A stretch of DNA of 64,000 bases. Source: Rhodocyclaceae bacterium. Its GTDB lineage: Bacteria; Pseudomonadota; Gammaproteobacteria; Burkholderiales; Rhodocyclaceae. Below the pieces are notes generated by a model. The model was given only the letters and a program-made list of their open reading frames with translations. It was not told the DNA's origin and did no database searches. The DNA lies in the NCBI GenBank assembly GCA_013791905.1, contig VMSX01000006.1, forward strand, positions 1 to 64,000. Reading direction: 5' to 3'. The translations under genes were made by a program, and so were the position numbers. Shown here in pieces: positions 1-64,000 of the stretch; positions within the stretch are counted from its first letter, which is position 1, and each line of letters starts with the position of its first letter.

Positions 1-44
1 ATTACGTTCTTTGCCAAATCCATACCAATCGTCTTAAGATTCAT
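1..44 (-). CDS. IS110-family transposase, N-terminal fragment cut by window edge
   Basis: Read on the minus strand from an ATG at 44, the 14 codons give MNLKTIGMDLAKNV, the typical start of IS110-family (DEDD) transposases, with the first acidic catalytic residue in the GMDLAK segment. A purine-rich ribosome site (AAAGGGG) lies about 8 bases upstream. The rest lies left of the window, so completeness cannot be judged. Family assignment rests on the short N-terminal signature only. Confidence 0.7.
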   Translation of the reverse strand, partial: MNLKTIGMDLAKNV

Positions 45-125
45 ATCGGTCGCCCCTTTCGTTTAAGTGTAAGTGTCACGACTTCACTTTGGCACATTGA
101 TGCCGTTTAGGGAGGGGCGACCATT
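1..125 (-). mobile_element. End of an IS110-type insertion sequence
   Basis: Contains the transposase start and about 80 bases of upstream non-coding sequence ending near GGGAGGGGCGACC. IS110 elements lack classical long terminal inverted repeats and use a bridge RNA encoded in a non-coding end. The space visible here is short for such an RNA, so the RNA may lie at the other end (IS1111-like arrangement). The exact boundary is inferred; it lies 3' of prfC, which appears intact. Confidence 0.5.
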
Positions 126-130
126 CCATT

Positions 131-150
131 ATTCCGGCGCATGCCGGTGT
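131..150. repeat. Small hairpin of the CCGGC-loop-GCCGG type
   Basis: CCGGC (134-138) and GCCGG (143-147) form a short stem 3' of prfC. A closely similar hairpin pair occurs at 11721-11781, suggesting one family of palindromic intergenic repeats. It could act as a prfC terminator but has no T-run. Confidence 0.4.
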
Positions 151-156
151 GACGCA

Positions 157-1731
157 TCAGTGAATCTCGCGTGTCTCCAGAAAGACTAGACCGGGATGGC
201 GTTCCTGCGTCATCTGCAGGTTGACGCGGTTCGGCGCGAGATAGACGTAATCGCCGGCGCCATCCAGTGCCAGGTTCACACCCGCCTTGTCGGCCAAGGC
301 CTGCAAATCGGCATCCGTGCCACGCAACCAGCGCGCGGTGGCGACATTGACGGGCTCGAAGAAGCAGTCGACGCCGTATTCGAATTCGAGCCGGTGGGCG
401 ACCACGTCGAACTGCAGGGTGCCGACGGCACCGAGAATCAGGTCGTTGCTGGCCAGTGGCTTGAACAGTTGCGTGGCGCCTTCCTCGGCGAGCTGCTGCA
501 GACCCTTCTGCAACTGCTTCATCTTCATCGGATTGCGAATCTGCGCGCGGCGGAAATGTTCCGGCGCAAAGCAGGGGATGCCGGTGAACTTGAGATCCTC
601 GCCTTCGGTGAAGCTGTCGCCGAGCACCACGGTGCCATGGTTGGGAATGCCGATGATGTCGCCCGGCCAGGCTTCGTCGGTGGTGTTGCGGTCCTGCGCC
701 ATGAAGGTGATGGCGTTGTTCACCGCCAGCGTCTTGCCGGTTGAGCGCTGCTTCAACTTGATGCCGCGCTCGAACTTGCCGGAACACACGCGCACGAAAG
801 CGATGCGGTCGCGGTGCCTGGGGTCCATGTTGGCCTGGATCTTGAACACGAAGCCGGAAAACTTCGGCTCAAGCGGTTCGACCTGGCGCGTGTCTGCGGT
901 ACGGTGCAGCGGCGCGGGAGACAGATCGACGATGGCGTCGAGCAGCGATTGCACGCCGAAGTTGTTGATCGCCGAACCGAAAAACACCGGCGTCTGCTTG
1001 CCCGCCAGATAGGCATCCTTGTCGAAGGTATGCGAGGCGCCGCGCACCAGCTCGATTTCCTGGCGCAGCTCGCCGGCCTGATAGCCGAGCAGTTCATCGA
1101 GCAACGGATTGTCGAGACCGTCGATGACCCGCGAAGTGCCCTTCTCGGCCTGTGGGTCGAAGAAATAAATGCAGTCGTCGTAGAGGTCGTAAACGCCGCG
1201 GAAGCCCTTGCCCATGCCAATCGGCCAGGTCATCGGCGCGCACTGGATCTGCAACACCGACTCGATCTCGTCGAGCAGGTCGATGGGCGCGCGACCCTCG
1301 CGGTCGAGCTTGTTGATGAAGGTGATGATCGGCGTGTCGCGCAGGCGGCAGACGTTCAGCAGCTTGATGGTCTGCGCCTCGACGCCGTTCACCGAGTCGA
1401 TCACCATCGTTGCCGAATCGACGGCGGTGAGCGTGCGGTAGGTGTCTTCCGAGAAGTCCTCGTGGCCCGGCGTATCGAGCAGGTTGATCATGCACTCGCG
1501 ATAGGGAAACTGCATCACCGACGAAGTGACCGAAATGCCGCGCTGCTTTTCCAGTTCCATCCAGTCCGAGGTGGCGTGGCGTGCTGCCTTGCGGGCGCGA
1601 ACTTCGCCGGCCACCTGGATGGCGCCGCCGAACCACAGCAGCTTTTCGGTCAAGGTGGTCTTGCCCGCATCCGGGTGCGAAATGATGGCAAAGGTGCGGC
1701 GGCGGGCGATTTCGTGGGCGAGCTTGGACAC
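157..1731 (-). CDS. prfC: Peptide chain release factor 3
   Basis: A 524-residue translational GTPase that recycles RF1/RF2 from the ribosome after peptide release. The P-loop SHPDAGKTT is at residues 18-26, the switch [10 protein letters not shown] at about 86-93 and the NKLD guanine-specificity motif near 139. The length is normal for the family. It stands alone, with an intergenic repeat upstream (1822-1872) and an IS110 element downstream. No defect is seen. Confidence 0.97.
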
Positions 1732-1821
1732 GGCGGCAATCTGGAAAAAAGGGACGGATTATACGACCGGGAAACGAAGTTTCAGAGAAGGCTAATGCCT
1801 GCGTCAGCGGGCGTTATGCCG

Positions 1822-1872
1822 GAACTAAAAGTCGGCGCTGGCGGGATGAAATGCCCCGCATGGGGTACGGCG
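1822..1872 (+). repeat. Dispersed intergenic repeat copy 1
   Basis: Contains the core AAAAGTCGGCGCTGGCGGGA followed by a module ending GCATGGGGTACGGCG. Located between prfC and ald. One of 13 copies in the chromosomal part. Confidence 0.8.
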
Positions 1873-1932
1873 TCTTTCCCGCAGAAACCCCGACTTGCGA
1901 AATTAATTCGCCCCCCGGTCTTCTTCAGACCA

Positions 1933-3048
1933 TCAGGCCAGGTGCGCGGCCGGATCGCTGAACGGCAGGCCGAGCGCTGCGGCCACCGGCGCGCTGGTGA
2001 TCTCGCCCCGGTCTACGTTGAGGCCGGCGCACAGGTGCGGGTCGTCGCGCAAAGCCAGTCGCCAGCCCTTCTCGGCCAGAGCGAGGACAAAGGGTAGGGT
2101 GGCGTTGTTGAGCGCAAACGTCGACGTCCGCGGGACGGCGCCCGGCATGTTGGCGACGCAGTAATGCACGATGCCATCGACGACGAAGGTCGGCGCGGCA
2201 TGCGTGGTCGGACGACTGGTGGCGCAGCAGCCGCCCTGATCGATGGAAACATCGACCAGCACCGCGCCGGGCCGCATGCGCGCGAGCAGGGCGCGGTCGA
2301 TGAGCTGCGGCGTGGCGGCGCCCGGCAGCAGCACGGCGCCCACTACCAGGTCGGCGGCGAGCACGCTCGCCTCGATGCTGTCCGCTGTGGCGAACAGGGT
2401 GCGGATGCGGCCGCCGAACATGGCATCGAGCCAGGCCAATCGGTCGAGCGACCGATCCGCCACGGTGACTCGTGCCCCCATGCCCGTCGCGATCAGCGCG
2501 GCGTGGTAGCCCACCACGCCGCCGCCGAGAATTGCCACCTCGGCCTCCGCCACGCCGGGCACGCCGCCCAGCAGCAGTCCGGCGCCGCCCTGCGGTTTTT
2601 CGAGACAGTGCGCGCCGGCCTGGATCGCCATGCGTCCGGCGACCTCGCTCATCGGCGCCAGCAGGGGCAGGCCGCCACCGGCCCGGGTGACGGTTTCATA
2701 GGCGATGGCGGTGACGCCGGCGGCGAGCAGCCGCTGTGCCTGCTCGGGGTCGGGCGCCAGGTGCAAAAAGGTGAAGATCACCTGCCCCTCGCGCAGCAGG
2801 GCGCATTCGCCGGGTTGCGGCTCCTTCACCTTGACGATCAGTTCGCCGCGCGCGAACACTTCCTCGGCCGTCGCCACGATTTCGGCGCCCGCCGCCGCAT
2901 ACATGGCATCGTCCAGCCCGAGCGCCGCGCCGGCGCTGGCCTGCACCAGCACGGCATGCCCCCGCCCCGTCAGTTCGCGCACGCTGGCGGGGGTGAGGCC
3001 GACCCGATATTCGTGGCTCTTGATTTCCTTCGGCACGCCAATCAGCAT
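1933..3048 (-). CDS. ald: Alanine dehydrogenase
   Basis: A 371-residue protein with the family start [20 protein letters not shown], the substrate-binding KVKEPQ segment, the catalytic-histidine region [10 protein letters not shown] and a Rossmann GGGVVG motif near the middle. It converts L-alanine, NAD and water to pyruvate, ammonia and NADH. The length matches the homohexameric enzyme. It is monocistronic, with dispersed repeats on both sides. A pyridine nucleotide transhydrogenase alpha subunit would share the fold but be longer, so Ald is preferred. Confidence 0.94.
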
Positions 3049-3110
3049 CGCATCGTCTCCCTGTCGCTCTGCGCCACGTCATCGAAAATTAATGATAGTC
3101 GAGCGCGGCG

Positions 3111-3145
3111 GATGCCGTGAAAAAGTCGGCGCTGGTGGGACGGCG
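3111..3145 (+). repeat. Dispersed intergenic repeat copy 2
   Basis: Short version with the AAAAAGTCGGCGCTGGTGGG core and following ACGGCG, between ald and higA. Confidence 0.8.
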
Positions 3146-3215
3146 AACTGGTCTATCCGAAACTAAAACGACGCTGGCCCCATGTTCTCCACGCAAATCT
3201 TCTAAGGGTCTGAGT

Positions 3216-3515
3216 TCAGGCGGCCAGCAATTGGCAGCGGGGAATGCGCGCAAGGATGTCGCCCATGCTTTCACGTGCGATCGCGGTGTCGTAGTTGGCC
3301 TGCCCGCGCAGCCACCATCCATCGCTGAGCCCAAAGTAACGGCACAGTCGCAAATCCGTGTCGGCGGTAATGGCCCGCTTGCCTGCGACGATATCGCCGA
3401 TGCGTTGCGGGGGTACGCCAATGTCCTTGGCCAGGCGGTATTTCGTCAAGCCCAGCGGCTTCAGGAACTCTTCATCCAGCATTTCGCCGGGAGAAACAGG
3501 GGGAATAGTACGCAT
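3216..3515 (-). CDS. higA: HigA-type antitoxin
   Basis: A 99-residue XRE-type helix-turn-helix protein (MRTIPPVSPGEMLDEEFLKP, then GLTKYRLAKDIGVPPQRI, GKRAIT, DLRLCRYFGLSDGWWL), the classical HigA/VapA signature. It neutralises the HigB toxin and represses the operon. It lies 12 bases downstream of higB in the toxin-first order usual for higBA. The final residues depart from the family's usual end but no truncation is evident. Confidence 0.93.
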   Translation of the reverse strand: MRTIPPVSPGEMLDEEFLKPLGLTKYRLAKDIGVPPQRIGDIVAGKRAITADTDLRLCRYFGLSDGWWLRGQANYDTAIARESMGDILARIPRCQLLAA

Positions 3516-3527
3516 GTCAAAACTCCT

Positions 3528-3809
3528 TCAGTGGTAATCGACGATCTCCACGTTTTTCGGGCCTTCCGCAGTCCAGACAAAACACACCCGCCATTGATCG
3601 TTGATGCGGATGCTGTATTGCCCCTTGCGATTACCTTTCAATGCTTCAAGTTGGTTGCCGGGGGGAACACGCAAATCTTCCAACACCATGGACCAATCCA
3701 GTTGCTCAAGCTTGCGCAGGGCCGGTCGCTCGATGTTGACCCAGCGCCGCACCCGCTGACCGAGAAAAAGCGCGTGAGTGTCTTTGCATTTGAAACTCTT
3801 GATCGGCAT
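3528..3809 (-). CDS. higB: HigB-type mRNA interferase toxin
   Basis: A 93-residue RelE-superfamily toxin of the plasmid-maintenance 'killer' family. It shows VPPGNQLEALKGNRKGQYSIRINDQWR and a C-terminal EIVDYH, both typical of HigB. It cleaves ribosome-bound mRNA. It is the first gene of the pair with higA, directly behind a perfect palindrome that probably serves as operator. Confidence 0.94.
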   Translation of the reverse strand: MPIKSFKCKDTHALFLGQRVRRWVNIERPALRKLEQLDWSMVLEDLRVPPGNQLEALKGNRKGQYSIRINDQWRVCFVWTAEGPKNVEIVDYH

Positions 3810-3821
3810 GTGTGAACATTA

Positions 3822-3841
3822 ACGTTATGCGTGAATAACGT
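3822..3841 (-). promoter_or_regulatory. Candidate higBA operator
   Basis: A perfect inverted repeat, ACGTTAT - 6 bases - ATAACGT, ends 13 bases before the higB start codon. Its place and symmetry fit a HigA dimer site overlapping the promoter. Function is inferred. Confidence 0.6.
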
Positions 3842-3885
3842 CAAGCATGATCAAGTGTGGTGTGTTGATGTGCAATGACATGCGG

Positions 3886-3970
3886 CATGGCCGGAACCAA
3901 AAGTCGGCGCTGGCGGGACGGCGTGCTCCGCATGGGGTACGGTGGAAACCGTGGTAAGACACCTATTTAC
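3886..3970 (+). repeat. Dispersed intergenic repeat copy 3, long form
   Basis: Full composite copy with three modules in order: AAAAGTCGGCGCTGGCGGGA core, the GCATGGGGTACGG module, and a GGAAACCGTGG - GACACCTATTTAC module. The last module carries the stop codon of the minus-strand gene that follows. Confidence 0.85.
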
Positions 3971-4305
3971 AAAAGCGTGACCGAAGTCTCGGCCGTCGCC
4001 TTGGCGATGGTCAGCTGCAGTTCGCAGTATTCGTTCTGCGTATCGACCGGCGTGGGATCATCGGCGCAATTGCAGCCGGCGATGATGCCGGAAAAGAATA
4101 CGCCTACCTTGGCATGGATGAAGGCAGGATCGTCACTGACACTAATGATCATCACGCTGATTGCGTCATCCAGGGCATGGCTGCTGGAGGTCAGACCCTG
4201 CTGCAGAGGCAATTGGCCGCTTGGCAGCTGCTCGACCTCATGCTTGAGCGTCGCGCGGAAGCCGGGCTGGTTCCACGCCTTCACGGATTTTGGCAGATGA
4301 ATCAT
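3967..4305 (-). CDS. Conserved hypothetical protein
   Basis: A 112-residue acidic protein starting MIHLPKSVKAWNQPGF, with a Cys pair in GCNCADDP and the segment PVDTQNEYCEL. It looks like a conserved small beta/gammaproteobacterial protein of unknown function. The start at 4305 has an AGG ribosome site. The stop codon (3967-3969) falls inside a dispersed repeat, so the last codons could have been altered by repeat insertion. No operon partner. Confidence 0.65.
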   Translation of the reverse strand: MIHLPKSVKAWNQPGFRATLKHEVEQLPSGQLPLQQGLTSSSHALDDAISVMIISVSDDPAFIHAKVGVFFSGIIAGCNCADDPTPVDTQNEYCELQLTIAKATAETSVTLL

Positions 4306-4467
4306 GTGTGCCTCATTTGAAAAACGCGTGGCTTAAAGACCGGCGCTTGCGGCATGGACGTCGGCGTAAGGGAACCGGCAGATCGTTCGTCACAGCGGCA
4401 GATTACCCCAACAGGAATGTTTTTCGCCTTAAGATGTTGCCAGTAAAAGCAATCAATAATCACGGGC

Positions 4468-5100
4468 ATGACTACACGCATCTGCTTCGTCCGCCATGGA
4501 GAGACGGACTGGAACATCGAGAAACGCATCCAGGGGCATATCGACATTCCCCTCAACCAGAACGGGCGCGCCCAGGCGCTGGCGATGGGTTACAACGCGG
4601 TGCACCACCGTTTCAGCGCGCTCTACAGCAGCGACCTGACCCGGGCCATGGAGACCGCGTGCGCCATCGCCGAGCTCGAAGGCCTCGAAGTGCGGCCACT
4701 GCCCCAGTTGCGCGAGCGCAACTACGGCATCTTCCAGGGCCTCACCTCGGCCGAGGGCGCGCTGCGCCACCCCGAGGCCTACGCGCACTACGTCGCCCGT
4801 ACCCCCGACTACGCTTTCGAGAGCGGCGAGACCATGCTTGCCCACCTCGCCCGCATCGAGGCAGGCGTCGACTGGATGGTGCGCCACCATCAGGGCCAGA
4901 CCATCTGCGCCGTGAGCCACGGCGGCGTGCTCGACATCATCTACCGCAAGGCGACCGGCCGTCCGCTGCACACGCCACGCGACTTCGCCATTCCCAACTG
5001 CGCGCTCAACTGGTTCCATGTCGACGGGCACGGCTGGCATCTCGAGAAATGGGCCGACCGGCACCACCTCGAAAATGTCATCGGCGAAGTAGCGGAATGA
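4468..5100 (+). CDS. Histidine phosphatase family protein
   Basis: A 210-residue member of the phosphoglycerate mutase-like superfamily. The catalytic RHGE is at residues 9-12 (FVRHGETDWN), with a second active-site RERNYG segment and a C-terminal SHGG histidine. The sequence resembles cofactor-dependent phosphatases (GpmB/CobC-like) more than true mutases. It overlaps the following gpmA by four bases (ATGA), implying translational coupling. Substrate unknown. Confidence 0.85.
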   Translation: MTTRICFVRHGETDWNIEKRIQGHIDIPLNQNGRAQALAMGYNAVHHRFSALYSSDLTRAMETACAIAELEGLEVRPLPQLRERNYGIFQGLTSAEGALRHPEAYAHYVARTPDYAFESGETMLAHLARIEAGVDWMVRHHQGQTICAVSHGGVLDIIYRKATGRPLHTPRDFAIPNCALNWFHVDGHGWHLEKWADRHHLENVIGEVAE

Positions 5101-5795
5101 GCGCAAATCATCTGGCGGTCTTCATCCGCCACGGCCAGAGCGAGTGGAACCGCACTAACCGCTTCACCGGCTGGACGGACATCGATCTCAACCCCACCGG
5201 CATCACCGAATCTGAGCGGGCCGGCCGCAAGCTGGCGGCGGCGGGCTACGCCTTCGACGAGGTGCATGTCTCGGTACTGCGGCGCAGCCGCCAGACCGCA
5301 GAGGTATTGCTGGCGGCAGGCGGCTGGAGTGGCGTGCCGATCCACGAGACCTGGCGCCTCAACGAGCGCCACTATGGCGCGCTGCAGGGCATGGACAAGC
5401 AGGAGATCTTCGCCGCCTGGGGCGAGGAAAGATCGCGCCGCTGGTGGCGCGGCTATCACGAGCCGCCGCCGGCGCTCGACCTGGACGATCCGCGCCATCC
5501 GCGCCACGACCCGCGCTATCGCGACATTGATCCCGCGTTGCTGCCCGCCACCGAAAGCTTGCACCAGTGCCAGCTGCGCACGCTGCACTACTGGCGTGAA
5601 ACGCTGTTTCCCCGCATTGCCGCCGGGCGGCGCGTGCTCGTCGTCAGCCATGGCAACACCCTGCGCGGCCTCGTCATGCACCTCGACGGCATCTCGCCCG
5701 ACGCCATGGAGCATGTGGAGATCCCCTCCGGCATCCCGCTCGTCTACCGCTTCTCGCCCAACCTGAAAATCACCTGTCGGGAATGGCTCGAATAG
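5097..5795 (+). CDS. gpmA: 2,3-bisphosphoglycerate-dependent phosphoglycerate mutase
   Basis: A 232-residue enzyme beginning MSANHLAVFIRHGQSEWN, with the phosphohistidine at His12, the LNERHYGALQG catalytic segment and SHGNTLRGLV near the C-terminus. It interconverts 3- and 2-phosphoglycerate. The start is set at the ATG overlapping the upstream TGA; the open frame extends further 5' without a better start. The Arg/Trp-rich middle (RSRRWWRGYHEPPP) is the dPGM substrate loop. Confidence 0.93.
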   Translation: MSANHLAVFIRHGQSEWNRTNRFTGWTDIDLNPTGITESERAGRKLAAAGYAFDEVHVSVLRRSRQTAEVLLAAGGWSGVPIHETWRLNERHYGALQGMDKQEIFAAWGEERSRRWWRGYHEPPPALDLDDPRHPRHDPRYRDIDPALLPATESLHQCQLRTLHYWRETLFPRIAAGRRVLVVSHGNTLRGLVMHLDGISPDAMEHVEIPSGIPLVYRFSPNLKITCREWLE

Positions 5796-5825
5796 CGCGG
5801 GCTAGCGCGCCGTCGTGACCGGCGG

Positions 5826-5892
5826 CGCGGAAACCGTGGTCTGACACCTGTTTACGGTTTCCTTGCCCGAAAGTCGGCGCCGGCGGTACGGC
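5826..5892 (+). repeat. Dispersed intergenic repeat copy 4
   Basis: Here the GGAAACCGTGGTCTGACACC module precedes the AAAGTCGGCGCCGGCGGTAC core, the opposite module order to copy 3. Located 3' of gpmA. Confidence 0.8.
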
Positions 5893-5907
5893 GTCAGGCG
5901 ATTTCGC

Positions 5908-6873
5908 TCAGCACCCCGCGGTGCATTTCCCGGCGGCGTCGAACTCCATCGTTTTGCCCGAGAGCGGGATGTGCACCGGCACCTTGACGGCCTTCATGAA
6001 GGCCTCCGTCTTGCTGCCCGGGCGCAGCTTGCCGCCGATGGTGCCGACTTCGTTGGCGTGCGAGGCGATCACCGCTGCCGGCTTGACCAGTTCGTTGATC
6101 ACGTAGGTGGCCTCGACGGGTCCGGTCGTGAACACGTCGCCGATGTTCATGACGGCGAGCTTGACGCTGTAGTGGTTGCGCACCACCAGTTCCTGGTCGG
6201 CGGTGATGCCCGTGTCGCCGGAGAGGTAGGTCACCAGGCCGTTGCTGAAGCGGACGACGTAGCCGGTCGCCGGGCCCACGTTGCCGGCGATGCCCGCCTC
6301 CTTCATCGCCTTGCCGACGACGCCGCCGAAATAATCGGGATCGAGGCCGTTGCTGTGCAGTGCCGCCACTGTGGCGATGCGCACGCCGCCGATGGTCACG
6401 CTGCCGCCAAAGCGGGCGAGGACCGAGTTGGCGGGATCGCCGTCGTTCGCCTTGAGCTTGGCCGCAAAGAAGGGCGGCATCTCGCTGCCGGTGACAATCT
6501 TCGACTTCTTGGCCAGCGCGATGTTGACGACATTGGTGTTGGGCATCGCCGACACCGACGTATCGGGCTTGTCGCAGCTGCCTGCGTTCGGCTCCTTGTT
6601 ATGCGCGTTGCCGACATGGTCGCCGTGCATGTGGCTGACGAGGATGATGTCGATCTTGCCCAGCCGCGGATCAGTGCCACCGGCAACGGTACGGCCGGGA
6701 TCGTAGAGGATGCGCGTGCCATTCGGATCCTCGAAGACCAGCGCGCGGTCCTGGGGGCAGAACTCGCCGTCGATGCCGCCCAGCGGCGTGACCTTCACGC
6801 TCTGCGCGAAGGCGGGAAGTGTGAGTGCGGCACAGACGACGCCAACGGCCGCGATCAAGGTCGAACGACTCAT
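5908..6873 (-). CDS. Exported metallo-beta-lactamase-fold hydrolase
   Basis: A 321-residue protein with a clear Sec signal peptide (cleavage likely after AFA at residues 21-23). The metal-binding motif HMHGDH is in the first third, and later SHAN and SGDTG segments supply further ligands. The overall sequence resembles UlaG-like MBL-fold proteins rather than a beta-lactamase. It probably works in the periplasm. Substrate unknown; isolated gene flanked by dispersed repeats. Confidence 0.82.
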   Translation of the reverse strand: MSRSTLIAAVGVVCAALTLPAFAQSVKVTPLGGIDGEFCPQDRALVFEDPNGTRILYDPGRTVAGGTDPRLGKIDIILVSHMHGDHVGNAHNKEPNAGSCDKPDTSVSAMPNTNVVNIALAKKSKIVTGSEMPPFFAAKLKANDGDPANSVLARFGGSVTIGGVRIATVAALHSNGLDPDYFGGVVGKAMKEAGIAGNVGPATGYVVRFSNGLVTYLSGDTGITADQELVVRNHYSVKLAVMNIGDVFTTGPVEATYVINELVKPAAVIASHANEVGTIGGKLRPGSKTEAFMKAVKVPVHIPLSGKTMEFDAAGKCTAGC

Positions 6874-7063
6874 GGGGGAAACCCTCCTGTTATTGTTGGG
6901 AGCGCCAAGTTACCACCGTCGGGTCATGGGTTTCAACCATGCTGTAGTCATGGTCTCGAATGGGTTTGTTGCCAGCAATGTCGGCATTGTTTCAAGCGTC
7001 GGCCGCCTTTGAAAAAAGCCGGGCATTGAAGCTTGGCTTGTCATTAATGTAGCGTTCATGGAC

Positions 7064-7174
7064 GGGCGGGATGAAATGCCAGGCATGGGGTACGGCGTGG
7101 CCTGCATGAGGTTCCGAGGAAACCGTGGGCTGACACCTATTTACTAGCGAAAAGTCGGCGCTGGCGAGACGGCG
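7064..7174 (+). repeat. Dispersed intergenic repeat copy 5, composite
   Basis: Contains a decayed GCGGGATGAAATGCC - GCATGGGGTACGGCG unit, the GGAAACCGTGGGCTGACACC module, and a full AAAAGTCGGCGCTGGCGAGA core. About 190 bases upstream of it (6874-7063) I see no gene. Confidence 0.8.
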
Positions 7175-7203
7175 CAAGGGCGAAAACCCCGGGTGAAAGG
7201 ATA

Positions 7204-7232
7204 ATGGCGCGATGTGATGCGCGCCATTTTTA
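7204..7232 (+). terminator. Terminator-like hairpin
   Basis: ATGGCGCG (7204-7211) pairs with CGCGCCAT (7220-7227) and is followed by TTTTT on the plus strand. No plus-strand gene lies close upstream, so it may be part of a repeat or protect the 3' end of the minus-strand operon. Confidence 0.4.
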
Positions 7233-7261
7233 TGCCTAGCGGCCTCTGGTTCAAGAGCGTT

Positions 7262-7609
7262 CTATGCAGCCTGCAAAAGGAACTCGACTTTCACGGCCTC
7301 AAACGGAAAGACGATCCGGCCGTCCTCTGTGCGGTCAAGCACACCAGCGTTTAGCAGCGCCGTTACATCGCCGTGAACAGCCTTCACGTCTCGATCAACG
7401 CGACGGGCCGCTTCACGAATTGACACTGGACCGGCCCCACACAATGTCTTCAGTAGTTCCCACCGCTTTTCGGTAAGTACCTTCCAAAGCAGTTCGGGAG
7501 TGGCAAAGCTAATATGAGCGGACCGTTGCGGTTTGCCCGTTTTCCAAGCTTGGGTGAAGTCCGCCATCGCGTCAGAGGGCGAGCGGACGTCAAGAGTTAC
7601 GGTTTTCAT
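7262..7609 (-). CDS. TumA-like HTH antitoxin
   Basis: About 115 residues from MKTVTLDVRSPSDAMADF. It carries a winged-helix region (PELLWKVLTEKRWELLKTL, then ISIREAARRVDRDVKAVHGDV and a C-terminal GRIVFPFEAVKVEF wing) like the antitoxins paired with DUF6516 toxins. It overlaps the toxin gene by about 20 bases. The adjacent ATG at 7612 is an equal alternative; an AGAGGTGG ribosome site favours this area over the upstream in-frame start. Confidence 0.72.
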   Translation of the reverse strand: MKTVTLDVRSPSDAMADFTQAWKTGKPQRSAHISFATPELLWKVLTEKRWELLKTLCGAGPVSIREAARRVDRDVKAVHGDVTALLNAGVLDRTEDGRIVFPFEAVKVEFLLQAA

Positions 7610-7886
7610 CATTCCACCTCTCAATGTCACGTTGGAAGTCGGCAATCAATTTCTCCGGGGTCGTGAAGGTGTAGGCGCTTTCAATTCCGCCAACATGTCG
7701 ATGATCGCCTTTCCCAACCTCATTGTCGTAACGGAGAACGCATTCGCCACGAACCACGTAGGCGAGCCGATACTTGAAGCCATGGGTTGATCCCTCGACG
7801 GGTCGAGGCAACCGCCACAGCACGAGTTCAGCGAAAGCTGACTCTGAGTATGGGATACGCGTCGAGGCGAGCAGCAGGGCTTTCAT
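7590..7886 (-). CDS. TumE-like toxin (DUF6516 family)
   Basis: About 98 residues with family hallmarks: an N-terminal strand region (ALLLASTRIPYSESAFAEL), KYRLAYVV, then the YDNEVGKGDHRHVGG stretch and an FTTPEKLIADF C-terminal helix. DUF6516 proteins are toxins of TumE/TumA-type pairs. A second in-frame ATG at 7895 sits inside the putative -10, so the 7886 start, nearly leaderless, is preferred. Family name is from memory of motifs. Confidence 0.7.
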   Translation of the reverse strand: MKALLLASTRIPYSESAFAELVLWRLPRPVEGSTHGFKYRLAYVVRGECVLRYDNEVGKGDHRHVGGIESAYTFTTPEKLIADFQRDIERWNDENRNS

Positions 7887-7897
7887 GTTGGACATTG

Positions 7898-7922
7898 TGA
7901 CAACAGCCGCAGTGCGTTGTCA
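7898..7922 (-). promoter_or_regulatory. Promoter and operator of the TumE/TumA-like pair
   Basis: On the minus strand TTGACA (-35) is followed after 17-18 bases by a CACAAT-like -10. A perfect inverted repeat, TGACAAC - 11 bases - GTTGTCA, is superimposed. This geometry is typical of autorepression by the antitoxin. Inferred. Confidence 0.5.
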
Positions 7923-7992
7923 ATACCTCCAACAGTCAGGAGTGGGATCAAGGGCGGGTAGAGGGGCCAGGCACGAATTAAATTCGCGATGG

Positions 7993-8079
7993 TCAGTTGC
8001 ACCACTGTTGTTCGCAGGGAATGCCGTCGTTGTTGCCATCCATCTGGACGTTGGGGCAGTTCCGCAGGAAAAAGGGGAG
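7993..8079 (-). pseudogene. Orphan 3' fragment of an excalibur-domain gene
   Basis: Reads FFLRNCPNVQMDGNNDG followed by the IPCEQQWCN ending and a stop. This is nearly identical to the C-terminus of the intact cold-shock/excalibur gene at 8945-9496. No start or upstream part is present; the fragment begins six bases beyond the stop of the methyltransferase gene at 8085. It is a recombination scar in the cassette region. Confidence 0.8.
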
Positions 8080-8084
8080 CCCCT

Positions 8085-8804
8085 TCAGTAAATTCCCGGA
8101 ATCAACCGATAGCGCACGCGATGCGCATAGTCGCGATAGCCCGGCAACTCATCCTGTAGAGTCTGGTCTTCCAGCACCGTTCTAATCACCGCGATGATTA
8201 GCGCCACCGCCGCCGGAACAAGTGTCCACATCGAGCTTAAGGCCAGCACCATACCCGGGAGTGCCAACATGTTTCCAGCATAGCCCGGATGTCGCACAAT
8301 CCGATAGGGGCCAGTGTCACATACCACATGCCCTCGTTCCGTCTGAATACGCACCACGCTGGAGAAAAAGCGGTTCTCTGCCAGTGCCCACGCAGCGAAA
8401 GCGTAGCCGAGCGAGATCAAGAGGAAACCGAGCACGATGAGCCACAACGGAAATACGGGTGACCAGCCAAAGCGATGATCCAGACCGGCCACAATGACCA
8501 GAGGGAAACTCACACTCAGCGCCATCAACGGCGCAAGCACCTTGTCCCAGGGCTTCGCACTTTGTGCCTTCTCCATGTTTTGTCGTTCGGCCATCAACCC
8601 CGGGTGCCGCCGTTCAGCCCAAAAGCGCCCTCCCGGGCCGGCGGCAACAATCAACAGGGAATAGACCCACGCCTGCCACCAACCAAAATCCCCTCCGCAC
8701 ACCAACAGAACTAGCGGTATGGAGACATACACAACAACTAGATTGATCCACTGGCGGGGGGATGCTGCTTGAGCGACCTTTGGATCATCTGCATTCGATG
8801 ACAT
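8085..8804 (-). CDS. Membrane methyltransferase of the ICMT/PEMT type (cassette D)
   Basis: A 239-residue integral membrane protein with about five hydrophobic segments. Its C-terminal motif GPYRIVRHPGYAGN, then EDQTLQDELPGYRDYAHRVRYRLIPG, is diagnostic of isoprenylcysteine/phospholipid methyltransferase-like enzymes that use SAM. Bacterial substrates are mostly unknown. A TTGAGGGA ribosome site precedes the ATG, and an attC-like site lies 35 bases upstream. It is read as a gene cassette. Confidence 0.8.
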   Translation of the reverse strand: MSSNADDPKVAQAASPRQWINLVVVYVSIPLVLLVCGGDFGWWQAWVYSLLIVAAGPGGRFWAERRHPGLMAERQNMEKAQSAKPWDKVLAPLMALSVSFPLVIVAGLDHRFGWSPVFPLWLIVLGFLLISLGYAFAAWALAENRFFSSVVRIQTERGHVVCDTGPYRIVRHPGYAGNMLALPGMVLALSSMWTLVPAAVALIIAVIRTVLEDQTLQDELPGYRDYAHRVRYRLIPGIY

Positions 8805-8838
8805 GCCATTCCCTCAAATCACATACCTTTTATTGAGC

Positions 8839-8901
8839 GCCCAACGTAAAAGTGCGGGGCTGCGCGCTTTTGCGCAGTCCCTCTCGACTGATGGGTTAGA
8901 C
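8839..8901 (-). other. attC-like recombination site 1
   Basis: Bounded by GCCCAAC (8839-8845) and GTTAGAC (8895-8901), which fit the integron core consensus RYYYAAC...GTTRRRY. The interior pairs GGGGCTGCGC with GCGCAGTCCC around a short loop, giving the expected hairpin of a folded bottom strand. It lies at the 3' side of the 8945-9496 gene, where an integron cassette carries its attC. Confidence 0.75.
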
Positions 8902-8910
8902 ATGGCGGTC

Positions 8911-8940
8911 CCATGAAAAAGTCGGCGCTGGCGAGACGGC
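8911..8940 (+). repeat. Dispersed intergenic repeat copy 6
   Basis: AAAAAGTCGGCGCTGGCGAG core inserted between attC-like site 1 and the end of the cold-shock/excalibur gene. Confidence 0.75.
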
Positions 8941-8944
8941 ACTT

Positions 8945-9496
8945 TCATTTTGCGAAAGGACTCGTGCACCACTGTTGCTCGCAGGGCACGCCATCATTGT
9001 TGCCGTCCATCTGGACATTGGGGCAGTTCCGCAGGAAAAAGGTGGCTTCGGCACAGGAGGTCATCTGAGAGCAGTGGGTGCGGCCATCGCAACTGAAGGA
9101 TAAAGACGCTGACTGATCACTGACCGGTGTGGCCACTCCTGCTTGAGGAGCGGGGCGGCCGGTGTAATGGCTGTAACCGGAGAACGCAAGCGCGGCAACG
9201 ACCGCAAGTGGAATGGCGCGACCGAAGAAGCCGGGCTTTTCTTTCCGCTGATAGGGCGCTGGTTGGCGCGGAGTGCGGCCAGTGGAACGAGTAGGGCAAA
9301 GCAGGCTCTTCGCCCGCTTTTTCCCATCGCGGCCAATTTCGATTTCGAACGTGAGTCGTTCTCCGATGCTTGGTCGATGGCCATCTTGCGGAAATGCGGA
9401 GATGTGGACAAAGACCTCAGGGCCACCTTGGGCTGGCGTGATGAAGCCGAAGCCTCGATCATCATTCCATTTAGAGAGAGAGCCTTCAATGCGCAT
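8945..9496 (-). CDS. Cold-shock domain plus excalibur domain membrane protein (cassette C)
   Basis: A 183-residue protein. Residues 1-65 form a cold-shock domain (IEGSLSKWNDDRGFGFITP, VFVHISAF). A basic linker and one hydrophobic segment (IPLAVVAALAFSGYSHY) follow, then a C-terminal excalibur calcium-binding domain with DGNNDGVPCE and paired cysteines. The mix implies a cytoplasmic nucleic-acid-binding head and an external Cys-rich tail. The ATG lies 7 bases after the core of attC-like site 2, as in integron cassettes. Confidence 0.85.
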   Translation of the reverse strand: MRIEGSLSKWNDDRGFGFITPAQGGPEVFVHISAFPQDGHRPSIGERLTFEIEIGRDGKKRAKSLLCPTRSTGRTPRQPAPYQRKEKPGFFGRAIPLAVVAALAFSGYSHYTGRPAPQAGVATPVSDQSASLSFSCDGRTHCSQMTSCAEATFFLRNCPNVQMDGNNDGVPCEQQWCTSPFAK

Positions 9497-9503
9497 ATGA
9501 AAG

Positions 9504-9563
9504 GTTTAACGTCCGAGCTCAGGGGCGCCCGGTGCGGGCGTCCCCTGTAGCGAATCGTTAGAC
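9504..9563 (-). other. attC-like recombination site 2
   Basis: GTTTAAC (9504-9510) and GTTAGAC (9557-9563) bound a 60-base palindrome with AGGGG-CGCCC pairing to GGGCG-T-CCCCT. The unpaired T is the kind of extrahelical base attC sites use for strand choice. The stop codon of the upstream cassette gene (9558-9560) lies inside the core, common for cassette genes. Confidence 0.8.
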
Positions 9564-10283
9564 GCTGAACGTGGAAAAGACATTGAGAATGAGGATCTCA
9601 ATATGCGACGCCACTCTGCTTTCACCGTACTTCAACGAGGTTGGGTGGCCGGTTGCGTTTCTCAACTTCAGGCACTCCTCTAGTTCTTGCTTGGTGTTCT
9701 TTCCAATAACCGATATCGATTCGAGCACCATTAAGAACGTCGCCTCTTTCATCTTTCCGATGTCGTCAGTGGTTTTCGCTGCTTTCCAGTCAGGATTTCT
9801 GCGCAGCGCCTCAGCGTTGAACTCAGCCAGCTTGTTTGATACGACGTACTGCTGAAGAACTGAAACTGCCCCGACCCATGAGAGCACAACAGCAGCACGG
9901 AGGTATCTTGCCTCTAGACACCTCACCGCTTCCTCGATGAACTCCTTAGCGTCCGGCGAAGAAATCGATAATAGGCACTTCCGAAGACTGGCATTTGCGG
10001 TCACTACCGGACCAGAGACAGAGCCTAGCGATGCAGCACGTGCCTTTCCTTCTCTCGTAAGTTCCCAGCCGTCGTTTGTTCGGACGGCGACGCCTTTTGA
10101 ACGCGAAAGAATGTCCGAGATATTCCATCCGGAGGCTTTTCTCAGGCCGCCGAAGGCGGCAAGATCCTTGAGTTCTTTCACGGAGCGGACGCCGCCTGAA
10201 TCGACCGATAGGAGTATTACCAATACATTTAGGCGCGACAGCTTGGGATTATGGAGAATGTCCTTAAGATCATCGCGCGTCAT
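9558..10283 (-). CDS. Hypothetical protein, second gene of a two-gene cassette
   Basis: A 241-residue soluble protein not recognised. The N-terminal 85 residues look like a winged-helix unit (LSRLNVLVILLSVDSGGVRSVKELKD, then TNDGWELTREGKARA). The C-terminal half is helical and ends EECLKLRNATGHPTSLKYG, reminiscent of HEPN or abortive-infection type C-termini, but no RxxxxH motif is present. It starts 7 bases after the preceding gene, so the two are co-translated. Confidence 0.6.
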   Translation of the reverse strand: MTRDDLKDILHNPKLSRLNVLVILLSVDSGGVRSVKELKDLAAFGGLRKASGWNISDILSRSKGVAVRTNDGWELTREGKARAASLGSVSGPVVTANASLRKCLLSISSPDAKEFIEEAVRCLEARYLRAAVVLSWVGAVSVLQQYVVSNKLAEFNAEALRRNPDWKAAKTTDDIGKMKEATFLMVLESISVIGKNTKQELEECLKLRNATGHPTSLKYGESRVASHIEILILNVFSTFSV

Positions 10284-10290
10284 ATCAAAC

Positions 10291-10890
10291 TCAACCTTTT
10301 TTCGTTTTCGGAAGGTTATGCATTACGTGATCTTCTCCAACATGCAGAAGACGAGGCTCGTTGTTCTCCTTGGAAATATGCGCGGCAATGGAAAGATTGG
10401 AAAGAACGGAAGAGATTCGCTTAGGAATTTTCTCTCCTACAGTCCTTAGGCCCATGAAGATTTCATCCATTGTCACCTTTTCACGGCCGGTATTCTGAAT
10501 TAGCCAGTAAATGACCACGAGTACATGGTCACTTTGATTATCTGGTGCCTTGGATGTGTAGAACTCCTTGAAAGCAGTCCTCTGCTCCGGCGTTAAGCCA
10601 AGATCTATGGACTTGTAAGACTCATTCTTTCCGCTACCGCCCTTTTGCCTTTTTTGCGGCGCCTGCTTTGCGATCTCAGTGCCTCCGCTTGATGCCGGAG
10701 GTGCGGTAACCACCCCTGAGGCATTTGCAGTGCCTGGCTCCTCATGATCCCGGGCGCTCTCTGCAATTTCACGCAAACGCGGAACGAAGGATTCAAGACG
10801 ATCAAACACTTCACTTAATGCCGAGGCGGGAGCCTCAATGGTGACTTCGCCTGTTGAGAGGCTGATTGAAATCTTTACTTGCTCTGTCAT
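10291..10890 (-). CDS. Hypothetical protein, first gene of a two-gene cassette
   Basis: A 199-residue protein. The N-terminal 45 residues are a small beta/alpha region, then comes a low-complexity Gly/Ser/Lys linker. The C-terminal segment (YKSIDLGLTPEQRTAFKEFY, then MDEIFMGLRTVG, then RISSVLSNL) looks like a winged helix-turn-helix. Function not recognised. Together with the downstream gene it forms one putative cassette bounded by attC-like sites 3 and 2. Confidence 0.6.
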   Translation of the reverse strand: MTEQVKISISLSTGEVTIEAPASALSEVFDRLESFVPRLREIAESARDHEEPGTANASGVVTAPPASSGGTEIAKQAPQKRQKGGSGKNESYKSIDLGLTPEQRTAFKEFYTSKAPDNQSDHVLVVIYWLIQNTGREKVTMDEIFMGLRTVGEKIPKRISSVLSNLSIAAHISKENNEPRLLHVGEDHVMHNLPKTKKG

Positions 10891-10923
10891 TTCTCTACCC
10901 TTTCTACTGATGGCTAACTCAGC

Positions 10924-10993
10924 GCCAAACGTTTGAATTCACCGGCGCTGCGCTGCTTTATCGCGCAGCGTCCGGTGGAATGATGGGTTGGGC
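10924..10993 (-). other. attC-like recombination site 3
   Basis: Right core GTTGGGC (10987-10993) is canonical; the left core GCCAAAC (10924-10930) has one mismatch to RYYYAAC. The interior shows long imperfect pairing: TTCACCGG with TCCGGTGGAA, and GCTGCGC with GCGCAGC. The upstream gene ends 8 bases away at 11001. Confidence 0.7.
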
Positions 10994-11000
10994 CATTTTT

Positions 11001-11405
11001 TCACCGAAGCAGCACCCACATAAGCAAACTTGCCTCAGCCACCAAGAAAGTGGCAACCAAGGGTTCTACGATTCGCATGAGGCGATACCGCCAAAGCGCT
11101 ATAGAAATGTCTTTCTTGCGCTGATCCTCGGTCAGCCCGGATTCATGGTGAAGGAGGCGGTGCCCAATTGCTTCATATTGCATTCGCAATGCAGCAAAGT
11201 TAAACAGGAGCGCAAACATTGATGCTGTTGCAAGGCAACCAACTAGCTTGACCTGCCATTGATCGGAAGAGGGACTGATTGCGGGAAGCGCAACGGCAAC
11301 AGAAAGCAGAACGGTGTGCGCTGTGAGCATAGCTGACCAAAACGCATGCATAGCTGCCATCGTGCGTTCGTTAATCTCCTTCACTCTTTCGTCGTAGTTA
11401 CTCAT
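11001..11405 (-). CDS. Small hypothetical membrane protein (cassette A)
   Basis: A 134-residue protein from MSNYDERVKEINERTM, with about three hydrophobic segments (one near residues 22-42, one near 52-70 and one at the C-terminus, VATFLVAEASLLMWVLL) and a charged central loop. Function unknown. The ATG at 11405 follows a degenerate attC core by four bases; the longer upstream reading frame is ignored because of this cassette geometry. Confidence 0.62.
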   Translation of the reverse strand: MSNYDERVKEINERTMAAMHAFWSAMLTAHTVLLSVAVALPAISPSSDQWQVKLVGCLATASMFALLFNFAALRMQYEAIGHRLLHHESGLTEDQRKKDISIALWRYRLMRIVEPLVATFLVAEASLLMWVLLR

Positions 11406-11408
11406 AAG

Positions 11409-11448
11409 GCCCCACGTTTGAGGTAACCGGCCGCCGGAGCAGTTAAAG
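11409..11448 (-). other. Degenerate attC-like site 4
   Basis: GCCCCAC (11409-11415) and GTTAAAG (11442-11448) each miss the attC core consensus by one base. The interior CCGG-CCGG pairing is short. Placement right before the cassette A start supports it as a decayed site; alone it would not convince. Confidence 0.35.
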
Positions 11449-11633
11449 GGTCCAGGGACGAATTTCCTTCTGCCGACAGGCCGCTGGCACTGTTGGCCGC
11501 GGCAATCCGTTGCGGCTGTATGTCGAAGGGTATGGCTTTCTCCCGGCATCCGCGACGAATAGCCGGATGGAATGCGGGAGCATAGCGGGTAAAAATGCCG
11601 ATGGCAAGCTTGTTGTCGCTCAAGCTGGCCCGT

Positions 11634-11690
11634 GCTGCCGGGCGCAAAAGTCGGCGCTGGTGGGACGGCGTGCCCCGCATGGGGTGCGGT
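11634..11690 (+). repeat. Dispersed intergenic repeat copy 7
   Basis: Core AAAAGTCGGCGCTGGTGGGA followed by CGGCGTGCCCCGCATGGGGT. The 11449-11633 stretch before it shows no gene I can support. Confidence 0.8.
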
Positions 11691-11720
11691 GATCAGGCTA
11701 TGTGCGCTGATTCATTCGTC

Positions 11721-11781
11721 ACACCGGCGTAAGCCGGTGTCCGGTTTCTCGATTTTCCTGGATTCCGGCTTGCGCCGGAAT
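11721..11781. repeat. Two palindromic hairpins
   Basis: ACACCGGC/GCCGGTGT (11721-11740, loop GTAA) and ATTCCGGC/GCCGGAAT (11762-11781, loop TTGC). They are of the same kind as the hairpin at 131-150, and such elements are common between betaproteobacterial genes. They lie 3' of the crotonase gene and may end its transcript. Confidence 0.55.
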
Positions 11782-11825
11782 GACGGAGCCGGAACCAGGC
11801 GGGGGTTCCCGAACTGCCGATGGTG

Positions 11826-12620
11826 CTAGGGTTTCTTGGCGAGGAACTTCTCGACTGCGGCCAGGTGTTCCGGTTCGTTGTGGCACATGCCCTGCATCAC
11901 CGCGCAGAGGTCGAGGTAGTCCTTGAGTTCCATGCGCTGGGCCATCTTGAGCAGGCGCTTGGTGAGGCGCAGGGCCTTGGGCGGCTGGGCGGCGAAGCGC
12001 GTGGCGTGTTGCAGGGCGCGGGGCAGCAGTTCTTCGGGCTTGACGACTTCGAGCACCACGCCGAGTTCGAGCGCTTCGGCGGCGTTGATGATGCGTCCGC
12101 TGATGGTGAGTTCGAAGGCGCGCTGGTAGCCGATCTGGCGCTGCATGAACCACGCGCCGCCATCGCCGGGGATGATGCCGAGGTTGAGGAAGGTTTCGCC
12201 GAACTTGGCGCGCTCGGAGGCGATGCGCAGGTCGGCCATGTTGGCGAGGTCGAAGCCGGCGCCGATGGCGGCGCCATTGACCGCGGCGATGATGGGCACT
12301 TCGACCTGTTGCAGCGCCAGCGGGATGCGCTGGATGCCTTGCCGGTAGCGCGTGGCGACTTCGGCGACATTGCCGGCGAAATCGCCGCCGCGCTCGGCCA
12401 TGTCCTTGACGTTGCCGCCGGAGGAGAAGGCCGCGCCCGCGCCGGTGATCACCAGCACCGAGACGTCGTCGCAGCGGTTGACCCAGTCGGCGACGGTGAT
12501 GATGTCGTCGATCAGGGCGGTGCCGGTCAGGGCGTTGCGGACATCGTCGCGGTCGAGCGTCAGGGTGGCGATGCGGTCTTCGAGTTGCAGGCGGGCGTCG
12601 CCGAGGGTGGGCAGGTTCAT
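11826..12620 (-). CDS. Enoyl-CoA hydratase/isomerase family protein
   Basis: A 264-residue crotonase-fold enzyme. The oxyanion-hole segments are GAGAAFSSGGNVKDM and AAVNGAAIGAGFDLA, and the catalytic region is FGETFLNLGIIPGDGG. It probably hydrates or isomerises an acyl-CoA made by the upstream synthetase. Last gene of a five-gene minus-strand series (binding protein, permease, crotonase, synthetase, crotonase). Exact substrate not readable. Confidence 0.85.
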   Translation of the reverse strand: MNLPTLGDARLQLEDRIATLTLDRDDVRNALTGTALIDDIITVADWVNRCDDVSVLVITGAGAAFSSGGNVKDMAERGGDFAGNVAEVATRYRQGIQRIPLALQQVEVPIIAAVNGAAIGAGFDLANMADLRIASERAKFGETFLNLGIIPGDGGAWFMQRQIGYQRAFELTISGRIINAAEALELGVVLEVVKPEELLPRALQHATRFAAQPPKALRLTKRLLKMAQRMELKDYLDLCAVMQGMCHNEPEHLAAVEKFLAKKP

Positions 12621-12632
12621 GGCGGGAGGGTC

Positions 12633-14804
12633 CTAGTTCATGACCGAACGGTTGGTGATGATGCGGGCATCTACCACCGCATAGCCATCGGCATAGGCGA
12701 GCACCGGATTCAGGTCGAGTTCGGAAACTTGCGGGTAGGCGGCGACGATGCTGGATACCTTGAGCAGCAGTTCGACCAGTGCCGGCTTGTCGACCGGCGC
12801 CGCGCCGCGTACGCCCTGGAGAATCTTGCTGCCCTTGATCTGGTCGACCATCGACTCGGCATCGTGACGCGACAGCGGAATGGCGCGGAAGGCGACGTCT
12901 TCGAGGATTTCTACGAAGATGCCGCCGAGCCCGAACATGAGGACGGGGCCGAAGATCGGGTCGCGCACCACGCCGACGATCACCTCGGTACCCTTCGCCG
13001 CCATGGGCGTCACTAGCACGCCGCGAATGTCGGCGTCCGGCGCGTAGGCTTTGGCGGAGGTCATGATCTTGTCGAAGGCAGTGCGCAGGGCGTCTGCGCC
13101 GCGCAGGTTGAGCTTGACGCCGCCAGCGTCGGATTTGTGCAAGATGTCTTTCGAAACGACTTTCATGGCCAGCGCCTGATCGCCATAGGTCGCTGCCACG
13201 GCGGCGAGCTCGTCGGCGCTGTGTGCGATGGATTCGGGCGCCACGGAGATGCCGTGGGCGCGCAGTAGGGCCTTGGCTTCGTACTCAAACAGGTCGCGGC
13301 CTTCGTTTTGCGCGCGGGAAAACATGGCCTGCATTTCGGCGCTCGGCTCGATTGCGGGATGCGCGGACTGTCTGGCCTGGTGTTGCAGATAGATGCCGCG
13401 TTCACCGAGGGCGGCCAGCACGCGCACGGCGTGCTCGATGGAGCCATAGACCGGCACCCCGGCCTCGTGCAGGCGCCGCAGGGCAGGCGGCTTGACCGGG
13501 GCGTAGAGGCTGTAGATCACCAGCGGCTTGTCGTTGTGGCGGGCGAGTTCGATCATCGCTTCGGCGCCGCGCATTTCGTCGCCAAGCAGATGTTCGGCAA
13601 AGCGGGTGTGATAGCCGCCGAACATGCCGACCAGGAACACCGCATCGACGTTGTCGTCGGCGGCGACGATCTTCATGCATTCGGCAAGCAGGGCCGGGTT
13701 GGCGTCCGAGCTGCCGGCGACGTCCACCGGGTTGGCCAGCGAGGCCTGCGGCAGCAGGATGTCCTTCAGGCGCTGGCGCGTGGCATCCGTCAGTTCGGCC
13801 AGTTCCAGCCCGGCTTCGGAGAGCCGGTCGGTGGCGATGGTGGCCTGGCCGCCACCGTCGGAAATCACCGCGACGCGCTTGCCGCGGGCTTTCTGCATGA
13901 GACCGAGACCCTCGGCGACCGGGAGAATTTCGTCCGAGTGGTATACGACGCTGACGCCGACCTGCCGCAACAGGTCCATCGTCATGGCGAAGCTGCCGGC
14001 CAGGGCGCCGGTATGCGAACTCGCCGCCTTCTTGCCGAGTTCGGTCGAGCCCGACTTGTAAACCACGACGGGTTTTTTCGAGGTGATTTCGCGGGCGACT
14101 TGGAGGAAGCGCTGGCCGTCGCGAAAGCCTTCGACGTAGAGCGTGGCGACGCGCGTGTTGTCGTCTTCGCCGAGATAGCGCAGGTAATCGTTGAAGCCGA
14201 TGTCGGTCTGGTTGCCCGGGCCGACATAGGTCGAAAAGCCGACATGGCCATTGTTTTCGGCTTCGAGCACCAGGGACAACAGCATGTTGCCCGACTGCGA
14301 GATGAAACCGATGTCGCCCGCCTTGATGTTGGTCAGCGCCAGCAGGTTGACCTTCTTGTGCAGGTTGAACATGCCCGAGGTGTTGGGGCCGATGATGCGC
14401 ACCTTGCCCGCCCGTGCGGCATCGAGGACCTGCTGTTCGAGCTGGGCGCCCGCAGGGCCGGTTTCACGGAAGCCGCTGGCGAGGATCACCGCACCTTTGA
14501 CGCCCTTGCGGCCGCATTCCTGCATCAGTCCGGGGATGCTGGCCGCCGGCGTGCAGATCAGCGCCAGCGCGATGTCGCCCGGCACGGCTTCGAGTGAAGG
14601 GTAGGTCTTGACCCCGAGCACCATGTCGGTTTTCGGGTTGATCGGGTAGATGGCGCCCTGATAGCCATCCTTGATCAGGCCGACCATGGCTTTGTAGCCA
14701 CGCTTGGTCGGGTCGGCCGAGGCGCCGACGATGGCAATTGAATCGGGGGCGAGAAAGTCGTGCAGCGGGCTTTTCCGGCCCGGATTGGGTGTGGTTTCAG
14801 TCAA
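12633..14804 (-). CDS. NDP-forming acyl-CoA synthetase (acetate-CoA ligase family)
   Basis: A 723-residue fused enzyme. It has an N-terminal CoA-binding Rossmann domain (SIAIVGASADPTKRGYK), succinyl-CoA-synthetase-like domains with the phosphohistidine segment ASSHTGALAGS, and a C-terminal ATP-grasp domain (EYEAKALLRAHGI, then MKVVSKDILHKSDAGGVKLN). It forms an acyl-CoA from a carboxylate with ATP or GDP chemistry. The start is a TTG at 14804 with AAGGGA upstream, one base after the preceding stop. It lies between two crotonases and a transporter. Confidence 0.9.
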   Translation of the reverse strand: MTETTPNPGRKSPLHDFLAPDSIAIVGASADPTKRGYKAMVGLIKDGYQGAIYPINPKTDMVLGVKTYPSLEAVPGDIALALICTPAASIPGLMQECGRKGVKGAVILASGFRETGPAGAQLEQQVLDAARAGKVRIIGPNTSGMFNLHKKVNLLALTNIKAGDIGFISQSGNMLLSLVLEAENNGHVGFSTYVGPGNQTDIGFNDYLRYLGEDDNTRVATLYVEGFRDGQRFLQVAREITSKKPVVVYKSGSTELGKKAASSHTGALAGSFAMTMDLLRQVGVSVVYHSDEILPVAEGLGLMQKARGKRVAVISDGGGQATIATDRLSEAGLELAELTDATRQRLKDILLPQASLANPVDVAGSSDANPALLAECMKIVAADDNVDAVFLVGMFGGYHTRFAEHLLGDEMRGAEAMIELARHNDKPLVIYSLYAPVKPPALRRLHEAGVPVYGSIEHAVRVLAALGERGIYLQHQARQSAHPAIEPSAEMQAMFSRAQNEGRDLFEYEAKALLRAHGISVAPESIAHSADELAAVAATYGDQALAMKVVSKDILHKSDAGGVKLNLRGADALRTAFDKIMTSAKAYAPDADIRGVLVTPMAAKGTEVIVGVVRDPIFGPVLMFGLGGIFVEILEDVAFRAIPLSRHDAESMVDQIKGSKILQGVRGAAPVDKPALVELLLKVSSIVAAYPQVSELDLNPVLAYADGYAVVDARIITNRSVMN

Positions 14805-14805
14805 T

Positions 14806-15594
14806 TTATTTCCCTTTGAAAACGGGGGTGCGCTTTTCCGCGAAAGCGTCGATGCCCTCCTGCCAGTCTTGCGTGGTGCCGACGAACATCATGCCTTCGA
14901 GTTCGGCGACGAGCGCCGCGTCGAAGGTGCGCTCGGCGGACATGTTGAGTTGCTGCTTGGCGAGTTGCATCGAGAACGGCGCCTTGCTGGCGACCTTGCC
15001 CGCGAACTCGCGCGCGGCGTCCAGAAAACCTTCGTCGGCAAAGACCCGGTTGGCCAGGCCGATGCGCACCGCTTCTTCACCTTTGATGCGTTCGCCGAGG
15101 AAGACCAGTTCGCGTGCCTTGGCGAGGCCCACCAGGCGCGGCAGCAGCCAGGTGACGCCGCCGCCAAGGAAGTTGCCGATGCTGATCTCGGGCAGGCCGA
15201 TCTGGGCGCTCTCGGCCATCAACAGGAAGTCTGAGGCAATCGCCAGTTCGGCCCCGGCGCCCAGCGCATAGCCATTGACGGCGGCAACCACCGGTTTGCC
15301 CAGTTGCAGCAGGCGCTTGCAGACGATCTGTTCGCCTTGCAGATACTGGCGGCGATCGAACGGCGTGCGGCCGACCTTGTGTTCCTTCAGATCGGCGCCG
15401 ACGCAAAAGGCGCGGCCTTCGCCGGTCAGCAGCACGACGCGGGCGTCGTCATCGGCTTCGGCGCGACTCAGCGCGGCATTCAGCTCGTCGTAAAGTTTCT
15501 GGGTGACGGCATTGAGGCGCTGCGGACGGTTGAGGCGGATTTCCGCGATGCCGTCATGCAGCTCATAAAGGATGGTTTCGTAGCTCACCTTCAT
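14806..15594 (-). CDS. Enoyl-CoA hydratase/isomerase family protein
   Basis: A 262-residue crotonase from MKVSYETILYELHDGIAEI, with FCVGADLKEH and VNGYALGAGAELA oxyanion-hole segments and an IGLPEISIGNFLGGG catalytic region. The start overlaps the TRAP permease stop (ATGA), so coupling is expected. The longer upstream reading frame is rejected for that reason. It is distinct from the second crotonase, suggesting two successive steps on one substrate. Confidence 0.86.
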   Translation of the reverse strand: MKVSYETILYELHDGIAEIRLNRPQRLNAVTQKLYDELNAALSRAEADDDARVVLLTGEGRAFCVGADLKEHKVGRTPFDRRQYLQGEQIVCKRLLQLGKPVVAAVNGYALGAGAELAIASDFLLMAESAQIGLPEISIGNFLGGGVTWLLPRLVGLAKARELVFLGERIKGEEAVRIGLANRVFADEGFLDAAREFAGKVASKAPFSMQLAKQQLNMSAERTFDAALVAELEGMMFVGTTQDWQEGIDAFAEKRTPVFKGK

Positions 15595-18206
15595 GTCTGG
15601 CCTGCCGGGGCTGTTGGTGCCAGCCGGTCTCTGCGCCGTCTTTGCACCCACCACACCAGCCCGAGCAGAACAAAGGCCGGGATGTACATCCATTCCTTGT
15701 CAGGTCGCTCACCCGAGGGGATTTCGATCATCTTGATGTTGAAGCTCTGCTCCAGACCGAGTTTCTCCGCCCGACTGCCGAAACGCACAGCGGATATCTG
15801 TACGTCGTCGCCGAGCATGATGACCGAGAGACCCATTTTGGCCAGCCGCTCGCGAGCGGTGGGGGCTTTTTCACCCAGCGGCAGGAGGGCACCCTTGGAG
15901 ATTTCCTTGCCTTCCAGGCTCATGCCTTCGACCCACACGCGCAGGTTGCCATTGCGCGGGGCTTGCTCGACCAGCCGGGTCAGCTCCGTGGGTGGGACTT
16001 CATCAAAGGGCGGGTACAGCATGTCCATCCAGTAACCCGGGCGGAACAGGGTGAAGGTGACCAGCAGCAGCAGCAGAGCCTCGTGGATGCGGTTGCGGGT
16101 GACGAAAAAGCCCTGCGTCGCCGCCGCGAACATCAGACTGGCCACGGTGGCCGTGACGATGGTCATGATCAGGTGGAAGGCATCGGTGATGCCGATCAGC
16201 AGCAACTGCGTGTTGAAGATGAACATGAAGGGCAGGATCGCCGTCCGCGCGCTGTAACCGAAGGCGGTGACACCGGTGCGCATCGGATCGCTCTTGGCGA
16301 TGCCCGCCGCCGCATACGATGCAAGGCCCACTGGCGGCGTCACGTCGGCCATCAGACCGAAATAGAAGACGAACAGATGCACGGCGATCAGTGGCACGAG
16401 CAGGCCGGTCTGCGCGCCCAGTTCGACGATTACTGGCGCCATCAGGGTCGATACGACGATGTAGTTTGCCGTGGTCGGCAGGCCCATGCCGAGGATCAGG
16501 CTGATGAAGGCGACCAGCAGCAGCATGATCATCAGGTTGCCGCCCGAGAGGATCTCGACCAGTTCGGTCATTGCCAGGCCGATGCCGGTCAGCGTCACCG
16601 TTCCGACGATGATGCCCGCCGTGGCGGTGGCGATGGCAATGCCGATCATGTTGCGCGCGCCGGTCACCAGGCCGTTGAAGAGGTCGGCAAAGCCCACCTT
16701 CAACGCCGCCCCGAACTTGCCAGTGCCGCGGAAAAAGGCGAACAGCGGGCGTTGGGTGACGAGGATGAAGATCAGGAAGATCGTCGCCCAGAAAGCCGAC
16801 AGCGCCGGCGACAACTGCTCGACCATCAGGTTCCAGATCAGCACCACCACCGGCAGCAGGAAGTGCAGGCCGGATTTCAGCGTCGGGCCTATCTCGGGCA
16901 GGAACTCCATAATCTCGCCCGGTTTTTCCATGATCAGTTCAGGAAATTTCGCGGCGTAACGCACGATGCCAACATAGGCGGCGAACATCAGCGCGCCAAC
17001 GATCAGAAAGGCCGTGTCGCCCGCCAGATCTTTCAACCAGCCAAAGCCCCAATAGACGATGGCCGACAGGATCACCAGCCCCGAGAAGGTCATCACGGTG
17101 GTGATCACCGCCTTCTGCCAGGGTAGCGGTTCGCGGCGCGGCAGGCCCTTCAGGTCCATCTTCAGTGCTTCGAGGTGCACGATGTAGAACAGCGCGATGT
17201 AGGAAATCAGCGCCGGCAAAATCGCATGTTTCATCACCTGCAGGTAGGTGATGCCGACGTATTCCACCATCAGGAAGGCGGCTGCTCCCATCACCGGTGG
17301 CATCAGTTGACCATTCACCGATGAGGCCACCTCGACCGAAGCCGCCTTGTCCGGGCGGTAGCCCACGCTCTTCATCAGCGGAATCGTGAAGGTGCCGGTG
17401 GTCACCACGTTGGCGATTGACGAACCGGAGATCAGGCCGGTAGCGGCGGAGGCGACGACTGCCGCCTTGGCCGGGCCGCCGCGCATGTGACCGAGCAGGG
17501 CGATGGCCGATTTGATGAAATAGGCGCCGGCGCCGGCGGTCTCGAGCAGCGCGCCAAACAGCACAAACAGAAAGATGAAACTGGTGGATACGCCCAGTGC
17601 CACACCAAAGACGCCTTCGGTAGTCAGCCACATGTGGCTCATGCCCTTGGCCAGCGATGCGCCGCGGTGGGCGATGACGTCCGGCATGTAGGGGCCGAAG
17701 AATACATAGACCATGAACAGTACGGCCAGAATCACCATTGGCAGGCCGAGCGCGCGGCGCGCGGCTTCGAGCAGCAGCGTCATGCCGGTGACGGCGACGA
17801 CGAGATCCATGGTGGTCGGTTGTCCCGGCCGGTCGGCGATTTCCCGGTAGAACAAAAACAGATAGGCCATGCAGAAGGCTGCCACGAAGGCCAGCAACCA
17901 GTCCGCCAGTGGAATGTACTGGCGTGGGGATTTCTTGAAAGCGGGGTAGGCCAGAAAGCCGATGAATACGGCAAAGGCCAGATGCAGCGAACGGGCCTCG
18001 GTGTCGTTGAAGACGCCGATGCCGAATGAAAAGGGTAGCGGCGAGGCGTACCAGAGTTGAAACATGGACCAGACGAAGGCCAGCGCGATGAGCAGCTTGG
18101 CCGCAAAGCCATGGGGCTTGCGTCCGCCGGTATCGGCCTCGGCGACGATTTGCTTGATTTGGTCTTCGGTCAGTTCATGGTGACCGGATTTGTCTTTTTT
18201 TCTCAC
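15591..18206 (-). CDS. TRAP transporter fused permease (4TM/12TM, DUF3394)
   Basis: An 871-residue inner-membrane protein combining the small and large TRAP permease parts. An N-terminal four-helix part reaches to about residue 170. The large domain follows, with SGSSIANVVTTGTFTIP and GMGLPTTANYIVVSTLMAP signatures. The C-terminal ~150 residues form a DUF3394-like extracytoplasmic domain (GLEQSFNIKMIEIPSG) before a last hydrophobic segment. It imports a carboxylate with the TAXI protein encoded just upstream. Confidence 0.92.
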   Translation of the reverse strand: MRKKDKSGHHELTEDQIKQIVAEADTGGRKPHGFAAKLLIALAFVWSMFQLWYASPLPFSFGIGVFNDTEARSLHLAFAVFIGFLAYPAFKKSPRQYIPLADWLLAFVAAFCMAYLFLFYREIADRPGQPTTMDLVVAVTGMTLLLEAARRALGLPMVILAVLFMVYVFFGPYMPDVIAHRGASLAKGMSHMWLTTEGVFGVALGVSTSFIFLFVLFGALLETAGAGAYFIKSAIALLGHMRGGPAKAAVVASAATGLISGSSIANVVTTGTFTIPLMKSVGYRPDKAASVEVASSVNGQLMPPVMGAAAFLMVEYVGITYLQVMKHAILPALISYIALFYIVHLEALKMDLKGLPRREPLPWQKAVITTVMTFSGLVILSAIVYWGFGWLKDLAGDTAFLIVGALMFAAYVGIVRYAAKFPELIMEKPGEIMEFLPEIGPTLKSGLHFLLPVVVLIWNLMVEQLSPALSAFWATIFLIFILVTQRPLFAFFRGTGKFGAALKVGFADLFNGLVTGARNMIGIAIATATAGIIVGTVTLTGIGLAMTELVEILSGGNLMIMLLLVAFISLILGMGLPTTANYIVVSTLMAPVIVELGAQTGLLVPLIAVHLFVFYFGLMADVTPPVGLASYAAAGIAKSDPMRTGVTAFGYSARTAILPFMFIFNTQLLLIGITDAFHLIMTIVTATVASLMFAAATQGFFVTRNRIHEALLLLLVTFTLFRPGYWMDMLYPPFDEVPPTELTRLVEQAPRNGNLRVWVEGMSLEGKEISKGALLPLGEKAPTARERLAKMGLSVIMLGDDVQISAVRFGSRAEKLGLEQSFNIKMIEIPSGERPDKEWMYIPAFVLLGLVWWVQRRRRDRLAPTAPAGQT

Positions 18207-18234
18207 AACGAACGCCCCTGAACATTGTTTGAAT

Positions 18235-18260
18235 CCCCCTCACCCCAGTGGGCGAGGGGG
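18235..18260 (-). promoter_or_regulatory. Intercistronic hairpin between binding-protein and permease genes
   Basis: CCCCCTC pairs with GAGGGGG around a 12-base loop, with no T-run. In binding-protein operons such hairpins usually protect the upstream mRNA and keep permease levels lower. Inferred. Confidence 0.5.
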
Positions 18261-18273
18261 CTGTGAAACAAAC

Positions 18274-19248
18274 TTACATCCAGCCTTTTTCCTTGTAGTA
18301 CTTCACTGCGCCGTCATGCAGCGGAGCGGACAGACCGTTCTTGATCATGTCCTTCGGATCGAGGTTGGCAAACGCCGGGTGCAGCTTCTTGAAGTCGTCG
18401 AAGTTGTCGAAGACGGCTTTCACCATCAGGTAGACCACGTCGGCGGGTACCTTGCTTGAGGAAACGAAGCTCGCCACGACACCGAAGGTTTTCACCGGAT
18501 TCGGGTTGTTCGCGTACAGACCGCCGGGCAGCGTGGCGACGGCGAAGTAGGGGTACTGCGCAATCAGCTTGTCGATCCCCGGGCCGGTAATGTTAACCAG
18601 CTTGGCGCCGCAGGTGGTGGTCGGGTCCTGGATGTTTGCCGACGGATGGCCGACCACATAGGCAAAGGCGTCGATCTTGTTGTCGCACAGCGCGGCACCA
18701 TGTTCGTCAGCCTTCAGTTCGGAGGCCAGCGAAAAATCGGTGAGCTTCATGTTCAATGCCGGCAGCAACATGTCCATTGTGGCGCGCTGGCCTGAACCCG
18801 GATTGCCCACGTTGAAACGCTTGCCCTTGAGGTCCTCGAACTTGTTGATGTTCGCTTCCTTGCGCGACAGAACGGTCATCGGCTCGGGATGGATCGAGAA
18901 CACGGCCCGCAAGTCCTTGTCCGCGCCAGCATCCTTGAATTGCACCAGACCTTTGACAGCGTTGTACTGGACATCCGACTGCGCTACGCCAAAGTCGAGT
19001 TCGCCGGCCTTGATGGTGTTGATGTTGTAAACCGAACCGCCGGTGCTTTCAACAGAACAGCGCACGCCATGCTTGGCGCGATCCTTGTTCATGAGGCGGC
19101 AGATGGAGCCGCCGGCAGCGTAATACACGCCGGTGACACCACCGGTGCCGATCGTCACGAACTTGTTCTGGGCCTGGACGGGCAGGCTGGTCAGCGAGGC
19201 ACTGAGTGCCAATACGGCCACAGCCGTCAGCGAAGCAAATTTCTTCAT
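18274..19248 (-). CDS. TAXI-family TRAP substrate-binding protein
   Basis: A 324-residue periplasmic protein with a signal peptide ending near LPVQAQ (residues 23-28). Its TAXI signature is [23 protein letters not shown], with [23 protein letters not shown] and [13 protein letters not shown]. It captures the ligand for the fused permease downstream. Ligand unknown; the neighbouring acyl-CoA synthetase and crotonases suggest an organic acid. Confidence 0.93.
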
Positions 19249-19330
19249 GGATTATTCTCCTTGGTGAAGTTGAAACAGCAGGTGCAACTCGATCAATACG
19301 ACACAATTAACATTACCAACAAAACACAAC

Positions 19331-20602
19331 TCAGGGGTACAGTCCGCGCCGGTCGCGCGCCGCCAGCACCCGGGTACAGGCGATGATGAAGGCCGCTGTG
19401 CGCAGCGACACCTTGCGTTCCTCGGCCAGTTCGGCGACCGCGCGGAATGCGGCAACCATGATGCTTTCCAGGCGTGCATTGATTTCCTGTTCGTTCCAGA
19501 AAAAACTCGAGAAATCCTGAACCCATTCGAAATAGCTGACCGTGACACCGCCGGCGTTGGCGATGACATCGGGCACCACCGTGATGCCGCGCCCCGCGAG
19601 GATGTCGTCGGCGGCCGGCAGGGTCGGTCCATTGGCGCCCTCGGCGATGATACGGGTGGGGATATGTTCTGCCCGCGCCTCATCGATGACGCCTTCGAGC
19701 GCGGCTGGGATGAAAAAGTCGCTGGGGATATCCCAGAACTCGTCATTGGTAACGGGCTGCGCGCCGGGGAAATCCACCAGGCGATTGCCGCTGGCGACAT
19801 GGGCCACGGCGGCATTCGCGTCGATGCCGGCCGGATTGGTAATGCTGCCGCTGGCGTCCTGCAGTGCCACGATGATTGCGCCGGCTTCGGCAAAGCATTG
19901 TGCTGCCACTGCGCCGACATTACCGAAACCCTGCACGGAGACGCGCGCCCCCTGGATTTTTATGCCTTGGCGTAAACCGGCTTCACGTGCCGTGATGAAC
20001 ACACCGCGGCCGGTCGCTTCGCGCCGGCCAAGGCTGCCGCCCAGGCTGATCGGCTTGCCGGTCACAACACCGCTGACGGTGCCGCCCTGGTTGATGGAGT
20101 AGGTGTCCATCATCCAGGCCATGGTTTGTTCGTTGGTGCCGACGTCCGGAGCCGGGATGTCCTTGGTCGGACCAATCAGGATTCCGATCTCCGAGGTAAA
20201 GCGGCGGGTCACCCGTTCCAGTTCGGCGAGCGACATGGCCGCCGGATCAATTCTTACTCCGCCCTTGGCGCCGCCGTAGGGCAGGTTGAGGGCCGCGCAC
20301 TTGACGGTCATCCAGCCCGACAGGGCCATCACTTCGTTAAGCGTGACATCCGGGTGGTAGCGCACACCACCCTTGCCCGGACCGCGCGAGACATTGTGCT
20401 GGACGCGATAGCCTTCGAAATTCGCCAAGGTGCCATCGTCGCGGCGAATCGGCACGTCGACAATCAGAATGCGTTTGGGGTGCTTGAGGGTTTCCACCCA
20501 GTATTCGAGCTTGCCGAGGTGGGGTGTTACCCGGTTGATCTGTTCGATGAAGCTGGCCCAGGGTTGCGGCCGGGCGGGATCGAGATATGACAGTACTTCC
20601 AT
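19331..20602 (-). CDS. gdhA: Glu/Leu/Phe/Val-family dehydrogenase, probably glutamate dehydrogenase
   Basis: A 423-residue enzyme with the catalytic [13 protein letters not shown] segment, [21 protein letters not shown] and the NAD-binding QGFGNVG motif. It interconverts glutamate and 2-oxoglutarate with ammonia. Length and motifs fit hexameric NAD-type GDH. Its upstream region (20603-20972) is non-coding, with a long inverted repeat and two dispersed repeats. Confidence 0.9.
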
Positions 20603-20665
20603 AGTCCACTCTCCTTATTGTTATTTATTACTTCGCCTCTTTGTCAGAGTGGAAGTATCTGGGAA

Positions 20666-20698
20666 CAACAATGATTTGTTTATGACAAAACATTGTTG
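20666..20698 (-). promoter_or_regulatory. Inverted repeat upstream of gdhA
   Basis: CAACAATG (20666-20673) and CATTGTTG (20691-20698) are perfect 8-base arms separated by 17 bases, 64 bases before the gdhA start in an AT-rich stretch. A plausible operator; regulator unknown. Confidence 0.45.
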
Positions 20699-20828
20699 CA
20701 ACAAAATGGATACGCGATCGATTGCCAGAACAGCTCACGAGTTCGGCAACAAAACGTGTGGTTTCGATGGTGGTCGAATCTGCGAGGTGAGGCGCGACTC
20801 TTCCTCAATTCGGCTTCCGGTTTTTACC

Positions 20829-20864
20829 CGGGCTTCTGCAAAAATCGGTGCTGGCGGTACGGCG
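20829..20864 (+). repeat. Dispersed intergenic repeat copy 8
   Basis: Diverged copy with AAAATCGGTGCTGGCGGTAC and following GGCG, in the gdhA-yitT intergenic region. Confidence 0.7.
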
Positions 20865-20930
20865 AGCGTCTGCCCTTGATAGACATTGTTAAAGCCCCCT
20901 AAGCATTGATTGCAGACTCTGTAGTTTAAC

Positions 20931-20961
20931 ATGCGTGAAAGTCGGGGCTGGCGGGACGGCG
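20931..20961 (+). repeat. Dispersed intergenic repeat copy 9
   Basis: GAAAGTCGGGGCTGGCGGGA followed by CGGCG, 67 bases from copy 8 and just 3' of the YitT gene. Confidence 0.75.
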
Positions 20962-20972
20962 TTTCGCGCGCC

Positions 20973-21578
20973 TCAGAACGCCATGTAGCGGCCGGGTTTG
21001 TGGTTGACCGCCAGCGCGAAGTTGAGCAGTACCGCGCCGAGTACCGACGCCGCCAGTATCAGTGGCGGGACGAGCAGCGTGCCGGCCAGCAGGATGGCGA
21101 CATCCAGACCCATCTGCAACTTTCCGGCGCTCCAGTTGAAGCGTTCCTGCAGATACAACACCAGCACGTTGAAGCCACCAAGACTGGCGCGATGGCGGAA
21201 TAAGATCAGCATGCCGACACCCATCAACAACCCGCCGGCAAGGCCGGCAAAGAACGGGTCGATGTGGGCAATGTCGAGAACGAGCGGCAGGGTTTCGGTC
21301 AGCAGCGCAACGATGAATACGGTGGCCAGCGTTTTCAGGGTGAACTCCAGCCCCATGCGTTTTACCCCAAGCCAGTAAAACGGGATGTTGATGAGGAACA
21401 GCGTCAGGCCGAAGTTTGCTTCGGTGCTGTAATGGATCAGGAAGGTCAGGCCGACGGCGCCGCCGGTCAGCAGGCCGGCCTGCTTGATGAAGGTCAGGCC
21501 GACGGCAACCACCAGCGCCCCGGTGAGGATGCCCTGGATATCGTCGAAATGGCTGTGCTTGGCAGGCGCGGCAGACAT
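20973..21578 (-). CDS. YitT family membrane protein
   Basis: A 201-residue protein with five to six hydrophobic segments and the YitT pattern (DIQGILTGALVVAVGLTFIK, AGLLTGGAVGLTFLIHY, NIPFYWLG, RASLGGFNVL). It lacks the C-terminal soluble DUF2179 domain of longer homologues. Molecular function unknown; the family is often called a transporter. It starts 4 bases after the ackA stop, so it shares that operon. Confidence 0.85.
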   Translation of the reverse strand: MSAAPAKHSHFDDIQGILTGALVVAVGLTFIKQAGLLTGGAVGLTFLIHYSTEANFGLTLFLINIPFYWLGVKRMGLEFTLKTLATVFIVALLTETLPLVLDIAHIDPFFAGLAGGLLMGVGMLILFRHRASLGGFNVLVLYLQERFNWSAGKLQMGLDVAILLAGTLLVPPLILAASVLGAVLLNFALAVNHKPGRYMAF

Positions 21579-21581
21579 CGA

Positions 21582-22799
21582 TCAGCCTCTGGCACCGTTA
21601 TCTTCAATTGATCCCATCAGTTCCACCGTGTGACGTGCCAGCATCCATTCCTCATTGGTGGGCAACACCAGCGCGGTAGCGCGGCTTTGCGCGGTAGATA
21701 TCCGCGTTGCATCGGCTGCGTTGGCGGCAACATCGAACTCGACACCCAGCCAGCCCAGTTGCTGGCAGACCGCTGCACGCACCGGGGCGGCGCGCTCGCC
21801 GATGCCACCGGTAAACACCAGCGCATCCAGTCCGCCGATGGCGGCAGCCAACGAACCGATTTCGCGCACGATGCGGTAACAGAACAGATCGACGGCTTCT
21901 TTTGCCTCAGGTTTGTCGGAGGCCAGCAGTACGCGCATGTCCTGGCTGATGCCAGAAACGCCGAGCAGCCCAGATTCCTTGTAGAGCAGGTTGGTCAGGG
22001 ACTTGGCATCCATACCATCGTAATCCATCAGATAGAGCAGCACGCCAGGGTCGATGGCGCCGCTGCGCGTGCCCATCATCAGGCCTTCGACGGCGGTGAA
22101 ACCCATCGTTGTCGCCTGGCTCTTCAGGCCGACCATCGCACACATCGAGGCGCCGTTGCCCAGATGCGCAACAATGACGCGGCCATTGGCTTGCTCCGGC
22201 GGCAAATGTTGTGGCAATACGTCGGCAATGTATTCATAGGAAAGGCCATGAAAGCCATAACGCCGCACGCCTTGCGCAGTGATGCGGCGCGGCAGTGCAA
22301 ACAGTTGTGCGATGGTCGGCTGACTGCGGTGAAAGGCGGTGTCGAAGCAGGCAATTTGCGGCACCCCCGGCAGGGCGTCACGCATCGCTTCCACGCCGGC
22401 CAGATTGTGCGGCTGGTGCAATGGGGCAAGCGGAATGAAGGCCTTGAGCTTGGCGACGGTGGCGTCGTCGAGCAGGATGGGCTGGGAATATTCCTGTCCC
22501 CCATGCACGACACGGTGGCCGACGCCGACAATCTTCCAGCTGGTTTCGTATTGCCGCAGCCAGTGCACCAGATGGTCGATTGCCGCGCGATGCGGCTGGT
22601 CGCCAGTCAGGGCAAGTTCGCTGTCGTCAAGCGTGCCCCCGGCCTTGTCCTTGGCCTTGATATGGGCGCCGCTGGCGGTGCCGATACCGTCGATCTGGCC
22701 AACTATTTCGGGCTGAGCGGGAACCGGATGCCCGCAGCGAAACAGCGCGAATTTTATCGATGAAGAACCGGCGTTGAGGGTCAGTAGAGCGCCGTTCAT
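21582..22799 (-). CDS. ackA: Acetate kinase
   Basis: A 405-residue ASKHA-fold kinase with LTLNAGSSSIKFALF at the start, HRVVHGG, the catalytic FDTAFH segment, RYGFHGLSYEY and HLGNGASM. It makes acetyl phosphate or ATP from acetate and may accept propionate. It overlaps the upstream MaoC-Pta gene by four bases (ATGA), so the Pta-AckA pathway is encoded as a coupled pair. Confidence 0.94.
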   Translation of the reverse strand: MNGALLTLNAGSSSIKFALFRCGHPVPAQPEIVGQIDGIGTASGAHIKAKDKAGGTLDDSELALTGDQPHRAAIDHLVHWLRQYETSWKIVGVGHRVVHGGQEYSQPILLDDATVAKLKAFIPLAPLHQPHNLAGVEAMRDALPGVPQIACFDTAFHRSQPTIAQLFALPRRITAQGVRRYGFHGLSYEYIADVLPQHLPPEQANGRVIVAHLGNGASMCAMVGLKSQATTMGFTAVEGLMMGTRSGAIDPGVLLYLMDYDGMDAKSLTNLLYKESGLLGVSGISQDMRVLLASDKPEAKEAVDLFCYRIVREIGSLAAAIGGLDALVFTGGIGERAAPVRAAVCQQLGWLGVEFDVAANAADATRISTAQSRATALVLPTNEEWMLARHTVELMGSIEDNGARG

Positions 22800-24214
22800 G
22801 GCGATACGTTGTCGCGGCGGGCGTGGGCCATCACCACGGCGATGGCGGTGGATGCCATGCGGGTGCGGGCGGAATCGGCGCGGCTGGTCAGCACGATCGG
22901 CACCCGCGCGCCCAGCACGATGCCGGCGGAGAGCGCATCGGCGAGATATTCGAGCTGCTTGGCCAGCATGTTGCCCGATTCGATGTCAGGCACCAGCAGG
23001 ATATCGGCCTGGCCGGCGACCACCGACTTGATGCCCTTGGTGCGCGCGGCGACCAGCGAGATGGCGTTGTCGAGGGCCAGCGGGCCGTCGAGCAGGCCAC
23101 CCCTGATCTGGCCGCGATCGGCCATCTTGCACAGGGCGGCGGCATCGAGCGTCGCCTGCATTTTCGGGTTGACGTGTTCGATGGCGGCAAGTATCGCCAC
23201 CTTGGGTTCGACGATGTGCAGCATCAGCGCCAGGTCGATGGCGTTCTGCACGATGTCGACCTTGGTGACCAGATCGGGCGCCACATTGACGGCGGCATCG
23301 GTGATCAGGAGCGGCCGCGGATAAGTCGGCACATCCATCACGAACACATGGCTGATGCGGCGTTCGGTGCGCAGACCGGTGGCCTGATCCACCACTTCGC
23401 TCATCAGTTCGTCGGTGTGCAGACTGCCTTTCATCAGCGCTTCGACCACGCCTTCGCGTGCCAGGGCGACGCCCGATTCGGCGGCGGCGTGGCTGTGCGG
23501 CACATTGAGGAACTGGCAACCGGATAGATCGAGGTGCATTTCCTCGGCCAGCGCGCGAATCTTGTCCTCCGGCCCGACCAGGGTCGGGTCGATCAGGCCG
23601 CGGTCGCGCGCGAGCAGGGCGCCCTTCAGCGATTCGGGGTCGCAGGGATGAATCACCGCCATTGAGATGGGCGACAGGCCGCGCGTGATCTCCAGCAGGT
23701 GCTCGTAGCGCGAGGTGCGGGTGGCCGACAGTTTGATTTCAGGCAGGGTCGCCTTGGGCCGCTTGATCTTCTCCAGCGGCGCGATCACCTCGGCGGTGCC
23801 GTAGAGGACCCGGATATTGTCCTGGTTGGTGCCGTTGCAGTCGAAGATGATGTGATGATTGTGGTCGAACTTGCGCTGGCAGGTGATTGTGACGGTGAGC
23901 GTATCGCCCACCCGTACCGAACGTTCGAAGCGCAGGCTCTGGTCGAAATAGATGGTGCCGGGGCCGGGAAACTGCGTGCCCAGCACGTTGGAAAACAGCA
24001 TGCCGCCCCACATGCCATGTGCCACCACCTCGCGAAACTCTGACGAGCGCGCATATTCCGGGTCGACGTGGGTCGGATTCATGTCGCCGGAGATGATGGC
24101 GAACATCTGGATATCCTCGGGGCGCAAGGTGCGCACCAGCGTTGCGACATCGCCGACCTGAATTTCGTCGTAGGTGCGGTTTTCGATGGTTTCGATCAGG
24201 CTGGGCTTGTTCAT
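22796..24214 (-). CDS. Bifunctional MaoC-like hydratase / phosphate acyltransferase
   Basis: A 472-residue fusion. Residues 1-150 form a hot-dog/MaoC-like domain (FAIISGDMNPTHVDPEYA, VAHGMWGGML). Residues about 165-465 are a phosphotransacetylase domain (LTSRADSARTRMASTAIA near the end; the lower-activity Pta/Ptb type). It converts acyl-CoA to acyl phosphate for AckA. The family is annotated as bifunctional enoyl-CoA hydratase/phosphate acetyltransferase; whether the MaoC half is active is not visible. Confidence 0.9.
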   Translation of the reverse strand: MNKPSLIETIENRTYDEIQVGDVATLVRTLRPEDIQMFAIISGDMNPTHVDPEYARSSEFREVVAHGMWGGMLFSNVLGTQFPGPGTIYFDQSLRFERSVRVGDTLTVTITCQRKFDHNHHIIFDCNGTNQDNIRVLYGTAEVIAPLEKIKRPKATLPEIKLSATRTSRYEHLLEITRGLSPISMAVIHPCDPESLKGALLARDRGLIDPTLVGPEDKIRALAEEMHLDLSGCQFLNVPHSHAAAESGVALAREGVVEALMKGSLHTDELMSEVVDQATGLRTERRISHVFVMDVPTYPRPLLITDAAVNVAPDLVTKVDIVQNAIDLALMLHIVEPKVAILAAIEHVNPKMQATLDAAALCKMADRGQIRGGLLDGPLALDNAISLVAARTKGIKSVVAGQADILLVPDIESGNMLAKQLEYLADALSAGIVLGARVPIVLTSRADSARTRMASTAIAVVMAHARRDNVSP

Positions 24215-24341
24215 GGGTGGGTTCCTATGTCCGGCCGGAGCCGGCGATCGTCAGCGGGGAGTTTAAGCCCAGATGCGGCAGTTCACCATGGCGCAGCGGC
24301 GAAAGTGCTGGCTGCGCAGTTCCGGGCCGGTGCCTGGCGAC

Positions 24342-24902
24342 TCAGTGGCCCTTGAGCGCAAAAATGCCCGGCGCGTTGCGCCAATAGCCCTTGTAGTCCA
24401 TGCCGCAGCCAAACAGGAAGCGGTCTTCGATTTCCATGCCGGTAAAGTCGGCGCGCATGCCAGGTATTGCCTTGCGTTCGTGCCGCTTGTGCACGAGCAC
24501 GGCGGTCAGTACCTCGCGGGCGCCTTCCTGGCGCAGGTTCTCGCAGATCGCGACAAGCGTGTGGCCTTCGTCGAGGATGTCGTCGATGACCAGCACCGTA
24601 CGGTCGTGCAGGTCTTGCGTCGGCCGCACGCGCCAGTCGAGCAGGTTGCCATTCAGGGTATGACCGTAACGGGTGGCATGCAGGTAGGCGGTTTCCAGCG
24701 GAAAGTTGAGCCGCGCGATCAGTTGGCCGGCAACGATCAGGCCGCCATTCATCACCGTGTAGATGAGCGGATTGCTGTCCTGCAGGCGGGCAGTGATGTC
24801 GTTGGCCAGGTGGTCGAGGGCAACGTCGACGTCTGACTGCGTCGCCAGACAATCCGCCTCGGCGTAGGCGCGCTTGATTTCTTCGAGAACGGATGGGTTC
24901 AT
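24342..24902 (-). CDS. hpt: Hypoxanthine-guanine phosphoribosyltransferase
   Basis: A 186-residue type I PRTase with the PRPP-binding motif TVLVIDDILDEGHTL and a MNGGLIVAGQL loop. It converts hypoxanthine or guanine and PRPP to IMP or GMP. It lies 8 bases behind apt and a purine permease, forming a salvage operon. Non-coding 24215-24341 separates it from the Pta gene. Confidence 0.9.
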   Translation of the reverse strand: MNPSVLEEIKRAYAEADCLATQSDVDVALDHLANDITARLQDSNPLIYTVMNGGLIVAGQLIARLNFPLETAYLHATRYGHTLNGNLLDWRVRPTQDLHDRTVLVIDDILDEGHTLVAICENLRQEGAREVLTAVLVHKRHERKAIPGMRADFTGMEIEDRFLFGCGMDYKGYWRNAPGIFALKGH

Positions 24903-24910
24903 GGCGGGGT

Positions 24911-25444
24911 CTAGTAAGTCAGGACGGAAAAGAAGGGCAGTCTGGCATCGGCAATTCGCCGCGAGCCACCGAGCGCCGGCAGGTCGATCACCGCAGCGGT
25001 TTCGACGAGGTGCGCGCCCAGCCGCTCCATCAGGCGGGCGGCAGCGATCATCGTGCCGCCGGTGGCGACCAGATCGTCGATCACCAGCACGCGTTCGCCG
25101 GGACTGGCCGCGTCGGTATGCACCTCGACGGTGGCCTGTCCGTATTCCAATGTGTAGGACTCGGCCACGGTGTCGAAGGGCAGTTTGCCCTGCTTGCGCA
25201 CCGGCACGAAGCCGACGCCAAGATGGTGTGCCAGTGCCGCGCCGAGGATGAAGCCGCGCGCGTCGATGCCGGCGATGGCATCGAGCCGTTCAGCGCCGTA
25301 ACGGTCGGCAAAAATGTCGATCAGTGCCCGGAACGCCGGGCCGTTGCGCAACAGTGGCGTGATGTCGCGGAACTGTACGCCGGGCAGCGGCCAGTTGGCT
25401 ATGGTGCGGATGTGCTGGGCCAGGTCGGCGGCGGGGATAGGCAT
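24911..25444 (-). CDS. apt: Adenine phosphoribosyltransferase
   Basis: A 177-residue enzyme with [15 protein letters not shown] near the N-terminus, [23 protein letters not shown] and the PRPP motif [13 protein letters not shown]. It makes AMP from adenine and PRPP. Normal length; in operon with the permease (9-base gap) and hpt. Confidence 0.95.
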
Positions 25445-25453
25445 GGTGAGGGC

Positions 25454-26746
25454 TTAGCCGAGGTAGGCAAACTTGAAGATAAATACTCCGGCAATCACCG
25501 CGACGGCGGGCGACAGTTCGCGATATCGGCCGGTCAACAGCTTCAGTGCCGCATAGGATATGAAGCCGAAGGCGATGCCGTGGGCGATCGAGAAGGTGAA
25601 CGGCATGGTGATGGCCGTGATCACGGCAGGAGCCGCTTCGGTCAGGTCGTCCCAGTCGATTTCCGCCAGACCGCGGATCATCAGCACGGCAACGTAGCAC
25701 AGCGCCGGTGCCGTGGCATAGGCCGGCACGGCCGCCGCCAGTGGCGAAAACACCAGCGCGGCAAGAAACAGCAGGGCGACGACCACGGCGGTGAGGCCAG
25801 TGCGACCACCGACGGCGGTGCCGGCTGCGGATTCGATGTAGGCGGTGGCCGATGAAGTGCCAAGCCCGGCACCGGCGACGATGGCCGTCGAATCGGCGAG
25901 CAGGGCTTTTTTCAGGCGCGGCAGGCGACCGTCCTTGTCGAGCAGACCGGCACGATGGGCTACGCCGATCAAGGTTCCCGAGGCATCGAACAGTTCGACC
26001 AGAAAGAAGGTCATGATTACCGACAAAAGGCCCATGTTGAGCGCGCCGACAATGTCGAGCTGCATGAAGGTGGGCGCCAGCGACGGCGGCATGGCGACGA
26101 TGCCGGTGAAGGGGGAGAGGCCCATGGCCACCGAAACCCCGGTAACGGAAAGGATGCCGATGATGATCGCGCCCGGCACCTTGCGCTGTTCCAGTGCGAC
26201 GATCAGGATGAAGCCGGCCACCGCCAGCAGCACGCCCGGCTGATGCAGGTCGCCCAGCGTCACCAGCGTGGCCTGATGGCCGGTGATCAGGCCGGCGTTC
26301 TTCAGGCCGATGATCGCCAGGAACAGGCCGATGCCGGCGGAAATGGCGAATTTCAGCGAGCGCGGAATCGCATTGACGATCCATTCACGCAGGCGGAACA
26401 GGCTGACCAGAACGAACAGCACGCCGGAGATGAATACGGCGCCGAGCGCCTGCTGCCAGGTGAAGCCCATGCCGCCGACGACGGCGAAGGCGAAGTAGGC
26501 ATTGAGCCCCATACCGGGCGCCACGGCAATCGGATAGTTGGCGTAGAGCCCCATGATCAGGGAGCCGATGGCCGCGGCGAGGCAGGTGGCGACAAACACG
26601 GCGTCCCTGGGCATGCCGGCGGCCGCGAGGATGTCCGGGTTGACGAAGATGATGTAAGCCATCGTCAGGAAGGTCGTCAGACCGGCAAGAACCTCGGTGC
26701 GCACCGTGGTGCCGTGCGCGGCAAGCTGGAAATAACGTTCCAACAT
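25454..26746 (-). CDS. NCS2-family purine permease (AzgA/GhxP-like)
   Basis: A 430-residue membrane protein with about 12 helices and the family motifs FLTMAYIIFVNPDILA, GMGLNAYFAF and GTSSATAYIESAAGTAVGGRTGL. It imports adenine, guanine or hypoxanthine by proton symport. First gene of a three-gene purine salvage operon with apt and hpt, which supports purine over other NCS2 substrates. Confidence 0.92.
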   Translation of the reverse strand: MLERYFQLAAHGTTVRTEVLAGLTTFLTMAYIIFVNPDILAAAGMPRDAVFVATCLAAAIGSLIMGLYANYPIAVAPGMGLNAYFAFAVVGGMGFTWQQALGAVFISGVLFVLVSLFRLREWIVNAIPRSLKFAISAGIGLFLAIIGLKNAGLITGHQATLVTLGDLHQPGVLLAVAGFILIVALEQRKVPGAIIIGILSVTGVSVAMGLSPFTGIVAMPPSLAPTFMQLDIVGALNMGLLSVIMTFFLVELFDASGTLIGVAHRAGLLDKDGRLPRLKKALLADSTAIVAGAGLGTSSATAYIESAAGTAVGGRTGLTAVVVALLFLAALVFSPLAAAVPAYATAPALCYVAVLMIRGLAEIDWDDLTEAAPAVITAITMPFTFSIAHGIAFGFISYAALKLLTGRYRELSPAVAVIAGVFIFKFAYLG

Positions 26747-26816
26747 GGCATCTGCCCTCTAGGGAAAGGCGCGAATTGTAAGAGGAAACCCCTTTTCCGT
26801 GCGATGTAAGGCGGCG

Positions 26817-26842
26817 TCGCCGTAGCGCCAGCGCCGACTTTA
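26817..26842 (-). repeat. Dispersed intergenic repeat copy 10 (inverted)
   Basis: The core occurs in reverse orientation (TAGCGCCAGCGCCGACTTTA), upstream of the purine permease. Confidence 0.75.
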
Positions 26843-26997
26843 TGGCCCGCGAGCCGTCTTGCCTCATTGGGCAAGGTGAAGCGGATCTTCGACAGCACTC
26901 GGCTTCGGCTCTTGAAATACCCGGGCTAGACCGAATGGTGTTTCACGAATCTGTTCCACGCATCACGTCAAATTCTGGCTCGGAGATTCGTGGTCTG

Positions 26998-27423
26998 CTA
27001 TTTACCAAACCGTTCGATGCGTTGGGCGCGGATGTCTGGTGGCCATTGGCTCTCGATATAGAGCAATACGCGCTGAATCTGCCTGTCTGACAGCTTGCCG
27101 CCAAACGCCGGCATGTCGGAAACATAGCCTTGCGGAGCATGCGGCGGCACCATGCCCAGCTTGGTTATTGCCAACAGTAGCTCCATCGGATGATGCCATG
27201 TATGACCGGTAGCATCGTGAGGCGGCGCCGGCAGTTTACCGTCGGGGCGAGGCGTGCGCCATTCCGGTTGTCCTTCAAGCTTGTTCCCGTGACATGTTGC
27301 ACATTCGGCCCGATAGATCGCTTCGCCTTCCATCACGGCTAGCGCGTCGGGGCCATCTGCACCACCACTGCACCCGGCAATGGACACCATCAACACCGTT
27401 GACCACCACCATTTCATTGTCAT
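26998..27423 (-). CDS. Class I cytochrome c, putative lipoprotein
   Basis: About 141 residues from MTMKWWWSTVLMVSIAGC. The lipobox-like SIAGC suggests lipidation and export. One haem site, CATCH, is followed by about 60 residues ending in SDMPAFGG, where the Met is the probable axial ligand. A small electron carrier at the membrane. An in-frame TTG five codons upstream is a less likely start. Role not readable from neighbours. Confidence 0.85.
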   Translation of the reverse strand: MTMKWWWSTVLMVSIAGCSGGADGPDALAVMEGEAIYRAECATCHGNKLEGQPEWRTPRPDGKLPAPPHDATGHTWHHPMELLLAITKLGMVPPHAPQGYVSDMPAFGGKLSDRQIQRVLLYIESQWPPDIRAQRIERFGK

Positions 27424-27489
27424 CACAGTTTCATTCAATTTTCATTAACTCAGGTTTTTAAACGCCCGGCGTTAGCGTGCGCAGTGATG

Positions 27490-27738
27490 CTACCGTTGCT
27501 GTTGATTATCCGGGGTGCTGCTCGACGGGGGTTTTTGCTGTTGCCGTCGCGCCTTCTTGGTGTCCATAATTATCTTTGCCGCGGCAACCAGATTCACCAG
27601 TGCTACAGCTATCGCCGGCCAGATGGGTAGTTCCTGGCCAGTCATCGAACCGTAGGCGAGCAAGCCACCGAGCACCAGGCCAGCAATCAATAGTGTTATG
27701 ACCGCGCCGTTGAGGAAACCATCTTGCTTGAAATTCAA
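27490..27738 (-). CDS. Small two-helix membrane protein, hypothetical
   Basis: 82 residues if a TTG start at 27738 is used, which has AAGGGAG seven bases upstream. Two hydrophobic segments (AVITLLIAGLVLGGLLAYG and WPAIAVALVNLVAAAKII) are followed by a basic, Gln-rich tail. No function recognised. Confidence 0.5.
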   Translation of the reverse strand: MNFKQDGFLNGAVITLLIAGLVLGGLLAYGSMTGQELPIWPAIAVALVNLVAAAKIIMDTKKARRQQQKPPSSSTPDNQQQR

Positions 27739-27794
27739 TTCACATCTCCCTTGAAAAAAATATCGGTAAATAGGCAACCCGGGCGCAGCTTGCC

Positions 27795-27974
27795 TCAGCT
27801 GTTGGTTTTCAGCGCCAACGTGAAGGGGTGGCTGCTGAGTTGGTAACCCTTGCGCAGATAGAGGCGATGCGCAACGTGCGGCGCATCGCCCGAGTCCAAA
27901 TGTACCTCATGAACCGGCGGAAAACAGGCTTCGATTTCCGCGTCGGTATTGGCAATGAAAATTTCGCAAGCCAT
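27795..27974 (-). pseudogene. GNAT acetyltransferase remnant with in-frame internal deletion
   Basis: A 59-codon open frame joins a GNAT N-terminus (MACEIFIANTDAEIEACFPP) directly to a GNAT C-terminus (HEVHLDSGDAPHVAHRLYLR, then KGYQLSSH). The central acetyl-CoA-binding part, roughly 80-100 residues in homologues, is absent. The frame is kept, so a short peptide may still be made, but it cannot be an active acetyltransferase. It lies 11 bases downstream of the glutaredoxin-like gene. Confidence 0.72.
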
Positions 27975-27985
27975 TGAGTCAGCCG

Positions 27986-28456
27986 CTATTTATTGTTCGC
28001 AAAGAAGGCATCGTAGGCGGCAACCGAAAAGCCTTGCACGCGTTGCGTGCCGGCAGTCAGCAGCGGCACGCCTTTCCCGCCGCCGACCTGGGCGAAGGTG
28101 GCCAGGCCGTCCTTCGTGTCAATGTCCACTTCCCGATAAGGAATCCGTTTGTCCGCCAGATAGGTCTTGGCCTTCTGGCAATAACCGCACCACGCTGCCG
28201 AGTACAGGACGACGCCGTCCGTCGGTGCCGCTACTGTTTTCGCGGACTTCATGCGTTCAAGCTGCTCGGCAGCCGCTGGGGGCAATGACGTACTCGGACC
28301 AACTTCGAACGTCTTGGTCATCAAGACTTGCCCTAGTCGCGGCGGCTGGTCGCTGTATGAGATCTTGCCATCCGGGCCCACCGACTTGTACAAGGTGCCG
28401 GCCAGCACCAACATGCTGGCCAGGGCGCAGGCAACGAAAACAAGGATGCGTGTCAT
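27986..28456 (-). CDS. DUF4124-glutaredoxin fusion protein
   Basis: A 156-residue protein. A hydrophobic N-terminus (ILVFVACALASMLVLAG) anchors or exports it. A DUF4124-like segment (LYKSVGPDGKISYSDQPP) follows, then a glutaredoxin fold from about residue 80 with the redox motif AAWCGYCQKAK. Probably a periplasmic or membrane-attached thiol-disulfide protein. Partner unknown. Confidence 0.85.
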   Translation of the reverse strand: MTRILVFVACALASMLVLAGTLYKSVGPDGKISYSDQPPRLGQVLMTKTFEVGPSTSLPPAAAEQLERMKSAKTVAAPTDGVVLYSAAWCGYCQKAKTYLADKRIPYREVDIDTKDGLATFAQVGGGKGVPLLTAGTQRVQGFSVAAYDAFFANNK

Positions 28457-28498
28457 GGGCGAGGTCTTATGTGCCGGGTCGTGGCAGCGCAGGGTTGG

Positions 28499-29056
28499 TC
28501 ACAAAGATTGGAGGTCAGCACACAATTCACTCGCAGGCAGCACCTTGGCAAACAGGCCGTTCAGCGCAGCAAGATATGCGGCCTGAACACTCGCGGCCGG
28601 CACCTCGACGCCGTTGAACGACAAGGCCCTGGTGGCGCAAGCGTCGTGCGCCAGGGCGCAGCTAAAACCAAGGTCGGCGGCGGCGCGGGTCGTTGTGTCG
28701 ATGCACATGTGGGTCATCATGCCGGCAATGACCAGCCGGGAAATTCCGGCACCACGTAAGTGTTCCAGCAGTGGCGTTTCCCGAAAGCTGTTGGGAAAGT
28801 GCTTCTGGAATACCGGTTCGCCGCTGGCCGGCCGCACGGATTCGTGGATCTCCGCCCCGCGAGTGTCGGGCAGAAAGAACGTTGCACCCGGGCGCGCGGC
28901 AAGGTGCTGAATGTGTATGACGGGAAGGGCTTTCTGGCGAAAGGCTGCCAATAGCTTGGTGGCTTGAGTGGACGCTGCGCTTGCCCCAACGACCTCCATT
29001 GCGCCGCTTGGGAAATAGTCGTTCTGGATGTCAATCAGCAGGAGGGCGGTGGTCAT
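28499..29056 (-). CDS. Isochorismatase-family cysteine hydrolase
   Basis: A 185-residue enzyme from MTTALLLIDIQNDYFP. The catalytic triad is seen as Asp in DIQNDY, Lys in FQKHFPNSF and Cys in MMTHMCIDTTTR. The family includes nicotinamidase and N-carbamoyl hydrolases, but specificity cannot be read. The start is the ATG at 29056; an upstream in-frame TTG is less likely. Confidence 0.87.
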   Translation of the reverse strand: MTTALLLIDIQNDYFPSGAMEVVGASAASTQATKLLAAFRQKALPVIHIQHLAARPGATFFLPDTRGAEIHESVRPASGEPVFQKHFPNSFRETPLLEHLRGAGISRLVIAGMMTHMCIDTTTRAAADLGFSCALAHDACATRALSFNGVEVPAASVQAAYLAALNGLFAKVLPASELCADLQSL

Positions 29057-29080
29057 GGCGAGTTCCAACGTTTTGAATCA

Positions 29081-29106
29081 AGAAAGTCGGCGCTGGTGGG
29101 ACGGCG
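29081..29106 (+). repeat. Dispersed intergenic repeat copy 11
   Basis: AGAAAGTCGGCGCTGGTGGG followed by ACGGCG, between the cysteine hydrolase and mrr genes. Confidence 0.8.
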
Positions 29107-29149
29107 CATTGACATTTAATTGACCCATTATTTAACCTAAATCAGAATC

Positions 29150-30061
29150 TCAGCCTTCCTCAAAGTAGTCAGAATCAACTCGCTTCACAATGTATGACGC
29201 GGAGATTGAAACGCCAACATCGAAGTCAGTCATTAGACTGGCTAATTGTTTTCCATCAATGAGGACGACCTTCGTGTCGATTCTGGATGCGTAGTCGACT
29301 GCCTCGGTGGTGTATGCCGAAGTTGTGATGAAGACTCCCTTTTTCGCTCGTTGCCCCTGAAGCGCGCCTACGAATTTCTGAATTTCGGGCCGACCGACCG
29401 ATCCTTGCCAACGCTTGGCTTGGATAAAGATAGTGTCTAGGCCGAGACGATCTTCCTTGATGATTCCGTCGATCCCACCGTCGCCGGTCTGACCGATTCG
29501 TTCACCAGCGTCCTTGCGAGAACCGCCATAGCCCATCTTGACCAAAAGTTCGACGACGAGTTGCTCAAAGAATGATGGCGAACAGGACAGAATTCTCGAC
29601 AGTAGTTCTTGTGCAAGTTGTTCTCGCAAACCTTGATGTGCGAGTTCAATCGCTTCTTCGGGCGTAGTTCTCGACGCTGGAATCTCAGACGCGGCTGCAG
29701 GTCCGTTCTCTGGCTTTGACGCATCCCGGAATTCGATGAACTCGGCGAACTGCTCCAAGTATTTGACGTCTATTCGAGCAGGGCAGGATGCCAGCGACTT
29801 CGTCCCTCTGTCGGTGATTTTGAATACGCCTCGCTTCGGTGCCTCTATCAGCCCAGCCTTTTTCAGATAGGTCCGCGCCCAACCAATACGGTTCTTAAAG
29901 ATGCCTTGTTGCCCACTTGGAAGAAGCTCTGCCCGCTCGCTCGGTGTCAGATTGAAATGGTCAGCAAGAGCTTCCTCGGCTTCCCTCAATGTGTGGTCAT
30001 TCCCATCGCTCAAGAAGTTCATGAAAGGAAGCATGCATGATTGGTAGTCAGGAATAGGCAT
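29150..30061 (-). CDS. Mrr-type restriction endonuclease (type IV)
   Basis: A 303-residue protein with an N-terminal winged-helix DNA-binding domain (residues 1-95, EALADHFNLTPSERAELLPS, then GIFKNRIGWARTYLKKAGL). The C-terminal Mrr catalytic domain is of the PD-(D/E)XK type: FFEQLVVELLVKMGYGG, GDGGIDG, then IFIQAKRW. It cleaves modified foreign DNA. Codon use is visibly less GC-rich than its neighbours, consistent with horizontal gain. Confidence 0.92.
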   Translation of the reverse strand: MPIPDYQSCMLPFMNFLSDGNDHTLREAEEALADHFNLTPSERAELLPSGQQGIFKNRIGWARTYLKKAGLIEAPKRGVFKITDRGTKSLASCPARIDVKYLEQFAEFIEFRDASKPENGPAAASEIPASRTTPEEAIELAHQGLREQLAQELLSRILSCSPSFFEQLVVELLVKMGYGGSRKDAGERIGQTGDGGIDGIIKEDRLGLDTIFIQAKRWQGSVGRPEIQKFVGALQGQRAKKGVFITTSAYTTEAVDYASRIDTKVVLIDGKQLASLMTDFDVGVSISASYIVKRVDSDYFEEG

Positions 30062-30170
30062 GGTCAGGGGAAATTAAGAGAGGGTGAACTATTCCAAAGA
30101 ATCCATATTCGCATCAGTGCCGAAGCATTGCAGCATTCAAGCCGAAATGCAATATGTCATGGGCAATAAT

Positions 30171-30196
30171 GCGCCGTCCCGCCAACGCCGACTTTT
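30171..30196 (-). repeat. Dispersed intergenic repeat copy 12 (inverted)
   Basis: CGTCCCGCCAACGCCGACTT, the reverse of the core, upstream of mrr and 3' of the LysR gene. Confidence 0.8.
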
Positions 30197-30275
30197 AGCG
30201 CTGTAGCGGGTTCTGGCGGTGGAACGACGCAAGGGTTCATGTGACAAGCCCGGTGCGCAGGCTGCAATCCAGGCA

Positions 30276-31130
30276 TTACGCGTTTGTTCCCCCCGCGCGG
30301 CTAAGGGCGCGCAGCCCTTCCAGTGCGAGGGCGACTATCGGGTTGTCGCTATCTTTCGCATAGACCATGTAGGTCGGGTGCGGGAAGCGCGGCGCACCGG
30401 CTACCGGATGGAGCCGACCGGCGGCGACCAGCGGTTCGGCCATGCGTGCGGGCAGGTAGCAGGCACCGCCGTTGGCCAGCATCAGTTGCACGCCCAGCCA
30501 GCCGATGTTCACGACCTGCGGCGGTGGCTCGATGTCGGGGTAGCTCTGTGTGTGCTGGATGTCGAAGGCCGGCCCCCATTCCACGTAGATGTAGTCGTCG
30601 CCCGGCTGGACGTCGCCGGGCCGGCTGCTCACCAGCATCAGCGTCTCGTCGAACAGGTGCTCGACCACCAGCCCGGGGCTGTGGCTCGGGCTGTACATCA
30701 GGCCAATGTCGAGCGAGCCTTCGATCAGCCGCCGCATCAGATCTTCCTCGAAGCCGATCTCGCCGCGCACCGCCACGTCCGCCGCCCGCGCGCGCAGCCA
30801 GAGCACCCAGGCCGGCATCAGCCCTTCCCAAAGCGCGATGCGTCCGCCAATGCGCAGGTTGGCGCGATAGCGGCTCGGCAGGCCGACGTGGTGGCGCGCC
30901 TGCTCGGCTGTCAGCACCAGCCGCTTGGCGTATTCGGTATAGCGCCGCCCGCCCACCGTGAGCGTGGCGCCGGAACGGTTGCGCACGAACAGTCGCACGC
31001 CGAGTTCTTCTTCCAGCCGCTGGATGCGCGCACTGACCGTCGACTGCGTGAGGTGCAAGCGCTGCGCTGCTTCGATGAAGCTGCCGTGCGCGGCGATGGC
31101 AAGAAAGGTGCGTGCCTGATTGATGTCCAT
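30276..31130 (-). CDS. LysR-family transcriptional regulator
   Basis: A 284-residue regulator with an N-terminal winged HTH (TFLAIAAHGSFIEAAQRLHL, then TQSTVSARIQRLEEELG) and a LysR effector domain. It is divergent from the DsrC-like gene, with a LysR-type palindrome between them, so that gene is the likely target. Effector not known. Confidence 0.93.
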   Translation of the reverse strand: MDINQARTFLAIAAHGSFIEAAQRLHLTQSTVSARIQRLEEELGVRLFVRNRSGATLTVGGRRYTEYAKRLVLTAEQARHHVGLPSRYRANLRIGGRIALWEGLMPAWVLWLRARAADVAVRGEIGFEEDLMRRLIEGSLDIGLMYSPSHSPGLVVEHLFDETLMLVSSRPGDVQPGDDYIYVEWGPAFDIQHTQSYPDIEPPPQVVNIGWLGVQLMLANGGACYLPARMAEPLVAAGRLHPVAGAPRFPHPTYMVYAKDSDNPIVALALEGLRALSRAGGTNA

Positions 31131-31143
31131 GGTTCGAGCCTTT

Positions 31144-31162
31144 ATATCGACAATTACGATAT
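31144..31162. promoter_or_regulatory. LysR-type binding site between divergent genes
   Basis: ATATCG - 7 bases - CGATAT, a perfect palindrome fitting the T-N11-A rule. A further ATATCG half-site lies at 31176-31181, and a TTGACC -35-like hexamer for the rightward gene follows. Regulation of both genes is inferred. Confidence 0.6.
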
Positions 31163-31259
31163 GTACTACAAAATAATATCGCTTGACCGGTATTTATAGC
31201 CTTCGCTAAGCTTCACTGCAAGCTGAATTCCAGCACCAAGCAGAGAGAGGAGATCAACC

Positions 31260-31592
31260 ATGACTACCGCAATCGAAGCCACGCGCGACCCCGAAGGCTA
31301 TCTGACCGACCCGGAAACCTGGGACGAAAGCCTCGCCCGCCAACTGGCCGCCGAGGAGAAACTGGAACTGGCCGAGCCCTACTGGCCGATTCTCCGTTTC
31401 ATGCGTGATTACTGGCGCGAGCACCAGGTCGCGCCGGACGTCCGCCACGTCGTCGGTTTTCTTGCCGACGACCGCAGCATGGACAAGCGGGCCGCCAAGG
31501 ACCGGCTGTTCAGCCTTTTCCCCTACGGCTACGTCAAGCAGGCCTGCAAGATCGCCGGCATGATGCGGCCGCGGGGGTGGAGCTCCGGCTGA
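31260..31592 (+). CDS. DsrC/TusE-family protein lacking the C-terminal Cys
   Basis: A 110-residue protein with the DsrC fold pattern (TWDESLARQLAAEEKLEL, YWPILRFMRDYWREH, RHVVGFLADD, LFSLFPYGYVKQACKIAG). DsrC carries two conserved C-terminal cysteines ten residues apart; TusE keeps only the penultimate one. Here the inner Cys (QAC) is present and the last is replaced, ending RPRGWSSG. It is therefore neither classical DsrC nor TusE; it fits the RspA-like regulatory group. An AGAGAGGAG ribosome site precedes it. Confidence 0.85.
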   Translation: MTTAIEATRDPEGYLTDPETWDESLARQLAAEEKLELAEPYWPILRFMRDYWREHQVAPDVRHVVGFLADDRSMDKRAAKDRLFSLFPYGYVKQACKIAGMMRPRGWSSG

Positions 31593-31647
31593 AAACAGAG
31601 CAGGCCGGCCCAAGTCCTGCGGGGATGTCCTGCGGTGACGTCGATGT

Positions 31648-32403
31648 TTAGTGCGGCAGCGGGTCCTGGCGGTAGAACAGGCGCAACTGTTCATAGACGG
31701 CCGGATAGGCATCGCGCAGCAGCTCGGGCGCTTCGAAGAAGACTTCGCTGCTGACGGCGAAGAATTCGCCGGGATGTTCGGCGGCGTAGGGGTCGATGGG
31801 GGTTTCTTCGCCTGCGTCGACACGTCGGCACAGGTCTTGGTAGGCGGGCGCGAGGGCGGCGATCCATGCGCCACGCGTCATGTTGTCGTGCAGGGCGGGC
31901 ATGCCGTCGACTTCGCCATTGCTCATGTCGATCTTGTGGGCGAATTCGTGGATGACGATGCTGACGTCGCCGATCTCGTTGAGGTTGTCGAACCACGAGA
32001 TCAGCACCGGGCCGCCTTCCCAGGCTTCGCCGAGCACGGCGTCGTCGTATTCATGCACGACGCCGTCGGCGTCGACCACCTGGCGCGGGATGAGGAAGTC
32101 GCCGGGGTAGATGATGATGCTCACCCAGCCACGATACCAGTCGAGGCCGAGGTTGAGGATCGGCAGGCAGGCCTGCAGGGCGATGGAAATCTGCAGCGCG
32201 GCGGTCAGTTCCAGGCCCTGCGCGCCGTCCCATTCCTTGGTGGCGATGAACTGGCGGGCCAGTTCGCGCAGGCGATTGCGTTCGTCGTCGCTCAGTCGGT
32301 CGAGGAAGGGCAGGGCGTATTCGGCCGCCTGCCATTGTTCCGTGCTGATGGCGATTTTTGCCGCGGCGCGTTGCCGCCGCCAGGCCCGGAAGGCTTCGAT
32401 CAT
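31648..32403 (-). CDS. mtfA: MtfA-like zinc-dependent peptidase
   Basis: A 251-residue protein of the MtfA (DUF980) family with the metal motif HEFAHKID and a downstream EFFAVSSEVFFE glutamate. In Enterobacteria MtfA binds the Mlc repressor and tunes PTS control; a peptidase role is accepted. It starts within the last four bases of the preceding DMT permease, implying coupling. Confidence 0.9.
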   Translation of the reverse strand: MIEAFRAWRRQRAAAKIAISTEQWQAAEYALPFLDRLSDDERNRLRELARQFIATKEWDGAQGLELTAALQISIALQACLPILNLGLDWYRGWVSIIIYPGDFLIPRQVVDADGVVHEYDDAVLGEAWEGGPVLISWFDNLNEIGDVSIVIHEFAHKIDMSNGEVDGMPALHDNMTRGAWIAALAPAYQDLCRRVDAGEETPIDPYAAEHPGEFFAVSSEVFFEAPELLRDAYPAVYEQLRLFYRQDPLPH

Positions 32404-33290
32404 GCCAGCCGTCGTTTCAGCGTGGTGAGGAAGATGCCGCCGAAGATCAGCGCGATGCCGATGAAATGAAAACTCATCAGCCGTTCGTCGAGAAACACGG
32501 CGGCGAGCACGATGCCGAAGGCGGGCATGAGGTGGATGAACAACCCGGCCTGCGCGGCGCCGACCTGCTCGACGCCCTTGTTCCAGAAGATGAAGCCGAG
32601 AAAGGCGGGAAAGATGCCGGCGTAGGCGAGCGTCAGCCAGGCGCCTGTCGAGGGGGTGATCTGGCGCATGGTGAAATGTTCGAGCAGATAAAAGGGCAGC
32701 GTCGCCAGCACGCCGATCAGGGCGATGGCGAACAGGAAGGCCAGCGGGTGCGCGGCCGGGCGGTGCGGCAGTAGCAGAGTGTAAGTTGCCCAGGCGAAGA
32801 CGGAAAGCAGGATCCAGATGTCGCCGATGTTGAGGCTCAGCGCGAGCAGGGTGCTCAGGTCGCCGCGCGCGACGATCGCCACCACGCCGATGAACGACAT
32901 GACGATGCCTACCGTCTCGATGCGTCGCAGGCGCTTGCCCTGGAACAGCCAGGCCAGCAGGACGATGACGATGGGGATGAAGGAGTTGAGCAGCAGGCCA
33001 TTGATCGCCTCGGTCTGCTGCAGGCCGATGTAGGTCAGCGCGTTATACAGGCAAGTGCCGAGGATGCCGAAGAGCAACAGCCAGCGCCAGCCAGCAAGGA
33101 GAATTGCCCGGTCGCGCTTGAGATACGGCCAGGCCAACGGCAGCAGGCAGGCCAGCGCGATCACCCAGCGCCAGAACGACAATGCGACCGGCGGCACTTC
33201 GTCGCGCATGCCGCGCCCGACAATCCAGTTGCCGGCCCAGAACAGGTTGGTCAGCGTGAGCAGCAGGTAGGGTGAAACGCGGAGGTTCAT
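32400..33290 (-). CDS. EamA/DMT-family transporter
   Basis: A 296-residue membrane protein from MNLRVSPYLLLTLTNLFWAG with ten hydrophobic segments in two EamA halves. The family exports amino acids, metabolites or drugs; substrate unknown. The upstream extension of the reading frame is rejected because the family start is MNLRV-like. Confidence 0.86.
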   Translation of the reverse strand: MNLRVSPYLLLTLTNLFWAGNWIVGRGMRDEVPPVALSFWRWVIALACLLPLAWPYLKRDRAILLAGWRWLLLFGILGTCLYNALTYIGLQQTEAINGLLLNSFIPIVIVLLAWLFQGKRLRRIETVGIVMSFIGVVAIVARGDLSTLLALSLNIGDIWILLSVFAWATYTLLLPHRPAAHPLAFLFAIALIGVLATLPFYLLEHFTMRQITPSTGAWLTLAYAGIFPAFLGFIFWNKGVEQVGAAQAGLFIHLMPAFGIVLAAVFLDERLMSFHFIGIALIFGGIFLTTLKRRLA

Positions 33291-33341
33291 GGCGTGCAAT
33301 GTATAACGGGAACCCTGGACGCGGGTTCCCGTTTGGTTCAA

Positions 33342-33369
33342 CAGCGCCGTACTGCCAGCGCCGACTTTT
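33342..33369 (-). repeat. Dispersed intergenic repeat copy 13 (inverted)
   Basis: CGTACTGCCAGCGCCGACTT, upstream of the DMT gene. The remainder of 33291-33527 holds GC-rich hairpins, including CCCCCC-GCGA-GGGGGG at about 33497, a possible terminator of the ppiC operon. No gene seen. Confidence 0.8.
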
Positions 33370-33527
33370 CACAAAAGAACGTAGCGTTTGCGCCGGGCCG
33401 CCCCAAGCAAACGCGGCACGCGCCGAAGGCGCAATCCGCACAGAAGGTCGAGCGGAGCGCCCAGTGATATTCGAGCGAAGCGAGCCGTTTCGAACCCCCC
33501 GCGAGGGGGGCGAAGGGGGCCGGGTAT

Positions 33528-34322
33528 TTACTCGACTTTGGCCTTGGCGCGCAGCTCGAGGATGTGCTTCTCGACAGCGCGCTGGCGCATGCCCTGAGTG
33601 AGCTGCGGCTTGACTTCGTCAAGTCCGGGCGCATTCAGTTCGCGCACGTCGTCAAGCTGAATGACATGCCAGCCGAAATTGCTCTGGACGGGGGCTTCGG
33701 TGTATTTGCCCTTTTCGAGTTTCACCAGAGCGGCCGAGAAAGCGGGGACGTAAGTTGCCTTGTTGGCCCAACCGAGGTCGCCACCCCGATCCTTGGAGCC
33801 GGGGTCTTTCGAGGCCTTGGCCAGATCCTCGAATTTTTCGCCCTTCTTGAGCTTGTCGACGATGCTCATCGCCTCGGTTTCTTGCTCGACCAGGATATGG
33901 CGGGCTTTGTATTCCTTTTCGCCAAGCGTGGCGCGAATGCCGTCATATTCCTTTTGCAGGTCGGCGTCGGAAAACTTCAGGCTGGTGGCGAAGTCGTTGA
34001 GATAGGCGCCGATCAGCACACCCTGGCGGGCGAGTTCAAGCTGGTTCAGCACTTCAGGCTTCTTCATGACGCCTTTTTTGACGGCCTCCTGCGACAGGAT
34101 TTCGCGGCGGACCAGTTCTTCGCGCACGGCGGCCTGCAGTTCGGGGGTGTTGGCCTGGCCTTGTGCAATCTGGCCGGCGAGCAGCAGGTCGGCGCGGCTG
34201 GCGGGAATCGCCTTGCCATTGACCGTGGCGACCGTCTTGGCGGTGGCTTGGGCGTAGGCAGGGGCAATGGTAACGGTAGCGGTAAGGGCAAACAGGGAGG
34301 CGGCGAGTAGGGCGCGTTTCAT
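33528..34322 (-). CDS. Peptidyl-prolyl cis-trans isomerase, PpiC/SurA type
   Basis: A 264-residue exported protein with a signal peptide (cleavage near AYAQ, residue 24). An N-terminal helical region is followed by a parvulin domain (KARHILVEQETEA, DPGSKDRGGDLGWA, VQSNFGWHVIQLDD). It assists folding of outer-membrane proteins in the periplasm. Last gene in the minus-strand order msrB, yciB, yciI, bolA, ppiC, which is common in related betaproteobacteria. Confidence 0.93.
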   Translation of the reverse strand: MKRALLAASLFALTATVTIAPAYAQATAKTVATVNGKAIPASRADLLLAGQIAQGQANTPELQAAVREELVRREILSQEAVKKGVMKKPEVLNQLELARQGVLIGAYLNDFATSLKFSDADLQKEYDGIRATLGEKEYKARHILVEQETEAMSIVDKLKKGEKFEDLAKASKDPGSKDRGGDLGWANKATYVPAFSAALVKLEKGKYTEAPVQSNFGWHVIQLDDVRELNAPGLDEVKPQLTQGMRQRAVEKHILELRAKAKVE

Positions 34323-34353
34323 GATTTTCCTGATTTGAAGGTGGGGTTGGGAT

Positions 34354-34620
34354 TCAGGCTTGCATCTCTTCGGGTGTCCTGGCGGTGATGCTCAGGGCAT
34401 GGATGCCATTCTGCATTAAATCGCCAGCGGCATCATACACCAGGCGATGGCGCTGCATGGTGCCAAGCCCGGCGAAGCGCGCGGCAACAATGCTGACCAC
34501 ATAGTGGCCGCCGCTTTTGGCGCCGGCATGGCCGGCATGGCGGGCGCTGTCGTCGCGGATGTCGAGTTGCACGGGGGCGAGCTGTTCCAGCTTTTCCCGC
34601 AGGTAATCTACCGTGCTCAT
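34354..34620 (-). CDS. BolA-family protein
   Basis: An 88-residue protein with the BolA pattern [22 protein letters not shown] and [22 protein letters not shown]. BolA proteins pair with monothiol glutaredoxins in iron-sulfur handling and stress. It overlaps yciI by four bases. Confidence 0.92.
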
Positions 34621-34919
34621 ACCGGCAGCACCTTCTTGAAGGGCTTGACGGTGACCCGCGCATAGACGCCGGCCGCAACGTAGGGATCGGCGTCCGCCCA
34701 GGTGCGTGCTTCTTCGAGCGAGGCGAATTCGGCGACGATCAGGCTGCCGGTAAATCCGGCCGGGCCGGGGTCCGGACTGTCGATGGCCGGACAGGGCCCG
34801 GCGAGAATCAGCCGCCCGGTGGCCAGCAGGGCCTGCAGGCGCTCCAGATGGGCGGCGCGGGCGGCAAGGCGCTTGTCCAGCGTGCCGGGGGTGTCTTCAC
34901 CTTGAATGATATAAAGCAT
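34617..34919 (-). CDS. YciI-family protein
   Basis: A 100-residue dimeric alpha-beta barrel protein ([61 protein letters not shown]) with a His-Asp pair resembling the YciI active site. Enzyme function is not established in most bacteria. It is coupled with bolA. Confidence 0.9.
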
Positions 34920-35021
34920 CTATGTCTCCGTAGGGCCGCCCCAAGGAGGCATACGCCCCCAGTCACCGCTTCGGGTGATTTCATGGGGGCAGCGAGCAGG
35001 GTTTGCGAGCGTGGGGGCCAT

Positions 35022-35561
35022 TTATGCGGATTCCTTTTCTTCGATAAATCTTGACAGCATCAGCCCTTGGGCAAAGATAAAGGTGAATGTCAGACCGGTG
35101 GCACCAAACAGCTTGAAGTTGACCCAGTCGGCCTCGCTGTAATTGAAGGCCACATAAAGGTTGAGCACGCCCATGGCAACAAAGAAAGCCACCCAGGCCA
35201 TATTGAGGCGTCCCCACAAGAGGTCGGGCATGGTGATTTTGTTCGCCAGCATGGCCCGGAGCAGATTCTTCCTGAAAAACAGGGCGGAACCCAGCAAGGT
35301 GCCCGCGAACAGCCAATAGAGGACCGTGGGCTTCCACTTGATGTAGGTCGGATCGTGCAGGAGCAGGGTGATGCCACCAAACACGCTGATGAGCCCGAAG
35401 CCGGCCCAGAGCATCTTGTCCACCTTGCCATGGCGGAAATAGGCCCAAGCGACCTGACCCGCGGTTGCCAGAATGGCAACCGTGGTGGCGGTATAGATGT
35501 CGGCCAGCTTGTAGGCGACAAAAAACAGGATGACCGGAAACAGGTCGAAGAAGAATTTCAT
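35022..35561 (-). CDS. yciB: Inner membrane septation protein A (YciB)
   Basis: A 179-residue membrane protein from MKFFFDLFPVILFFVAYKL with five to six helices, typical length and sequence of YciB/IspZ. It is involved in envelope and septum integrity. The reading frame extends upstream but the family start fixes 35561. In operon with msrB (12-base gap). Confidence 0.95.
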   Translation of the reverse strand: MKFFFDLFPVILFFVAYKLADIYTATTVAILATAGQVAWAYFRHGKVDKMLWAGFGLISVFGGITLLLHDPTYIKWKPTVLYWLFAGTLLGSALFFRKNLLRAMLANKITMPDLLWGRLNMAWVAFFVAMGVLNLYVAFNYSEADWVNFKLFGATGLTFTFIFAQGLMLSRFIEEKESA

Positions 35562-35572
35562 GATGAGGAAGT

Positions 35573-35995
35573 TTACCTGCGTTCCAGCTTGAGCGAAACT
35601 GAGTTGATGCAGTAACGCAGCCCGGTCGGGCGTGGGCCATCGGGAAAAACATGGCCAAGGTGGGCGCCGCACTGGCTGCACATCACTTCGGTGCGGCGCA
35701 TGTGAAGGCTCGCGTCCTCTGCTTCGGCGACGTTTGCCGCGACTTTCGGCTGCGTGAAGCTTGGCCAGCCGCAGCCGGCATCGAACTTGTCGGCGGCGTC
35801 GAACAGCGGTGCGCCGCAGCAGACGCAGACATAAGCGCCGGGATCGGCGCAATTCCAGTATTCACCGGTAAACGGTCGTTCGGTACCCTTGGTGCGGGCG
35901 ACGCGGAACTGCTCGGGCGTCAGGCGTGCCTGCCATTCGGCAGCGCTGATCTGGCGGGCGTTTTTGGGTTGACTGTCCTTATAATCGTCGCTCAT
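35573..35995 (-). CDS. msrB: Peptide-methionine (R)-S-oxide reductase
   Basis: A 140-residue enzyme with zinc-binding CVCCG and CSQCG pairs, GCGWPSF, and the catalytic Cys in RYCINSVSL. It repairs the R-epimer of methionine sulfoxide. A short divergent region separates it from dadA. Confidence 0.97.
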
Positions 35996-36015
35996 TTTGG
36001 GTCTGGGTGTTGGTG

Positions 36016-37269
36016 ATGCGTATCGTAGTGCTTGGGGCGGGTTTGACCGGTGTGACCTCGGCTTGGTTCCTTGCCGCAGATGGACACGAGCTTACCGTAA
36101 TTGATCGCCAGCCCGGTCCGGCGCTTGAAACCAGCTTCGCCAACGGCGGCCAGATTTCCACCAGCCATGCCGAACCCTGGGCCAACCCGGCCGCGCCGCT
36201 CAAGGTGCTGAAATGGCTGGGACGTGAAGATGCGCCCCTGCTGTGGCGTTTTTCAGCCGACCCGGCGCAATGGGCGTGGGGGCTGCGCTTCCTGCGCGAA
36301 TGCTGCCCGGAGCGCACCCGCGCCAACATTCGCGCGATCCTCGCGCTGGCGCTCGACAGCCGCACGCGCCTGAAGGCGCTGCGCCACGAACTGGCGCTTG
36401 AATATTCCTGCCTGGAACGCGGCATCCTGCATTTCTATACCGATCCGGCAGAATTCGCCCGCGCCTTGCCGCAGGCTGCGCTGATGCGCGAGTTCGGCTG
36501 TGAGCGCGTCGTCAAGTCGGCGGCGGAATGCCTGGGCATCGAGCCGGCGCTGGCCCACGCCGCCGCGCCGATTGTCGGCGGCACGTTTACGGCAGATGAC
36601 GAGTCGGGCGATGCGCAACTGTTCACTGCGGCGCTGGCCGACCACTGCACGGCACGCGGGGTGCAGTTCCGATACAACACCACGCTGGCCGGGCTGGAAA
36701 CCGCCGGGGGGCAGGTGGCCGCCGTGCGGCTCGCCAATGGCGACCGGCTGACCGCTGACGCTTACGTCGTCGCACTGGGCAGTTATTCAACGCTGCTGAT
36801 GCGGCAGGTAGGCATCGGCATTCCCGTCTATCCGGCCAAGGGCTACTCGATCAGCGTGCCGCTGCAAGCGGGGGCGCTGGCCAGCGAAGTCAGCCTGATC
36901 GACGACGAAGTGAAGATGGTTTACTCGCGACTGGGCGACCGCCTGCGGGTGGCGGGTACGGCAGAATTTTCCGGCTACGATACCAGCCTGAATGCCACGC
37001 GGATCGATGCCCTGGTGCGGCGCACGCGGCAGATGTTTCCCCAGCTGGAATTCAGCGCTGCCGCCATCGAGCCATGGGCCGGACTGCGCCCCTCCACTCC
37101 CAGCAATGTGCCGATCATCGGGCCGACCGCCCTGCAGAACCTTTACCTGAATACCGGCCATGGTACGCTGGGCTGGACCATGGCCGTCGGTTCCGGCCGG
37201 CTGCTCGCCGACCAACTGGCGGGTCGGGTACCGGAAATCGATCCACGGCCCTATCTGCCTTCAAAGTAG
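36016..37269 (+). CDS. dadA: D-amino acid dehydrogenase
   Basis: A 417-residue FAD flavoprotein ([20 protein letters not shown], then [18 protein letters not shown], and C-terminal [18 protein letters not shown]). It oxidises D-amino acids to keto acids and feeds electrons to the quinone pool at the membrane. The ATG at 36016 matches the family start; in-frame TTG/GTG codons just upstream are alternatives. Confidence 0.93.
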
Positions 37270-37312
37270 CGCCCCGTGCTGCCTGGCAGCCGACCATTCG
37301 ATTGGATTTCAT

Positions 37313-38356
37313 ATGCACGAACTTGTTCAGGACTATTACGGACGCCAACTGCAACACACCGGCGATCTCAAGACCAGCGCCTGCTGCGACATCGATCAGG
37401 TGCCGGACTGGCTGAAGCCGCTGCTGGCGCGCATCCACCCGGAAGTGCTGTCTCGTTATTACGGCTGCGGCCTCGTCTGCCCGCCGCTATTGGAAGGTTG
37501 CCGGGTGCTCGATCTGGGCAGCGGGTCGGGGCGGGATGTCTACGCGCTGGCGCAACTGGTGGGTGCCAGCGGTGAGGTCGTCGGCGTGGATATGACCGCC
37601 GAACAGTTGGAGGTCGCCAACCGGCATGGCGATTTTCATGCCGAGGCTTTCGGCTATCGCAACGTCCGTTTTTTGCAGGGCTATATCGAGCGCCTCGACG
37701 AATTGGACCTTGAGCCGGGAAGTTTCGATGTGATCGTGTCGAACTGCGTGATCAACCTGTCGCCCGACAAGGATGCCGTGCTGCGCGGCGTGCATCGACT
37801 GCTCAAGCAGGGCGGGGAATTCTATTTTTCCGACGTGTACGCCGATCGCCGCGTGCCGGAAGCCGTGCGCAACGATCCGGTGCTGTATGGGGAATGCCTC
37901 GGCGGGGCGCTGTACTGGAACGATTTTGAGCGCCTGGCCCACCGCCAGGGTTTTACCGACCCACGCCTGGTCGCCGATCGGCCGCTGGAGGTGACGGAAC
38001 CGGAACTGGCGAGACGTACCGGCAATCTGCGCTTTTTTTCGGCGACCTATCGGCTCTTCAAGCTCGACGCACTGGAAACAGCTTGCGAAGATTATGGGCA
38101 GGCGGTGATCTATCGCGGCACCATCCCCAACCACCCGGACCGACTGGCCTTCGATAAGCACCATGAGATCGAGACAGGCCGGGTGTTCCAGGTGTGCGGC
38201 AATACCTGGCACATGCTGCAGGGGACGCGATTTGCCCCCCATTTCGAGTTCATTGGCGATTTCAGCCGTCACTATGGCCTGTTCGCCGGCTGCGGCAGCA
38301 GCATGCCGTTTGACGAGGTCGCAGCAGCAGGGGCGGCGGCGTCAGGCTGTTGTTGA
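37313..38356 (+). CDS. ArsM-like SAM-dependent methyltransferase
   Basis: A 347-residue class I methyltransferase with motif I LDLGSGSGRDVYAL and GVDMTAEQLEVA. It has the arsenite-methyltransferase-type region SNCVINLSPDKDAVL and VLYGECLGGALYW, whose cysteines match positions that bind As(III) in ArsM. More cysteines occur at 24-25, 52 and 56 and in the last residues (GCC). It resembles the longer ArsM-like proteins. No ars operon is next to it, so arsenic specificity stays unproven. Confidence 0.8.
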   Translation: MHELVQDYYGRQLQHTGDLKTSACCDIDQVPDWLKPLLARIHPEVLSRYYGCGLVCPPLLEGCRVLDLGSGSGRDVYALAQLVGASGEVVGVDMTAEQLEVANRHGDFHAEAFGYRNVRFLQGYIERLDELDLEPGSFDVIVSNCVINLSPDKDAVLRGVHRLLKQGGEFYFSDVYADRRVPEAVRNDPVLYGECLGGALYWNDFERLAHRQGFTDPRLVADRPLEVTEPELARRTGNLRFFSATYRLFKLDALETACEDYGQAVIYRGTIPNHPDRLAFDKHHEIETGRVFQVCGNTWHMLQGTRFAPHFEFIGDFSRHYGLFAGCGSSMPFDEVAAAGAAASGCC

Positions 38357-38368
38357 GTGGCCCGGCCT

Positions 38369-40051
<1,683 letters not shown>

Positions 40052-40080
40052 GGGCGCATGGGTGACAGGGGTCAATGTAG

Positions 40081-40108
40081 GCAAAAACAAAACGCCCCGG
40101 GAGGGGCG
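40081..40108 (-). terminator. Terminator behind the tRNA-Ser 3' fragment
   Basis: CGCCCC (40093-40098) and GGGGCG (40103-40108) form a hairpin that on the minus strand is followed by a TTTTGTTTTTGC tract. It is the native terminator of the chromosomal tRNA gene whose 3' part remains here. Confidence 0.75.
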
Positions 40109-40123
40109 CGTTTGCCAGATGTT

Positions 40124-40184
40124 TGGCGGAGAGGGCGGGATTCGAACCCGCGTTAGGAATTAACCTAAACACGCTTTCCAGGCG
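40124..40184 (-). tRNA. tRNA-Ser(GGA) 3' fragment, attachment site of the element
   Basis: Minus-strand sequence from the anticodon stem-loop (CGCCTGGAAAGCG, anticodon GGA) through variable arm, T-arm (GGGTTCGAATCCC) and acceptor strand with CCA. The 5' half (acceptor strand, D-arm) is missing and replaced by element DNA. This is the signature of site-specific integration at a tRNA 3' end. The intact gene should be rebuilt at the other end, beyond the window. Confidence 0.85.
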
Positions 40185-40257
40185 GGAGATTTTATCTCAG
40201 TAAAACGCAGTAACCAAGAGGCTTTCAGAGCGTTATCATGTGGCCAAAATGAATTAC

Positions 40258-40278
40258 GGTCACACTTTGGTCACACTT
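40258..40278 (+). repeat. Tandem GGTCACACTT repeats before the integrase
   Basis: Two exact 10-base copies with one base between (11-base period). Such direct repeats beside an att site may be arm-type integrase sites or autoregulatory operators. Confidence 0.5.
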
Positions 40279-40288
40279 GAGGGCGGAA

Positions 40289-41326
40289 ATGGCAACGATT
40301 CGGCAGCGTGCTAGCGGTTACTGGCAGGCGATCATTCGTCGGAAGGGATATCCAGACGAGAGCCGCACCTTCCCGACAAAGACTGAGGCTCAAGCTTGGG
40401 CTCAATCGGTAGAGACCGATATGCGCCGAGGGCTGTTTACCAGTACGAGTGCGGCTGAGCGCGCAACGCTTGGCGACTTGATCAAGGACTTCAAAACCGA
40501 ATTTGCTCCCCACCATTACCGAGTCAGAGAAGATGAAAAGGAGGCATGGCGCTTTCAGCTTGATCGTCTTGATGAGGCACTGGGAGCTTACAGCCTGACG
40601 GCCATTGATCAAAAGCTTGTTGCCAAGTATCGCGATGACCGGTTGAAAGGAAATGACGATCGGCCGCCGGTAAAGGAGAGCACTGTCCGCAAAGAGCTTT
40701 ACATGCTCAGTAAGCTGCTCGGCTTTGCGCAGACGGAGAAGGGCATTGCTCTACCCAGAGGCAATCCAGTCGAAAAGATCCGCAAGCCTACAGAAGGGAA
40801 GGGCAGGGATCGCCGGTTATCCTCTGACGAGTGGGCGGCATTCGAGCGTGAGTGTAAAAAGTCCAGAAATCCTTGGCTCTGGCCTGCTGTCCAGTTGGCT
40901 GTAGAAACCGCTATGCGCCAGGGTGAGTTGCTGTCTCTGACTTGGAAGCAAGTCGACAAGAAGAATTTGATCGCAATGCTTGACGATCCCGAAAAGATTA
41001 AAAATGAGGAGCCTCGGGCCGTGCCGCTATCACCAGTTGCATTGACGGTTCTCGATTCCCTGCCTCGGGGCAAAACGGGGATTGTTCTACCAGTTGAACG
41101 GATGACGCTCTACCATGCCTTCAGCTATGCTTGCGAACGAGCGAAGATCAAGGATTACACCTTCCATGATCTTCGACATGAAGCGCTTTCTCGACTGGCT
41201 GAGCGGGGTGATTTCAATGTCTTGGAACTTGCGGCTGTGTCTGGGCATAAGACACTGCAGATGCTAAAGCGCTATACGCACCTGCAGGCAACTAAGCTGG
41301 CTCAAAAACTTGCGGGTAATCACTGA
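40289..41326 (+). CDS. Site-specific tyrosine integrase of the element
   Basis: A 345-residue recombinase from MATIRQRASGYWQAII with GAGGGCGG upstream. An N-terminal arm-binding strand and SAM-like core-binding domain (residues 60-160) precede the catalytic domain with Arg in ETAMRQGEL, HDLRH, SGHKT and the nucleophile Tyr in KRYTHLQ. It integrates the element at the neighbouring tRNA-Ser site. Non-coding 41327-41600 follows, holding direct repeats. Confidence 0.93.
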   Translation: MATIRQRASGYWQAIIRRKGYPDESRTFPTKTEAQAWAQSVETDMRRGLFTSTSAAERATLGDLIKDFKTEFAPHHYRVREDEKEAWRFQLDRLDEALGAYSLTAIDQKLVAKYRDDRLKGNDDRPPVKESTVRKELYMLSKLLGFAQTEKGIALPRGNPVEKIRKPTEGKGRDRRLSSDEWAAFERECKKSRNPWLWPAVQLAVETAMRQGELLSLTWKQVDKKNLIAMLDDPEKIKNEEPRAVPLSPVALTVLDSLPRGKTGIVLPVERMTLYHAFSYACERAKIKDYTFHDLRHEALSRLAERGDFNVLELAAVSGHKTLQMLKRYTHLQATKLAQKLAGNH

Positions 41327-41490
41327 ATTCAAGTTGCGCAGCGGAAATTTAGTTTCCGTTTCATCTTTTGGCCCTCAGTCAGGCATAAGGAAATCAACAA
41401 GTCGATATGACCGGTCATTTGAATCGACTCCCCGGTGTCTTTGGTTCGGACTAAGCAGCCACTAATGCCAACGAGCTAGAATGGACGCTG

Positions 41491-41531
41491 TCAGCCAATA
41501 TCAGCCAAAAATTGCCATAACAAAAATTGCC
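41491..41531 (+). repeat. Interleaved direct repeats upstream of the ABC-3C operon
   Basis: TCAGCCAA occurs twice (41491, 41501) and CAAAAATTGCC twice (41506, 41521). The block lies 70 bases before the first ABC-3C gene and could bind a regulator or the integrase. Confidence 0.5.
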
Positions 41532-41600
41532 GAGCGCCCAGATATCAAATTTAAGCACGGTCAACCTTGATTGACAGCGCTGACGAAGGGGGAGGCCCTG

Positions 41601-42362
41601 ATGACGAACGCAAGACGTGATTACAACGACGCGGAGATCGCTGCCCTGCTCTCACAGGTCGGCAGTCGTTGCCCGCTGTGTGACGATCTGCTGTTCTACC
41701 GGAAGAAGCAACGGCAGTACAAAGGGTACGAACTGGCGCACATCTACCCGCTAAACCCTCGACCAGAAGAAGTCATCGAGTTGGTGAACTCCCCGAGGCT
41801 ATGTGTTGACGTTAACGATCCGGACAACATCATCCCGCTTTGCATCGGTTGCCACGGAAAGTTCGACAAGCCTCGGACCGCAAGTGACTACCTCGACCTA
41901 TACCAAATCAAGTTCGATGCGTTGCAGCAAGAGCGACAACGGTCGCTTGCTTCACAATACCCCCTGGAGCAGCAGATTGCCGCTGTCGTTGCTCACTTGC
42001 ACAGCGCTGCGGTGGAACAAGACGGGGGCGCCGAGTTGTCGTTCATTCCAAAGGCGGTCAATGAAAAGCTGGACGCGACGATGCCGCCGCCCACCAAACG
42101 AAAGGTTCGCAATGCCGTCGAAGACTACTTCCGGCATGTTCAGGCCGCTTTCTTGGAGATTGAGCGAAGCGACCCTGGGTGCTCCGAGCAGATCTTCGTC
42201 CAAGTCAAATCGTTCTATGTCATGCAGAAGCGCCAGGGCCTGACGCAAGCACAAGTGTTTGCCAACCTAGTCGGTTGGATTCGTACCCGAGCGAAAGCCC
42301 AAACCCTAGAGTCCGCTGAGGCCGTGGCTTCGTTCTTCATCCAAAACTGCGAGGTCTTCTAA
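41601..42362 (+). CDS. ABC-3C system effector with HNH nuclease domain
   Basis: A 253-residue protein starting at an ATG with GGGGGAGG six bases upstream. Residues 20-90 hold a zinc-stabilised HNH domain (CPLCDD, ELAHIYPLNP, DNIIPLCIGCHGKF). The rest is a helical domain like the C-terminal domains that tie effectors to ABC-3C partners. The stop overlaps the next start by one base. The predicted nuclease is presumably held inactive until the ATPase senses invasion. Confidence 0.78.
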   Translation: MTNARRDYNDAEIAALLSQVGSRCPLCDDLLFYRKKQRQYKGYELAHIYPLNPRPEEVIELVNSPRLCVDVNDPDNIIPLCIGCHGKFDKPRTASDYLDLYQIKFDALQQERQRSLASQYPLEQQIAAVVAHLHSAAVEQDGGAELSFIPKAVNEKLDATMPPPTKRKVRNAVEDYFRHVQAAFLEIERSDPGCSEQIFVQVKSFYVMQKRQGLTQAQVFANLVGWIRTRAKAQTLESAEAVASFFIQNCEVF

Positions 42363-42586
42363 TGATCACGCCCAACAAGGTCGTTCCGCTGTCCGCCTCA
42401 GTGCTGGGGCTCATGACCCATGTGCTGAAGGCTGGGCCTACCCCGACCCAATTGGCGGACTTGTTCCAACAGGTGGGTGACAAATTCGAGAGCATTGACC
42501 AGTTTTTGCTGACGCTGGATGTCCTGTTTCTACTTGATCGCTTGACTGTCGACTTCAGCACCGAAAGGATTGTTTATGCTGCATGA
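42362..42586 (+). CDS. ABC-3C middle component (MC6-like)
   Basis: A 74-residue helical protein (MITPNKVVPLSASVLGLMTH, FLLTLDVLFLLDRL) like the small middle components of ABC-three-component systems. It is held between the effector and the ATPase with overlaps on both sides (1 and 11 bases), so all three are translated together. It may bridge the other two proteins. Confidence 0.72.
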   Translation: MITPNKVVPLSASVLGLMTHVLKAGPTPTQLADLFQQVGDKFESIDQFLLTLDVLFLLDRLTVDFSTERIVYAA

Positions 42587-44216
42587 AATTCGATGCGAGA
42601 AATTCCGCACCGGTGTTGTCACATTTCACCCAGGCTTGAACGTCGTGCTGGGCGACGACAACGCGACCAATTCCATCGGCAAGTCCACTCTCTTGATGCT
42701 GGTTGACTTTACGTTCGGCGGTGAGACTCTGCTGGAGTGGAATAAGGATGTTGTAACCGAGCTAGGGCATCACCACTATGACTTCGCTTTCGAGTTTGAC
42801 GGCGAACTGCATCGATTCCGGCGCGATACGATCACGCCAGAAACTGTGTACGTCTGCGATGCTGACTACAAGGTACTGTCGGCAATACAGTTGGATGAAT
42901 TCACCGCGTTCTTGAAGCTGGCTTATGGCCTCGCGCAGCCCGGCCAAACGTTTCGCGCCGCTGTAGGGCTGCATTTACGCGTTTGGGGTAAGACCAACCT
43001 GATTCCAGACGAGCCGCTGCATGCATCCCCTAAACAGAAAAGCAAGGATTGCATCGACAATTTGGTTAAGACGTATAGCAAGTTTGAGGCGATTCGAGCG
43101 CGCGACGACGCAGCGCGAACGGCCGAATCAGAGCTAAAAATCATCAGGGCTGCGGCAAGCAAGCAGCTCATTCCGAAAGTCACCAAGACTGGATACGCAC
43201 AGGCACAAGTACAGATCGCGGGTCTTGAACGCGACCTTGAAGACGTGCGTCAGAACTTGGCTAGCTACGCGACGAGTCTGAGCGAGGTGATCAATAAGGA
43301 GGTTCTAGAGTTCAAAAAGCGCAAAGATGAATTGCTTCAGCGACGAATGATCGTGGCCGGACGCCTCCAGCGGGTCGATCGCAACCTCAGTGGAAAGCGC
43401 TCCCTCCACGGCAGCAATTTCCAAGATCTCCAGAAGTTCTTCCCAGAAATCAACACCGAACGGCTCGCAGAGGTTGAAGCGTTTCATGACGGCGTTGCCC
43501 GCATCCTTAAGGACCAGCTTAAGCAGTCGAAAGACCAGTTGGCAGAGGAGCTCAAGCTGATCGACCAGAGCATAGCGGGCATCAACACGGAGATGGCGGC
43601 AGCATTGGGCTCAGTCAAGCAGCCCGAATCGCTGGTCGACCATGTTTATAAAGTTGCTTTGTCGCTTCAGACCGCGAGGGCCAGCAGAGACGGCTACGTG
43701 CGCGAGCAAGAGCACGTCGACGCGCTGCGAAAAGCGAAGGAAGCGCTCGCGGAAGTGAAACAACGAATCCTCACCGAGATCGCAACCAGCGTGAACGATG
43801 GGATGCGCGAGATCGTTAGCGAAGCCGTTGGCGAGCACCGCAAGAGTCCACGCCTGTCGCTAGGCGACACTACCTATAACTTCGAGGTTTTTGAGGATAC
43901 CGGCACGGGGACAGCGTACTTCGGTCTCGTGCTTTTTGACATGGCGGTTTTCCGGGCAACCAGCCTTCCAGCCATTGCACACGATTCAGTACTCTTCAAG
44001 AATATCTCAAACGACTCCGTCGCCAACCTCGTCAGGTTGTACGCAACGATCCAGAAGCAATCGTTTATCGCGCTTGATGAGATCCAAAAATACGGGCCGG
44101 CAGCTGCCGAAACTTTGATAAAGCAAAGCGTCATTCAACTCAGTGACAATGCTGTGCTGTATATCAAGGACTGGCGGCCGAGCCGTCCGCCTGTGGCAGG
44201 GGCCGACTTATCTTGA
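42576..44216 (+). CDS. ABC-3C ATPase, DUF2326 family
   Basis: A 546-residue SMC/RecN-like ATPase. Residues 26-38 form the Walker A (GDDNATNSIGKST), a long coiled coil spans about 180-400, and the C-terminal half carries the DUF2326 ATPase part (FGLVLFDMAVFRATSLPAIAHDSVLFKN). The third gene of a predicted conflict system located just inside the integrase, a common cargo spot. Non-coding 44217-44590 follows, with no gene I can support. Confidence 0.83.
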   Translation: MLHEIRCEKFRTGVVTFHPGLNVVLGDDNATNSIGKSTLLMLVDFTFGGETLLEWNKDVVTELGHHHYDFAFEFDGELHRFRRDTITPETVYVCDADYKVLSAIQLDEFTAFLKLAYGLAQPGQTFRAAVGLHLRVWGKTNLIPDEPLHASPKQKSKDCIDNLVKTYSKFEAIRARDDAARTAESELKIIRAAASKQLIPKVTKTGYAQAQVQIAGLERDLEDVRQNLASYATSLSEVINKEVLEFKKRKDELLQRRMIVAGRLQRVDRNLSGKRSLHGSNFQDLQKFFPEINTERLAEVEAFHDGVARILKDQLKQSKDQLAEELKLIDQSIAGINTEMAAALGSVKQPESLVDHVYKVALSLQTARASRDGYVREQEHVDALRKAKEALAEVKQRILTEIATSVNDGMREIVSEAVGEHRKSPRLSLGDTTYNFEVFEDTGTGTAYFGLVLFDMAVFRATSLPAIAHDSVLFKNISNDSVANLVRLYATIQKQSFIALDEIQKYGPAAAETLIKQSVIQLSDNAVLYIKDWRPSRPPVAGADLS

Positions 44217-44590
44217 CCGGCCGCATCGGCATCTGCGTCATTTCTATGAAGTGCCGGCGGAATACACTTTTTTGTCGCCAGGGTCTCAGCGACACCATAA
44301 CCATGACCGATCGAGAAGCTGAATGTTGGTGATGTTCGACGTTCAGCGGCGGTTATACGCTTCAGAGCTGAAAGAACAGGCGTGCTCGTCGAATTACCGT
44401 TCTTGCCGATTTGAGTGAATTGGGCTAACGGCAGGTTTCGAGCTTCAAAATGCGATCCTATGCTTGGGTTCCAGAATCAACGATGACTGCTTCATGCGTG
44501 CACTCCATTCACAGCACGAAGATCAAAACAGATCGATTATTGATGCTTTTCACCCCCGGTTTGGCATGTCGCGATTGGTTCAATTGCAAC

Positions 44591-44926
44591 ATGTCACCAC
44601 TGCTACTTGATCTTGAATCTGCTGCTGATGCGATCGGTATTGCGCGCGGCACATTACGCCGCTGGGCTTACGGGGCGCGTCCAGCACCGGCAGGATTTCC
44701 TCTGCCTGTCCGGCTTGGTCGCCTATTACGCTATCGCGTAGCGGATCTGGAGGCTTGGGTATCATCTCTAGCACCACAGGTTGGTGCTAGTTGTCGAGCG
44801 GTTTCGCGTGACCAGTATCAGCTCGGCCACGACAACCAGGAGCGTGAAGCGAACTCGCCGAATAGCTTACATGCCACTCGTCGCCCTCGCGGAAGGCCCA
44901 AGAAGCTCGCGGCGATCAATCCGTGA
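44591..44926 (+). CDS. AlpA/excisionase-like HTH protein with C-terminal AT-hook
   Basis: 111 residues from MSPLLLDLESAADAIGIARG. Its MerR-like helix-turn-helix (GTLRRWAYGARPAPAGFPLP, then VRLGRLLRYRVADLEAWVSS) is typical of element excisionases and AlpA activators. The last residues, RRPRGRPKK, match an AT-hook. Probably controls excision or element genes. The longer upstream frame lacks a ribosome site. Confidence 0.68.
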   Translation: MSPLLLDLESAADAIGIARGTLRRWAYGARPAPAGFPLPVRLGRLLRYRVADLEAWVSSLAPQVGASCRAVSRDQYQLGHDNQEREANSPNSLHATRRPRGRPKKLAAINP

Positions 44927-44974
44927 CATCTCTGTGCGACCTGGGTCGCAACCAATGTGGTGGTGTCCAATCTC

Positions 44975-46678
44975 TTAATCCAGACCGGATTCACTGAGAA
45001 ATCGCGATTCAAGGCCTTCCTCAATGGCGCTACTCAGGACAAGTCTATTCCTAGCCCGCGTCATGCCCACATATAGCAGTCGTCGCTCGTCTTCCTCTGT
45101 CGAATCGGTGTGGGGTAAGTTTCCATCTTCGCATCCCATAATCCAGACGTTATCGAACTCCAGCCCTTTCGAGGCATGTAGGGTCATGATCTGGATCGTT
45201 GGTTGCTGGCGGGCTTGATTGTTTCTCCCCAGAGCAGCGAGTCGCTGAGCCAGTGTGCCCGGCATTCTGGCCAAGACCGCTTCGAGCTTGTAAAGCATAT
45301 TGAGCTGGTTCGGCTTGCAGTAATCGGCCAGAAACCCGGCGATACCATGCACAACCAAGGCAGATCGACCTTTTGCGATCTGATCACACCACGAGGCAAG
45401 CCCCATTCTCAATTGCACTACGGTCTTCCTTGAGTCATCATCTTTCACCTGATCGATTGCCGCATCCAATCGACCAGCGCATCCCCCCGATGTTCTTCGC
45501 GAGTGATTGTTCACCCACTCGGCATGAATTCCGCAGAAGGACAGCGCATTGGCGATACCTGTCCATGAGTCATCGACGGCGCTTCGCAGGAGCCCAGCGA
45601 AAACGCTACCAATCGAGTGTTCCCAGATACTCTTGCCGCCCGTGCGCCGATAGGGAATGCCCATGTCGGTCAGTGCAACTTCGGCGGCATCGAGGATCAG
45701 GTTGGTACGCGAAAGAATTGCCCACTCCTGTTTGTCACCGCCATTTATGATTGTGTTGCCGATCTGATCGACCTCAGCCCATCGATCTGGCAAGCGCAGT
45801 ACATTTATTTCTCCGGAGGTCTCCTTGTGCGCGGAAATCTTCTTGGGCGCCCGATTATTGTTGTGCTCGATGAGTTTCGCCGCATGGGTGAGGATGTTGG
45901 GAGCGCAGCGGTAATTGATCGGCAAGGTAGTCTCAGTAGCTGATAGCGCAAAGGTCACTTCCTGGAGTCCTTCGTAGCCGAGGGCATGGCGGAAGGCGTA
46001 AAGGCTTTGATCGTCATCTCCGACCAAGGTCACTTCGATACCGGAGCGGCCATGAAGAAGGATCCACTCCATCTGCACCTCATCCATATCCTGCGCCTCA
46101 TCGACGAGAAGCCAGCGAATTGGCAGAGGGGACATTTCGCCACTTGTCATTTTGCTGACCGTGGTCAGTAGCAGATCGGAAAAATCCATGGATCCTTCGG
46201 ATTCCATCAGATCCTGGTACCCGTGAAAAACCGATTCAAGTGCCGGATCAGAAAACACAGGGAGTGCCAGACGGGACTTAACTCGGTCGATTCCCTGAAT
46301 AACATTCTCGAAGGACAGACTTGGAGCATGCTGTTTCCAGCATCGTCGTAGCACGGCAAGCCGTTCACCTTCTGCGAGCAGCCTCGGTGGCTTCCCTTTA
46401 CTGAAGCGCTTGATCTGCGCAAGCGCCAGCGAGTGAAATGTCCCGTCAGCGAGCCGTCTTGCGTGGCCAGGCCCGCAGGCTAGAAGAATTCGGGATCGAA
46501 GCTCATCCGCAGCATCCCGAGTGAAAGTCACTGCGCACAATCGACCTTTCTCGTTGTTGGCCAGAAGGTGAGCAGCCCGCGCCGAAAGAACCCGGGTTTT
46601 GCCGGAACCAGGACACGCCAGGATCGTGCAGTGCCCGCTAGCCGTTACGGCACGTTCCTGGTACAGATTGAGATTCAC
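44975..46678 (-). CDS. UvrD/Rep-type superfamily 1 helicase
   Basis: A 567-residue ATP-dependent helicase. Walker A CPGSGKT is near residue 22, motif II LLVDEAQDMDEVQ, motif III VGDDDQSLYAFRHA, motif V TLHASKGLEFDNVW, motif VI RRLLYVGMTRARNRL. It likely unwinds element DNA during transfer or repair. Stop of this gene and start of the next upstream one on the minus strand are 7 bases apart, so they share an operon. Confidence 0.92.
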   Translation of the reverse strand: MNLNLYQERAVTASGHCTILACPGSGKTRVLSARAAHLLANNEKGRLCAVTFTRDAADELRSRILLACGPGHARRLADGTFHSLALAQIKRFSKGKPPRLLAEGERLAVLRRCWKQHAPSLSFENVIQGIDRVKSRLALPVFSDPALESVFHGYQDLMESEGSMDFSDLLLTTVSKMTSGEMSPLPIRWLLVDEAQDMDEVQMEWILLHGRSGIEVTLVGDDDQSLYAFRHALGYEGLQEVTFALSATETTLPINYRCAPNILTHAAKLIEHNNNRAPKKISAHKETSGEINVLRLPDRWAEVDQIGNTIINGGDKQEWAILSRTNLILDAAEVALTDMGIPYRRTGGKSIWEHSIGSVFAGLLRSAVDDSWTGIANALSFCGIHAEWVNNHSRRTSGGCAGRLDAAIDQVKDDDSRKTVVQLRMGLASWCDQIAKGRSALVVHGIAGFLADYCKPNQLNMLYKLEAVLARMPGTLAQRLAALGRNNQARQQPTIQIMTLHASKGLEFDNVWIMGCEDGNLPHTDSTEEDERRLLYVGMTRARNRLVLSSAIEEGLESRFLSESGLD

Positions 46679-46685
46679 TCAACCC

Positions 46686-47336
46686 CTATGCGACTACTTG
46701 TTCAGGGACTGAAGCGGCAGTTTCGGGAGTGATTGCAACCACCTCTGCCTTCTCCTTGCCTTGAGACTCCTTTCTTCGAGCGGCCGTCATTGCACGACCG
46801 GAGATGGAACGAATGGTGCCAGCCAATCGAAGGATGCGGCGCTTCCAGTCATAGATGCTGCGGGAGTAGATGCCATCGGGGATAACGCCGGATAGCCAGA
46901 GGGTATCGAGCTTGGCCACCAGGGAATCGAATTCACGGATCAGGCCGATATAGCGCACTGCTCTTGGTGAGGTTATCTTCGCCTCGACCTCTTTCGGATG
47001 CGAGTAATCGATCCCGGAAAATTCAATCCCATTGGATTCGGCAAGCTTGTCCAGGCGAGCAACCTCCCCACGAATTTCTTCAAACATTGCACTCAGTCGC
47101 TCATCGACAATCCCCTCGACATCCCGCGCCTGATCGTCGGTACCGATAATTCTCAGAACGACTGACAGGGAGAAGATTGCCGTTGTACAGAGATCGAAAC
47201 CACGATCAAAAACCTGCTGGGCATGGAAGGAATGCAGGCGAACCTTCTGGGTGAAATAGGGATGACTTTTTGAACGATCTGATGCGGTGGGAACTTCCTT
47301 CAGTACTGCGGTTGTTGCTACCTCCTTGGCTGCCAT
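46686..47336 (-). CDS. AcaB / PFL_4669-like integrating-element protein (DUF1845 type)
   Basis: A 216-residue protein with the family pattern SHPYFTQKVRLHSFHAQQVF, then SPRAVRYIGLIREFDSLVAK and LDTLWLSGVIPD, recalled from conserved ICE proteins annotated as PFL_4669 family or AcaB-like regulators. It supports the view that the region is an ICE. A Lys/Glu-rich tail follows. It is transcribed away from the plus-strand leader-controlled genes. Confidence 0.62.
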   Translation of the reverse strand: MAAKEVATTAVLKEVPTASDRSKSHPYFTQKVRLHSFHAQQVFDRGFDLCTTAIFSLSVVLRIIGTDDQARDVEGIVDERLSAMFEEIRGEVARLDKLAESNGIEFSGIDYSHPKEVEAKITSPRAVRYIGLIREFDSLVAKLDTLWLSGVIPDGIYSRSIYDWKRRILRLAGTIRSISGRAMTAARRKESQGKEKAEVVAITPETAASVPEQVVA

Positions 47337-47431
47337 TTTGGGTTTCTCCCGATGAGTTAAACCGCATCATCATAAAAAATGGAATGCCCAAAACTGAGCC
47401 GAAAAGCACACCAAAACGCACTGTTTAGACA

Positions 47432-47459
47432 TTGCTATTGCTAAAACGGTCGTTACAAT
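47432..47459 (+). promoter_or_regulatory. Candidate promoter for a non-coding RNA
   Basis: TTGCTA (47432-47437) and TACAAT (47454-47459) with a 16-base spacer. It would start transcription near 47466, at the first YAGCTGG motif. Confidence 0.45.
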
Positions 47460-47470
47460 GAAGCCATTCA

Positions 47471-47534
47471 TTCGAGGTGCGTAATGCCTTCGATGCTTCG
47501 GTAGCTGGCCGAAAAAAACAAACAGCATTCATCC
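47471..47534 (+). ncRNA. YAGCTGG structured motif, copy 1
   Basis: Hairpin TCGAGG...CCTTCGA, then stem TTCGG/CCGAA closing TAGCTGG (47502-47508), then AACAAACAGCATTCA. GCTG of the loop can pair with the downstream CAGC, giving a pseudoknot. Confidence 0.6.
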
Positions 47535-47735
47535 GTCGATCGCGTCATGCGCGACGACGAACAAAAAGGGGCCGAAGCGCCCATCCCCGTACCGCAGGGC
47601 AATGCGGCTGGGCTTGGGTGCAGATGTAAGACCTTGCATGCGCGTTGTTTGCGCGTGTCGAGGCAGCGTACCCCGTGATCCTGCGTCAAAGGACTTCAAC
47701 CATCGAGATCGGCGCTCCAAAAGAGCCTTGATCTC

Positions 47736-47762
47736 CCGCCTGCGAATGCAGGACGGTTTTTT
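47736..47762 (+). terminator. Intrinsic terminator
   Basis: CCG-CCTGC pairs with GCAGG-A-CGG around GAAT and is followed by TTTTTT. It lies directly before leader 1. Confidence 0.75.
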
Positions 47763-47763
47763 A

Positions 47764-47829
47764 ACCCTGCGGGGGCTATCACGCCCCGCGATGGGCGTGG
47801 TGCCTCCGCTTTTTCATTCTGGAGGCATC
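47764..47829 (+). promoter_or_regulatory. Structured leader 1, Shine-Dalgarno sequestering
   Basis: Stem GCGGGG/CCCCGC (47769-47774, 47784-47789). Loop CACG can pair with CGTG (47796-47799). Anti-SD TGCCTCC (47801-47807) is exactly complementary to SD GGAGGCA (47821-47827). Confidence 0.65.
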
Positions 47830-48186
47830 ATGGAAAAAGTTCTTCTTGTCATGGCACTGCTGGGTTCTGTGTATCTGGCACTGCGCGGTCTGGTCAAGGT
47901 CGGAAGGTTGCTGATGGCGTTGTTGATGCCGAAGGCAATTCCCATCCTCCCCAGCGCAGTACGGAAGCTGGACACCACGGGGATGGCCGTGCCCAACGAC
48001 GAAGTTGAAGATTGGTCGAAGTACGAAGTTCCGGCGTTCATCCGGCGCGGCATTCCCATGCCCGTGCTGGAGCCGGCAAGCGCAAAACCTACAAAAACCC
48101 GCAAGCGCAGGAGTAAGGCAAAGTCCAACGGCAAAGCCGTCACGGACGTTACGCCCGAGTCTCCTGCCTTCGAGTTTGTGGCTTAA
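47830..48186 (+). CDS. Small membrane-anchored hypothetical protein
   Basis: A 118-residue protein from MEKVLLVMALLGSVYLALRG. One N-terminal hydrophobic helix is followed by a soluble part with DEVEDWSKYEVPAFIRRGIP and a very basic Lys/Arg stretch (TKTRKRRSKAKSNGK). Not recognised. It is the first coding gene of the plus-strand series and sits behind leader 1, whose SD fixes this start. Confidence 0.65.
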   Translation: MEKVLLVMALLGSVYLALRGLVKVGRLLMALLMPKAIPILPSAVRKLDTTGMAVPNDEVEDWSKYEVPAFIRRGIPMPVLEPASAKPTKTRKRRSKAKSNGKAVTDVTPESPAFEFVA

Positions 48187-48196
48187 ACAGTTTTTC

Positions 48197-48264
48197 AACC
48201 CCGCGGGGGCTATCACGCCCCCGCAAGGGGCGTGGTGCCTCCGCATTTTCTATCTGGAGGCATC
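48197..48264 (+). promoter_or_regulatory. Structured leader 2
   Basis: Perfect 8-base stem GCGGGGGC/GCCCCCGC (48203-48210, 48217-48224). Alternative perfect 8-base stem CACGCCCC/GGGGCGTG (48214-48221, 48227-48234). Anti-SD TGCCTCC (48236-48242) pairs SD GGAGGCA (48256-48262). Confidence 0.7.
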
Positions 48265-48342
48265 ATGTCGCTCGTCATCATCGCTTGCTGTATCACTGGT
48301 TGGATCATCAGCCGTCCCGTTGTCCGGGTGCTGGGCATCTAA
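48265..48342 (+). CDS. 25-residue hydrophobic microprotein
   Basis: MSLVIIACCITGWIISRPVV followed by RVLGI. Mostly one membrane helix with the C-terminal motif G-W-IISRP-V. It has its own well-formed leader and SD, which argues that it is translated. A paralogue follows at 48491. Function unknown; too short for homology by eye. Confidence 0.55.
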   Translation: MSLVIIACCITGWIISRPVVRVLGI

Positions 48343-48373
48343 CCGGCAGCAGCATTAATCGCCTGTGGGAATC

Positions 48374-48421
48374 CCCGCAGGCCTAATCGCTTTCGAGAGA
48401 GAGCCATTAGGCCTGCGGGGT
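48374..48421 (+). promoter_or_regulatory. Perfect 15-base inverted repeat between microprotein genes
   Basis: CCCCGCAGGCCTAAT and ATTAGGCCTGCGGGG enclose an 18-base loop. No T-run follows, so a processing or regulatory hairpin is more likely than a terminator. Confidence 0.55.
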
Positions 48422-48490
48422 TGCTACGGGCGCGAATCAAGCCTGGCAATTCCTGTGGGGTTTTCAATCAACCCGACTAGGAGCCTAGCC

Positions 48491-48574
48491 ATGATATTTG
48501 CGATCTTCACCATGTGCGTCATTTCAGGATTCATCATCAGTCGTCCGATCGTCAAGGCGTTCGGGTTACGGTGA
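48491..48574 (+). CDS. 27-residue hydrophobic microprotein, paralogue
   Basis: MIFAIFTMCVISGFIISRPI followed by VKAFGLR. Shares G-[WF]-IISRP-[VI]-V-[RK] with the 48265 product. An AGGAG site eight bases upstream fixes the ATG; the longer open frame upstream is not needed. Probably a single-span membrane peptide. Confidence 0.5.
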   Translation: MIFAIFTMCVISGFIISRPIVKAFGLR

Positions 48575-48593
48575 GAACCAGGGAACGGATGCC

Positions 48594-48752
48594 ATGAGCC
48601 TGTCGCATCTTTTTGAAAAGGTGGTCCAGGGTGACCGTAACGCATGTAGCTCGATCGATGCGGACACCATGGATCAATTGATCCAATGGGCGTGCGATCA
48701 CAAAGTTCTTTGGAAACTCCGAGACGCTTTGTGCAATCTCGCGCCAGTTTAA
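48594..48752 (+). CDS. Hypothetical 52-residue protein
   Basis: MSLSHLFEKVVQGDRNACSS, then a predicted helical rest (DTMDQLIQWACDHKVLWKLR). A GGGAACGG stretch lies upstream. No function recognised and no leader of the family in front; possibly translated by read-on from the microprotein gene. Confidence 0.4.
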   Translation: MSLSHLFEKVVQGDRNACSSIDADTMDQLIQWACDHKVLWKLRDALCNLAPV

Positions 48753-48765
48753 TGAGCATGTCAGA

Positions 48766-48790
48766 GTCCGGCGTCACGACGCTGGACTTT
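48766..48790 (+). terminator. Intrinsic terminator
   Basis: GTCC-G-GCGTC pairs with GACGC-T-GGAC, followed by TTT. It immediately precedes YAGCTGG motif 2, whose first hairpin uses the T-run. Confidence 0.6.
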
Positions 48791-48892
48791 CCTGAAAGCA
48801 TTCGAGAGTGCATTCAGGAAAGTTGAAATTGTCGCTCTGGTTATTCTGGAGCTTCATGGCGGTAGCTGGCCGCTCGAAATAAGCAGCATCCA
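48788..48892 (+). ncRNA. YAGCTGG structured motif, copy 2
   Basis: Hairpin 1 TTTCCTGAA/TTCAGGAAA (perfect, 9 bases), hairpin 2 GCTC...GAGC around GGTTATTC, hairpin 3 GCGG/CCGC (48859-48873) closing TAGCTGG, then AAATAAGCAGCATCCA. Confidence 0.65.
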
Positions 48893-48920
48893 AAGTGGTC
48901 AGAGATGGCCAACTCAGTTC

Positions 48921-48982
48921 CCTAACCGGGGCATCGCGCCCCTGCTGGGGGAGTGGTGCTCCATTACCTTGGAGGTACCACC
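48921..48982 (+). promoter_or_regulatory. Structured leader 3
   Basis: Stem GGGGC/GCCCC (48928-48942). Anti-SD arm GTGGT + CTCCA (48953-48963) pairs TGGAG + ACCAC (48970-48981) over the ribosome site. Confidence 0.55.
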
Positions 48983-49933
48983 ATGAAGATGGAAAACGTA
49001 GGTCTGTTGTCGATGTCTTCCGAGCAATATCACAGCAACAAGGAGGCTGTTGGACACTCAGGTCTGGTGAAGCTGATGCGTTCACCTGCGCATTATCAGG
49101 AGTACGTAGCCAATCCGCCTGAGCCAACGCCGGCCATGGCTTTCGGGACCGCGCTGCATATGGCGGTTCTGGAACCGGCTGAGTTCTCCTCGGTGTATTC
49201 AGTCTTCGATGAATCCAGGCTGGAAGGCACATTGCAATCCCTGGATGATTACAAGTCTGCGGCTGAAGCGCTGAGCATCAAGGTTGGGAAGATGAAGAAG
49301 GATGAGATCAAGGATGCCATCAAGGTAGCCGATGTCGATTCCCGTTTCATGTTCCGTGAAGATGCGATCGCCAGACTGTACGGCGGCAAGCAGATTCTGC
49401 AACCGACAGCAATGTTGTCCATTCAGTCGATTCAGGCCAGCATCTCCCGGCATACGGGTGCGGCGCGTTTGCTCTCCACAGGGCTGGCGGAAATGTCAGG
49501 CTTCTGGATGGATTCAGAAACCGGGATCCCGTGCAAATGTCGCCCTGACTGGCTGGTTATGGCAGGCGAAATGACCACCGGCATCGTGGATGTGAAGTCT
49601 TGCTGCGATGCCTCGGCAGAAGGTTTTGCCCGAGTTATTGCAACGATGGGCTACGACCTGCAGGCAGCCTATTATCAGGACGGGATAAAAGCCCTGACGG
49701 GCCGTACGCTTCCGTTCCATTTCATTGCTGTCGAGAAGGACGCCCCGTTTGCAACGGCGGTCTACAAGGCAAGTGACGAAATGATCGAGGTCGGCCGTGC
49801 GAAGTATCGCGGCGCACTTCAGCTGCTGAAGTGGTGTCGAGAAAACGACCAATGGCCGGCTTACCAACCGAGCGGTGTGATCGAAGAGATCGATCTGCCG
49901 CGCTGGGCAGCTAACTTCAATCTGGATGACTAG
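48983..49933 (+). CDS. RecE-like PD-(D/E)XK exonuclease
   Basis: A 316-residue protein. Early VGHSGLVKLMRSPAHYQEYV and MAFGTALHMAVLEPAEF, then the nuclease core CKCRPDWLV and GIVDVKSCCDAS, with the QAAYYQDGI glutamine/tyrosine motif, as in exodeoxyribonuclease VIII/YqaJ-like enzymes. It resects DNA ends for the RecT annealase encoded next. The start at 48983 follows GGAGG in leader 3. Confidence 0.85.
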   Translation: MKMENVGLLSMSSEQYHSNKEAVGHSGLVKLMRSPAHYQEYVANPPEPTPAMAFGTALHMAVLEPAEFSSVYSVFDESRLEGTLQSLDDYKSAAEALSIKVGKMKKDEIKDAIKVADVDSRFMFREDAIARLYGGKQILQPTAMLSIQSIQASISRHTGAARLLSTGLAEMSGFWMDSETGIPCKCRPDWLVMAGEMTTGIVDVKSCCDASAEGFARVIATMGYDLQAAYYQDGIKALTGRTLPFHFIAVEKDAPFATAVYKASDEMIEVGRAKYRGALQLLKWCRENDQWPAYQPSGVIEEIDLPRWAANFNLDD

Positions 49934-50195
49934 CATGTTGTCCAATCCGGTTGAGGCGCTTGCGGACTACCTCCATGAGGTTGGCCAGCCAATCCTTGAT
50001 CTGGCAGCCAAGACAAGACGGAAGGCCGAAGCCCTTAGACAGGCAGAAGCCGAAGTCGCTCGTTGTCGCCGCGAATTGAAGCAAAGTCGTCGGCTGCTCA
50101 TGGCCTGCGTCAAGCGTAACTATGTCATTTCGGAAATCGAGACGGCGGATGTTATGTGCAACAGAAACAACGGCAGCCCGTACTGGGCACCGTAA
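49926..50195 (+). CDS. Hypothetical coiled-coil protein between recE-like and recT
   Basis: An 89-residue protein whose start overlaps the nuclease stop by eight bases. Residues 25-65 form a heptad-like charged helix (AKTRRKAEALRQAEAEVARC). It may help the RecE/RecT pair, but nothing specific is recognised. ATG at 49935 is an alternative start. Confidence 0.6.
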   Translation: MTSMLSNPVEALADYLHEVGQPILDLAAKTRRKAEALRQAEAEVARCRRELKQSRRLLMACVKRNYVISEIETADVMCNRNNGSPYWAP

Positions 50196-50211
50196 TAATC
50201 AGAAGTTCTCA

Positions 50212-50283
50212 ACCCTCGGCGGGCCGCCATGCTCCCGCCAGGGACATGGTGCTCGCCTTTTACTTTCATGAAGGAGATCCACC
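50212..50283 (+). promoter_or_regulatory. Structured leader 4 (recT)
   Basis: Stem GGCGGG/CCCGCC (50218-50239). Loop CCATG (50227-50231) pairs CATGG (50245-50249), which overlaps the anti-SD GGTGCTC (50248-50254) facing GAG and CACC (50274-50283). The two pairings exclude each other. Confidence 0.65.
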
Positions 50284-51387
50284 ATGTCATTGCAAGCACT
50301 CAAGAACATCAATCGCAACGCTGCCGCAGACGCAAACGAGCAGCCCAAGAACTTCCCGGCCATGCTGGAGCAGTTCAAGGGGGAAATCGCCCGAGCCCTG
50401 CCCAAGCACATCAACCCGGATCGCATGGCGCGGATTGCGCTGACGGCGTTCCGTATGACGCCGAAGCTTGGCGAGTGCGACCCCCGCAGTGTTTTTGCGG
50501 CGGTCATACAGTCCTCGCAGATGGGTCTGGAGGTCGGGCTGATGGGAGAGGCGCACCTGGTGCCATTCGGTAACCAGTGTCAGCTGATTCCCGGTTACAC
50601 CGGACTCATGAAGCTGGCACGTCAATCGGGATTGGTTCAGGACATCTATGCCCATGAGGTTCGTGTGAATGACCAGTTCACCTTGAAACTCGGCATGGAG
50701 CGCAGCTTGGAGCACGACCCGATGACAGGGTTTGGCGGTTTCCCGGCATCCGATGAAGAGCGCGGCGACGTGGCAGGCTTTTATGCCGTCGCTGTGTTCA
50801 AGGACGGTAGCAGGACGTTCGTGGCGATGGGACGCAAGGAAGTCGAGAAGATCCGCGATAACTCGCGGGGCTATCAGGCAGCCAAGCGCTACAAGAAAGA
50901 GTCCGTCTGGGACTCGGACTTTACCGCGATGGGACTCAAGACGGCGATTCGTCGGCTCTGCAAGTTCCTGCCGAAATCTCCCGAACTGGCGGCTGCGCTT
51001 GCACTCGATGCAGCATCCGAGCAGGGTAAGGAACAGAACCTGAATCTGAACGATGTTATCGAGGGCAATTACGCCCCGGTGGTCGATGAGGAAACGGGCG
51101 AAATTACCGAACCCGACGTTGCGCAAGCCACCCAAGCCAAGGTTGCCGAAAAGCCGGCTGAGCCCGCCAAAGCCAAGACCGCGCCCGCTGCCAAAGCGGA
51201 TGCCGCCAAGGCCGAGGATGCGCCCAACCCGAAGCTGAAGGTGATCTTCGATCAGATGGCCGCCGCAAAGACCATTGAAGCGCTGGATGAGATCTACATC
51301 CGCGCCGAAGGTGAGCTTGACGGTACCGAACTGGAGGCACTGATGCGCGAATACCGCAAGTGCAAGAGCCAGGATGGCCTGTTCTGA
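50284..51387 (+). CDS. recT: RecT-family single-strand annealing protein
   Basis: A 367-residue protein with the RecT core (LTAFRMTPKLGECDPRSVFA, then AVIQSSQMGLEVGLMGEAHL, then LIPGYTGLMKLARQSG). An Ala/Lys-rich linker follows from about residue 280, then a conserved-looking C-terminal helix pair. It anneals homologous single strands with the upstream nuclease, supporting element recombination and repair after transfer. Confidence 0.94.
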   Translation: MSLQALKNINRNAAADANEQPKNFPAMLEQFKGEIARALPKHINPDRMARIALTAFRMTPKLGECDPRSVFAAVIQSSQMGLEVGLMGEAHLVPFGNQCQLIPGYTGLMKLARQSGLVQDIYAHEVRVNDQFTLKLGMERSLEHDPMTGFGGFPASDEERGDVAGFYAVAVFKDGSRTFVAMGRKEVEKIRDNSRGYQAAKRYKKESVWDSDFTAMGLKTAIRRLCKFLPKSPELAAALALDAASEQGKEQNLNLNDVIEGNYAPVVDEETGEITEPDVAQATQAKVAEKPAEPAKAKTAPAAKADAAKAEDAPNPKLKVIFDQMAAAKTIEALDEIYIRAEGELDGTELEALMREYRKCKSQDGLF

Positions 51388-51400
51388 TTCAACAACGAAC

Positions 51401-51532
51401 CCTACGCGCTTCGGCGCGTGGGTTTTCCCAGGGGTGTTCCATGAGTGCCCCTCGGCAAACCCAGATTCTTCCTCTCGGTTATCCGGAAGGCTGATAGTCG
51501 TAGCTGGCGACTCAAACCAAACAGCATTCAAG
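51401..51532 (+). ncRNA. Terminator plus YAGCTGG structured motif, copy 3
   Basis: ACGCGC-TTCG-GCGCGT with TTTT is a terminator behind recT. Then GGGTTT...AAACCC hairpin, TCGGTTATCCGG hairpin, and stem AGTCG/CGACT (51496-51512) closing TAGCTGG, followed by AAACCAAACAGCATTCA. The 132 bases recur at 56924-57055 with four differences. Confidence 0.7.
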
Positions 51533-51564
51533 ATCACCTGCTGGAAACGGTCGGTGCCCAATAA

Positions 51565-51713
51565 CCCTGCCGGGGAGACTCTTCCCGACAGGGAATCTCC
51601 TTTGCGCTGGGTTTTCCCAACGCCCCACTCAGGGCCTGCCATAGCGTCTAGCCCACTGGGCGTTACGGCAGGCCCTGTTTGGGGTTTTGCTTCAAATCGC
51701 AAAGGAGATCTAC
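51565..51713 (+). promoter_or_regulatory. Structured leader 5, long form
   Basis: Stem CCCTG-C-CGGG / CCCG-A-CAGGG (51565-51593). Loop GAGA pairs TCTC (51596-51599), which lies inside a 12-base anti-SD (51595-51606). That anti-SD is perfectly complementary to 51698-51709, including AAGGAGAT. A GGCCTGCC/GGCAGGCC hairpin sits between the arms. Confidence 0.7.
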
Positions 51714-51965
51714 ATGAAAATCATCGATGCAATTCCTGTATTGAATTCACTCCACAAGGTGAATCTCGTTGAAAGCGCCGGCCAGTATGCAATTATTTGC
51801 CAGGCACTCAACCGGTCTGCACTCATCGTTCAGCAAAACATGACGCGTGAAGCGGCCAAGTCCTATTGGTGGCGCATGTGCATGTCCCACTTCTACGGCG
51901 TAACACATAACCTTCATGATGCAGAGGTGATGGCTGATCGTCGTGTTGGTGAAACTATTCATTGA
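51714..51965 (+). CDS. Hypothetical protein
   Basis: An 83-residue protein from MKIIDAIPVLNSLHKVNLVE with aromatic-rich SYWWRMCMSHFYGV. Not recognised. The start is fixed by AAGGAGAT five bases upstream. It has the longest SD-sequestering leader in the element. Confidence 0.55.
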   Translation: MKIIDAIPVLNSLHKVNLVESAGQYAIICQALNRSALIVQQNMTREAAKSYWWRMCMSHFYGVTHNLHDAEVMADRRVGETIH

Positions 51966-51977
51966 ATGGGGATGACC

Positions 51978-52943
51978 ATGAAAAGCAATCTCCATGCAGT
52001 GAACTCGTCTACCTCGGGTCATCCAATACGCGGACTGGATCAATCCGATCCGGATCGTCGTTTCCGACTCGACGCTATGCCAAATACCGTGATGAGCAGC
52101 TTGCGGTGGCTGAGTCGGCCGCAGATGCTGGATGGCAATCCGGCTTACTCGTACATGGTGGAAACTCCGCAAGGGGATTTTGCCGTGATGATCGGGCATT
52201 ACGTCAATGGTGAGATTCATCCTTTCGAAGTGTGGATCAATGGTGCAGAGGCTCCGCGCGGTCTTGGGGCCATTGCCAAGACGCTATCGGCAGACATGCG
52301 CACTTACGATCGAGCCTGGTTGTCTCTCAAGCTGGAATCGCTGGCGTTGTGCGATGGTTATCCCTGCGAAGTCGAACTGCCGCCCGATGGCAACAAGGTT
52401 CGCATCCCAGGTGTGGTCAGCGCGTTTGCACGTGTCGTCCATTATCACGTCAAGAAAATCGGTTGGATCGATGGCGAGGGAGACAACTCTTTGGTGAGCG
52501 CGATGGTATTCCGCAAGGAACCTAAAACGGGAACCGAAGGGACGCTCTCCAAAACCTTCGATATCAAGAATCTATCAACCGGCGAAGACTTCGCGATGTT
52601 CATCAAGGAACTGGAACTTCCAGATGGCACTTGCAGGCCGTATTCGGTCTGGCTATCCGGCGCGTACCCCAAGGATCTTGATGGCCTATGCAAGCTGTTG
52701 TCGATCGACATGCGGATTGTTGACCTCGCATGGATCGGGATGAAGTTGCGCAAGCTTCTTAACTACAAGGAACCTCTCGGAAGCTTTATCGGGAGGACTC
52801 CCGGTTCAGGAGCGCAGGAAAAATACCCGTCGACAATTGCCTACATCGCGCGACTGCTGCTGTATCGCTACTACCAGCTCAATCTCTTGAATATGGACGG
52901 TTCGGTGAAAGCTTCCGGCCCCCAGATGAAGATGGTGAGTTGA
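51978..52943 (+). CDS. Orphan NrdJb-like protein (class II RNR C-terminal part)
   Basis: A 321-residue protein matching the C-terminal portion of B12-dependent ribonucleotide reductase, encoded separately as NrdJb in pseudomonads. It has PFEVWINGAEAPRGLGAIAK, then TLSADMRTYDRAWLSLKLES, and the later repeat-like YPKDLDGLCKLLSIDMR, then IVDLAWIGMKLRKLLNY. No catalytic NrdJa part is in the window, so it cannot act alone as a reductase. ATG at 51966 is an alternative start. Confidence 0.72.
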   Translation: MKSNLHAVNSSTSGHPIRGLDQSDPDRRFRLDAMPNTVMSSLRWLSRPQMLDGNPAYSYMVETPQGDFAVMIGHYVNGEIHPFEVWINGAEAPRGLGAIAKTLSADMRTYDRAWLSLKLESLALCDGYPCEVELPPDGNKVRIPGVVSAFARVVHYHVKKIGWIDGEGDNSLVSAMVFRKEPKTGTEGTLSKTFDIKNLSTGEDFAMFIKELELPDGTCRPYSVWLSGAYPKDLDGLCKLLSIDMRIVDLAWIGMKLRKLLNYKEPLGSFIGRTPGSGAQEKYPSTIAYIARLLLYRYYQLNLLNMDGSVKASGPQMKMVS

Positions 52944-52971
52944 GACGTGGCCTGGCGGCAATCATGTATCC

Positions 52972-52997
52972 CCCCCTCCTCAAGCGGGGAGGGTTTT
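52972..52997 (+). terminator. Intrinsic terminator behind the NrdJb-like gene
   Basis: CCCTCC pairs with GGAGGG around TCAAGCGG, followed by TTTT. Confidence 0.6.
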
Positions 52998-53094
52998 CCA
53001 GAACGCTGAGGAATCAGCGTTGCGGAAAGCTGAATTGTTCCCCCTGGCTACGCCATGAGGACATGAAGGTAGCTGGCCTTCCCAAACAAGCAGC
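52993..53094 (+). ncRNA. YAGCTGG structured motif, copy 4
   Basis: Hairpin 1 TTTTCC/GGAAA containing AACGC/GCGTT. Hairpin 2 CCCTGGCTACGCCATGAGG. Stem GAAGG/CCTTC (53065-53081) closes TAGCTGG, followed by AAACAAGCAGCATCAG. Confidence 0.65.
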
Positions 53095-53140
53095 ATCAGA
53101 TCGCAGCACGCAACACCGCTGCCTAAAAGAAGTTCTCAGC

Positions 53141-53203
53141 CCTGCGGGGGCCATCGTGTCCCCTCGGGTCATGGTGCCTTCGCTTTTCATTAGGAGATTC
53201 ACC
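53141..53203 (+). promoter_or_regulatory. Structured leader 6 (ssb)
   Basis: Stem GGGG/CCCC (53147-53163). Loop CCAT pairs ATGG (53171-53174), which overlaps GGTG (53173-53176), complementary to CACC (53200-53203) next to AGGAG. Confidence 0.55.
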
Positions 53204-53611
53204 ATGCTTAACAAAGTTCAACTGATCGGTTTCCTCGGAGCTGATCCGGATGTGCGTTTCACCCAGGAGCAGGAAGCGATCGCACGCGTCCGCATCGCCA
53301 CCAGTGAGACCTGGAAAAAAGACGGCAAGCGTCAGGAGAGGACGGAGTGGCATAACGTCGTGTTCTTCGGCAAGCTGGCTGAAATCGTCGGCGATCACCT
53401 CAAGAAAGGATCCCTGGTGTACGTCGAAGGTCGTTTGCAGACGCGCTCTTGGGATAAAGAAGGCGAAACCCGCTATTCGACCGAGATCGTCGCGGAGAGC
53501 ATGAAGATGCTACCCAATGGCAGCGGCAAGTCGAAAGACGATCCTGCCAGCGATGAGTCGCCTGCAAGAGGCAAAAGGCCGCCGGCCAAGCATGACGACG
53601 GTCCTTTCTAG
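53204..53611 (+). CDS. ssb: Single-stranded DNA-binding protein
   Basis: A 135-residue SSB with an N-terminal OB fold (MLNKVQLIGFLGADPDVRFT, ERTEWHNVVFFGKLAEIVG, KGSLVYVEGRLQTRSW) and an acidic disordered tail ending DDGPF, the partner-binding tip. It is an element-encoded SSB protecting incoming single-stranded DNA. It starts at the ATG behind leader 6; the longer upstream frame is not coding. Confidence 0.95.
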   Translation: MLNKVQLIGFLGADPDVRFTQEQEAIARVRIATSETWKKDGKRQERTEWHNVVFFGKLAEIVGDHLKKGSLVYVEGRLQTRSWDKEGETRYSTEIVAESMKMLPNGSGKSKDDPASDESPARGKRPPAKHDDGPF

Positions 53612-53647
53612 CCTGCGTTAGTCGCGCGTACATCAGCAACACACAAA

Positions 53648-53784
53648 GTCCCTGCCGGGGAGAACATCCCGGCAGGGATTTCTCCATGCCGGTGGGAACT
53701 TCATCGGCCCGCGACGGGGCCTACCAAAGCGCCTCGTTTGGGGTGCTTTGGCAGGCCCGGTCCGGGTAACACATGGAGGCAATC
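53648..53784 (+). promoter_or_regulatory. Structured leader 7, long form (primase)
   Basis: Perfect 10-base stem CCCTGCCGGG/CCCGGCAGGG (53650-53677). Loop GAGAA pairs TTCTC (53680-53684), overlapping anti-SD CTCCATG (53682-53688), which is complementary to CATGGAG (53772-53778). A GGCCTACC-type hairpin like that of leader 5 lies between. Confidence 0.7.
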
Positions 53785-54879
53785 ATGGAAGTAGGGGAAG
53801 TGAAAATCGCGGCACAAGGCATGTGGGACTCGATTCTTCGGTCTCTGGCGCCTCAACTGAGAGACGCTCTCGAGCGTCCAGGGCATCACGTACCTTGTCC
53901 GGTTCATGGTGGCAAGGATGGATACCGGACGTTTCCGGACGTTGCCAAAACAGGGGGTGGCGTCTGCAATACATGCGGAGTACATGCAGATGGCTTTGCT
54001 ACGCTGATGTGGGCATCCGGCATGAACTTCAAGGAAGCACTCGGCGAGGTTGTGGGCTACTTGCAGCTTGGGACAACCCGGCCGTTACCAGCACGGGTCG
54101 TGAAGCGCGAGAAGACGTCGGATGAAAGGGAAGACGAGAAACTTCGTCAGTCTCTGAATCGCGTCTGGAATGAATCCATCCAGATCTGCGAGCGTGATGC
54201 AGAGCCAGCCAGGCTGTATCTGGCGCGGCGCGGCATTGCACTCAGTCCGCCAGAAGCGCTTCGATTCCATCCGTCACTGCCATACTACGAGGGGAAAGAG
54301 AAGTGTGGTGAGTATCCAGCCATGATTTCAATGGTGTCCGGTACTCAGGGGAACGCAGTGACTATCCACCGCATCTATCTGACCCGGGATGGCATCAAGG
54401 CACCTGTCAAGTCGCCAAAGAAGCTCATGGCATATCCCGGTGATCGACAGATCATAGGTGGTGCCATACGGTTGTCACCGGCAAGCGGGAAGTCATCCAC
54501 CTTGCTGGTTGCCGAAGGCGTCGAAACATCCCTGGCTGTCATTGAGGGAACGATGGGATCCAATTTCCCCGTCTGGAGCACAGTCAATGCGCTTCTGATG
54601 GAGAACTTGACTCCCCCCGACTGGGCAACCCGAGTCATCATCTTCGGTGACAAAGATCGTCCTACCGAGCAACACCCCAAGGGACATGGACAGGAAGCGG
54701 CAAAGAAGCTTGTCCAGCGTCTCTGGCAACGAGGTATCCAGGCATCGGCAATTATCCCGGCAGGAGAAATCTCGCCTGGCGAAAAGTCGCTGGACTGGCT
54801 CGATATCCTTAAAACCAAAGGCAGCGCAGGTTTTCCGGTCATGAACATGATCGAGCGCGCCATGCGGAATGCAGCGTAG
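53785..54879 (+). CDS. Zn-ribbon/Toprim primase
   Basis: A 364-residue primase. The zinc ribbon uses C38, H41, C61 and C64 (VPCPVHGG, GVCNTCG). A helical middle part follows, and a Toprim domain with LLVAEGVETSLAV and VIIFGDKDR acidic residues. It resembles phage P4/plasmid-type primases. It would prime the complementary strand after conjugal entry. The ATG at 53785 follows GGAGG; the upstream in-frame ATG overlaps that SD. Confidence 0.9.
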   Translation: MEVGEVKIAAQGMWDSILRSLAPQLRDALERPGHHVPCPVHGGKDGYRTFPDVAKTGGGVCNTCGVHADGFATLMWASGMNFKEALGEVVGYLQLGTTRPLPARVVKREKTSDEREDEKLRQSLNRVWNESIQICERDAEPARLYLARRGIALSPPEALRFHPSLPYYEGKEKCGEYPAMISMVSGTQGNAVTIHRIYLTRDGIKAPVKSPKKLMAYPGDRQIIGGAIRLSPASGKSSTLLVAEGVETSLAVIEGTMGSNFPVWSTVNALLMENLTPPDWATRVIIFGDKDRPTEQHPKGHGQEAAKKLVQRLWQRGIQASAIIPAGEISPGEKSLDWLDILKTKGSAGFPVMNMIERAMRNAA

Positions 54880-54888
54880 GGAGTCGCC

Positions 54889-55134
54889 ATGTACGGAGTC
54901 ATCAACTTTTCGGTAATCGACACAACACCTGGTGCCTGTTCAGCATTTGGCCCACCGCCCAATTGGGATGGAAGCTACGTTGAGTTCATGCGCGAGCGCT
55001 GGAGGAATGATCCCGGCGTTCGTCAGCATGTGTTTGTCGTCGGACGAATGCTGTATCGCGATGAAAAAATTTCTTTCATCGGTCCCTACGCCTCCGAGGC
55101 CAGGGCGATCGTTGAGGGAGCCTATCAACACTAA
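54889..55134 (+). CDS. Hypothetical protein
   Basis: An 81-residue protein (MYGVINFSVIDTTPGACSAF, then WDGSYVEFMRERWRNDPGVR). Not recognised. It begins nine bases after the primase stop, without a family leader, so it is read as translationally linked to it. Confidence 0.5.
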   Translation: MYGVINFSVIDTTPGACSAFGPPPNWDGSYVEFMRERWRNDPGVRQHVFVVGRMLYRDEKISFIGPYASEARAIVEGAYQH

Positions 55135-55190
55135 CCCCAGCGGGGACAACATCCTGCTGGGGTGTTGCTCCGCTTCACGAGGAGCTATTT
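55135..55190 (+). promoter_or_regulatory. Structured leader 8
   Basis: Stem CCCCAGC/GCTGGGG (55135-55162). Loop CAACA (55147-55151) pairs TGTTG (55163-55167). Anti-SD GCTCC (55167-55171) pairs SD GGAGC (55181-55185). Confidence 0.7.
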
Positions 55191-55613
55191 ATGGAAGCAG
55201 TACTTTCTATCGACGCGGCGGAGCGCGCAACGATTCTCGCTGCGCTACGCTACTACCAGCAACAGGGGCAGGGTGACCCATCGAATCGCAGTGATGAAAT
55301 TCATGACATTGCAACCGATGGCGACAACCAGATCTCGCTCGACGAAGAAGGAATTGACGTGCTGTGCGAGAAAGTCAATTTCGGTGAAACACCACTCATG
55401 CTCGATCAGGTGACTCAAGTGGTGGTATTTGCGAGCGAAGGAGTGACACGTTCCGTTGCTGTTCGCGATCTTCCTGAAGGTGGAGTGCCGTGTGTCGTGG
55501 TGGACTACGACGACATGCGAGAGCATCCCCATCAAGAGGTAGGCGACTTTGAGCGCGAACGGATTGGTTGTACGCGTGAGGAGTTCGATCTGGCAGCAAG
55601 CTACATTTGGTAG
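55191..55613 (+). CDS. Hypothetical acidic protein
   Basis: A 140-residue protein (MEAVLSIDAAERATILAALR) with many Asp/Glu and a C-terminal ERIGCTREEFDLAASYIW. Not recognised; the high acidic content recalls DNA-mimic or anti-restriction proteins but no family signature is visible. It has its own leader 8. Confidence 0.55.
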   Translation: MEAVLSIDAAERATILAALRYYQQQGQGDPSNRSDEIHDIATDGDNQISLDEEGIDVLCEKVNFGETPLMLDQVTQVVVFASEGVTRSVAVRDLPEGGVPCVVVDYDDMREHPHQEVGDFERERIGCTREEFDLAASYIW

Positions 55614-55634
55614 CTCATTAAGCATTTCTAAAAC

Positions 55635-55700
55635 TACCCGCTCGGGAGCTCTACTCCCGGCAGGGATAGTGCCTCCGGCGGATCTTCTTCGGAGGTCTCT
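55635..55700 (+). promoter_or_regulatory. Structured leader 9 (ardC-like)
   Basis: Stem CGGGAG/CTCCCG (55643-55659). Loop CTA pairs TAG (55667-55669). Anti-SD CCTCCG pairs SD CGGAGG (55690-55695). Confidence 0.65.
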
Positions 55701-56531
55701 ATGTCATCAAAAGACAAACCAGATTGGCAGAGTCTGCTCAAACAGGCACTGACAGTACCGGGCACGCTTTCAAAGGCGTACTCGGTGTTTCACAACTACT
55801 CGCTGGGCAATCAGCTTCTGGCTTCCTTTGAACTTGCCAGTCGCGGTTTGCCTCTGTCCCCCATCGCGTCATTCATGCGATGGAAGGAACTGGGGCGTAG
55901 CGTCAAGAAGGGCGAAAAGGCAATTCCCTTGGTGATGCCAGTAACCGTTAAGAAGAGGGCAGTAGATGCCGATGCCGACGAAGAGTCGGTAGATGGTGTC
56001 CGCACTATCTTCATCCTGAAGCGCAACTGGTTCTCACTCGACCAAACCGAGGGTGAAGCATTCAGTCCCGAAGTGATCATGCCAGAGTGGGACAAGACGA
56101 AAGCCCTGGTCGCATTGGACATCAAGGAGGTTCGCTTTGAGATGGCTGACGGAAATTGCCAGGGCTATGCCAAGCTGGGTGTCCGCGAGGTTGCCGTCAA
56201 TCCGGTAGCGGCAATGCCATGGAAAACGCTGTTCCATGAAATTGCTCATCATCTGCTCGGTCATACGGCCACCGGTGATGCGACTGGCACGATGGCTGAT
56301 GGCCCCTCGATGCCGAAATGCATCAAGGAAGCCGAAGCCGAAGCTACCGCGTATCTGTGCTGCGCGACCCTCGGGTTGCCAGGCATGGAGGAAAGCCGTG
56401 GCTACATTCAGAGCTGGCTGGACGGAGAGGAATTTCCGGAAAAGTCATCGCGACGGGTGTTTGCCGCTGCGGACAAGATCCTGAAGGCTGGAACCATCGG
56501 GCTACAGGGGAAGGAGGCCAACCATGGCTAA
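55701..56531 (+). CDS. ArdC-like antirestriction protein with zincin domain
   Basis: A 276-residue protein. The N-terminal ArdC-type ssDNA-binding domain (NYSLGNQLLASFELASRG, then FMRWKELGRSVKKGEKAIPL) is followed by a metallopeptidase-like domain with HEIAHH at 179-184 and a downstream Glu-rich helix (KEAEAEATAYLCC). ArdC proteins protect incoming single-stranded element DNA from host restriction. The host's own Mrr nuclease is encoded in this window. Confidence 0.88.
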   Translation: MSSKDKPDWQSLLKQALTVPGTLSKAYSVFHNYSLGNQLLASFELASRGLPLSPIASFMRWKELGRSVKKGEKAIPLVMPVTVKKRAVDADADEESVDGVRTIFILKRNWFSLDQTEGEAFSPEVIMPEWDKTKALVALDIKEVRFEMADGNCQGYAKLGVREVAVNPVAAMPWKTLFHEIAHHLLGHTATGDATGTMADGPSMPKCIKEAEAEATAYLCCATLGLPGMEESRGYIQSWLDGEEFPEKSSRRVFAAADKILKAGTIGLQGKEANHG

Positions 56532-56904
56532 CCATTGCTTCGCAAGGGTTCGGTCGCATAGCCAACGGGAGATCATTGATCGATTGCATGGCTTGCGCCG
56601 CAAGATCTACCTTTGCAGCGAACAGGGTTTTCAGAGTCGCGTCGAGTTTCTGTGCCTAGCCTTCGGGTATGGATTGGGAGCTGACATCAGGGACTACCAG
56701 CTGTGGGATGAAGGCTGGGAGGAACTGGGCGAGCGGCAATGGGATACCTGTTTCGAGATGGGGGATGCCGAACAGGTCATCAGCGAAGTTGTGCAACGTG
56801 CGCGAGCGCAGGGATTTATTGATGCTGTGCGCGAGTACTGCAACGTGCCTGGCGCTTTCGAGCGATGGGAAAACTATGCTGATCGGCAAGGTGCCCTTTT
56901 TTGA
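56524..56904 (+). CDS. Hypothetical protein
   Basis: A 126-residue protein (MANHCFARVRSHSQREIIDR; YQLWDEGWEELGERQWD). It overlaps the ArdC-like gene by eight bases, so it is coupled to it. Not recognised. Confidence 0.55.
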   Translation: MANHCFARVRSHSQREIIDRLHGLRRKIYLCSEQGFQSRVEFLCLAFGYGLGADIRDYQLWDEGWEELGERQWDTCFEMGDAEQVISEVVQRARAQGFIDAVREYCNVPGAFERWENYADRQGALF

Positions 56905-56923
56905 TGGGATGTATCAAGTACAA

Positions 56924-57055
56924 CCTACGCGCTTCGGCGCGTGGGTTTTCCCAGGGGTGCTCCATGAGTGCCCCTCGGCAAACCCAGATTCTTCCTCCCG
57001 GTTATCCGGAAGGCTGATAGTCGTAGCTGGCGACTCAAATCAAGCAGCATTCAAG
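56924..57055 (+). ncRNA. Terminator plus YAGCTGG structured motif, copy 5
   Basis: Near-identical to 51401-51532 over 132 bases, four single-base differences. The stem AGTCG/CGACT, the TAGCTGG loop and the downstream CAGC are unchanged; one difference turns CAAACAGC into CAAGCAGC, a variant also seen in copies 2 and 4. Confidence 0.7.
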
Positions 57056-57117
57056 CGGCAGGCACCATGTCTGCCACACACTCAGACCCATGCGGGATAT
57101 CACTATTCCGCTTCCGG

Positions 57118-57189
57118 GGTATTACCCAAAGTCGGGGGCTTGTTTCCCCGACGGGGATGCTCGTCCTCATTTTCATTTCTGGAGGACAG
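57118..57189 (+). promoter_or_regulatory. Structured leader 10
   Basis: Stem GTCGGGG/CCCCGAC (57131-57152). Anti-SD GTCCTC (57163-57168) pairs GAGGAC (57182-57187) across the SD. No clear pseudoknot. Confidence 0.6.
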
Positions 57190-57402
57190 ATGCACGACAG
57201 AACTTATCAAGCAGTAGCAACAGTCCATGATCCACTTACCGACAAGGGCATGAAAGAAGAACCTGTTCATGATCGCGTCAATCTGGATCGCATCAAAGCC
57301 CTGAAGCTGGCGAAGCTTTGGTCAGAACAAGGGTACTGGAGCTCGATTTACAACCAACTGACAGCGGAGTGTGTCGAGTGCTATGCCCCCCAACGGGGGT
57401 GA
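57190..57402 (+). CDS. Hypothetical protein
   Basis: A 70-residue soluble protein (MHDRTYQAVATVHDPLTDKG, then DRIKALKLAKLWSEQGYWSS). Not recognised. The start is defined by GGAGGACAG in leader 10. Confidence 0.5.
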   Translation: MHDRTYQAVATVHDPLTDKGMKEEPVHDRVNLDRIKALKLAKLWSEQGYWSSIYNQLTAECVECYAPQRG

Positions 57403-57430
57403 GCTAAACCACATACTGAAGTCAGCAAAT

Positions 57431-57501
57431 CATTTCCCACACGGGGCGTTCACGGCCCCATGTGGGCCATGGTGCCCCGCCTTTCCAAGAGGAGTTGCAC
57501 C
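57431..57501 (+). promoter_or_regulatory. Structured leader 11
   Basis: Stem CCCACA-C-GGGGC / GCCCC-A-TGTGGG (57436-57466). Loop CAC pairs GTG (57472-57474), inside anti-SD GGTGC (57471-57475), complementary to GCACC (57497-57501). Confidence 0.65.
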
Positions 57502-58452
57502 ATGTCACAAATCAAGCAGCAATTGGAGTCTGGCAAGCTGATACACGTTGGCCAGCGGATTCATTGCATTCTCAATGGCGGTACCGATGGCGTTGTCACG
57601 GCCATTCATGGCGTACAAGATCCGGGATCGTGTCAAACGATCGCAAGTGGGATCGGAGTGACAGGCGGGGGTGCCCATCTCGATATTGTCTGGGGTGACG
57701 GTACTGAATCTCGCGGCATTCCGGAAAGCCTGGCCAGAACTTCTGTGCAGTGGAAGGTCTATGCGGAAGTGGCCTCGATGTCGGAGGTAGTCGAACTCAA
57801 GGCGAATCTTGCCATTGAGAAGGCGCGCCGCCAGGCAGAAGAGGACGCCAGGCAGGTTACCTTCAACAAGGAGTGCGATCGGCTTCGTCAGGCTTATCCG
57901 CAATTAAACACGCGCGAGACCGAGTCCAGTGATTTCAAGCGCTGCCTTGTGAATGTCCGCATCATCCTGAAGGAGTCGTTCTCAGGAATCAAGTTCAGCG
58001 TTCGTCAGGATTCGTTTGGCTCGCTGACCGTGCGATGGACTGATGGCCCGACTGAAATACAGGTCGGGAGCCTGGTGAATGGCTTCAAAGGCGGCAGCTT
58101 TGACGGGATGGAGGATATTTACCGTCATGAGCGCACGCCATGGAACACTCTTTTTGGTGAAGCGAAGTATCTCTCGCTCCATCGAACAGAGTCTGAAGCG
58201 ATCGTTCAGAAGGCAATCGACACCCTGTGGGATGTTCTGCCCAACGTGCGAGAGCTCGTAAAGCCGACTCCAGCATCGGTCTTCTCTGTCAGATCCGAGC
58301 GGGTGCCTGGCCTTGATGTCAATGTAGCCGAGCTAATTCGCACTCTGTGTTCTCACTACGATGCAATTCAGAAGCGATTTGAGCGAAACGGTACAAAGTA
58401 CGGTCGCTTGACCTTCGTGGTTGATTACGCGTGTAAAGCGCAAGGCAAGTAA
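57502..58452 (+). CDS. LPD29-domain protein
   Basis: A 316-residue protein. The N-terminal half has a KOW-like turn (VGQRIHCILNGGTDGVVTAI) and a charged helix. The middle shows the LPD29 pattern (SGIKFSVRQDSFGSLTVRWT, GFKGGSFDGMEDIYRH). Such domains occur in large polyvalent proteins of phages and conjugative elements and are thought to go with transferred DNA. Function unknown. Confidence 0.65.
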   Translation: MSQIKQQLESGKLIHVGQRIHCILNGGTDGVVTAIHGVQDPGSCQTIASGIGVTGGGAHLDIVWGDGTESRGIPESLARTSVQWKVYAEVASMSEVVELKANLAIEKARRQAEEDARQVTFNKECDRLRQAYPQLNTRETESSDFKRCLVNVRIILKESFSGIKFSVRQDSFGSLTVRWTDGPTEIQVGSLVNGFKGGSFDGMEDIYRHERTPWNTLFGEAKYLSLHRTESEAIVQKAIDTLWDVLPNVRELVKPTPASVFSVRSERVPGLDVNVAELIRTLCSHYDAIQKRFERNGTKYGRLTFVVDYACKAQGK

Positions 58453-58458
58453 CAGCAA

Positions 58459-58523
58459 TCCCTTACCGGGGGGGCATCTTCCCCGATAGGGGGCGGGCCT
58501 CCCTTTTCTTCATGGAGGTACTG
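58459..58523 (+). promoter_or_regulatory. Structured leader 12
   Basis: Stem CCCT...CGGGG / CCCCG...AGGG (58460-58491). Anti-SD CCTCC (58498-58502) pairs SD GGAGG (58514-58518). Confidence 0.6.
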
Positions 58524-58676
58524 ATGCGTGCATGTCAAATGTTGTTTGGAACAAGGGAGAGAGACGGGCTGGCCTATATCGAGCCTTTGCCGTCTTTTCA
58601 TCCGCTGTACAAGATCCGGAAGAAGATTGTTGCGATCGGCAGCTATATCGGTCGCATCTTTCGCATGGGCGAGTGA
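58524..58676 (+). CDS. 50-residue hypothetical microprotein
   Basis: MRACQMLFGTRERDGLAYIE, a short linker, then a basic segment YKIRKKIVAIGSYIGRIFRM. It has leader 12 with a good SD six bases before the ATG, and a terminator behind it, so it forms a complete small gene. Function unknown. Confidence 0.5.
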   Translation: MRACQMLFGTRERDGLAYIEPLPSFHPLYKIRKKIVAIGSYIGRIFRMGE

Positions 58677-58708
58677 TGGAATGCATTCGACCATTGCATG
58701 ACAGGAAT

Positions 58709-58736
58709 CCCGTGCCCTCGTGGCACGGGGTTTTCC
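58709..58736 (+). terminator. Intrinsic terminator
   Basis: CCCGTGCC (58709-58716) pairs with GGCACGGG (58722-58729), then TTTT. Its T-run begins hairpin 1 of YAGCTGG motif 6. Confidence 0.75.
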
Positions 58737-58843
58737 TGAACCGTCTGGAAACAAACAGGCCTTTCAGGAAAATCGGAATTCAATCGCCCGGCTACGCCAG
58801 GTGATCGATGCTCCCAGCTGGGGAGTCAAAACAAACAGCAAAC
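58731..58843 (+). ncRNA. YAGCTGG structured motif, copy 6
   Basis: Hairpin 1 TTTTCCTGAA/TTCAGGAAAA (perfect, 10 bases). Hairpin 2 around CCGGCTACGCC. Stem CTCC/GGAG (58811-58825) closes CAGCTGG, followed by AAAACAAACAGCA. Confidence 0.65.
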
Positions 58844-58875
58844 AACTTGCGTCGGGGTGACCCGTCGTTAATTCA

Positions 58876-58939
58876 ACCCTTGCGGGCACGCCATTCCCGC
58901 AAGGGCTTGGTGCGTCCGTGTTTCCAAAGGAGACGCATA
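58876..58939 (+). promoter_or_regulatory. Structured leader 13
   Basis: Perfect 10-base stem CCCTTGCGGG/CCCGCAAGGG (58877-58905). Loop CGCCA pairs TGGTG (58908-58912), overlapping anti-SD TGCGTC (58911-58916), complementary to GACGCA (58932-58937) at the SD. Confidence 0.72.
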
Positions 58940-60658
58940 ATGGATGAGCATCAGTTCTACCCAACGCCCGAAAAGCTTGCACGAAAGGCATGGGCAACCT
59001 TCAAGAACAAGGATTTCTCTCGTGTTCTTGAACCTTCGGCCGGTACCGGCGATTTGGCCAAGGTACATCCGGGGCGCTACGACTCCTGGCGGCGAATCAA
59101 GATCGACTGCTGCGAGATCGACATCTCGAAGCATCCGAATCTGAAAGAGGAGGGCTTTACCATCGTCGGACTTGACTTCATGCAGTTCTCAAGTGCGGCG
59201 GCGTATAGCCATATCCTCATGAATCCACCGTTTGCTCAGGGTGCGCATCATGTCCTGAAGGCCTGGGACATCCTGTTTGACGGTGAAGTGGTGGCGATCA
59301 TCAATGCGGAAACGATCCGGAATCCGTATTCGAAGGAACGCCAAATGCTGACCCGGATCATCGAGCAGCATGGTTCCGTCGAGTTCATCGAGGAGGCATT
59401 CATGGATCCCGATACGAAACGGAAAACAAAGGTCGAAATTGCGCTGGTGCACCTCGTCAAGGAAGCCAACTACGGCAAGGATATCGTCGGCAGCATCATG
59501 GAAGACCTGAAACGGGATTCCATGTCCGACGCCAAACTGGCTGAGGGCTATCGGGAGATGAATGAGCTGGTGCTACCCAACTCGTTTATCGAAAATGCCG
59601 TGCTTACCTTCAATGCAGCGGTTCGCGCCATGCGAGAGTCCGTTCATGCCGAGGCGCGCGCACAGCACTACTCTGGCCTGATCGGGAAAACCTTGACTGA
59701 GATGAACGGCAACATCCCTGCGAAGGAAGCCGCATCAACCTTGGACTTTGTTCGAACCGAACTTGGCAATCGATACGACAAGCTGAAGGATCAGGCGTGG
59801 AGCAATATCCTGCGCTCAACCCAAGTGCTGTCAAAACTGTCGTCTGCAGCACAGAAGCGCCTGGAAGCCGAATTCGAGAATATCAAACACCTCGAATTCA
59901 GCACCGGCAACATCCAGGGATTCCTGCTGGGCCTCGTCGAAAGTCAGGGCGAGATCCAGCTGGGCATGGTGTGCGATGTCTTCGATCAGATAACCCGCTA
60001 CTACTCGGACAACACCGTGTATTACCGTGGCTGGAAGTCGAATGACAAGCATCGTACCTGTGGCATCAGGATCAAAGGCACACGCTTCATATTGCCTGGC
60101 CACCGCGCTGATTCATGGCGCAATGAGCCATCCTGGGACTCGCTTCAATTGCTGCGCGACTTCGACAAGGTATTTGCGCTGCTGGATGGAAAGCAGGAAC
60201 CTGACTTCGGTCTGGCCCATCTTTTCGAGACAAGTTTCAATATGCTGCGCACGTCAAAGCGGATGAGTACGGATTATTTCGATGTCCGCTATTTCAAGGG
60301 CATGGGGACGATCCATTTCTATCCGCGAAACGTGAAACTGATTGACCGTCTCAACCGCATGGTCGGCCGCCATCGTCAATGGCTGCCACCCGAGGGGGAG
60401 TCGGTAACGGAGGGATTCTGGTTGCAATATGACCAGGCAGAGCAGCTGGATAAAGAGGTTCGGGCAGAAGTCGCCAAGCAACACCTGTCCGGCTGGCAAG
60501 ATCCTTTCTGGCGGCTCAGTCGAGGCCGGGAGGATGGCGAAGGCAGCGGTGCTGAAGCAAGCATCGATGCCGCACTTGCCTCCGTGCAGGACCGTCATGG
60601 AATCAGCATCGGCGTTCTCGAAGCAAAACAACAGATGCCGCTACTTCTGGCGGCGTGA
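58940..60658 (+). CDS. DUF4942-type SAM-dependent DNA methyltransferase
   Basis: A 572-residue protein. Residues 31-38 EPSAGTGD are the SAM-binding motif and 95-98 NPPF the catalytic motif of N6-adenine/N4-cytosine methyltransferases. The C-terminal ~250 residues (TVYYRGWKSNDKHRTCGIRI, YFDVRYFKGMGTIHFYPRNV) are the DUF4942 part. No restriction partner is adjacent, so self-protection against host restriction is likely. Start fixed by AAAGGAGAC. Confidence 0.87.
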   Translation: MDEHQFYPTPEKLARKAWATFKNKDFSRVLEPSAGTGDLAKVHPGRYDSWRRIKIDCCEIDISKHPNLKEEGFTIVGLDFMQFSSAAAYSHILMNPPFAQGAHHVLKAWDILFDGEVVAIINAETIRNPYSKERQMLTRIIEQHGSVEFIEEAFMDPDTKRKTKVEIALVHLVKEANYGKDIVGSIMEDLKRDSMSDAKLAEGYREMNELVLPNSFIENAVLTFNAAVRAMRESVHAEARAQHYSGLIGKTLTEMNGNIPAKEAASTLDFVRTELGNRYDKLKDQAWSNILRSTQVLSKLSSAAQKRLEAEFENIKHLEFSTGNIQGFLLGLVESQGEIQLGMVCDVFDQITRYYSDNTVYYRGWKSNDKHRTCGIRIKGTRFILPGHRADSWRNEPSWDSLQLLRDFDKVFALLDGKQEPDFGLAHLFETSFNMLRTSKRMSTDYFDVRYFKGMGTIHFYPRNVKLIDRLNRMVGRHRQWLPPEGESVTEGFWLQYDQAEQLDKEVRAEVAKQHLSGWQDPFWRLSRGREDGEGSGAEASIDAALASVQDRHGISIGVLEAKQQMPLLLAA

Positions 60659-60667
60659 CTTTTCGTT

Positions 60668-60729
60668 CCCATTACGGGGGTGCTTATCCCCGTATGGGGA
60701 GGGTGCCCCCATTTCATTTTGGAGGCACC
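60668..60729 (+). promoter_or_regulatory. Structured leader 14 (radC)
   Basis: Stem TACGGGG/CCCCGTA (60673-60694), with alternative TCCCC/GGGGA. Anti-SD GGTGCC (60702-60707) pairs GGCACC (60724-60729) beside GGAGG. Confidence 0.62.
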
Positions 60730-61323
60730 ATGAAGCAGAAATCAAACGCAGAGCTACTGGCATTGCTGGTAGGCAACGATACGGCAAAGGCGCTCGCATC
60801 CAGGCCACTTGTCGAGATACTTGGGTTTGCCAAGCCTCGCCAGCAACATTTGTGCGAAGAAATGACTCCCTACGTTGTTCATCCAGCATTAGCCGCCGCC
60901 AAGGAACTGTTCAAGCGCTGTTTCAGTGAGCAACTCTCAACTGGCGATCTAAATCTATCCTCACCAGCAGCGGTTCAGTCGTTTCTATGTGCCGAAATCG
61001 GGCACTTGGAGCATGAGTCATTCTGGTGCCTGTGGATGGATGCGCAGAATCGCCTTATCAAGGCTGAAGAGCTTTTTCGCGGGACCACCACTCAAACCAG
61101 TGTCTATCCGCGAGAAGTTGTGAAGCAGGCGATCTCCGTAAACGCGACTGGCGTGATCTTCGCGCATAACCATCCGTCTGGTTTTCCAGAGCCATCAAGA
61201 GCCGACCAAACGCTGACAAGTGCGCTGAAGTCAGCTCTTGCGCTGGTCGACGTGAGAACGCTCGATCATTTCGTCATCGCCGGCAATAAAGCACTCTCAT
61301 TTGCCGAAAGGGGGCTGCTGTAA
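60730..61323 (+). CDS. radC: RadC-family JAB-domain protein
   Basis: A 197-residue protein of the element-borne RadC/YicR family with the metal motif HNHPSG at 146-151 followed by PEPSRAD. The N-terminal helix-hairpin-helix part is short. Molecular role unresolved, often found with ssb and antirestriction genes on mobile elements. Confidence 0.9.
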   Translation: MKQKSNAELLALLVGNDTAKALASRPLVEILGFAKPRQQHLCEEMTPYVVHPALAAAKELFKRCFSEQLSTGDLNLSSPAAVQSFLCAEIGHLEHESFWCLWMDAQNRLIKAEELFRGTTTQTSVYPREVVKQAISVNATGVIFAHNHPSGFPEPSRADQTLTSALKSALALVDVRTLDHFVIAGNKALSFAERGLL

Positions 61324-61368
61324 CTGCTGTATCGATTGATGGAAAGACATTGTGATTTAGTCATTCAA

Positions 61369-61426
61369 CCCATCGGGGGTCTTGCCCCCAGTGGGCGGGG
61401 CCCCCGCCTATCTTAGGAGGCTCCCA
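61369..61426 (+). promoter_or_regulatory. Structured leader 15
   Basis: Stem CCCA-GGGGG / CCCCC-TGGG (61369-61395). GGGGCC (61397-61402) pairs GGC-T-CCC (61419-61425) next to AGGAGG. Confidence 0.55.
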
Positions 61427-62842
61427 GTGAAATCATATGAAGTAACCAAGATTGGCCAACATCGCGGGAAGCCGCGTTTGTGGCTGGAAGGCAGCAAGGC
61501 GCAACTCGGAGGCTTTATGCCGGGGAAACGCTTTGAGGCCAAAAAGGATATCGACAAGCAAATGCTGATTCTTGAGCTGTCGGATTCTGGTTGCCGAATC
61601 GTCTCGCGCAAACTCAAGGGCGAGCGCGAGCTACCGGTGATCGACATCAATAGCGGCGAACTGCTCTCCGTGTTCGATGGGATCGAGGCGGTTCGAGTAG
61701 TTGTTCAGGATGGCAAGATTTTCATCCTGCCGCTGGCCACGGAAATTGCGGTCAAGGAACGACTCGGTCGTCTGAAAGGCAAGCTAGACTCTGGCGCGCC
61801 AATCTTTGTGGGTTCTCTTTCGCATGGCGGCGGGGTGTTGTCGCACGCGATTCATGCCGGGCTGAAAGAATCCGGCGTGAAGGCGAAGCTTGCGTTTGCC
61901 AACGAGATACGCGCAGAACTGCTTGAGCAGGCATCGGAAATGAACGATGCTTGGGATGGCGAAACCTTGCCTCTGGCCGCGCCGATGCAGGAACTGGCAT
62001 TCGACTCCTGGGCGATGAATCAGCTGCCCAAGGTTGAGGTTCTGGAAGCTGGTCTGCCGTGCAGCGGAGCATCAGTTGCCGGCCGAGCCAAACGTGGTCT
62101 GGAACACCCGGAAGCCCATCCCGATGTCGGGCATCTGGTGGTGCCATTCCTGGCCATCATCGCCAAGGTGCAGCCGGCCGTTATCCTTCTGGAAAACGTC
62201 AAGCAATACCTCACGTCGGCCTCGATGTGCATCCTGCGCAATCAACTACGCGACTTTGGCTACAACCTCCACGAGGAAGTGCTGCAGGCAGCGGAATGGA
62301 ACGCGTTGGAGCACCGTGAGCGGCTGTGCATGGTGGCAGTTACCCAAGGGCTTGCCTTCGATTTCGCAGGGCTGGTACGGCCGGACAGAGTGGAGCAACG
62401 GATTGCTGAAATCCTCGATCCCGTTTCGGATGAAGCTTCCTGCTGGAGTCGTATGGAAGGGCTGAAGGCGAAACAGGAGCGCGACAAGGCTGAGGGGAAA
62501 GGCTTTGCCATGCAGATCGTGACACCGTTTGACACAAAGTGTCCGACGATTACGAAGGGATACGCGAAGGTCAGATCGACAGATCCAAAGCTTCAGCATC
62601 CCGGCAATCCAGATCTGCTACGCCAGTTCTCACCGGCAGAGCATGCAAAGATCAAGGGAATACCGGAGCAGGTTGTGGGCGGTCTTTCTGCGACCATTGC
62701 GCATGAGCTACTTGGCCAGTCGATCTGCTATGAGCCCTTCCGGGCTGTTGGCAGGCTTCTTGGTAAGTCAATAAAGGCATGTGGTGAGGCCATCACCCAC
62801 CAGACAGCGCTATCAGCTTATCGCGCTTCGGTTGCTGGCTAA
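61427..62842 (+). CDS. DNA (cytosine-5) methyltransferase
   Basis: A 471-residue protein with a GTG start behind AGGAGG. An N-terminal ~110-residue extension precedes the methyltransferase fold. Motif I-like VGSLSHGGGVLSHAIHAGL is near 128-146, the catalytic Cys in GLPCSGAS (PC at 211-212), LLENVKQY, and EHRERLCMVAV. It modifies element DNA and can block host restriction. Conserved on similar ICEs next to radC. Confidence 0.87.
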   Translation: MKSYEVTKIGQHRGKPRLWLEGSKAQLGGFMPGKRFEAKKDIDKQMLILELSDSGCRIVSRKLKGERELPVIDINSGELLSVFDGIEAVRVVVQDGKIFILPLATEIAVKERLGRLKGKLDSGAPIFVGSLSHGGGVLSHAIHAGLKESGVKAKLAFANEIRAELLEQASEMNDAWDGETLPLAAPMQELAFDSWAMNQLPKVEVLEAGLPCSGASVAGRAKRGLEHPEAHPDVGHLVVPFLAIIAKVQPAVILLENVKQYLTSASMCILRNQLRDFGYNLHEEVLQAAEWNALEHRERLCMVAVTQGLAFDFAGLVRPDRVEQRIAEILDPVSDEASCWSRMEGLKAKQERDKAEGKGFAMQIVTPFDTKCPTITKGYAKVRSTDPKLQHPGNPDLLRQFSPAEHAKIKGIPEQVVGGLSATIAHELLGQSICYEPFRAVGRLLGKSIKACGEAITHQTALSAYRASVAG

Positions 62843-62862
62843 CCTCTGCTGTATCAAATCAT

Positions 62863-62898
62863 GCCCGGTCTCCTCGTCATTGAGGGGCCGGGCGTTTT
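62863..62898 (+). terminator. Terminator of the plus-str and gene series
   Basis: GCCCGG-T-CTCCTC pairs with GAGG-GG-CCGGGC, followed by GTTTTC. It ends transcription after the cytosine methyltransferase. The rest of 62899-63229 shows no gene I can support apart from a seventh YAGCTGG stem-loop. Confidence 0.65.
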
Positions 62899-63048
62899 CA
62901 CTTTGGGGCCGGTTGGCAATTGCTTCGTTCGTGCCACGAAGTTCATGTCGCCGCAGCAATTTAAGCAACAGCCAAAATTGACCCATGAAGATACGCTCGT
63001 TGTCTCGATGGTTCTGCGGCGGGTTTTTGAGCAGAGCTGTCGTACCAA

Positions 63049-63063
63049 GTGGTAGCTGGCCGC
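63049..63063 (+). ncRNA. YAGCTGG hairpin, partial copy 7
   Basis: GTGG/CCGC stem closing TAGCTGG. The downstream CAGC tract is missing and the next gene is on the other strand, so it may be a remnant. Confidence 0.35.
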
Positions 63064-63229
63064 GTGCTTCTCGGCCAATGCGGACCTTGGACGCCCGGCC
63101 AAACTCGGTCGACAATCCATCGGTTACCTGCCACTCAGTTCAGCAGCAAATCGCCCTGACTTGAAGCTTCCTTAATTGATATCGATAGCGTTGCAACATT
63201 CCCGGAAGCAGGAAACAACGATCCGTGGA

Positions 63230-64000
63230 TCACACCCCGCGCACCAAACTCATTACCTGCCCCAAGTCCAGTGATTGCGCCTTCTGTTCGATCTGCGGTA
63301 GATACTGCTGCTGCAACTGCTTGGCAGGAGTCAGCAGGCTCTGGAAGGTTTCCTGCAACAACGCGGTGCTCATGGTGCGACCCCCGGCGTAGTACCGCTT
63401 CGCCACCTGACCGAGCGCATAGGTGGTGGCGAACGAGAAGGCCATGCCGGTAGCAGCACGACCGATCTTCCCGAAGGTCTTTCCTGCCGCCTTGCCGAGC
63501 AAGCCGCCCAGCAGCTTTCGGCCGAACTGCTCTAGATACTGCGAGGTCAACCCGACTCCAGCGGCGGCGATGAACTCCTTGATGTGCCCTTGATCCAGTT
63601 CGACCCCATGAGCTTTACCGATGCCATACACCATGCGGATTTGGAGCGGAATAATCGCCATCGATGCCCAGGACTGGGGTAGCAGCTCGAGTGCTCCGTT
63701 CAGCATGGCGCTGTTCAGGATTGTCTTGTCCAGTTCAGCATCCAGGGGGCCGACTTGTTCCAACGGCTTCACAGGCAAATCGGCGGCGGAAACAATCGGA
63801 TCGATCGCCTGTTCGATTGCACTGGATTGGCCGACGTCGAGGTTCAGGAAAAGCTTGAGTTCGTCGAGGAAAGCACGTTCAGCCGGACTCATGCGTCCGT
63901 CAGCCTCGCAGACGCAGACTGCCATTTCGTAGGCGAACTGGCGCTGCCCGATATCGGTGAGTGTGCCTGCCGCCGTGTCCAGTGGCAGTCGTTTAAGCAA
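63230..64000 (-). CDS. TerB-like / DUF697-like protein, cut by right edge
   Basis: At least 256 residues. The first part has a TerB-like acidic helix pair (CVCEADGRMSPAERAFLDEL). The middle resembles DUF697/YcjF (IPLQIRMVYGIGKAHGVELD, then AAAGVGLTSQYLEQFGRKLL) with two hydrophobic segments rich in Gly/Ala. Probably membrane-associated. The frame continues to the window end, where a TTG could be the start, so the 5' end is uncertain. Function unknown. Confidence 0.6.
   Translation of the reverse strand: MLKRLPLDTAAGTLTDIGQRQFAYEMAVCVCEADGRMSPAERAFLDELKLFLNLDVGQSSAIEQAIDPIVSAADLPVKPLEQVGPLDAELDKTILNSAMLNGALELLPQSWASMAIIPLQIRMVYGIGKAHGVELDQGHIKEFIAAAGVGLTSQYLEQFGRKLLGGLLGKAAGKTFGKIGRAATGMAFSFATTYALGQVAKRYYAGGRTMSTALLQETFQSLLTPAKQLQQQYLPQIEQKAQSLDLGQVMSLVRGV

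Follow-up and report, generated by a model that had tools for sequence, protein, structure and literature searches.

The window, a 64,000-nucleotide stretch of a Rhodocyclaceae contig (VMSX01000006.1, positions 1 to 64,000), carries 13 related leaders between 47762 and 61427, all on the plus strand and all detected by covariance model R2 at E≤0.013. Each ends at a start codon or 3 nt 5' of one. Their layout joins a hairpin rich in GC to a strand complementary to its loop and to an anti-Shine-Dalgarno (anti-SD) strand that pairs with the SD of the gene that follows. An earlier note on this DNA, made from its letters alone, had described this layout; our analysis confirms it in the window and recovers all four of the pairs quoted there (TGCCTCC/GGAGGCA, GTCCTC/GAGGAC, TGCGTC/GACGCA and GCTCC/GGAGC). 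Fifteen leaders had been counted there; by R2 the number is 13. The starts at 48491, 51714 and 53785 carry hairpins of a different kind. The coupled genes starting at 49935, 51978, 54889 and 56524 have no R2 match.

From its 5' end, each leader consists, in our reading, of a 5' arm, a loop, a 3' arm, strand D (the anti-SD) and strand S (the SD and start codon). In the proposed closed state, helix P1 (5' arm with 3' arm) would coexist with helix P2 (D with S), hiding the SD and usually the AUG as well. Strand D, which blocks the SD and AUG in P2, has a second possible partner in the 5' arm and loop of P1, to which it is likewise complementary. In the proposed open state, the 5' arm and loop, mimicking the SD-AUG sequence, would pair with D to form an alternative hairpin, P0, and leave S free. 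The individual leaders are as follows.

47762..47832, plus strand: leader 1, gene start 47830; comprises hairpin P1, anti-SD strand D, and the SD with its AUG; R2 61.4 bits; fold z -4.0
48196..48267, plus strand: leader 2, small ORF start 48265; R2 65.8 bits; fold z -7.0; stepwise folding predicts P1, P0, P1+P2
48918..48985, plus strand: leader 3, DUF3799 (PDDEXK-like) gene start 48983 (Pfam); R2 27.2 bits, outside R1 and R2 training; P0 GGGGCAUCGC/GUGGUGCUCC
50210..50286, plus strand: leader 4, recT start 50284 (Pfam RecT); R2 50.7 bits; fold z -4.1
53137..53206, plus strand: leader 5, ssb start 53204 (Pfam SSB); R2 55.2 bits; fold z -2.3
55132..55193, plus strand: leader 6, ORF start 55191; R2 25.4 bits, outside training; loop pairing CAACA/UGUUG, anti-SD GCUCC/GGAGC; P0 helix only 5 bp
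55634..55703, plus strand: leader 7, ArdC-like gene start 55701; R2 23.7 bits, outside training; anti-SD GCCUCCGG/UCGGAGGU; P0 helix only 4 bp
57122..57192, plus strand: leader 8, ORF start 57190; R2 20.0 bits (57122-57187), outside training; anti-SD GUCCUC/GAGGAC
57433..57504, plus strand: leader 9, LPD30/LPD29 protein gene start 57502 (Pfam); R2 45.9 bits; fold z -4.7
58457..58526, plus strand: leader 10, ORF start 58524; R2 25.8 bits, outside training; weakest fold, z -1.2 (58461-58526)
58874..58942, plus strand: leader 11, DUF4942 gene start 58940 (Pfam); R2 52.9 bits; fold z -4.7
60666..60732, plus strand: leader 12, radC start 60730 (Pfam RadC); R2 46.4 bits; P0 GGGGGUGCUU/GGGUGCCCCC
61366..61429, plus strand: leader 13, C5 DNA methylase gene, GTG start 61427 (Pfam DNA_methylase); R2 33.5 bits (61366-61427), outside training; P0 GGGGGUCUUG/CGGGGCCCCC

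The covariance-model comparison proposed in the earlier note returned one family, with relatives in other elements. Model R1 was built from six window leaders and seven relatives; the R2 training alignment includes 7 of the 13 window leaders and is without those beginning at 61366, 48918, 58457, 55132, 55634 and 57122. When 150 of 1,358 first-look candidates from the 3.64-Mb genome of this organism were scored, R1 gave 20 matches at E≤1 (10 on contig C22 and 10 on contig C19), confined to the module in the window and a second module on C19. R2 matches occur in 25 of 369 genomes in one set and 18 of 398 in another, with the organism's own genome counted in both. Plasmids belonging to several classes carry relatives too; examples are an IncC plasmid, where the same leaders precede ssb, bet and exo, and R997, of the SXT/R391 type, where they precede bet, exo and radC. 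The elements that bear the family are thus conjugative plasmids and genomic islands.

As whole units, 12 of the 13 window leaders fold more stably than their dinucleotide shuffles (z≤-2.0), the exception being 58461-58526 (z -1.2). In their anti-SD pairing, the leaders stand apart from 20 hand-picked other starts in the window (medians -14.3 versus -11.2, p 0.0013). A home-made shuffle for this pairing (mean -13.3 kcal/mol, with 34% of shuffles matching the leader median) was discarded since it hardly mixed the sequences. The anti-SD helix alone reached a fraction of ≤0.05 in 2 of 13 leaders when the whole upstream stretch was shuffled and in 4 of 13 when only the part before -22 was. Most single window leaders are thus unexceptional by this measure, so we dropped the anti-SD pairing as proof in its own right and base our argument on how the pairings are conserved and covary.

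Within alignment A4 (102 leaders, fitted to the covariance model), both sides have changed in 17 of the 21 pairs of P1 and P2, and the covariation score is 0.274, compared with ≤0.088 when the pairing is slid and with none of 500 shuffles reaching it. The larger leader sets were found with models containing P1 and P2, and statistics for these two helices therefore lean towards the model; P0 is part of no covariance model. In own-versus-swapped tests on 54 leaders lying outside the models (54 of 55 rows), z was -12.3 for P0, -11.8 for P2 and -13.9 for P1. The P0 signal was -10.1 in 118 leaders with swaps made within source and -12.6 in 57 leaders below 75% identity. The 118-leader set comes from 150 aligned rows after removal of duplicates and of rows that lacked a terminal ATG, GTG or TTG (alignment A3 holds 150 of 179 matches). 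These tests remove shared ancestry only in part, and under the strictest thinning, to 13 and 7 leaders, P0 z was -4.8 and -3.8.

In the 13 window leaders, z is -4.1 for P2 (0 of 20,000 swaps as low), -3.0 for the loop with D (31 of 20,000) and only -2.4 for P0 (147 of 20,000); the loop pairs with D over at least 4 bp in 10 of 13. In the larger sets, P0 carries more signal than loop pairing by itself (-12.3 versus -6.5), an order that is reversed in the window (-2.4 versus -3.0). A control pairing of the 5' arm with S gave z -2.5 (21 of 5,000) in the 57-leader set and -0.6 to -1.9 in the others, and an apical extension of P0 (3' arm with the outer GGGG) is complementary without covariation (z 0.0 to +0.3). 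An automatic hairpin parser, which kept 48 of 84 gene starts, gave z -6.1 for P2 and -3.3 for the loop overall, and -1.5 and -1.6, respectively, for a Delftia set of nine leaders alone. The compensatory variation between leaders that the earlier note described is supported by both covariation and swapping.

P0 has a contiguous complementary stretch of at least 7 bp in 84 of 118 and 36 of 54 leaders, built from many different sequences (for example GGGUAAACCAU/AUGGUUUACCC and CAGGGAAAACAA/UUGUUUUCCCUG in L060); in the window it does so in 7 of 13, with 4-6 bp in the other six. Of the 118 leaders, 101 use at least 3 nt of D in both P0 and P2, and 8 show no such overlap, so the two helices are mutually exclusive in most leaders. 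The earlier note had proposed a two-state leader in which a loop pseudoknot excludes the SD block. Shared, mutually exclusive pairings are indeed present, but what competes with the SD block is more than a loop pseudoknot: it is the hairpin P0. Two mutually exclusive folds, one of them blocking the SD, together with covariation, place the leaders among bistable translational leaders as judged from sequence. We therefore think it probable that they are one cis-acting mRNA family working as a bistable translational switch.

Folding predictions suggest how such a switch might be timed. In RNA cut after D, P0 is predicted to beat P1 in 87 of 109 leaders (109 of the 118) and not in the other 22. 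In full-length RNA, the predicted probability exceeds 0.5 for P2 in 90 of 109 and for P0 in 11 of 109. Stepwise minimum-energy folding passed from P1 to P0 to P1+P2 in all seven of the 13 window leaders that were run, and the predicted barrier between the nascent and final folds has a median of 11.8 kcal/mol (n=118, direct-path estimate). Finished RNA favors the closed state by a median of 6.0 kcal/mol in the window (n=13), 9.6 in 38 leaders (the A4 rows, of 102, below 75% identity) and 10.3 in 54, and the open state must therefore be kinetic or be held by something. P1 would form first, followed by P0 with the SD free, and last by P1 and P2 with SD and AUG blocked. Because P0 is predicted to be the stabler fold after D and before S, and P1+P2 to win in the finished leader, start sites may well be open on nascent RNA and would later close unless a ribosome holds them. 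Translation of the module's genes would then keep pace with new transcription. A nascent-RNA timer is accordingly our working proposal for the trigger, one that these predicted folds make quite possible and that we hold tentatively.

The same two folds might instead be set by an element or host protein or RNA that binds P1 or P0, in which case all leaders would respond together. This alternative concerns the trigger and leaves the bistable switch as it is; we take it seriously while rather doubting it. One architecture is common to many leaders per element, and a factor may be needed to open the leaders, given that at equilibrium the closed fold is the stable one. Candidates for binding or sensing are radC RNA, described below, and a new element just upstream of many leaders, which we call B (model R3): a hairpin with a UAGCUGG loop and a downstream CAGC, forming a pseudoknot. 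Its copies in the window are listed here.

47495..47531, plus strand: B, 231 nt 5' of leader 1; R3 48.4 bits
48856..48892, plus strand: B, 26 nt 5' of leader 3; R3 52.0 bits
51494..51530, plus strand: B, upstream of the 51714 gene, whose start has no R2 leader; R3 53.6 bits
53063..53099, plus strand: B, 38 nt 5' of the ssb leader; R3 49.4 bits
57017..57053, plus strand: B, 69 nt 5' of leader 8; R3 52.7 bits
58808..58844, plus strand: B, 30 nt 5' of leader 11; R3 45.4 bits

Among 18 copies of B (window, L042 and L097), 13 sit 14-69 nt 5' of a leader. One genome, G559, has four radC RNAs (RF01754), three of which adjoin a leader of the family, in the place of B; radC RNA differs from the leaders in sequence and structure. 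RF01754 has no match in the window, and its best score in the organism's own genome is 18.4 bits (contig C28) against a gathering score of 40. Against a common factor, only 4 of the 13 window leaders have B within 70 nt, stem sequences vary so that possible common contacts are mainly CCC/GGG and GGUG, and a search for NusG yielded no candidate. The idea that a NusG paralogue recognizes B as it would an ops site was set aside, the genome having a single NusG match, on contig C17.

It is improbable that P2 merely damps and insulates the translation of each cistron, with P0 arising incidentally from runs rich in G and in C. The dominance of P1+P2 in full-length RNA and the unexceptional anti-SD helices of most single window leaders would suit such constitutive damping, but P0 is gene-specific beyond base composition (z -12.3, with control pairings near zero). 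Less probable still is a transcription attenuator in which P0 and a U-run form an intrinsic terminator and P1 the antiterminator. P0 is long and GC-rich, and a U-run of at least 5 lies in the 9 nt past it in 15 leaders of the 38-member set and 11 of the 54-member set, yet in only 1 of 13 in the window, that is, in some leaders and not in most. Moreover, the read-through state would still have its SD blocked, and the terminator pairing (outer GGGG with the anti-SD) was dropped because it lacked a gene-specific signal in own-versus-swapped tests (z +0.7 and, in the 54 leaders, -0.8). Finally, action in single-stranded DNA during transfer, as a promoter or protein site, was raised in the earlier note as a role at element entry and in the STAXI report for those RNAs (PMC2864571), and would suit the several downstream genes that are DNA-processing genes by Pfam. 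It is hardly credible for elements that end at start codons and pair with SD and AUG, and whose P0 clearly favors the mRNA strand (mean -14.6 versus -10.6 kcal/mol). P1 and P2 hardly discriminate the strands, nor does a count of wobble cells (125 G-T versus 106 A-C) decide between them.

Translational riboswitch expression platforms play anti-anti-SD, anti-SD and SD strands against one another. The leaders use the same strand logic; they differ in that no aptamer is seen within the leader and in that a single element carries copies in front of many of its genes. Comparison with Rfam 15 gave no match at gathering score at leaders in the window, L042, L043, L058 or L094-L097, so no Rfam family reaches its cut-off there; the best sub-threshold match, sbcD, lies at leader 2 and scores 28 of 40 bits. 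STAXI RNA (RF01728), suggested earlier as the closest class, has no gathering match in the window and, between 47 and 62 kb, none at E≤10, in a comparison made without a positive STAXI instance; identity with it is not supported. A published STAXI primer has no exact match in viral_contigs. In the STAXI report (PMC2864571), these RNAs are tandem pseudoknot repeats of Enterobacteriales with frequent UUCG loops; they resemble the leaders in lying near ssb and antirestriction genes, and differ in their tandem arrangement, as here there is one leader per gene. The UUCG tetraloop is absent from the 13 window loops, TTCG occurring only in leader 9, whose longer loop CGTTCACGG contains it. Our literature search, outside which papers on SXT/IncC recombination genes fell, found no description of the leader family.

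Metastable RNA folds offer close parallels (PMC6733600). In the MS2 maturation-gene leader, a transient fold permits translation before a stable fold closes the site (van Meerten 2001, cited therein), and the leaders are predicted to follow this order, open fold first and closed fold last. MS2, however, has one cloverleaf leader on a phage RNA, whereas here a short three-strand leader with predicted timing stands before many genes. The hok/Sok-type and aapA toxin mRNAs likewise control SD access through metastable and final folds (PMC6733600), but their transient folds keep nascent RNA closed, whereas the nascent fold of the leaders is predicted to be open.

More speculatively, and we regard it as unlikely in its full extent, self-timing leaders may run the DNA-processing genes of a large class of conjugative plasmids and integrative and conjugative elements (ICEs), including the IncC and SXT/R391-type elements, with each leader mimicking its own SD-AUG, each cistron accessible only on newly made RNA, and an upstream B or radC RNA setting the response of the whole set. 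With more than 100 varied copies in nature, the proposed three-strand switch supplies a useful data set for tests of co-transcriptional folding, and radC RNA is now placed beside a leader with a readable output. IncC and SXT/R391-type elements are of the kinds that spread drug resistance. Because the leaders precede ssb, bet, exo and radC in such elements, a common translational layer could affect how these elements become established.

Inspection of gene starts, together with single folds, revealed a recurrent leader layout: a hairpin (P1, in which a 5' arm pairs with a 3' arm across a loop) followed by a strand, D, complementary to the Shine-Dalgarno sequence (SD) and often to the AUG as well (CAUGGUG...CACCAUG). 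Pairing of D with the strand that carries the SD and start codon (S), P2, would give a closed state. D is complementary also to the 5' arm and loop of P1, and this alternative pairing, P0, would give an open state. Twelve of the 13 leader folds of the window have z of -2.0 or lower, and anti-SD helices alone are unconvincing in most single window leaders. The primase gene (53711-53785) and the 51714 ORF (51620-51714) have a different, longer hairpin of the CCAAAGCGCCTC...GGGGTGCTTTGG type; by eye, hairpins resembling this type also precede primase in three other loci (L042, L043 and L058).

The leader-bearing module (47.7-62.8 kb) encodes a DUF3799 protein, RecT, SSB, a Toprim primase, an ArdC-like protein, a DUF4942 protein, RadC and a C5 DNA methylase. 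Encoded on the opposite strand are a UvrD-like helicase and a protein that matches AcaB below threshold. The relatives whose gene content is similar are mobH-carrying plasmids. The window belongs to a 3.64-Mb genome, and ten ORFs scanned at 12.6-44.2 kb comprise eight with metabolic or transport functions, one ABC-type ATPase and one DUF2326 protein.

In an alignment of 102 leaders, changes on both sides were found in 17 of 21 P1/P2 pairs. We also compared the pairing energy of each leader's own strands with that of partners swapped in from other leaders; P0 was included in no covariance model. Across 118 leaders, own strands were favored for P0 (z -10.1), P2 (-5.4), the inner and outer parts of P1 (-11.9 and -5.3) and loop with D (-5.5); the terminator pairing gave +0.7 and controls +1.9, +0.8 and -1.6. 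Among 57 leaders below 75% identity, values were -12.6 for P0, -8.4 for P2 and -12.7 for P1, with one control not flat (5' arm with S, -2.5). For 54 leaders outside the models they were -12.3, -11.8 and -13.9, with the loop at -6.5 and the terminator pairing and controls between -0.8 and -1.5, and for the 13 window leaders -2.4, -4.1 and -4.6, with the loop at -3.0. These results indicate, therefore, that the 5' arm and loop imitate the SD-AUG region, competing for D. Strand comparison favored the mRNA for P0 (-14.6 versus -10.6 kcal/mol) and hardly discriminated for P2 (-14.3 versus -14.0) or P1 (-11.5 versus -10.8).

When the RNA was ended after D, predicted folding preferred P0 to P1 in 87 of 109 leaders; with the full leader, P2 probability exceeded 0.5 in 90 of 109. 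Stepwise folding passed from P1 to P0 and then to P1 plus P2 in all seven leaders run, out of the window's 13. The median computed direct-path barrier was 11.8 kcal/mol (n=118), with a range of 10.6 to 18.5 among the set's nine window leaders. These computations suggest that the SD and AUG would be accessible in nascent RNA and would close with time, and that a ribosome sitting at the start would keep both open. The nearest established case is the MS2 maturation leader (PMC6733600). The main rival to this nascent-RNA mechanism is a factor acting in trans.

A covariance model (R1) built from 13 leaders, six of the window and seven of relatives, gave 179 matches at E<=1 in 22 loci. In the window's own genome, with 150 of 1358 candidates scored, it gave 20 at this threshold, ten on the window's contig and ten on a second, C19. 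A second element of the module's kind lies there (about 34600-49850, minus strand); it carries five copies of a companion hairpin, element B, alongside its ten leader matches (E<=1). A model built from 102 leaders (R2) recovered 13 leaders in the window and, beyond 47.7-61.5 kb, nothing more at E<=10 than one match, at 35262 (E 4.7); it also matched loci absent from its building set. R997, annotated with eexS and which we take to be an SXT/R391-family element, carries seven plus-strand matches (E<=0.0014), including bet, exo and radC leaders; comparable matches are present on a Vibrio plasmid. IncC plasmid pNDM102337 has 13 on the plus strand (E<=0.02), ssb, bet and exo included. One plasmid of Azospira and one of Geoalkalibacter (Thermodesulfobacteriota) match as well, and L061 and L062, both Pseudomonadaceae plasmids, each carry a single weak match (E 0.0007 and E 0.064, respectively). 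Counting the own genome, 25 of 369 sampled genomes and 18 of 398 in a second sample contain a match, three of the latter outside the window's class. Weak minus-strand matches fall on these same positions (in the window, for example, 53604-53680, E 0.039) and are taken as mirror images of the hairpins.

Element B is a second repeated RNA-like family. Its window copies each have a UAGCUGG loop pairing with a downstream CAGC across an A-rich spacer:

47495-47531, plus strand, element B
48856-48892, plus strand, element B
51494-51530, plus strand, element B
53063-53099, plus strand, element B
57017-57053, plus strand, element B
58808-58844, plus strand, element B

The hairpin has a covarying 4-5 bp stem, and its AGCUG loop core and CAGC are invariant in 17 seeds, most of them taken from a scan demanding these pairings. 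In the own genome, with 150 of 2018 candidates scored, 11 matches fall on the same two contigs (six and five) and none elsewhere; pNDM102337 has five. Thirteen of 18 copies (window, L042 and L097) stand 14-69 nt upstream of a leader. In weaker matches, such as those in L048-L052, loop and downstream letters are changed. By eye, the 75 nt upstream of B copies hold further blocks common to many, in the order of a long GCTTTCC...GGAAAGC-type hairpin, GAATT/GATTT and a small hairpin whose loop is TTAT/TAAT-like; taken with B, these resemble a structured RNA roughly 110 nt long. A 132-nt repeat (51401-51532 and 56924-57055, 97% identical) with element B at its end is a recent duplication within the module, and GGTAGCTGGCCGC at 63050-63070, close to the module's end, is a possible degenerate copy of B.

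Translational switches with competing strands are of a known kind. No Rfam 15 family reached its gathering score on any leader in the loci scanned, and the literature searched, with most subscription papers beyond reach, held no description of a repeated, element-wide leader family lacking an aptamer in the leader. In another genome, G559, published radC RNAs (RF01754) occupy B's place before leaders. In L063 and L064 an R2 match begins 16-26 nt downstream of the radC RNA, and in L066 the match overlaps the RNA's end (E no higher than 0.0009 in each); the fourth, L065, has only a weak match (E 0.057). This adjacency to leaders, seen in three of four cases and weakly in the fourth, may explain the gene associations of radC RNA.
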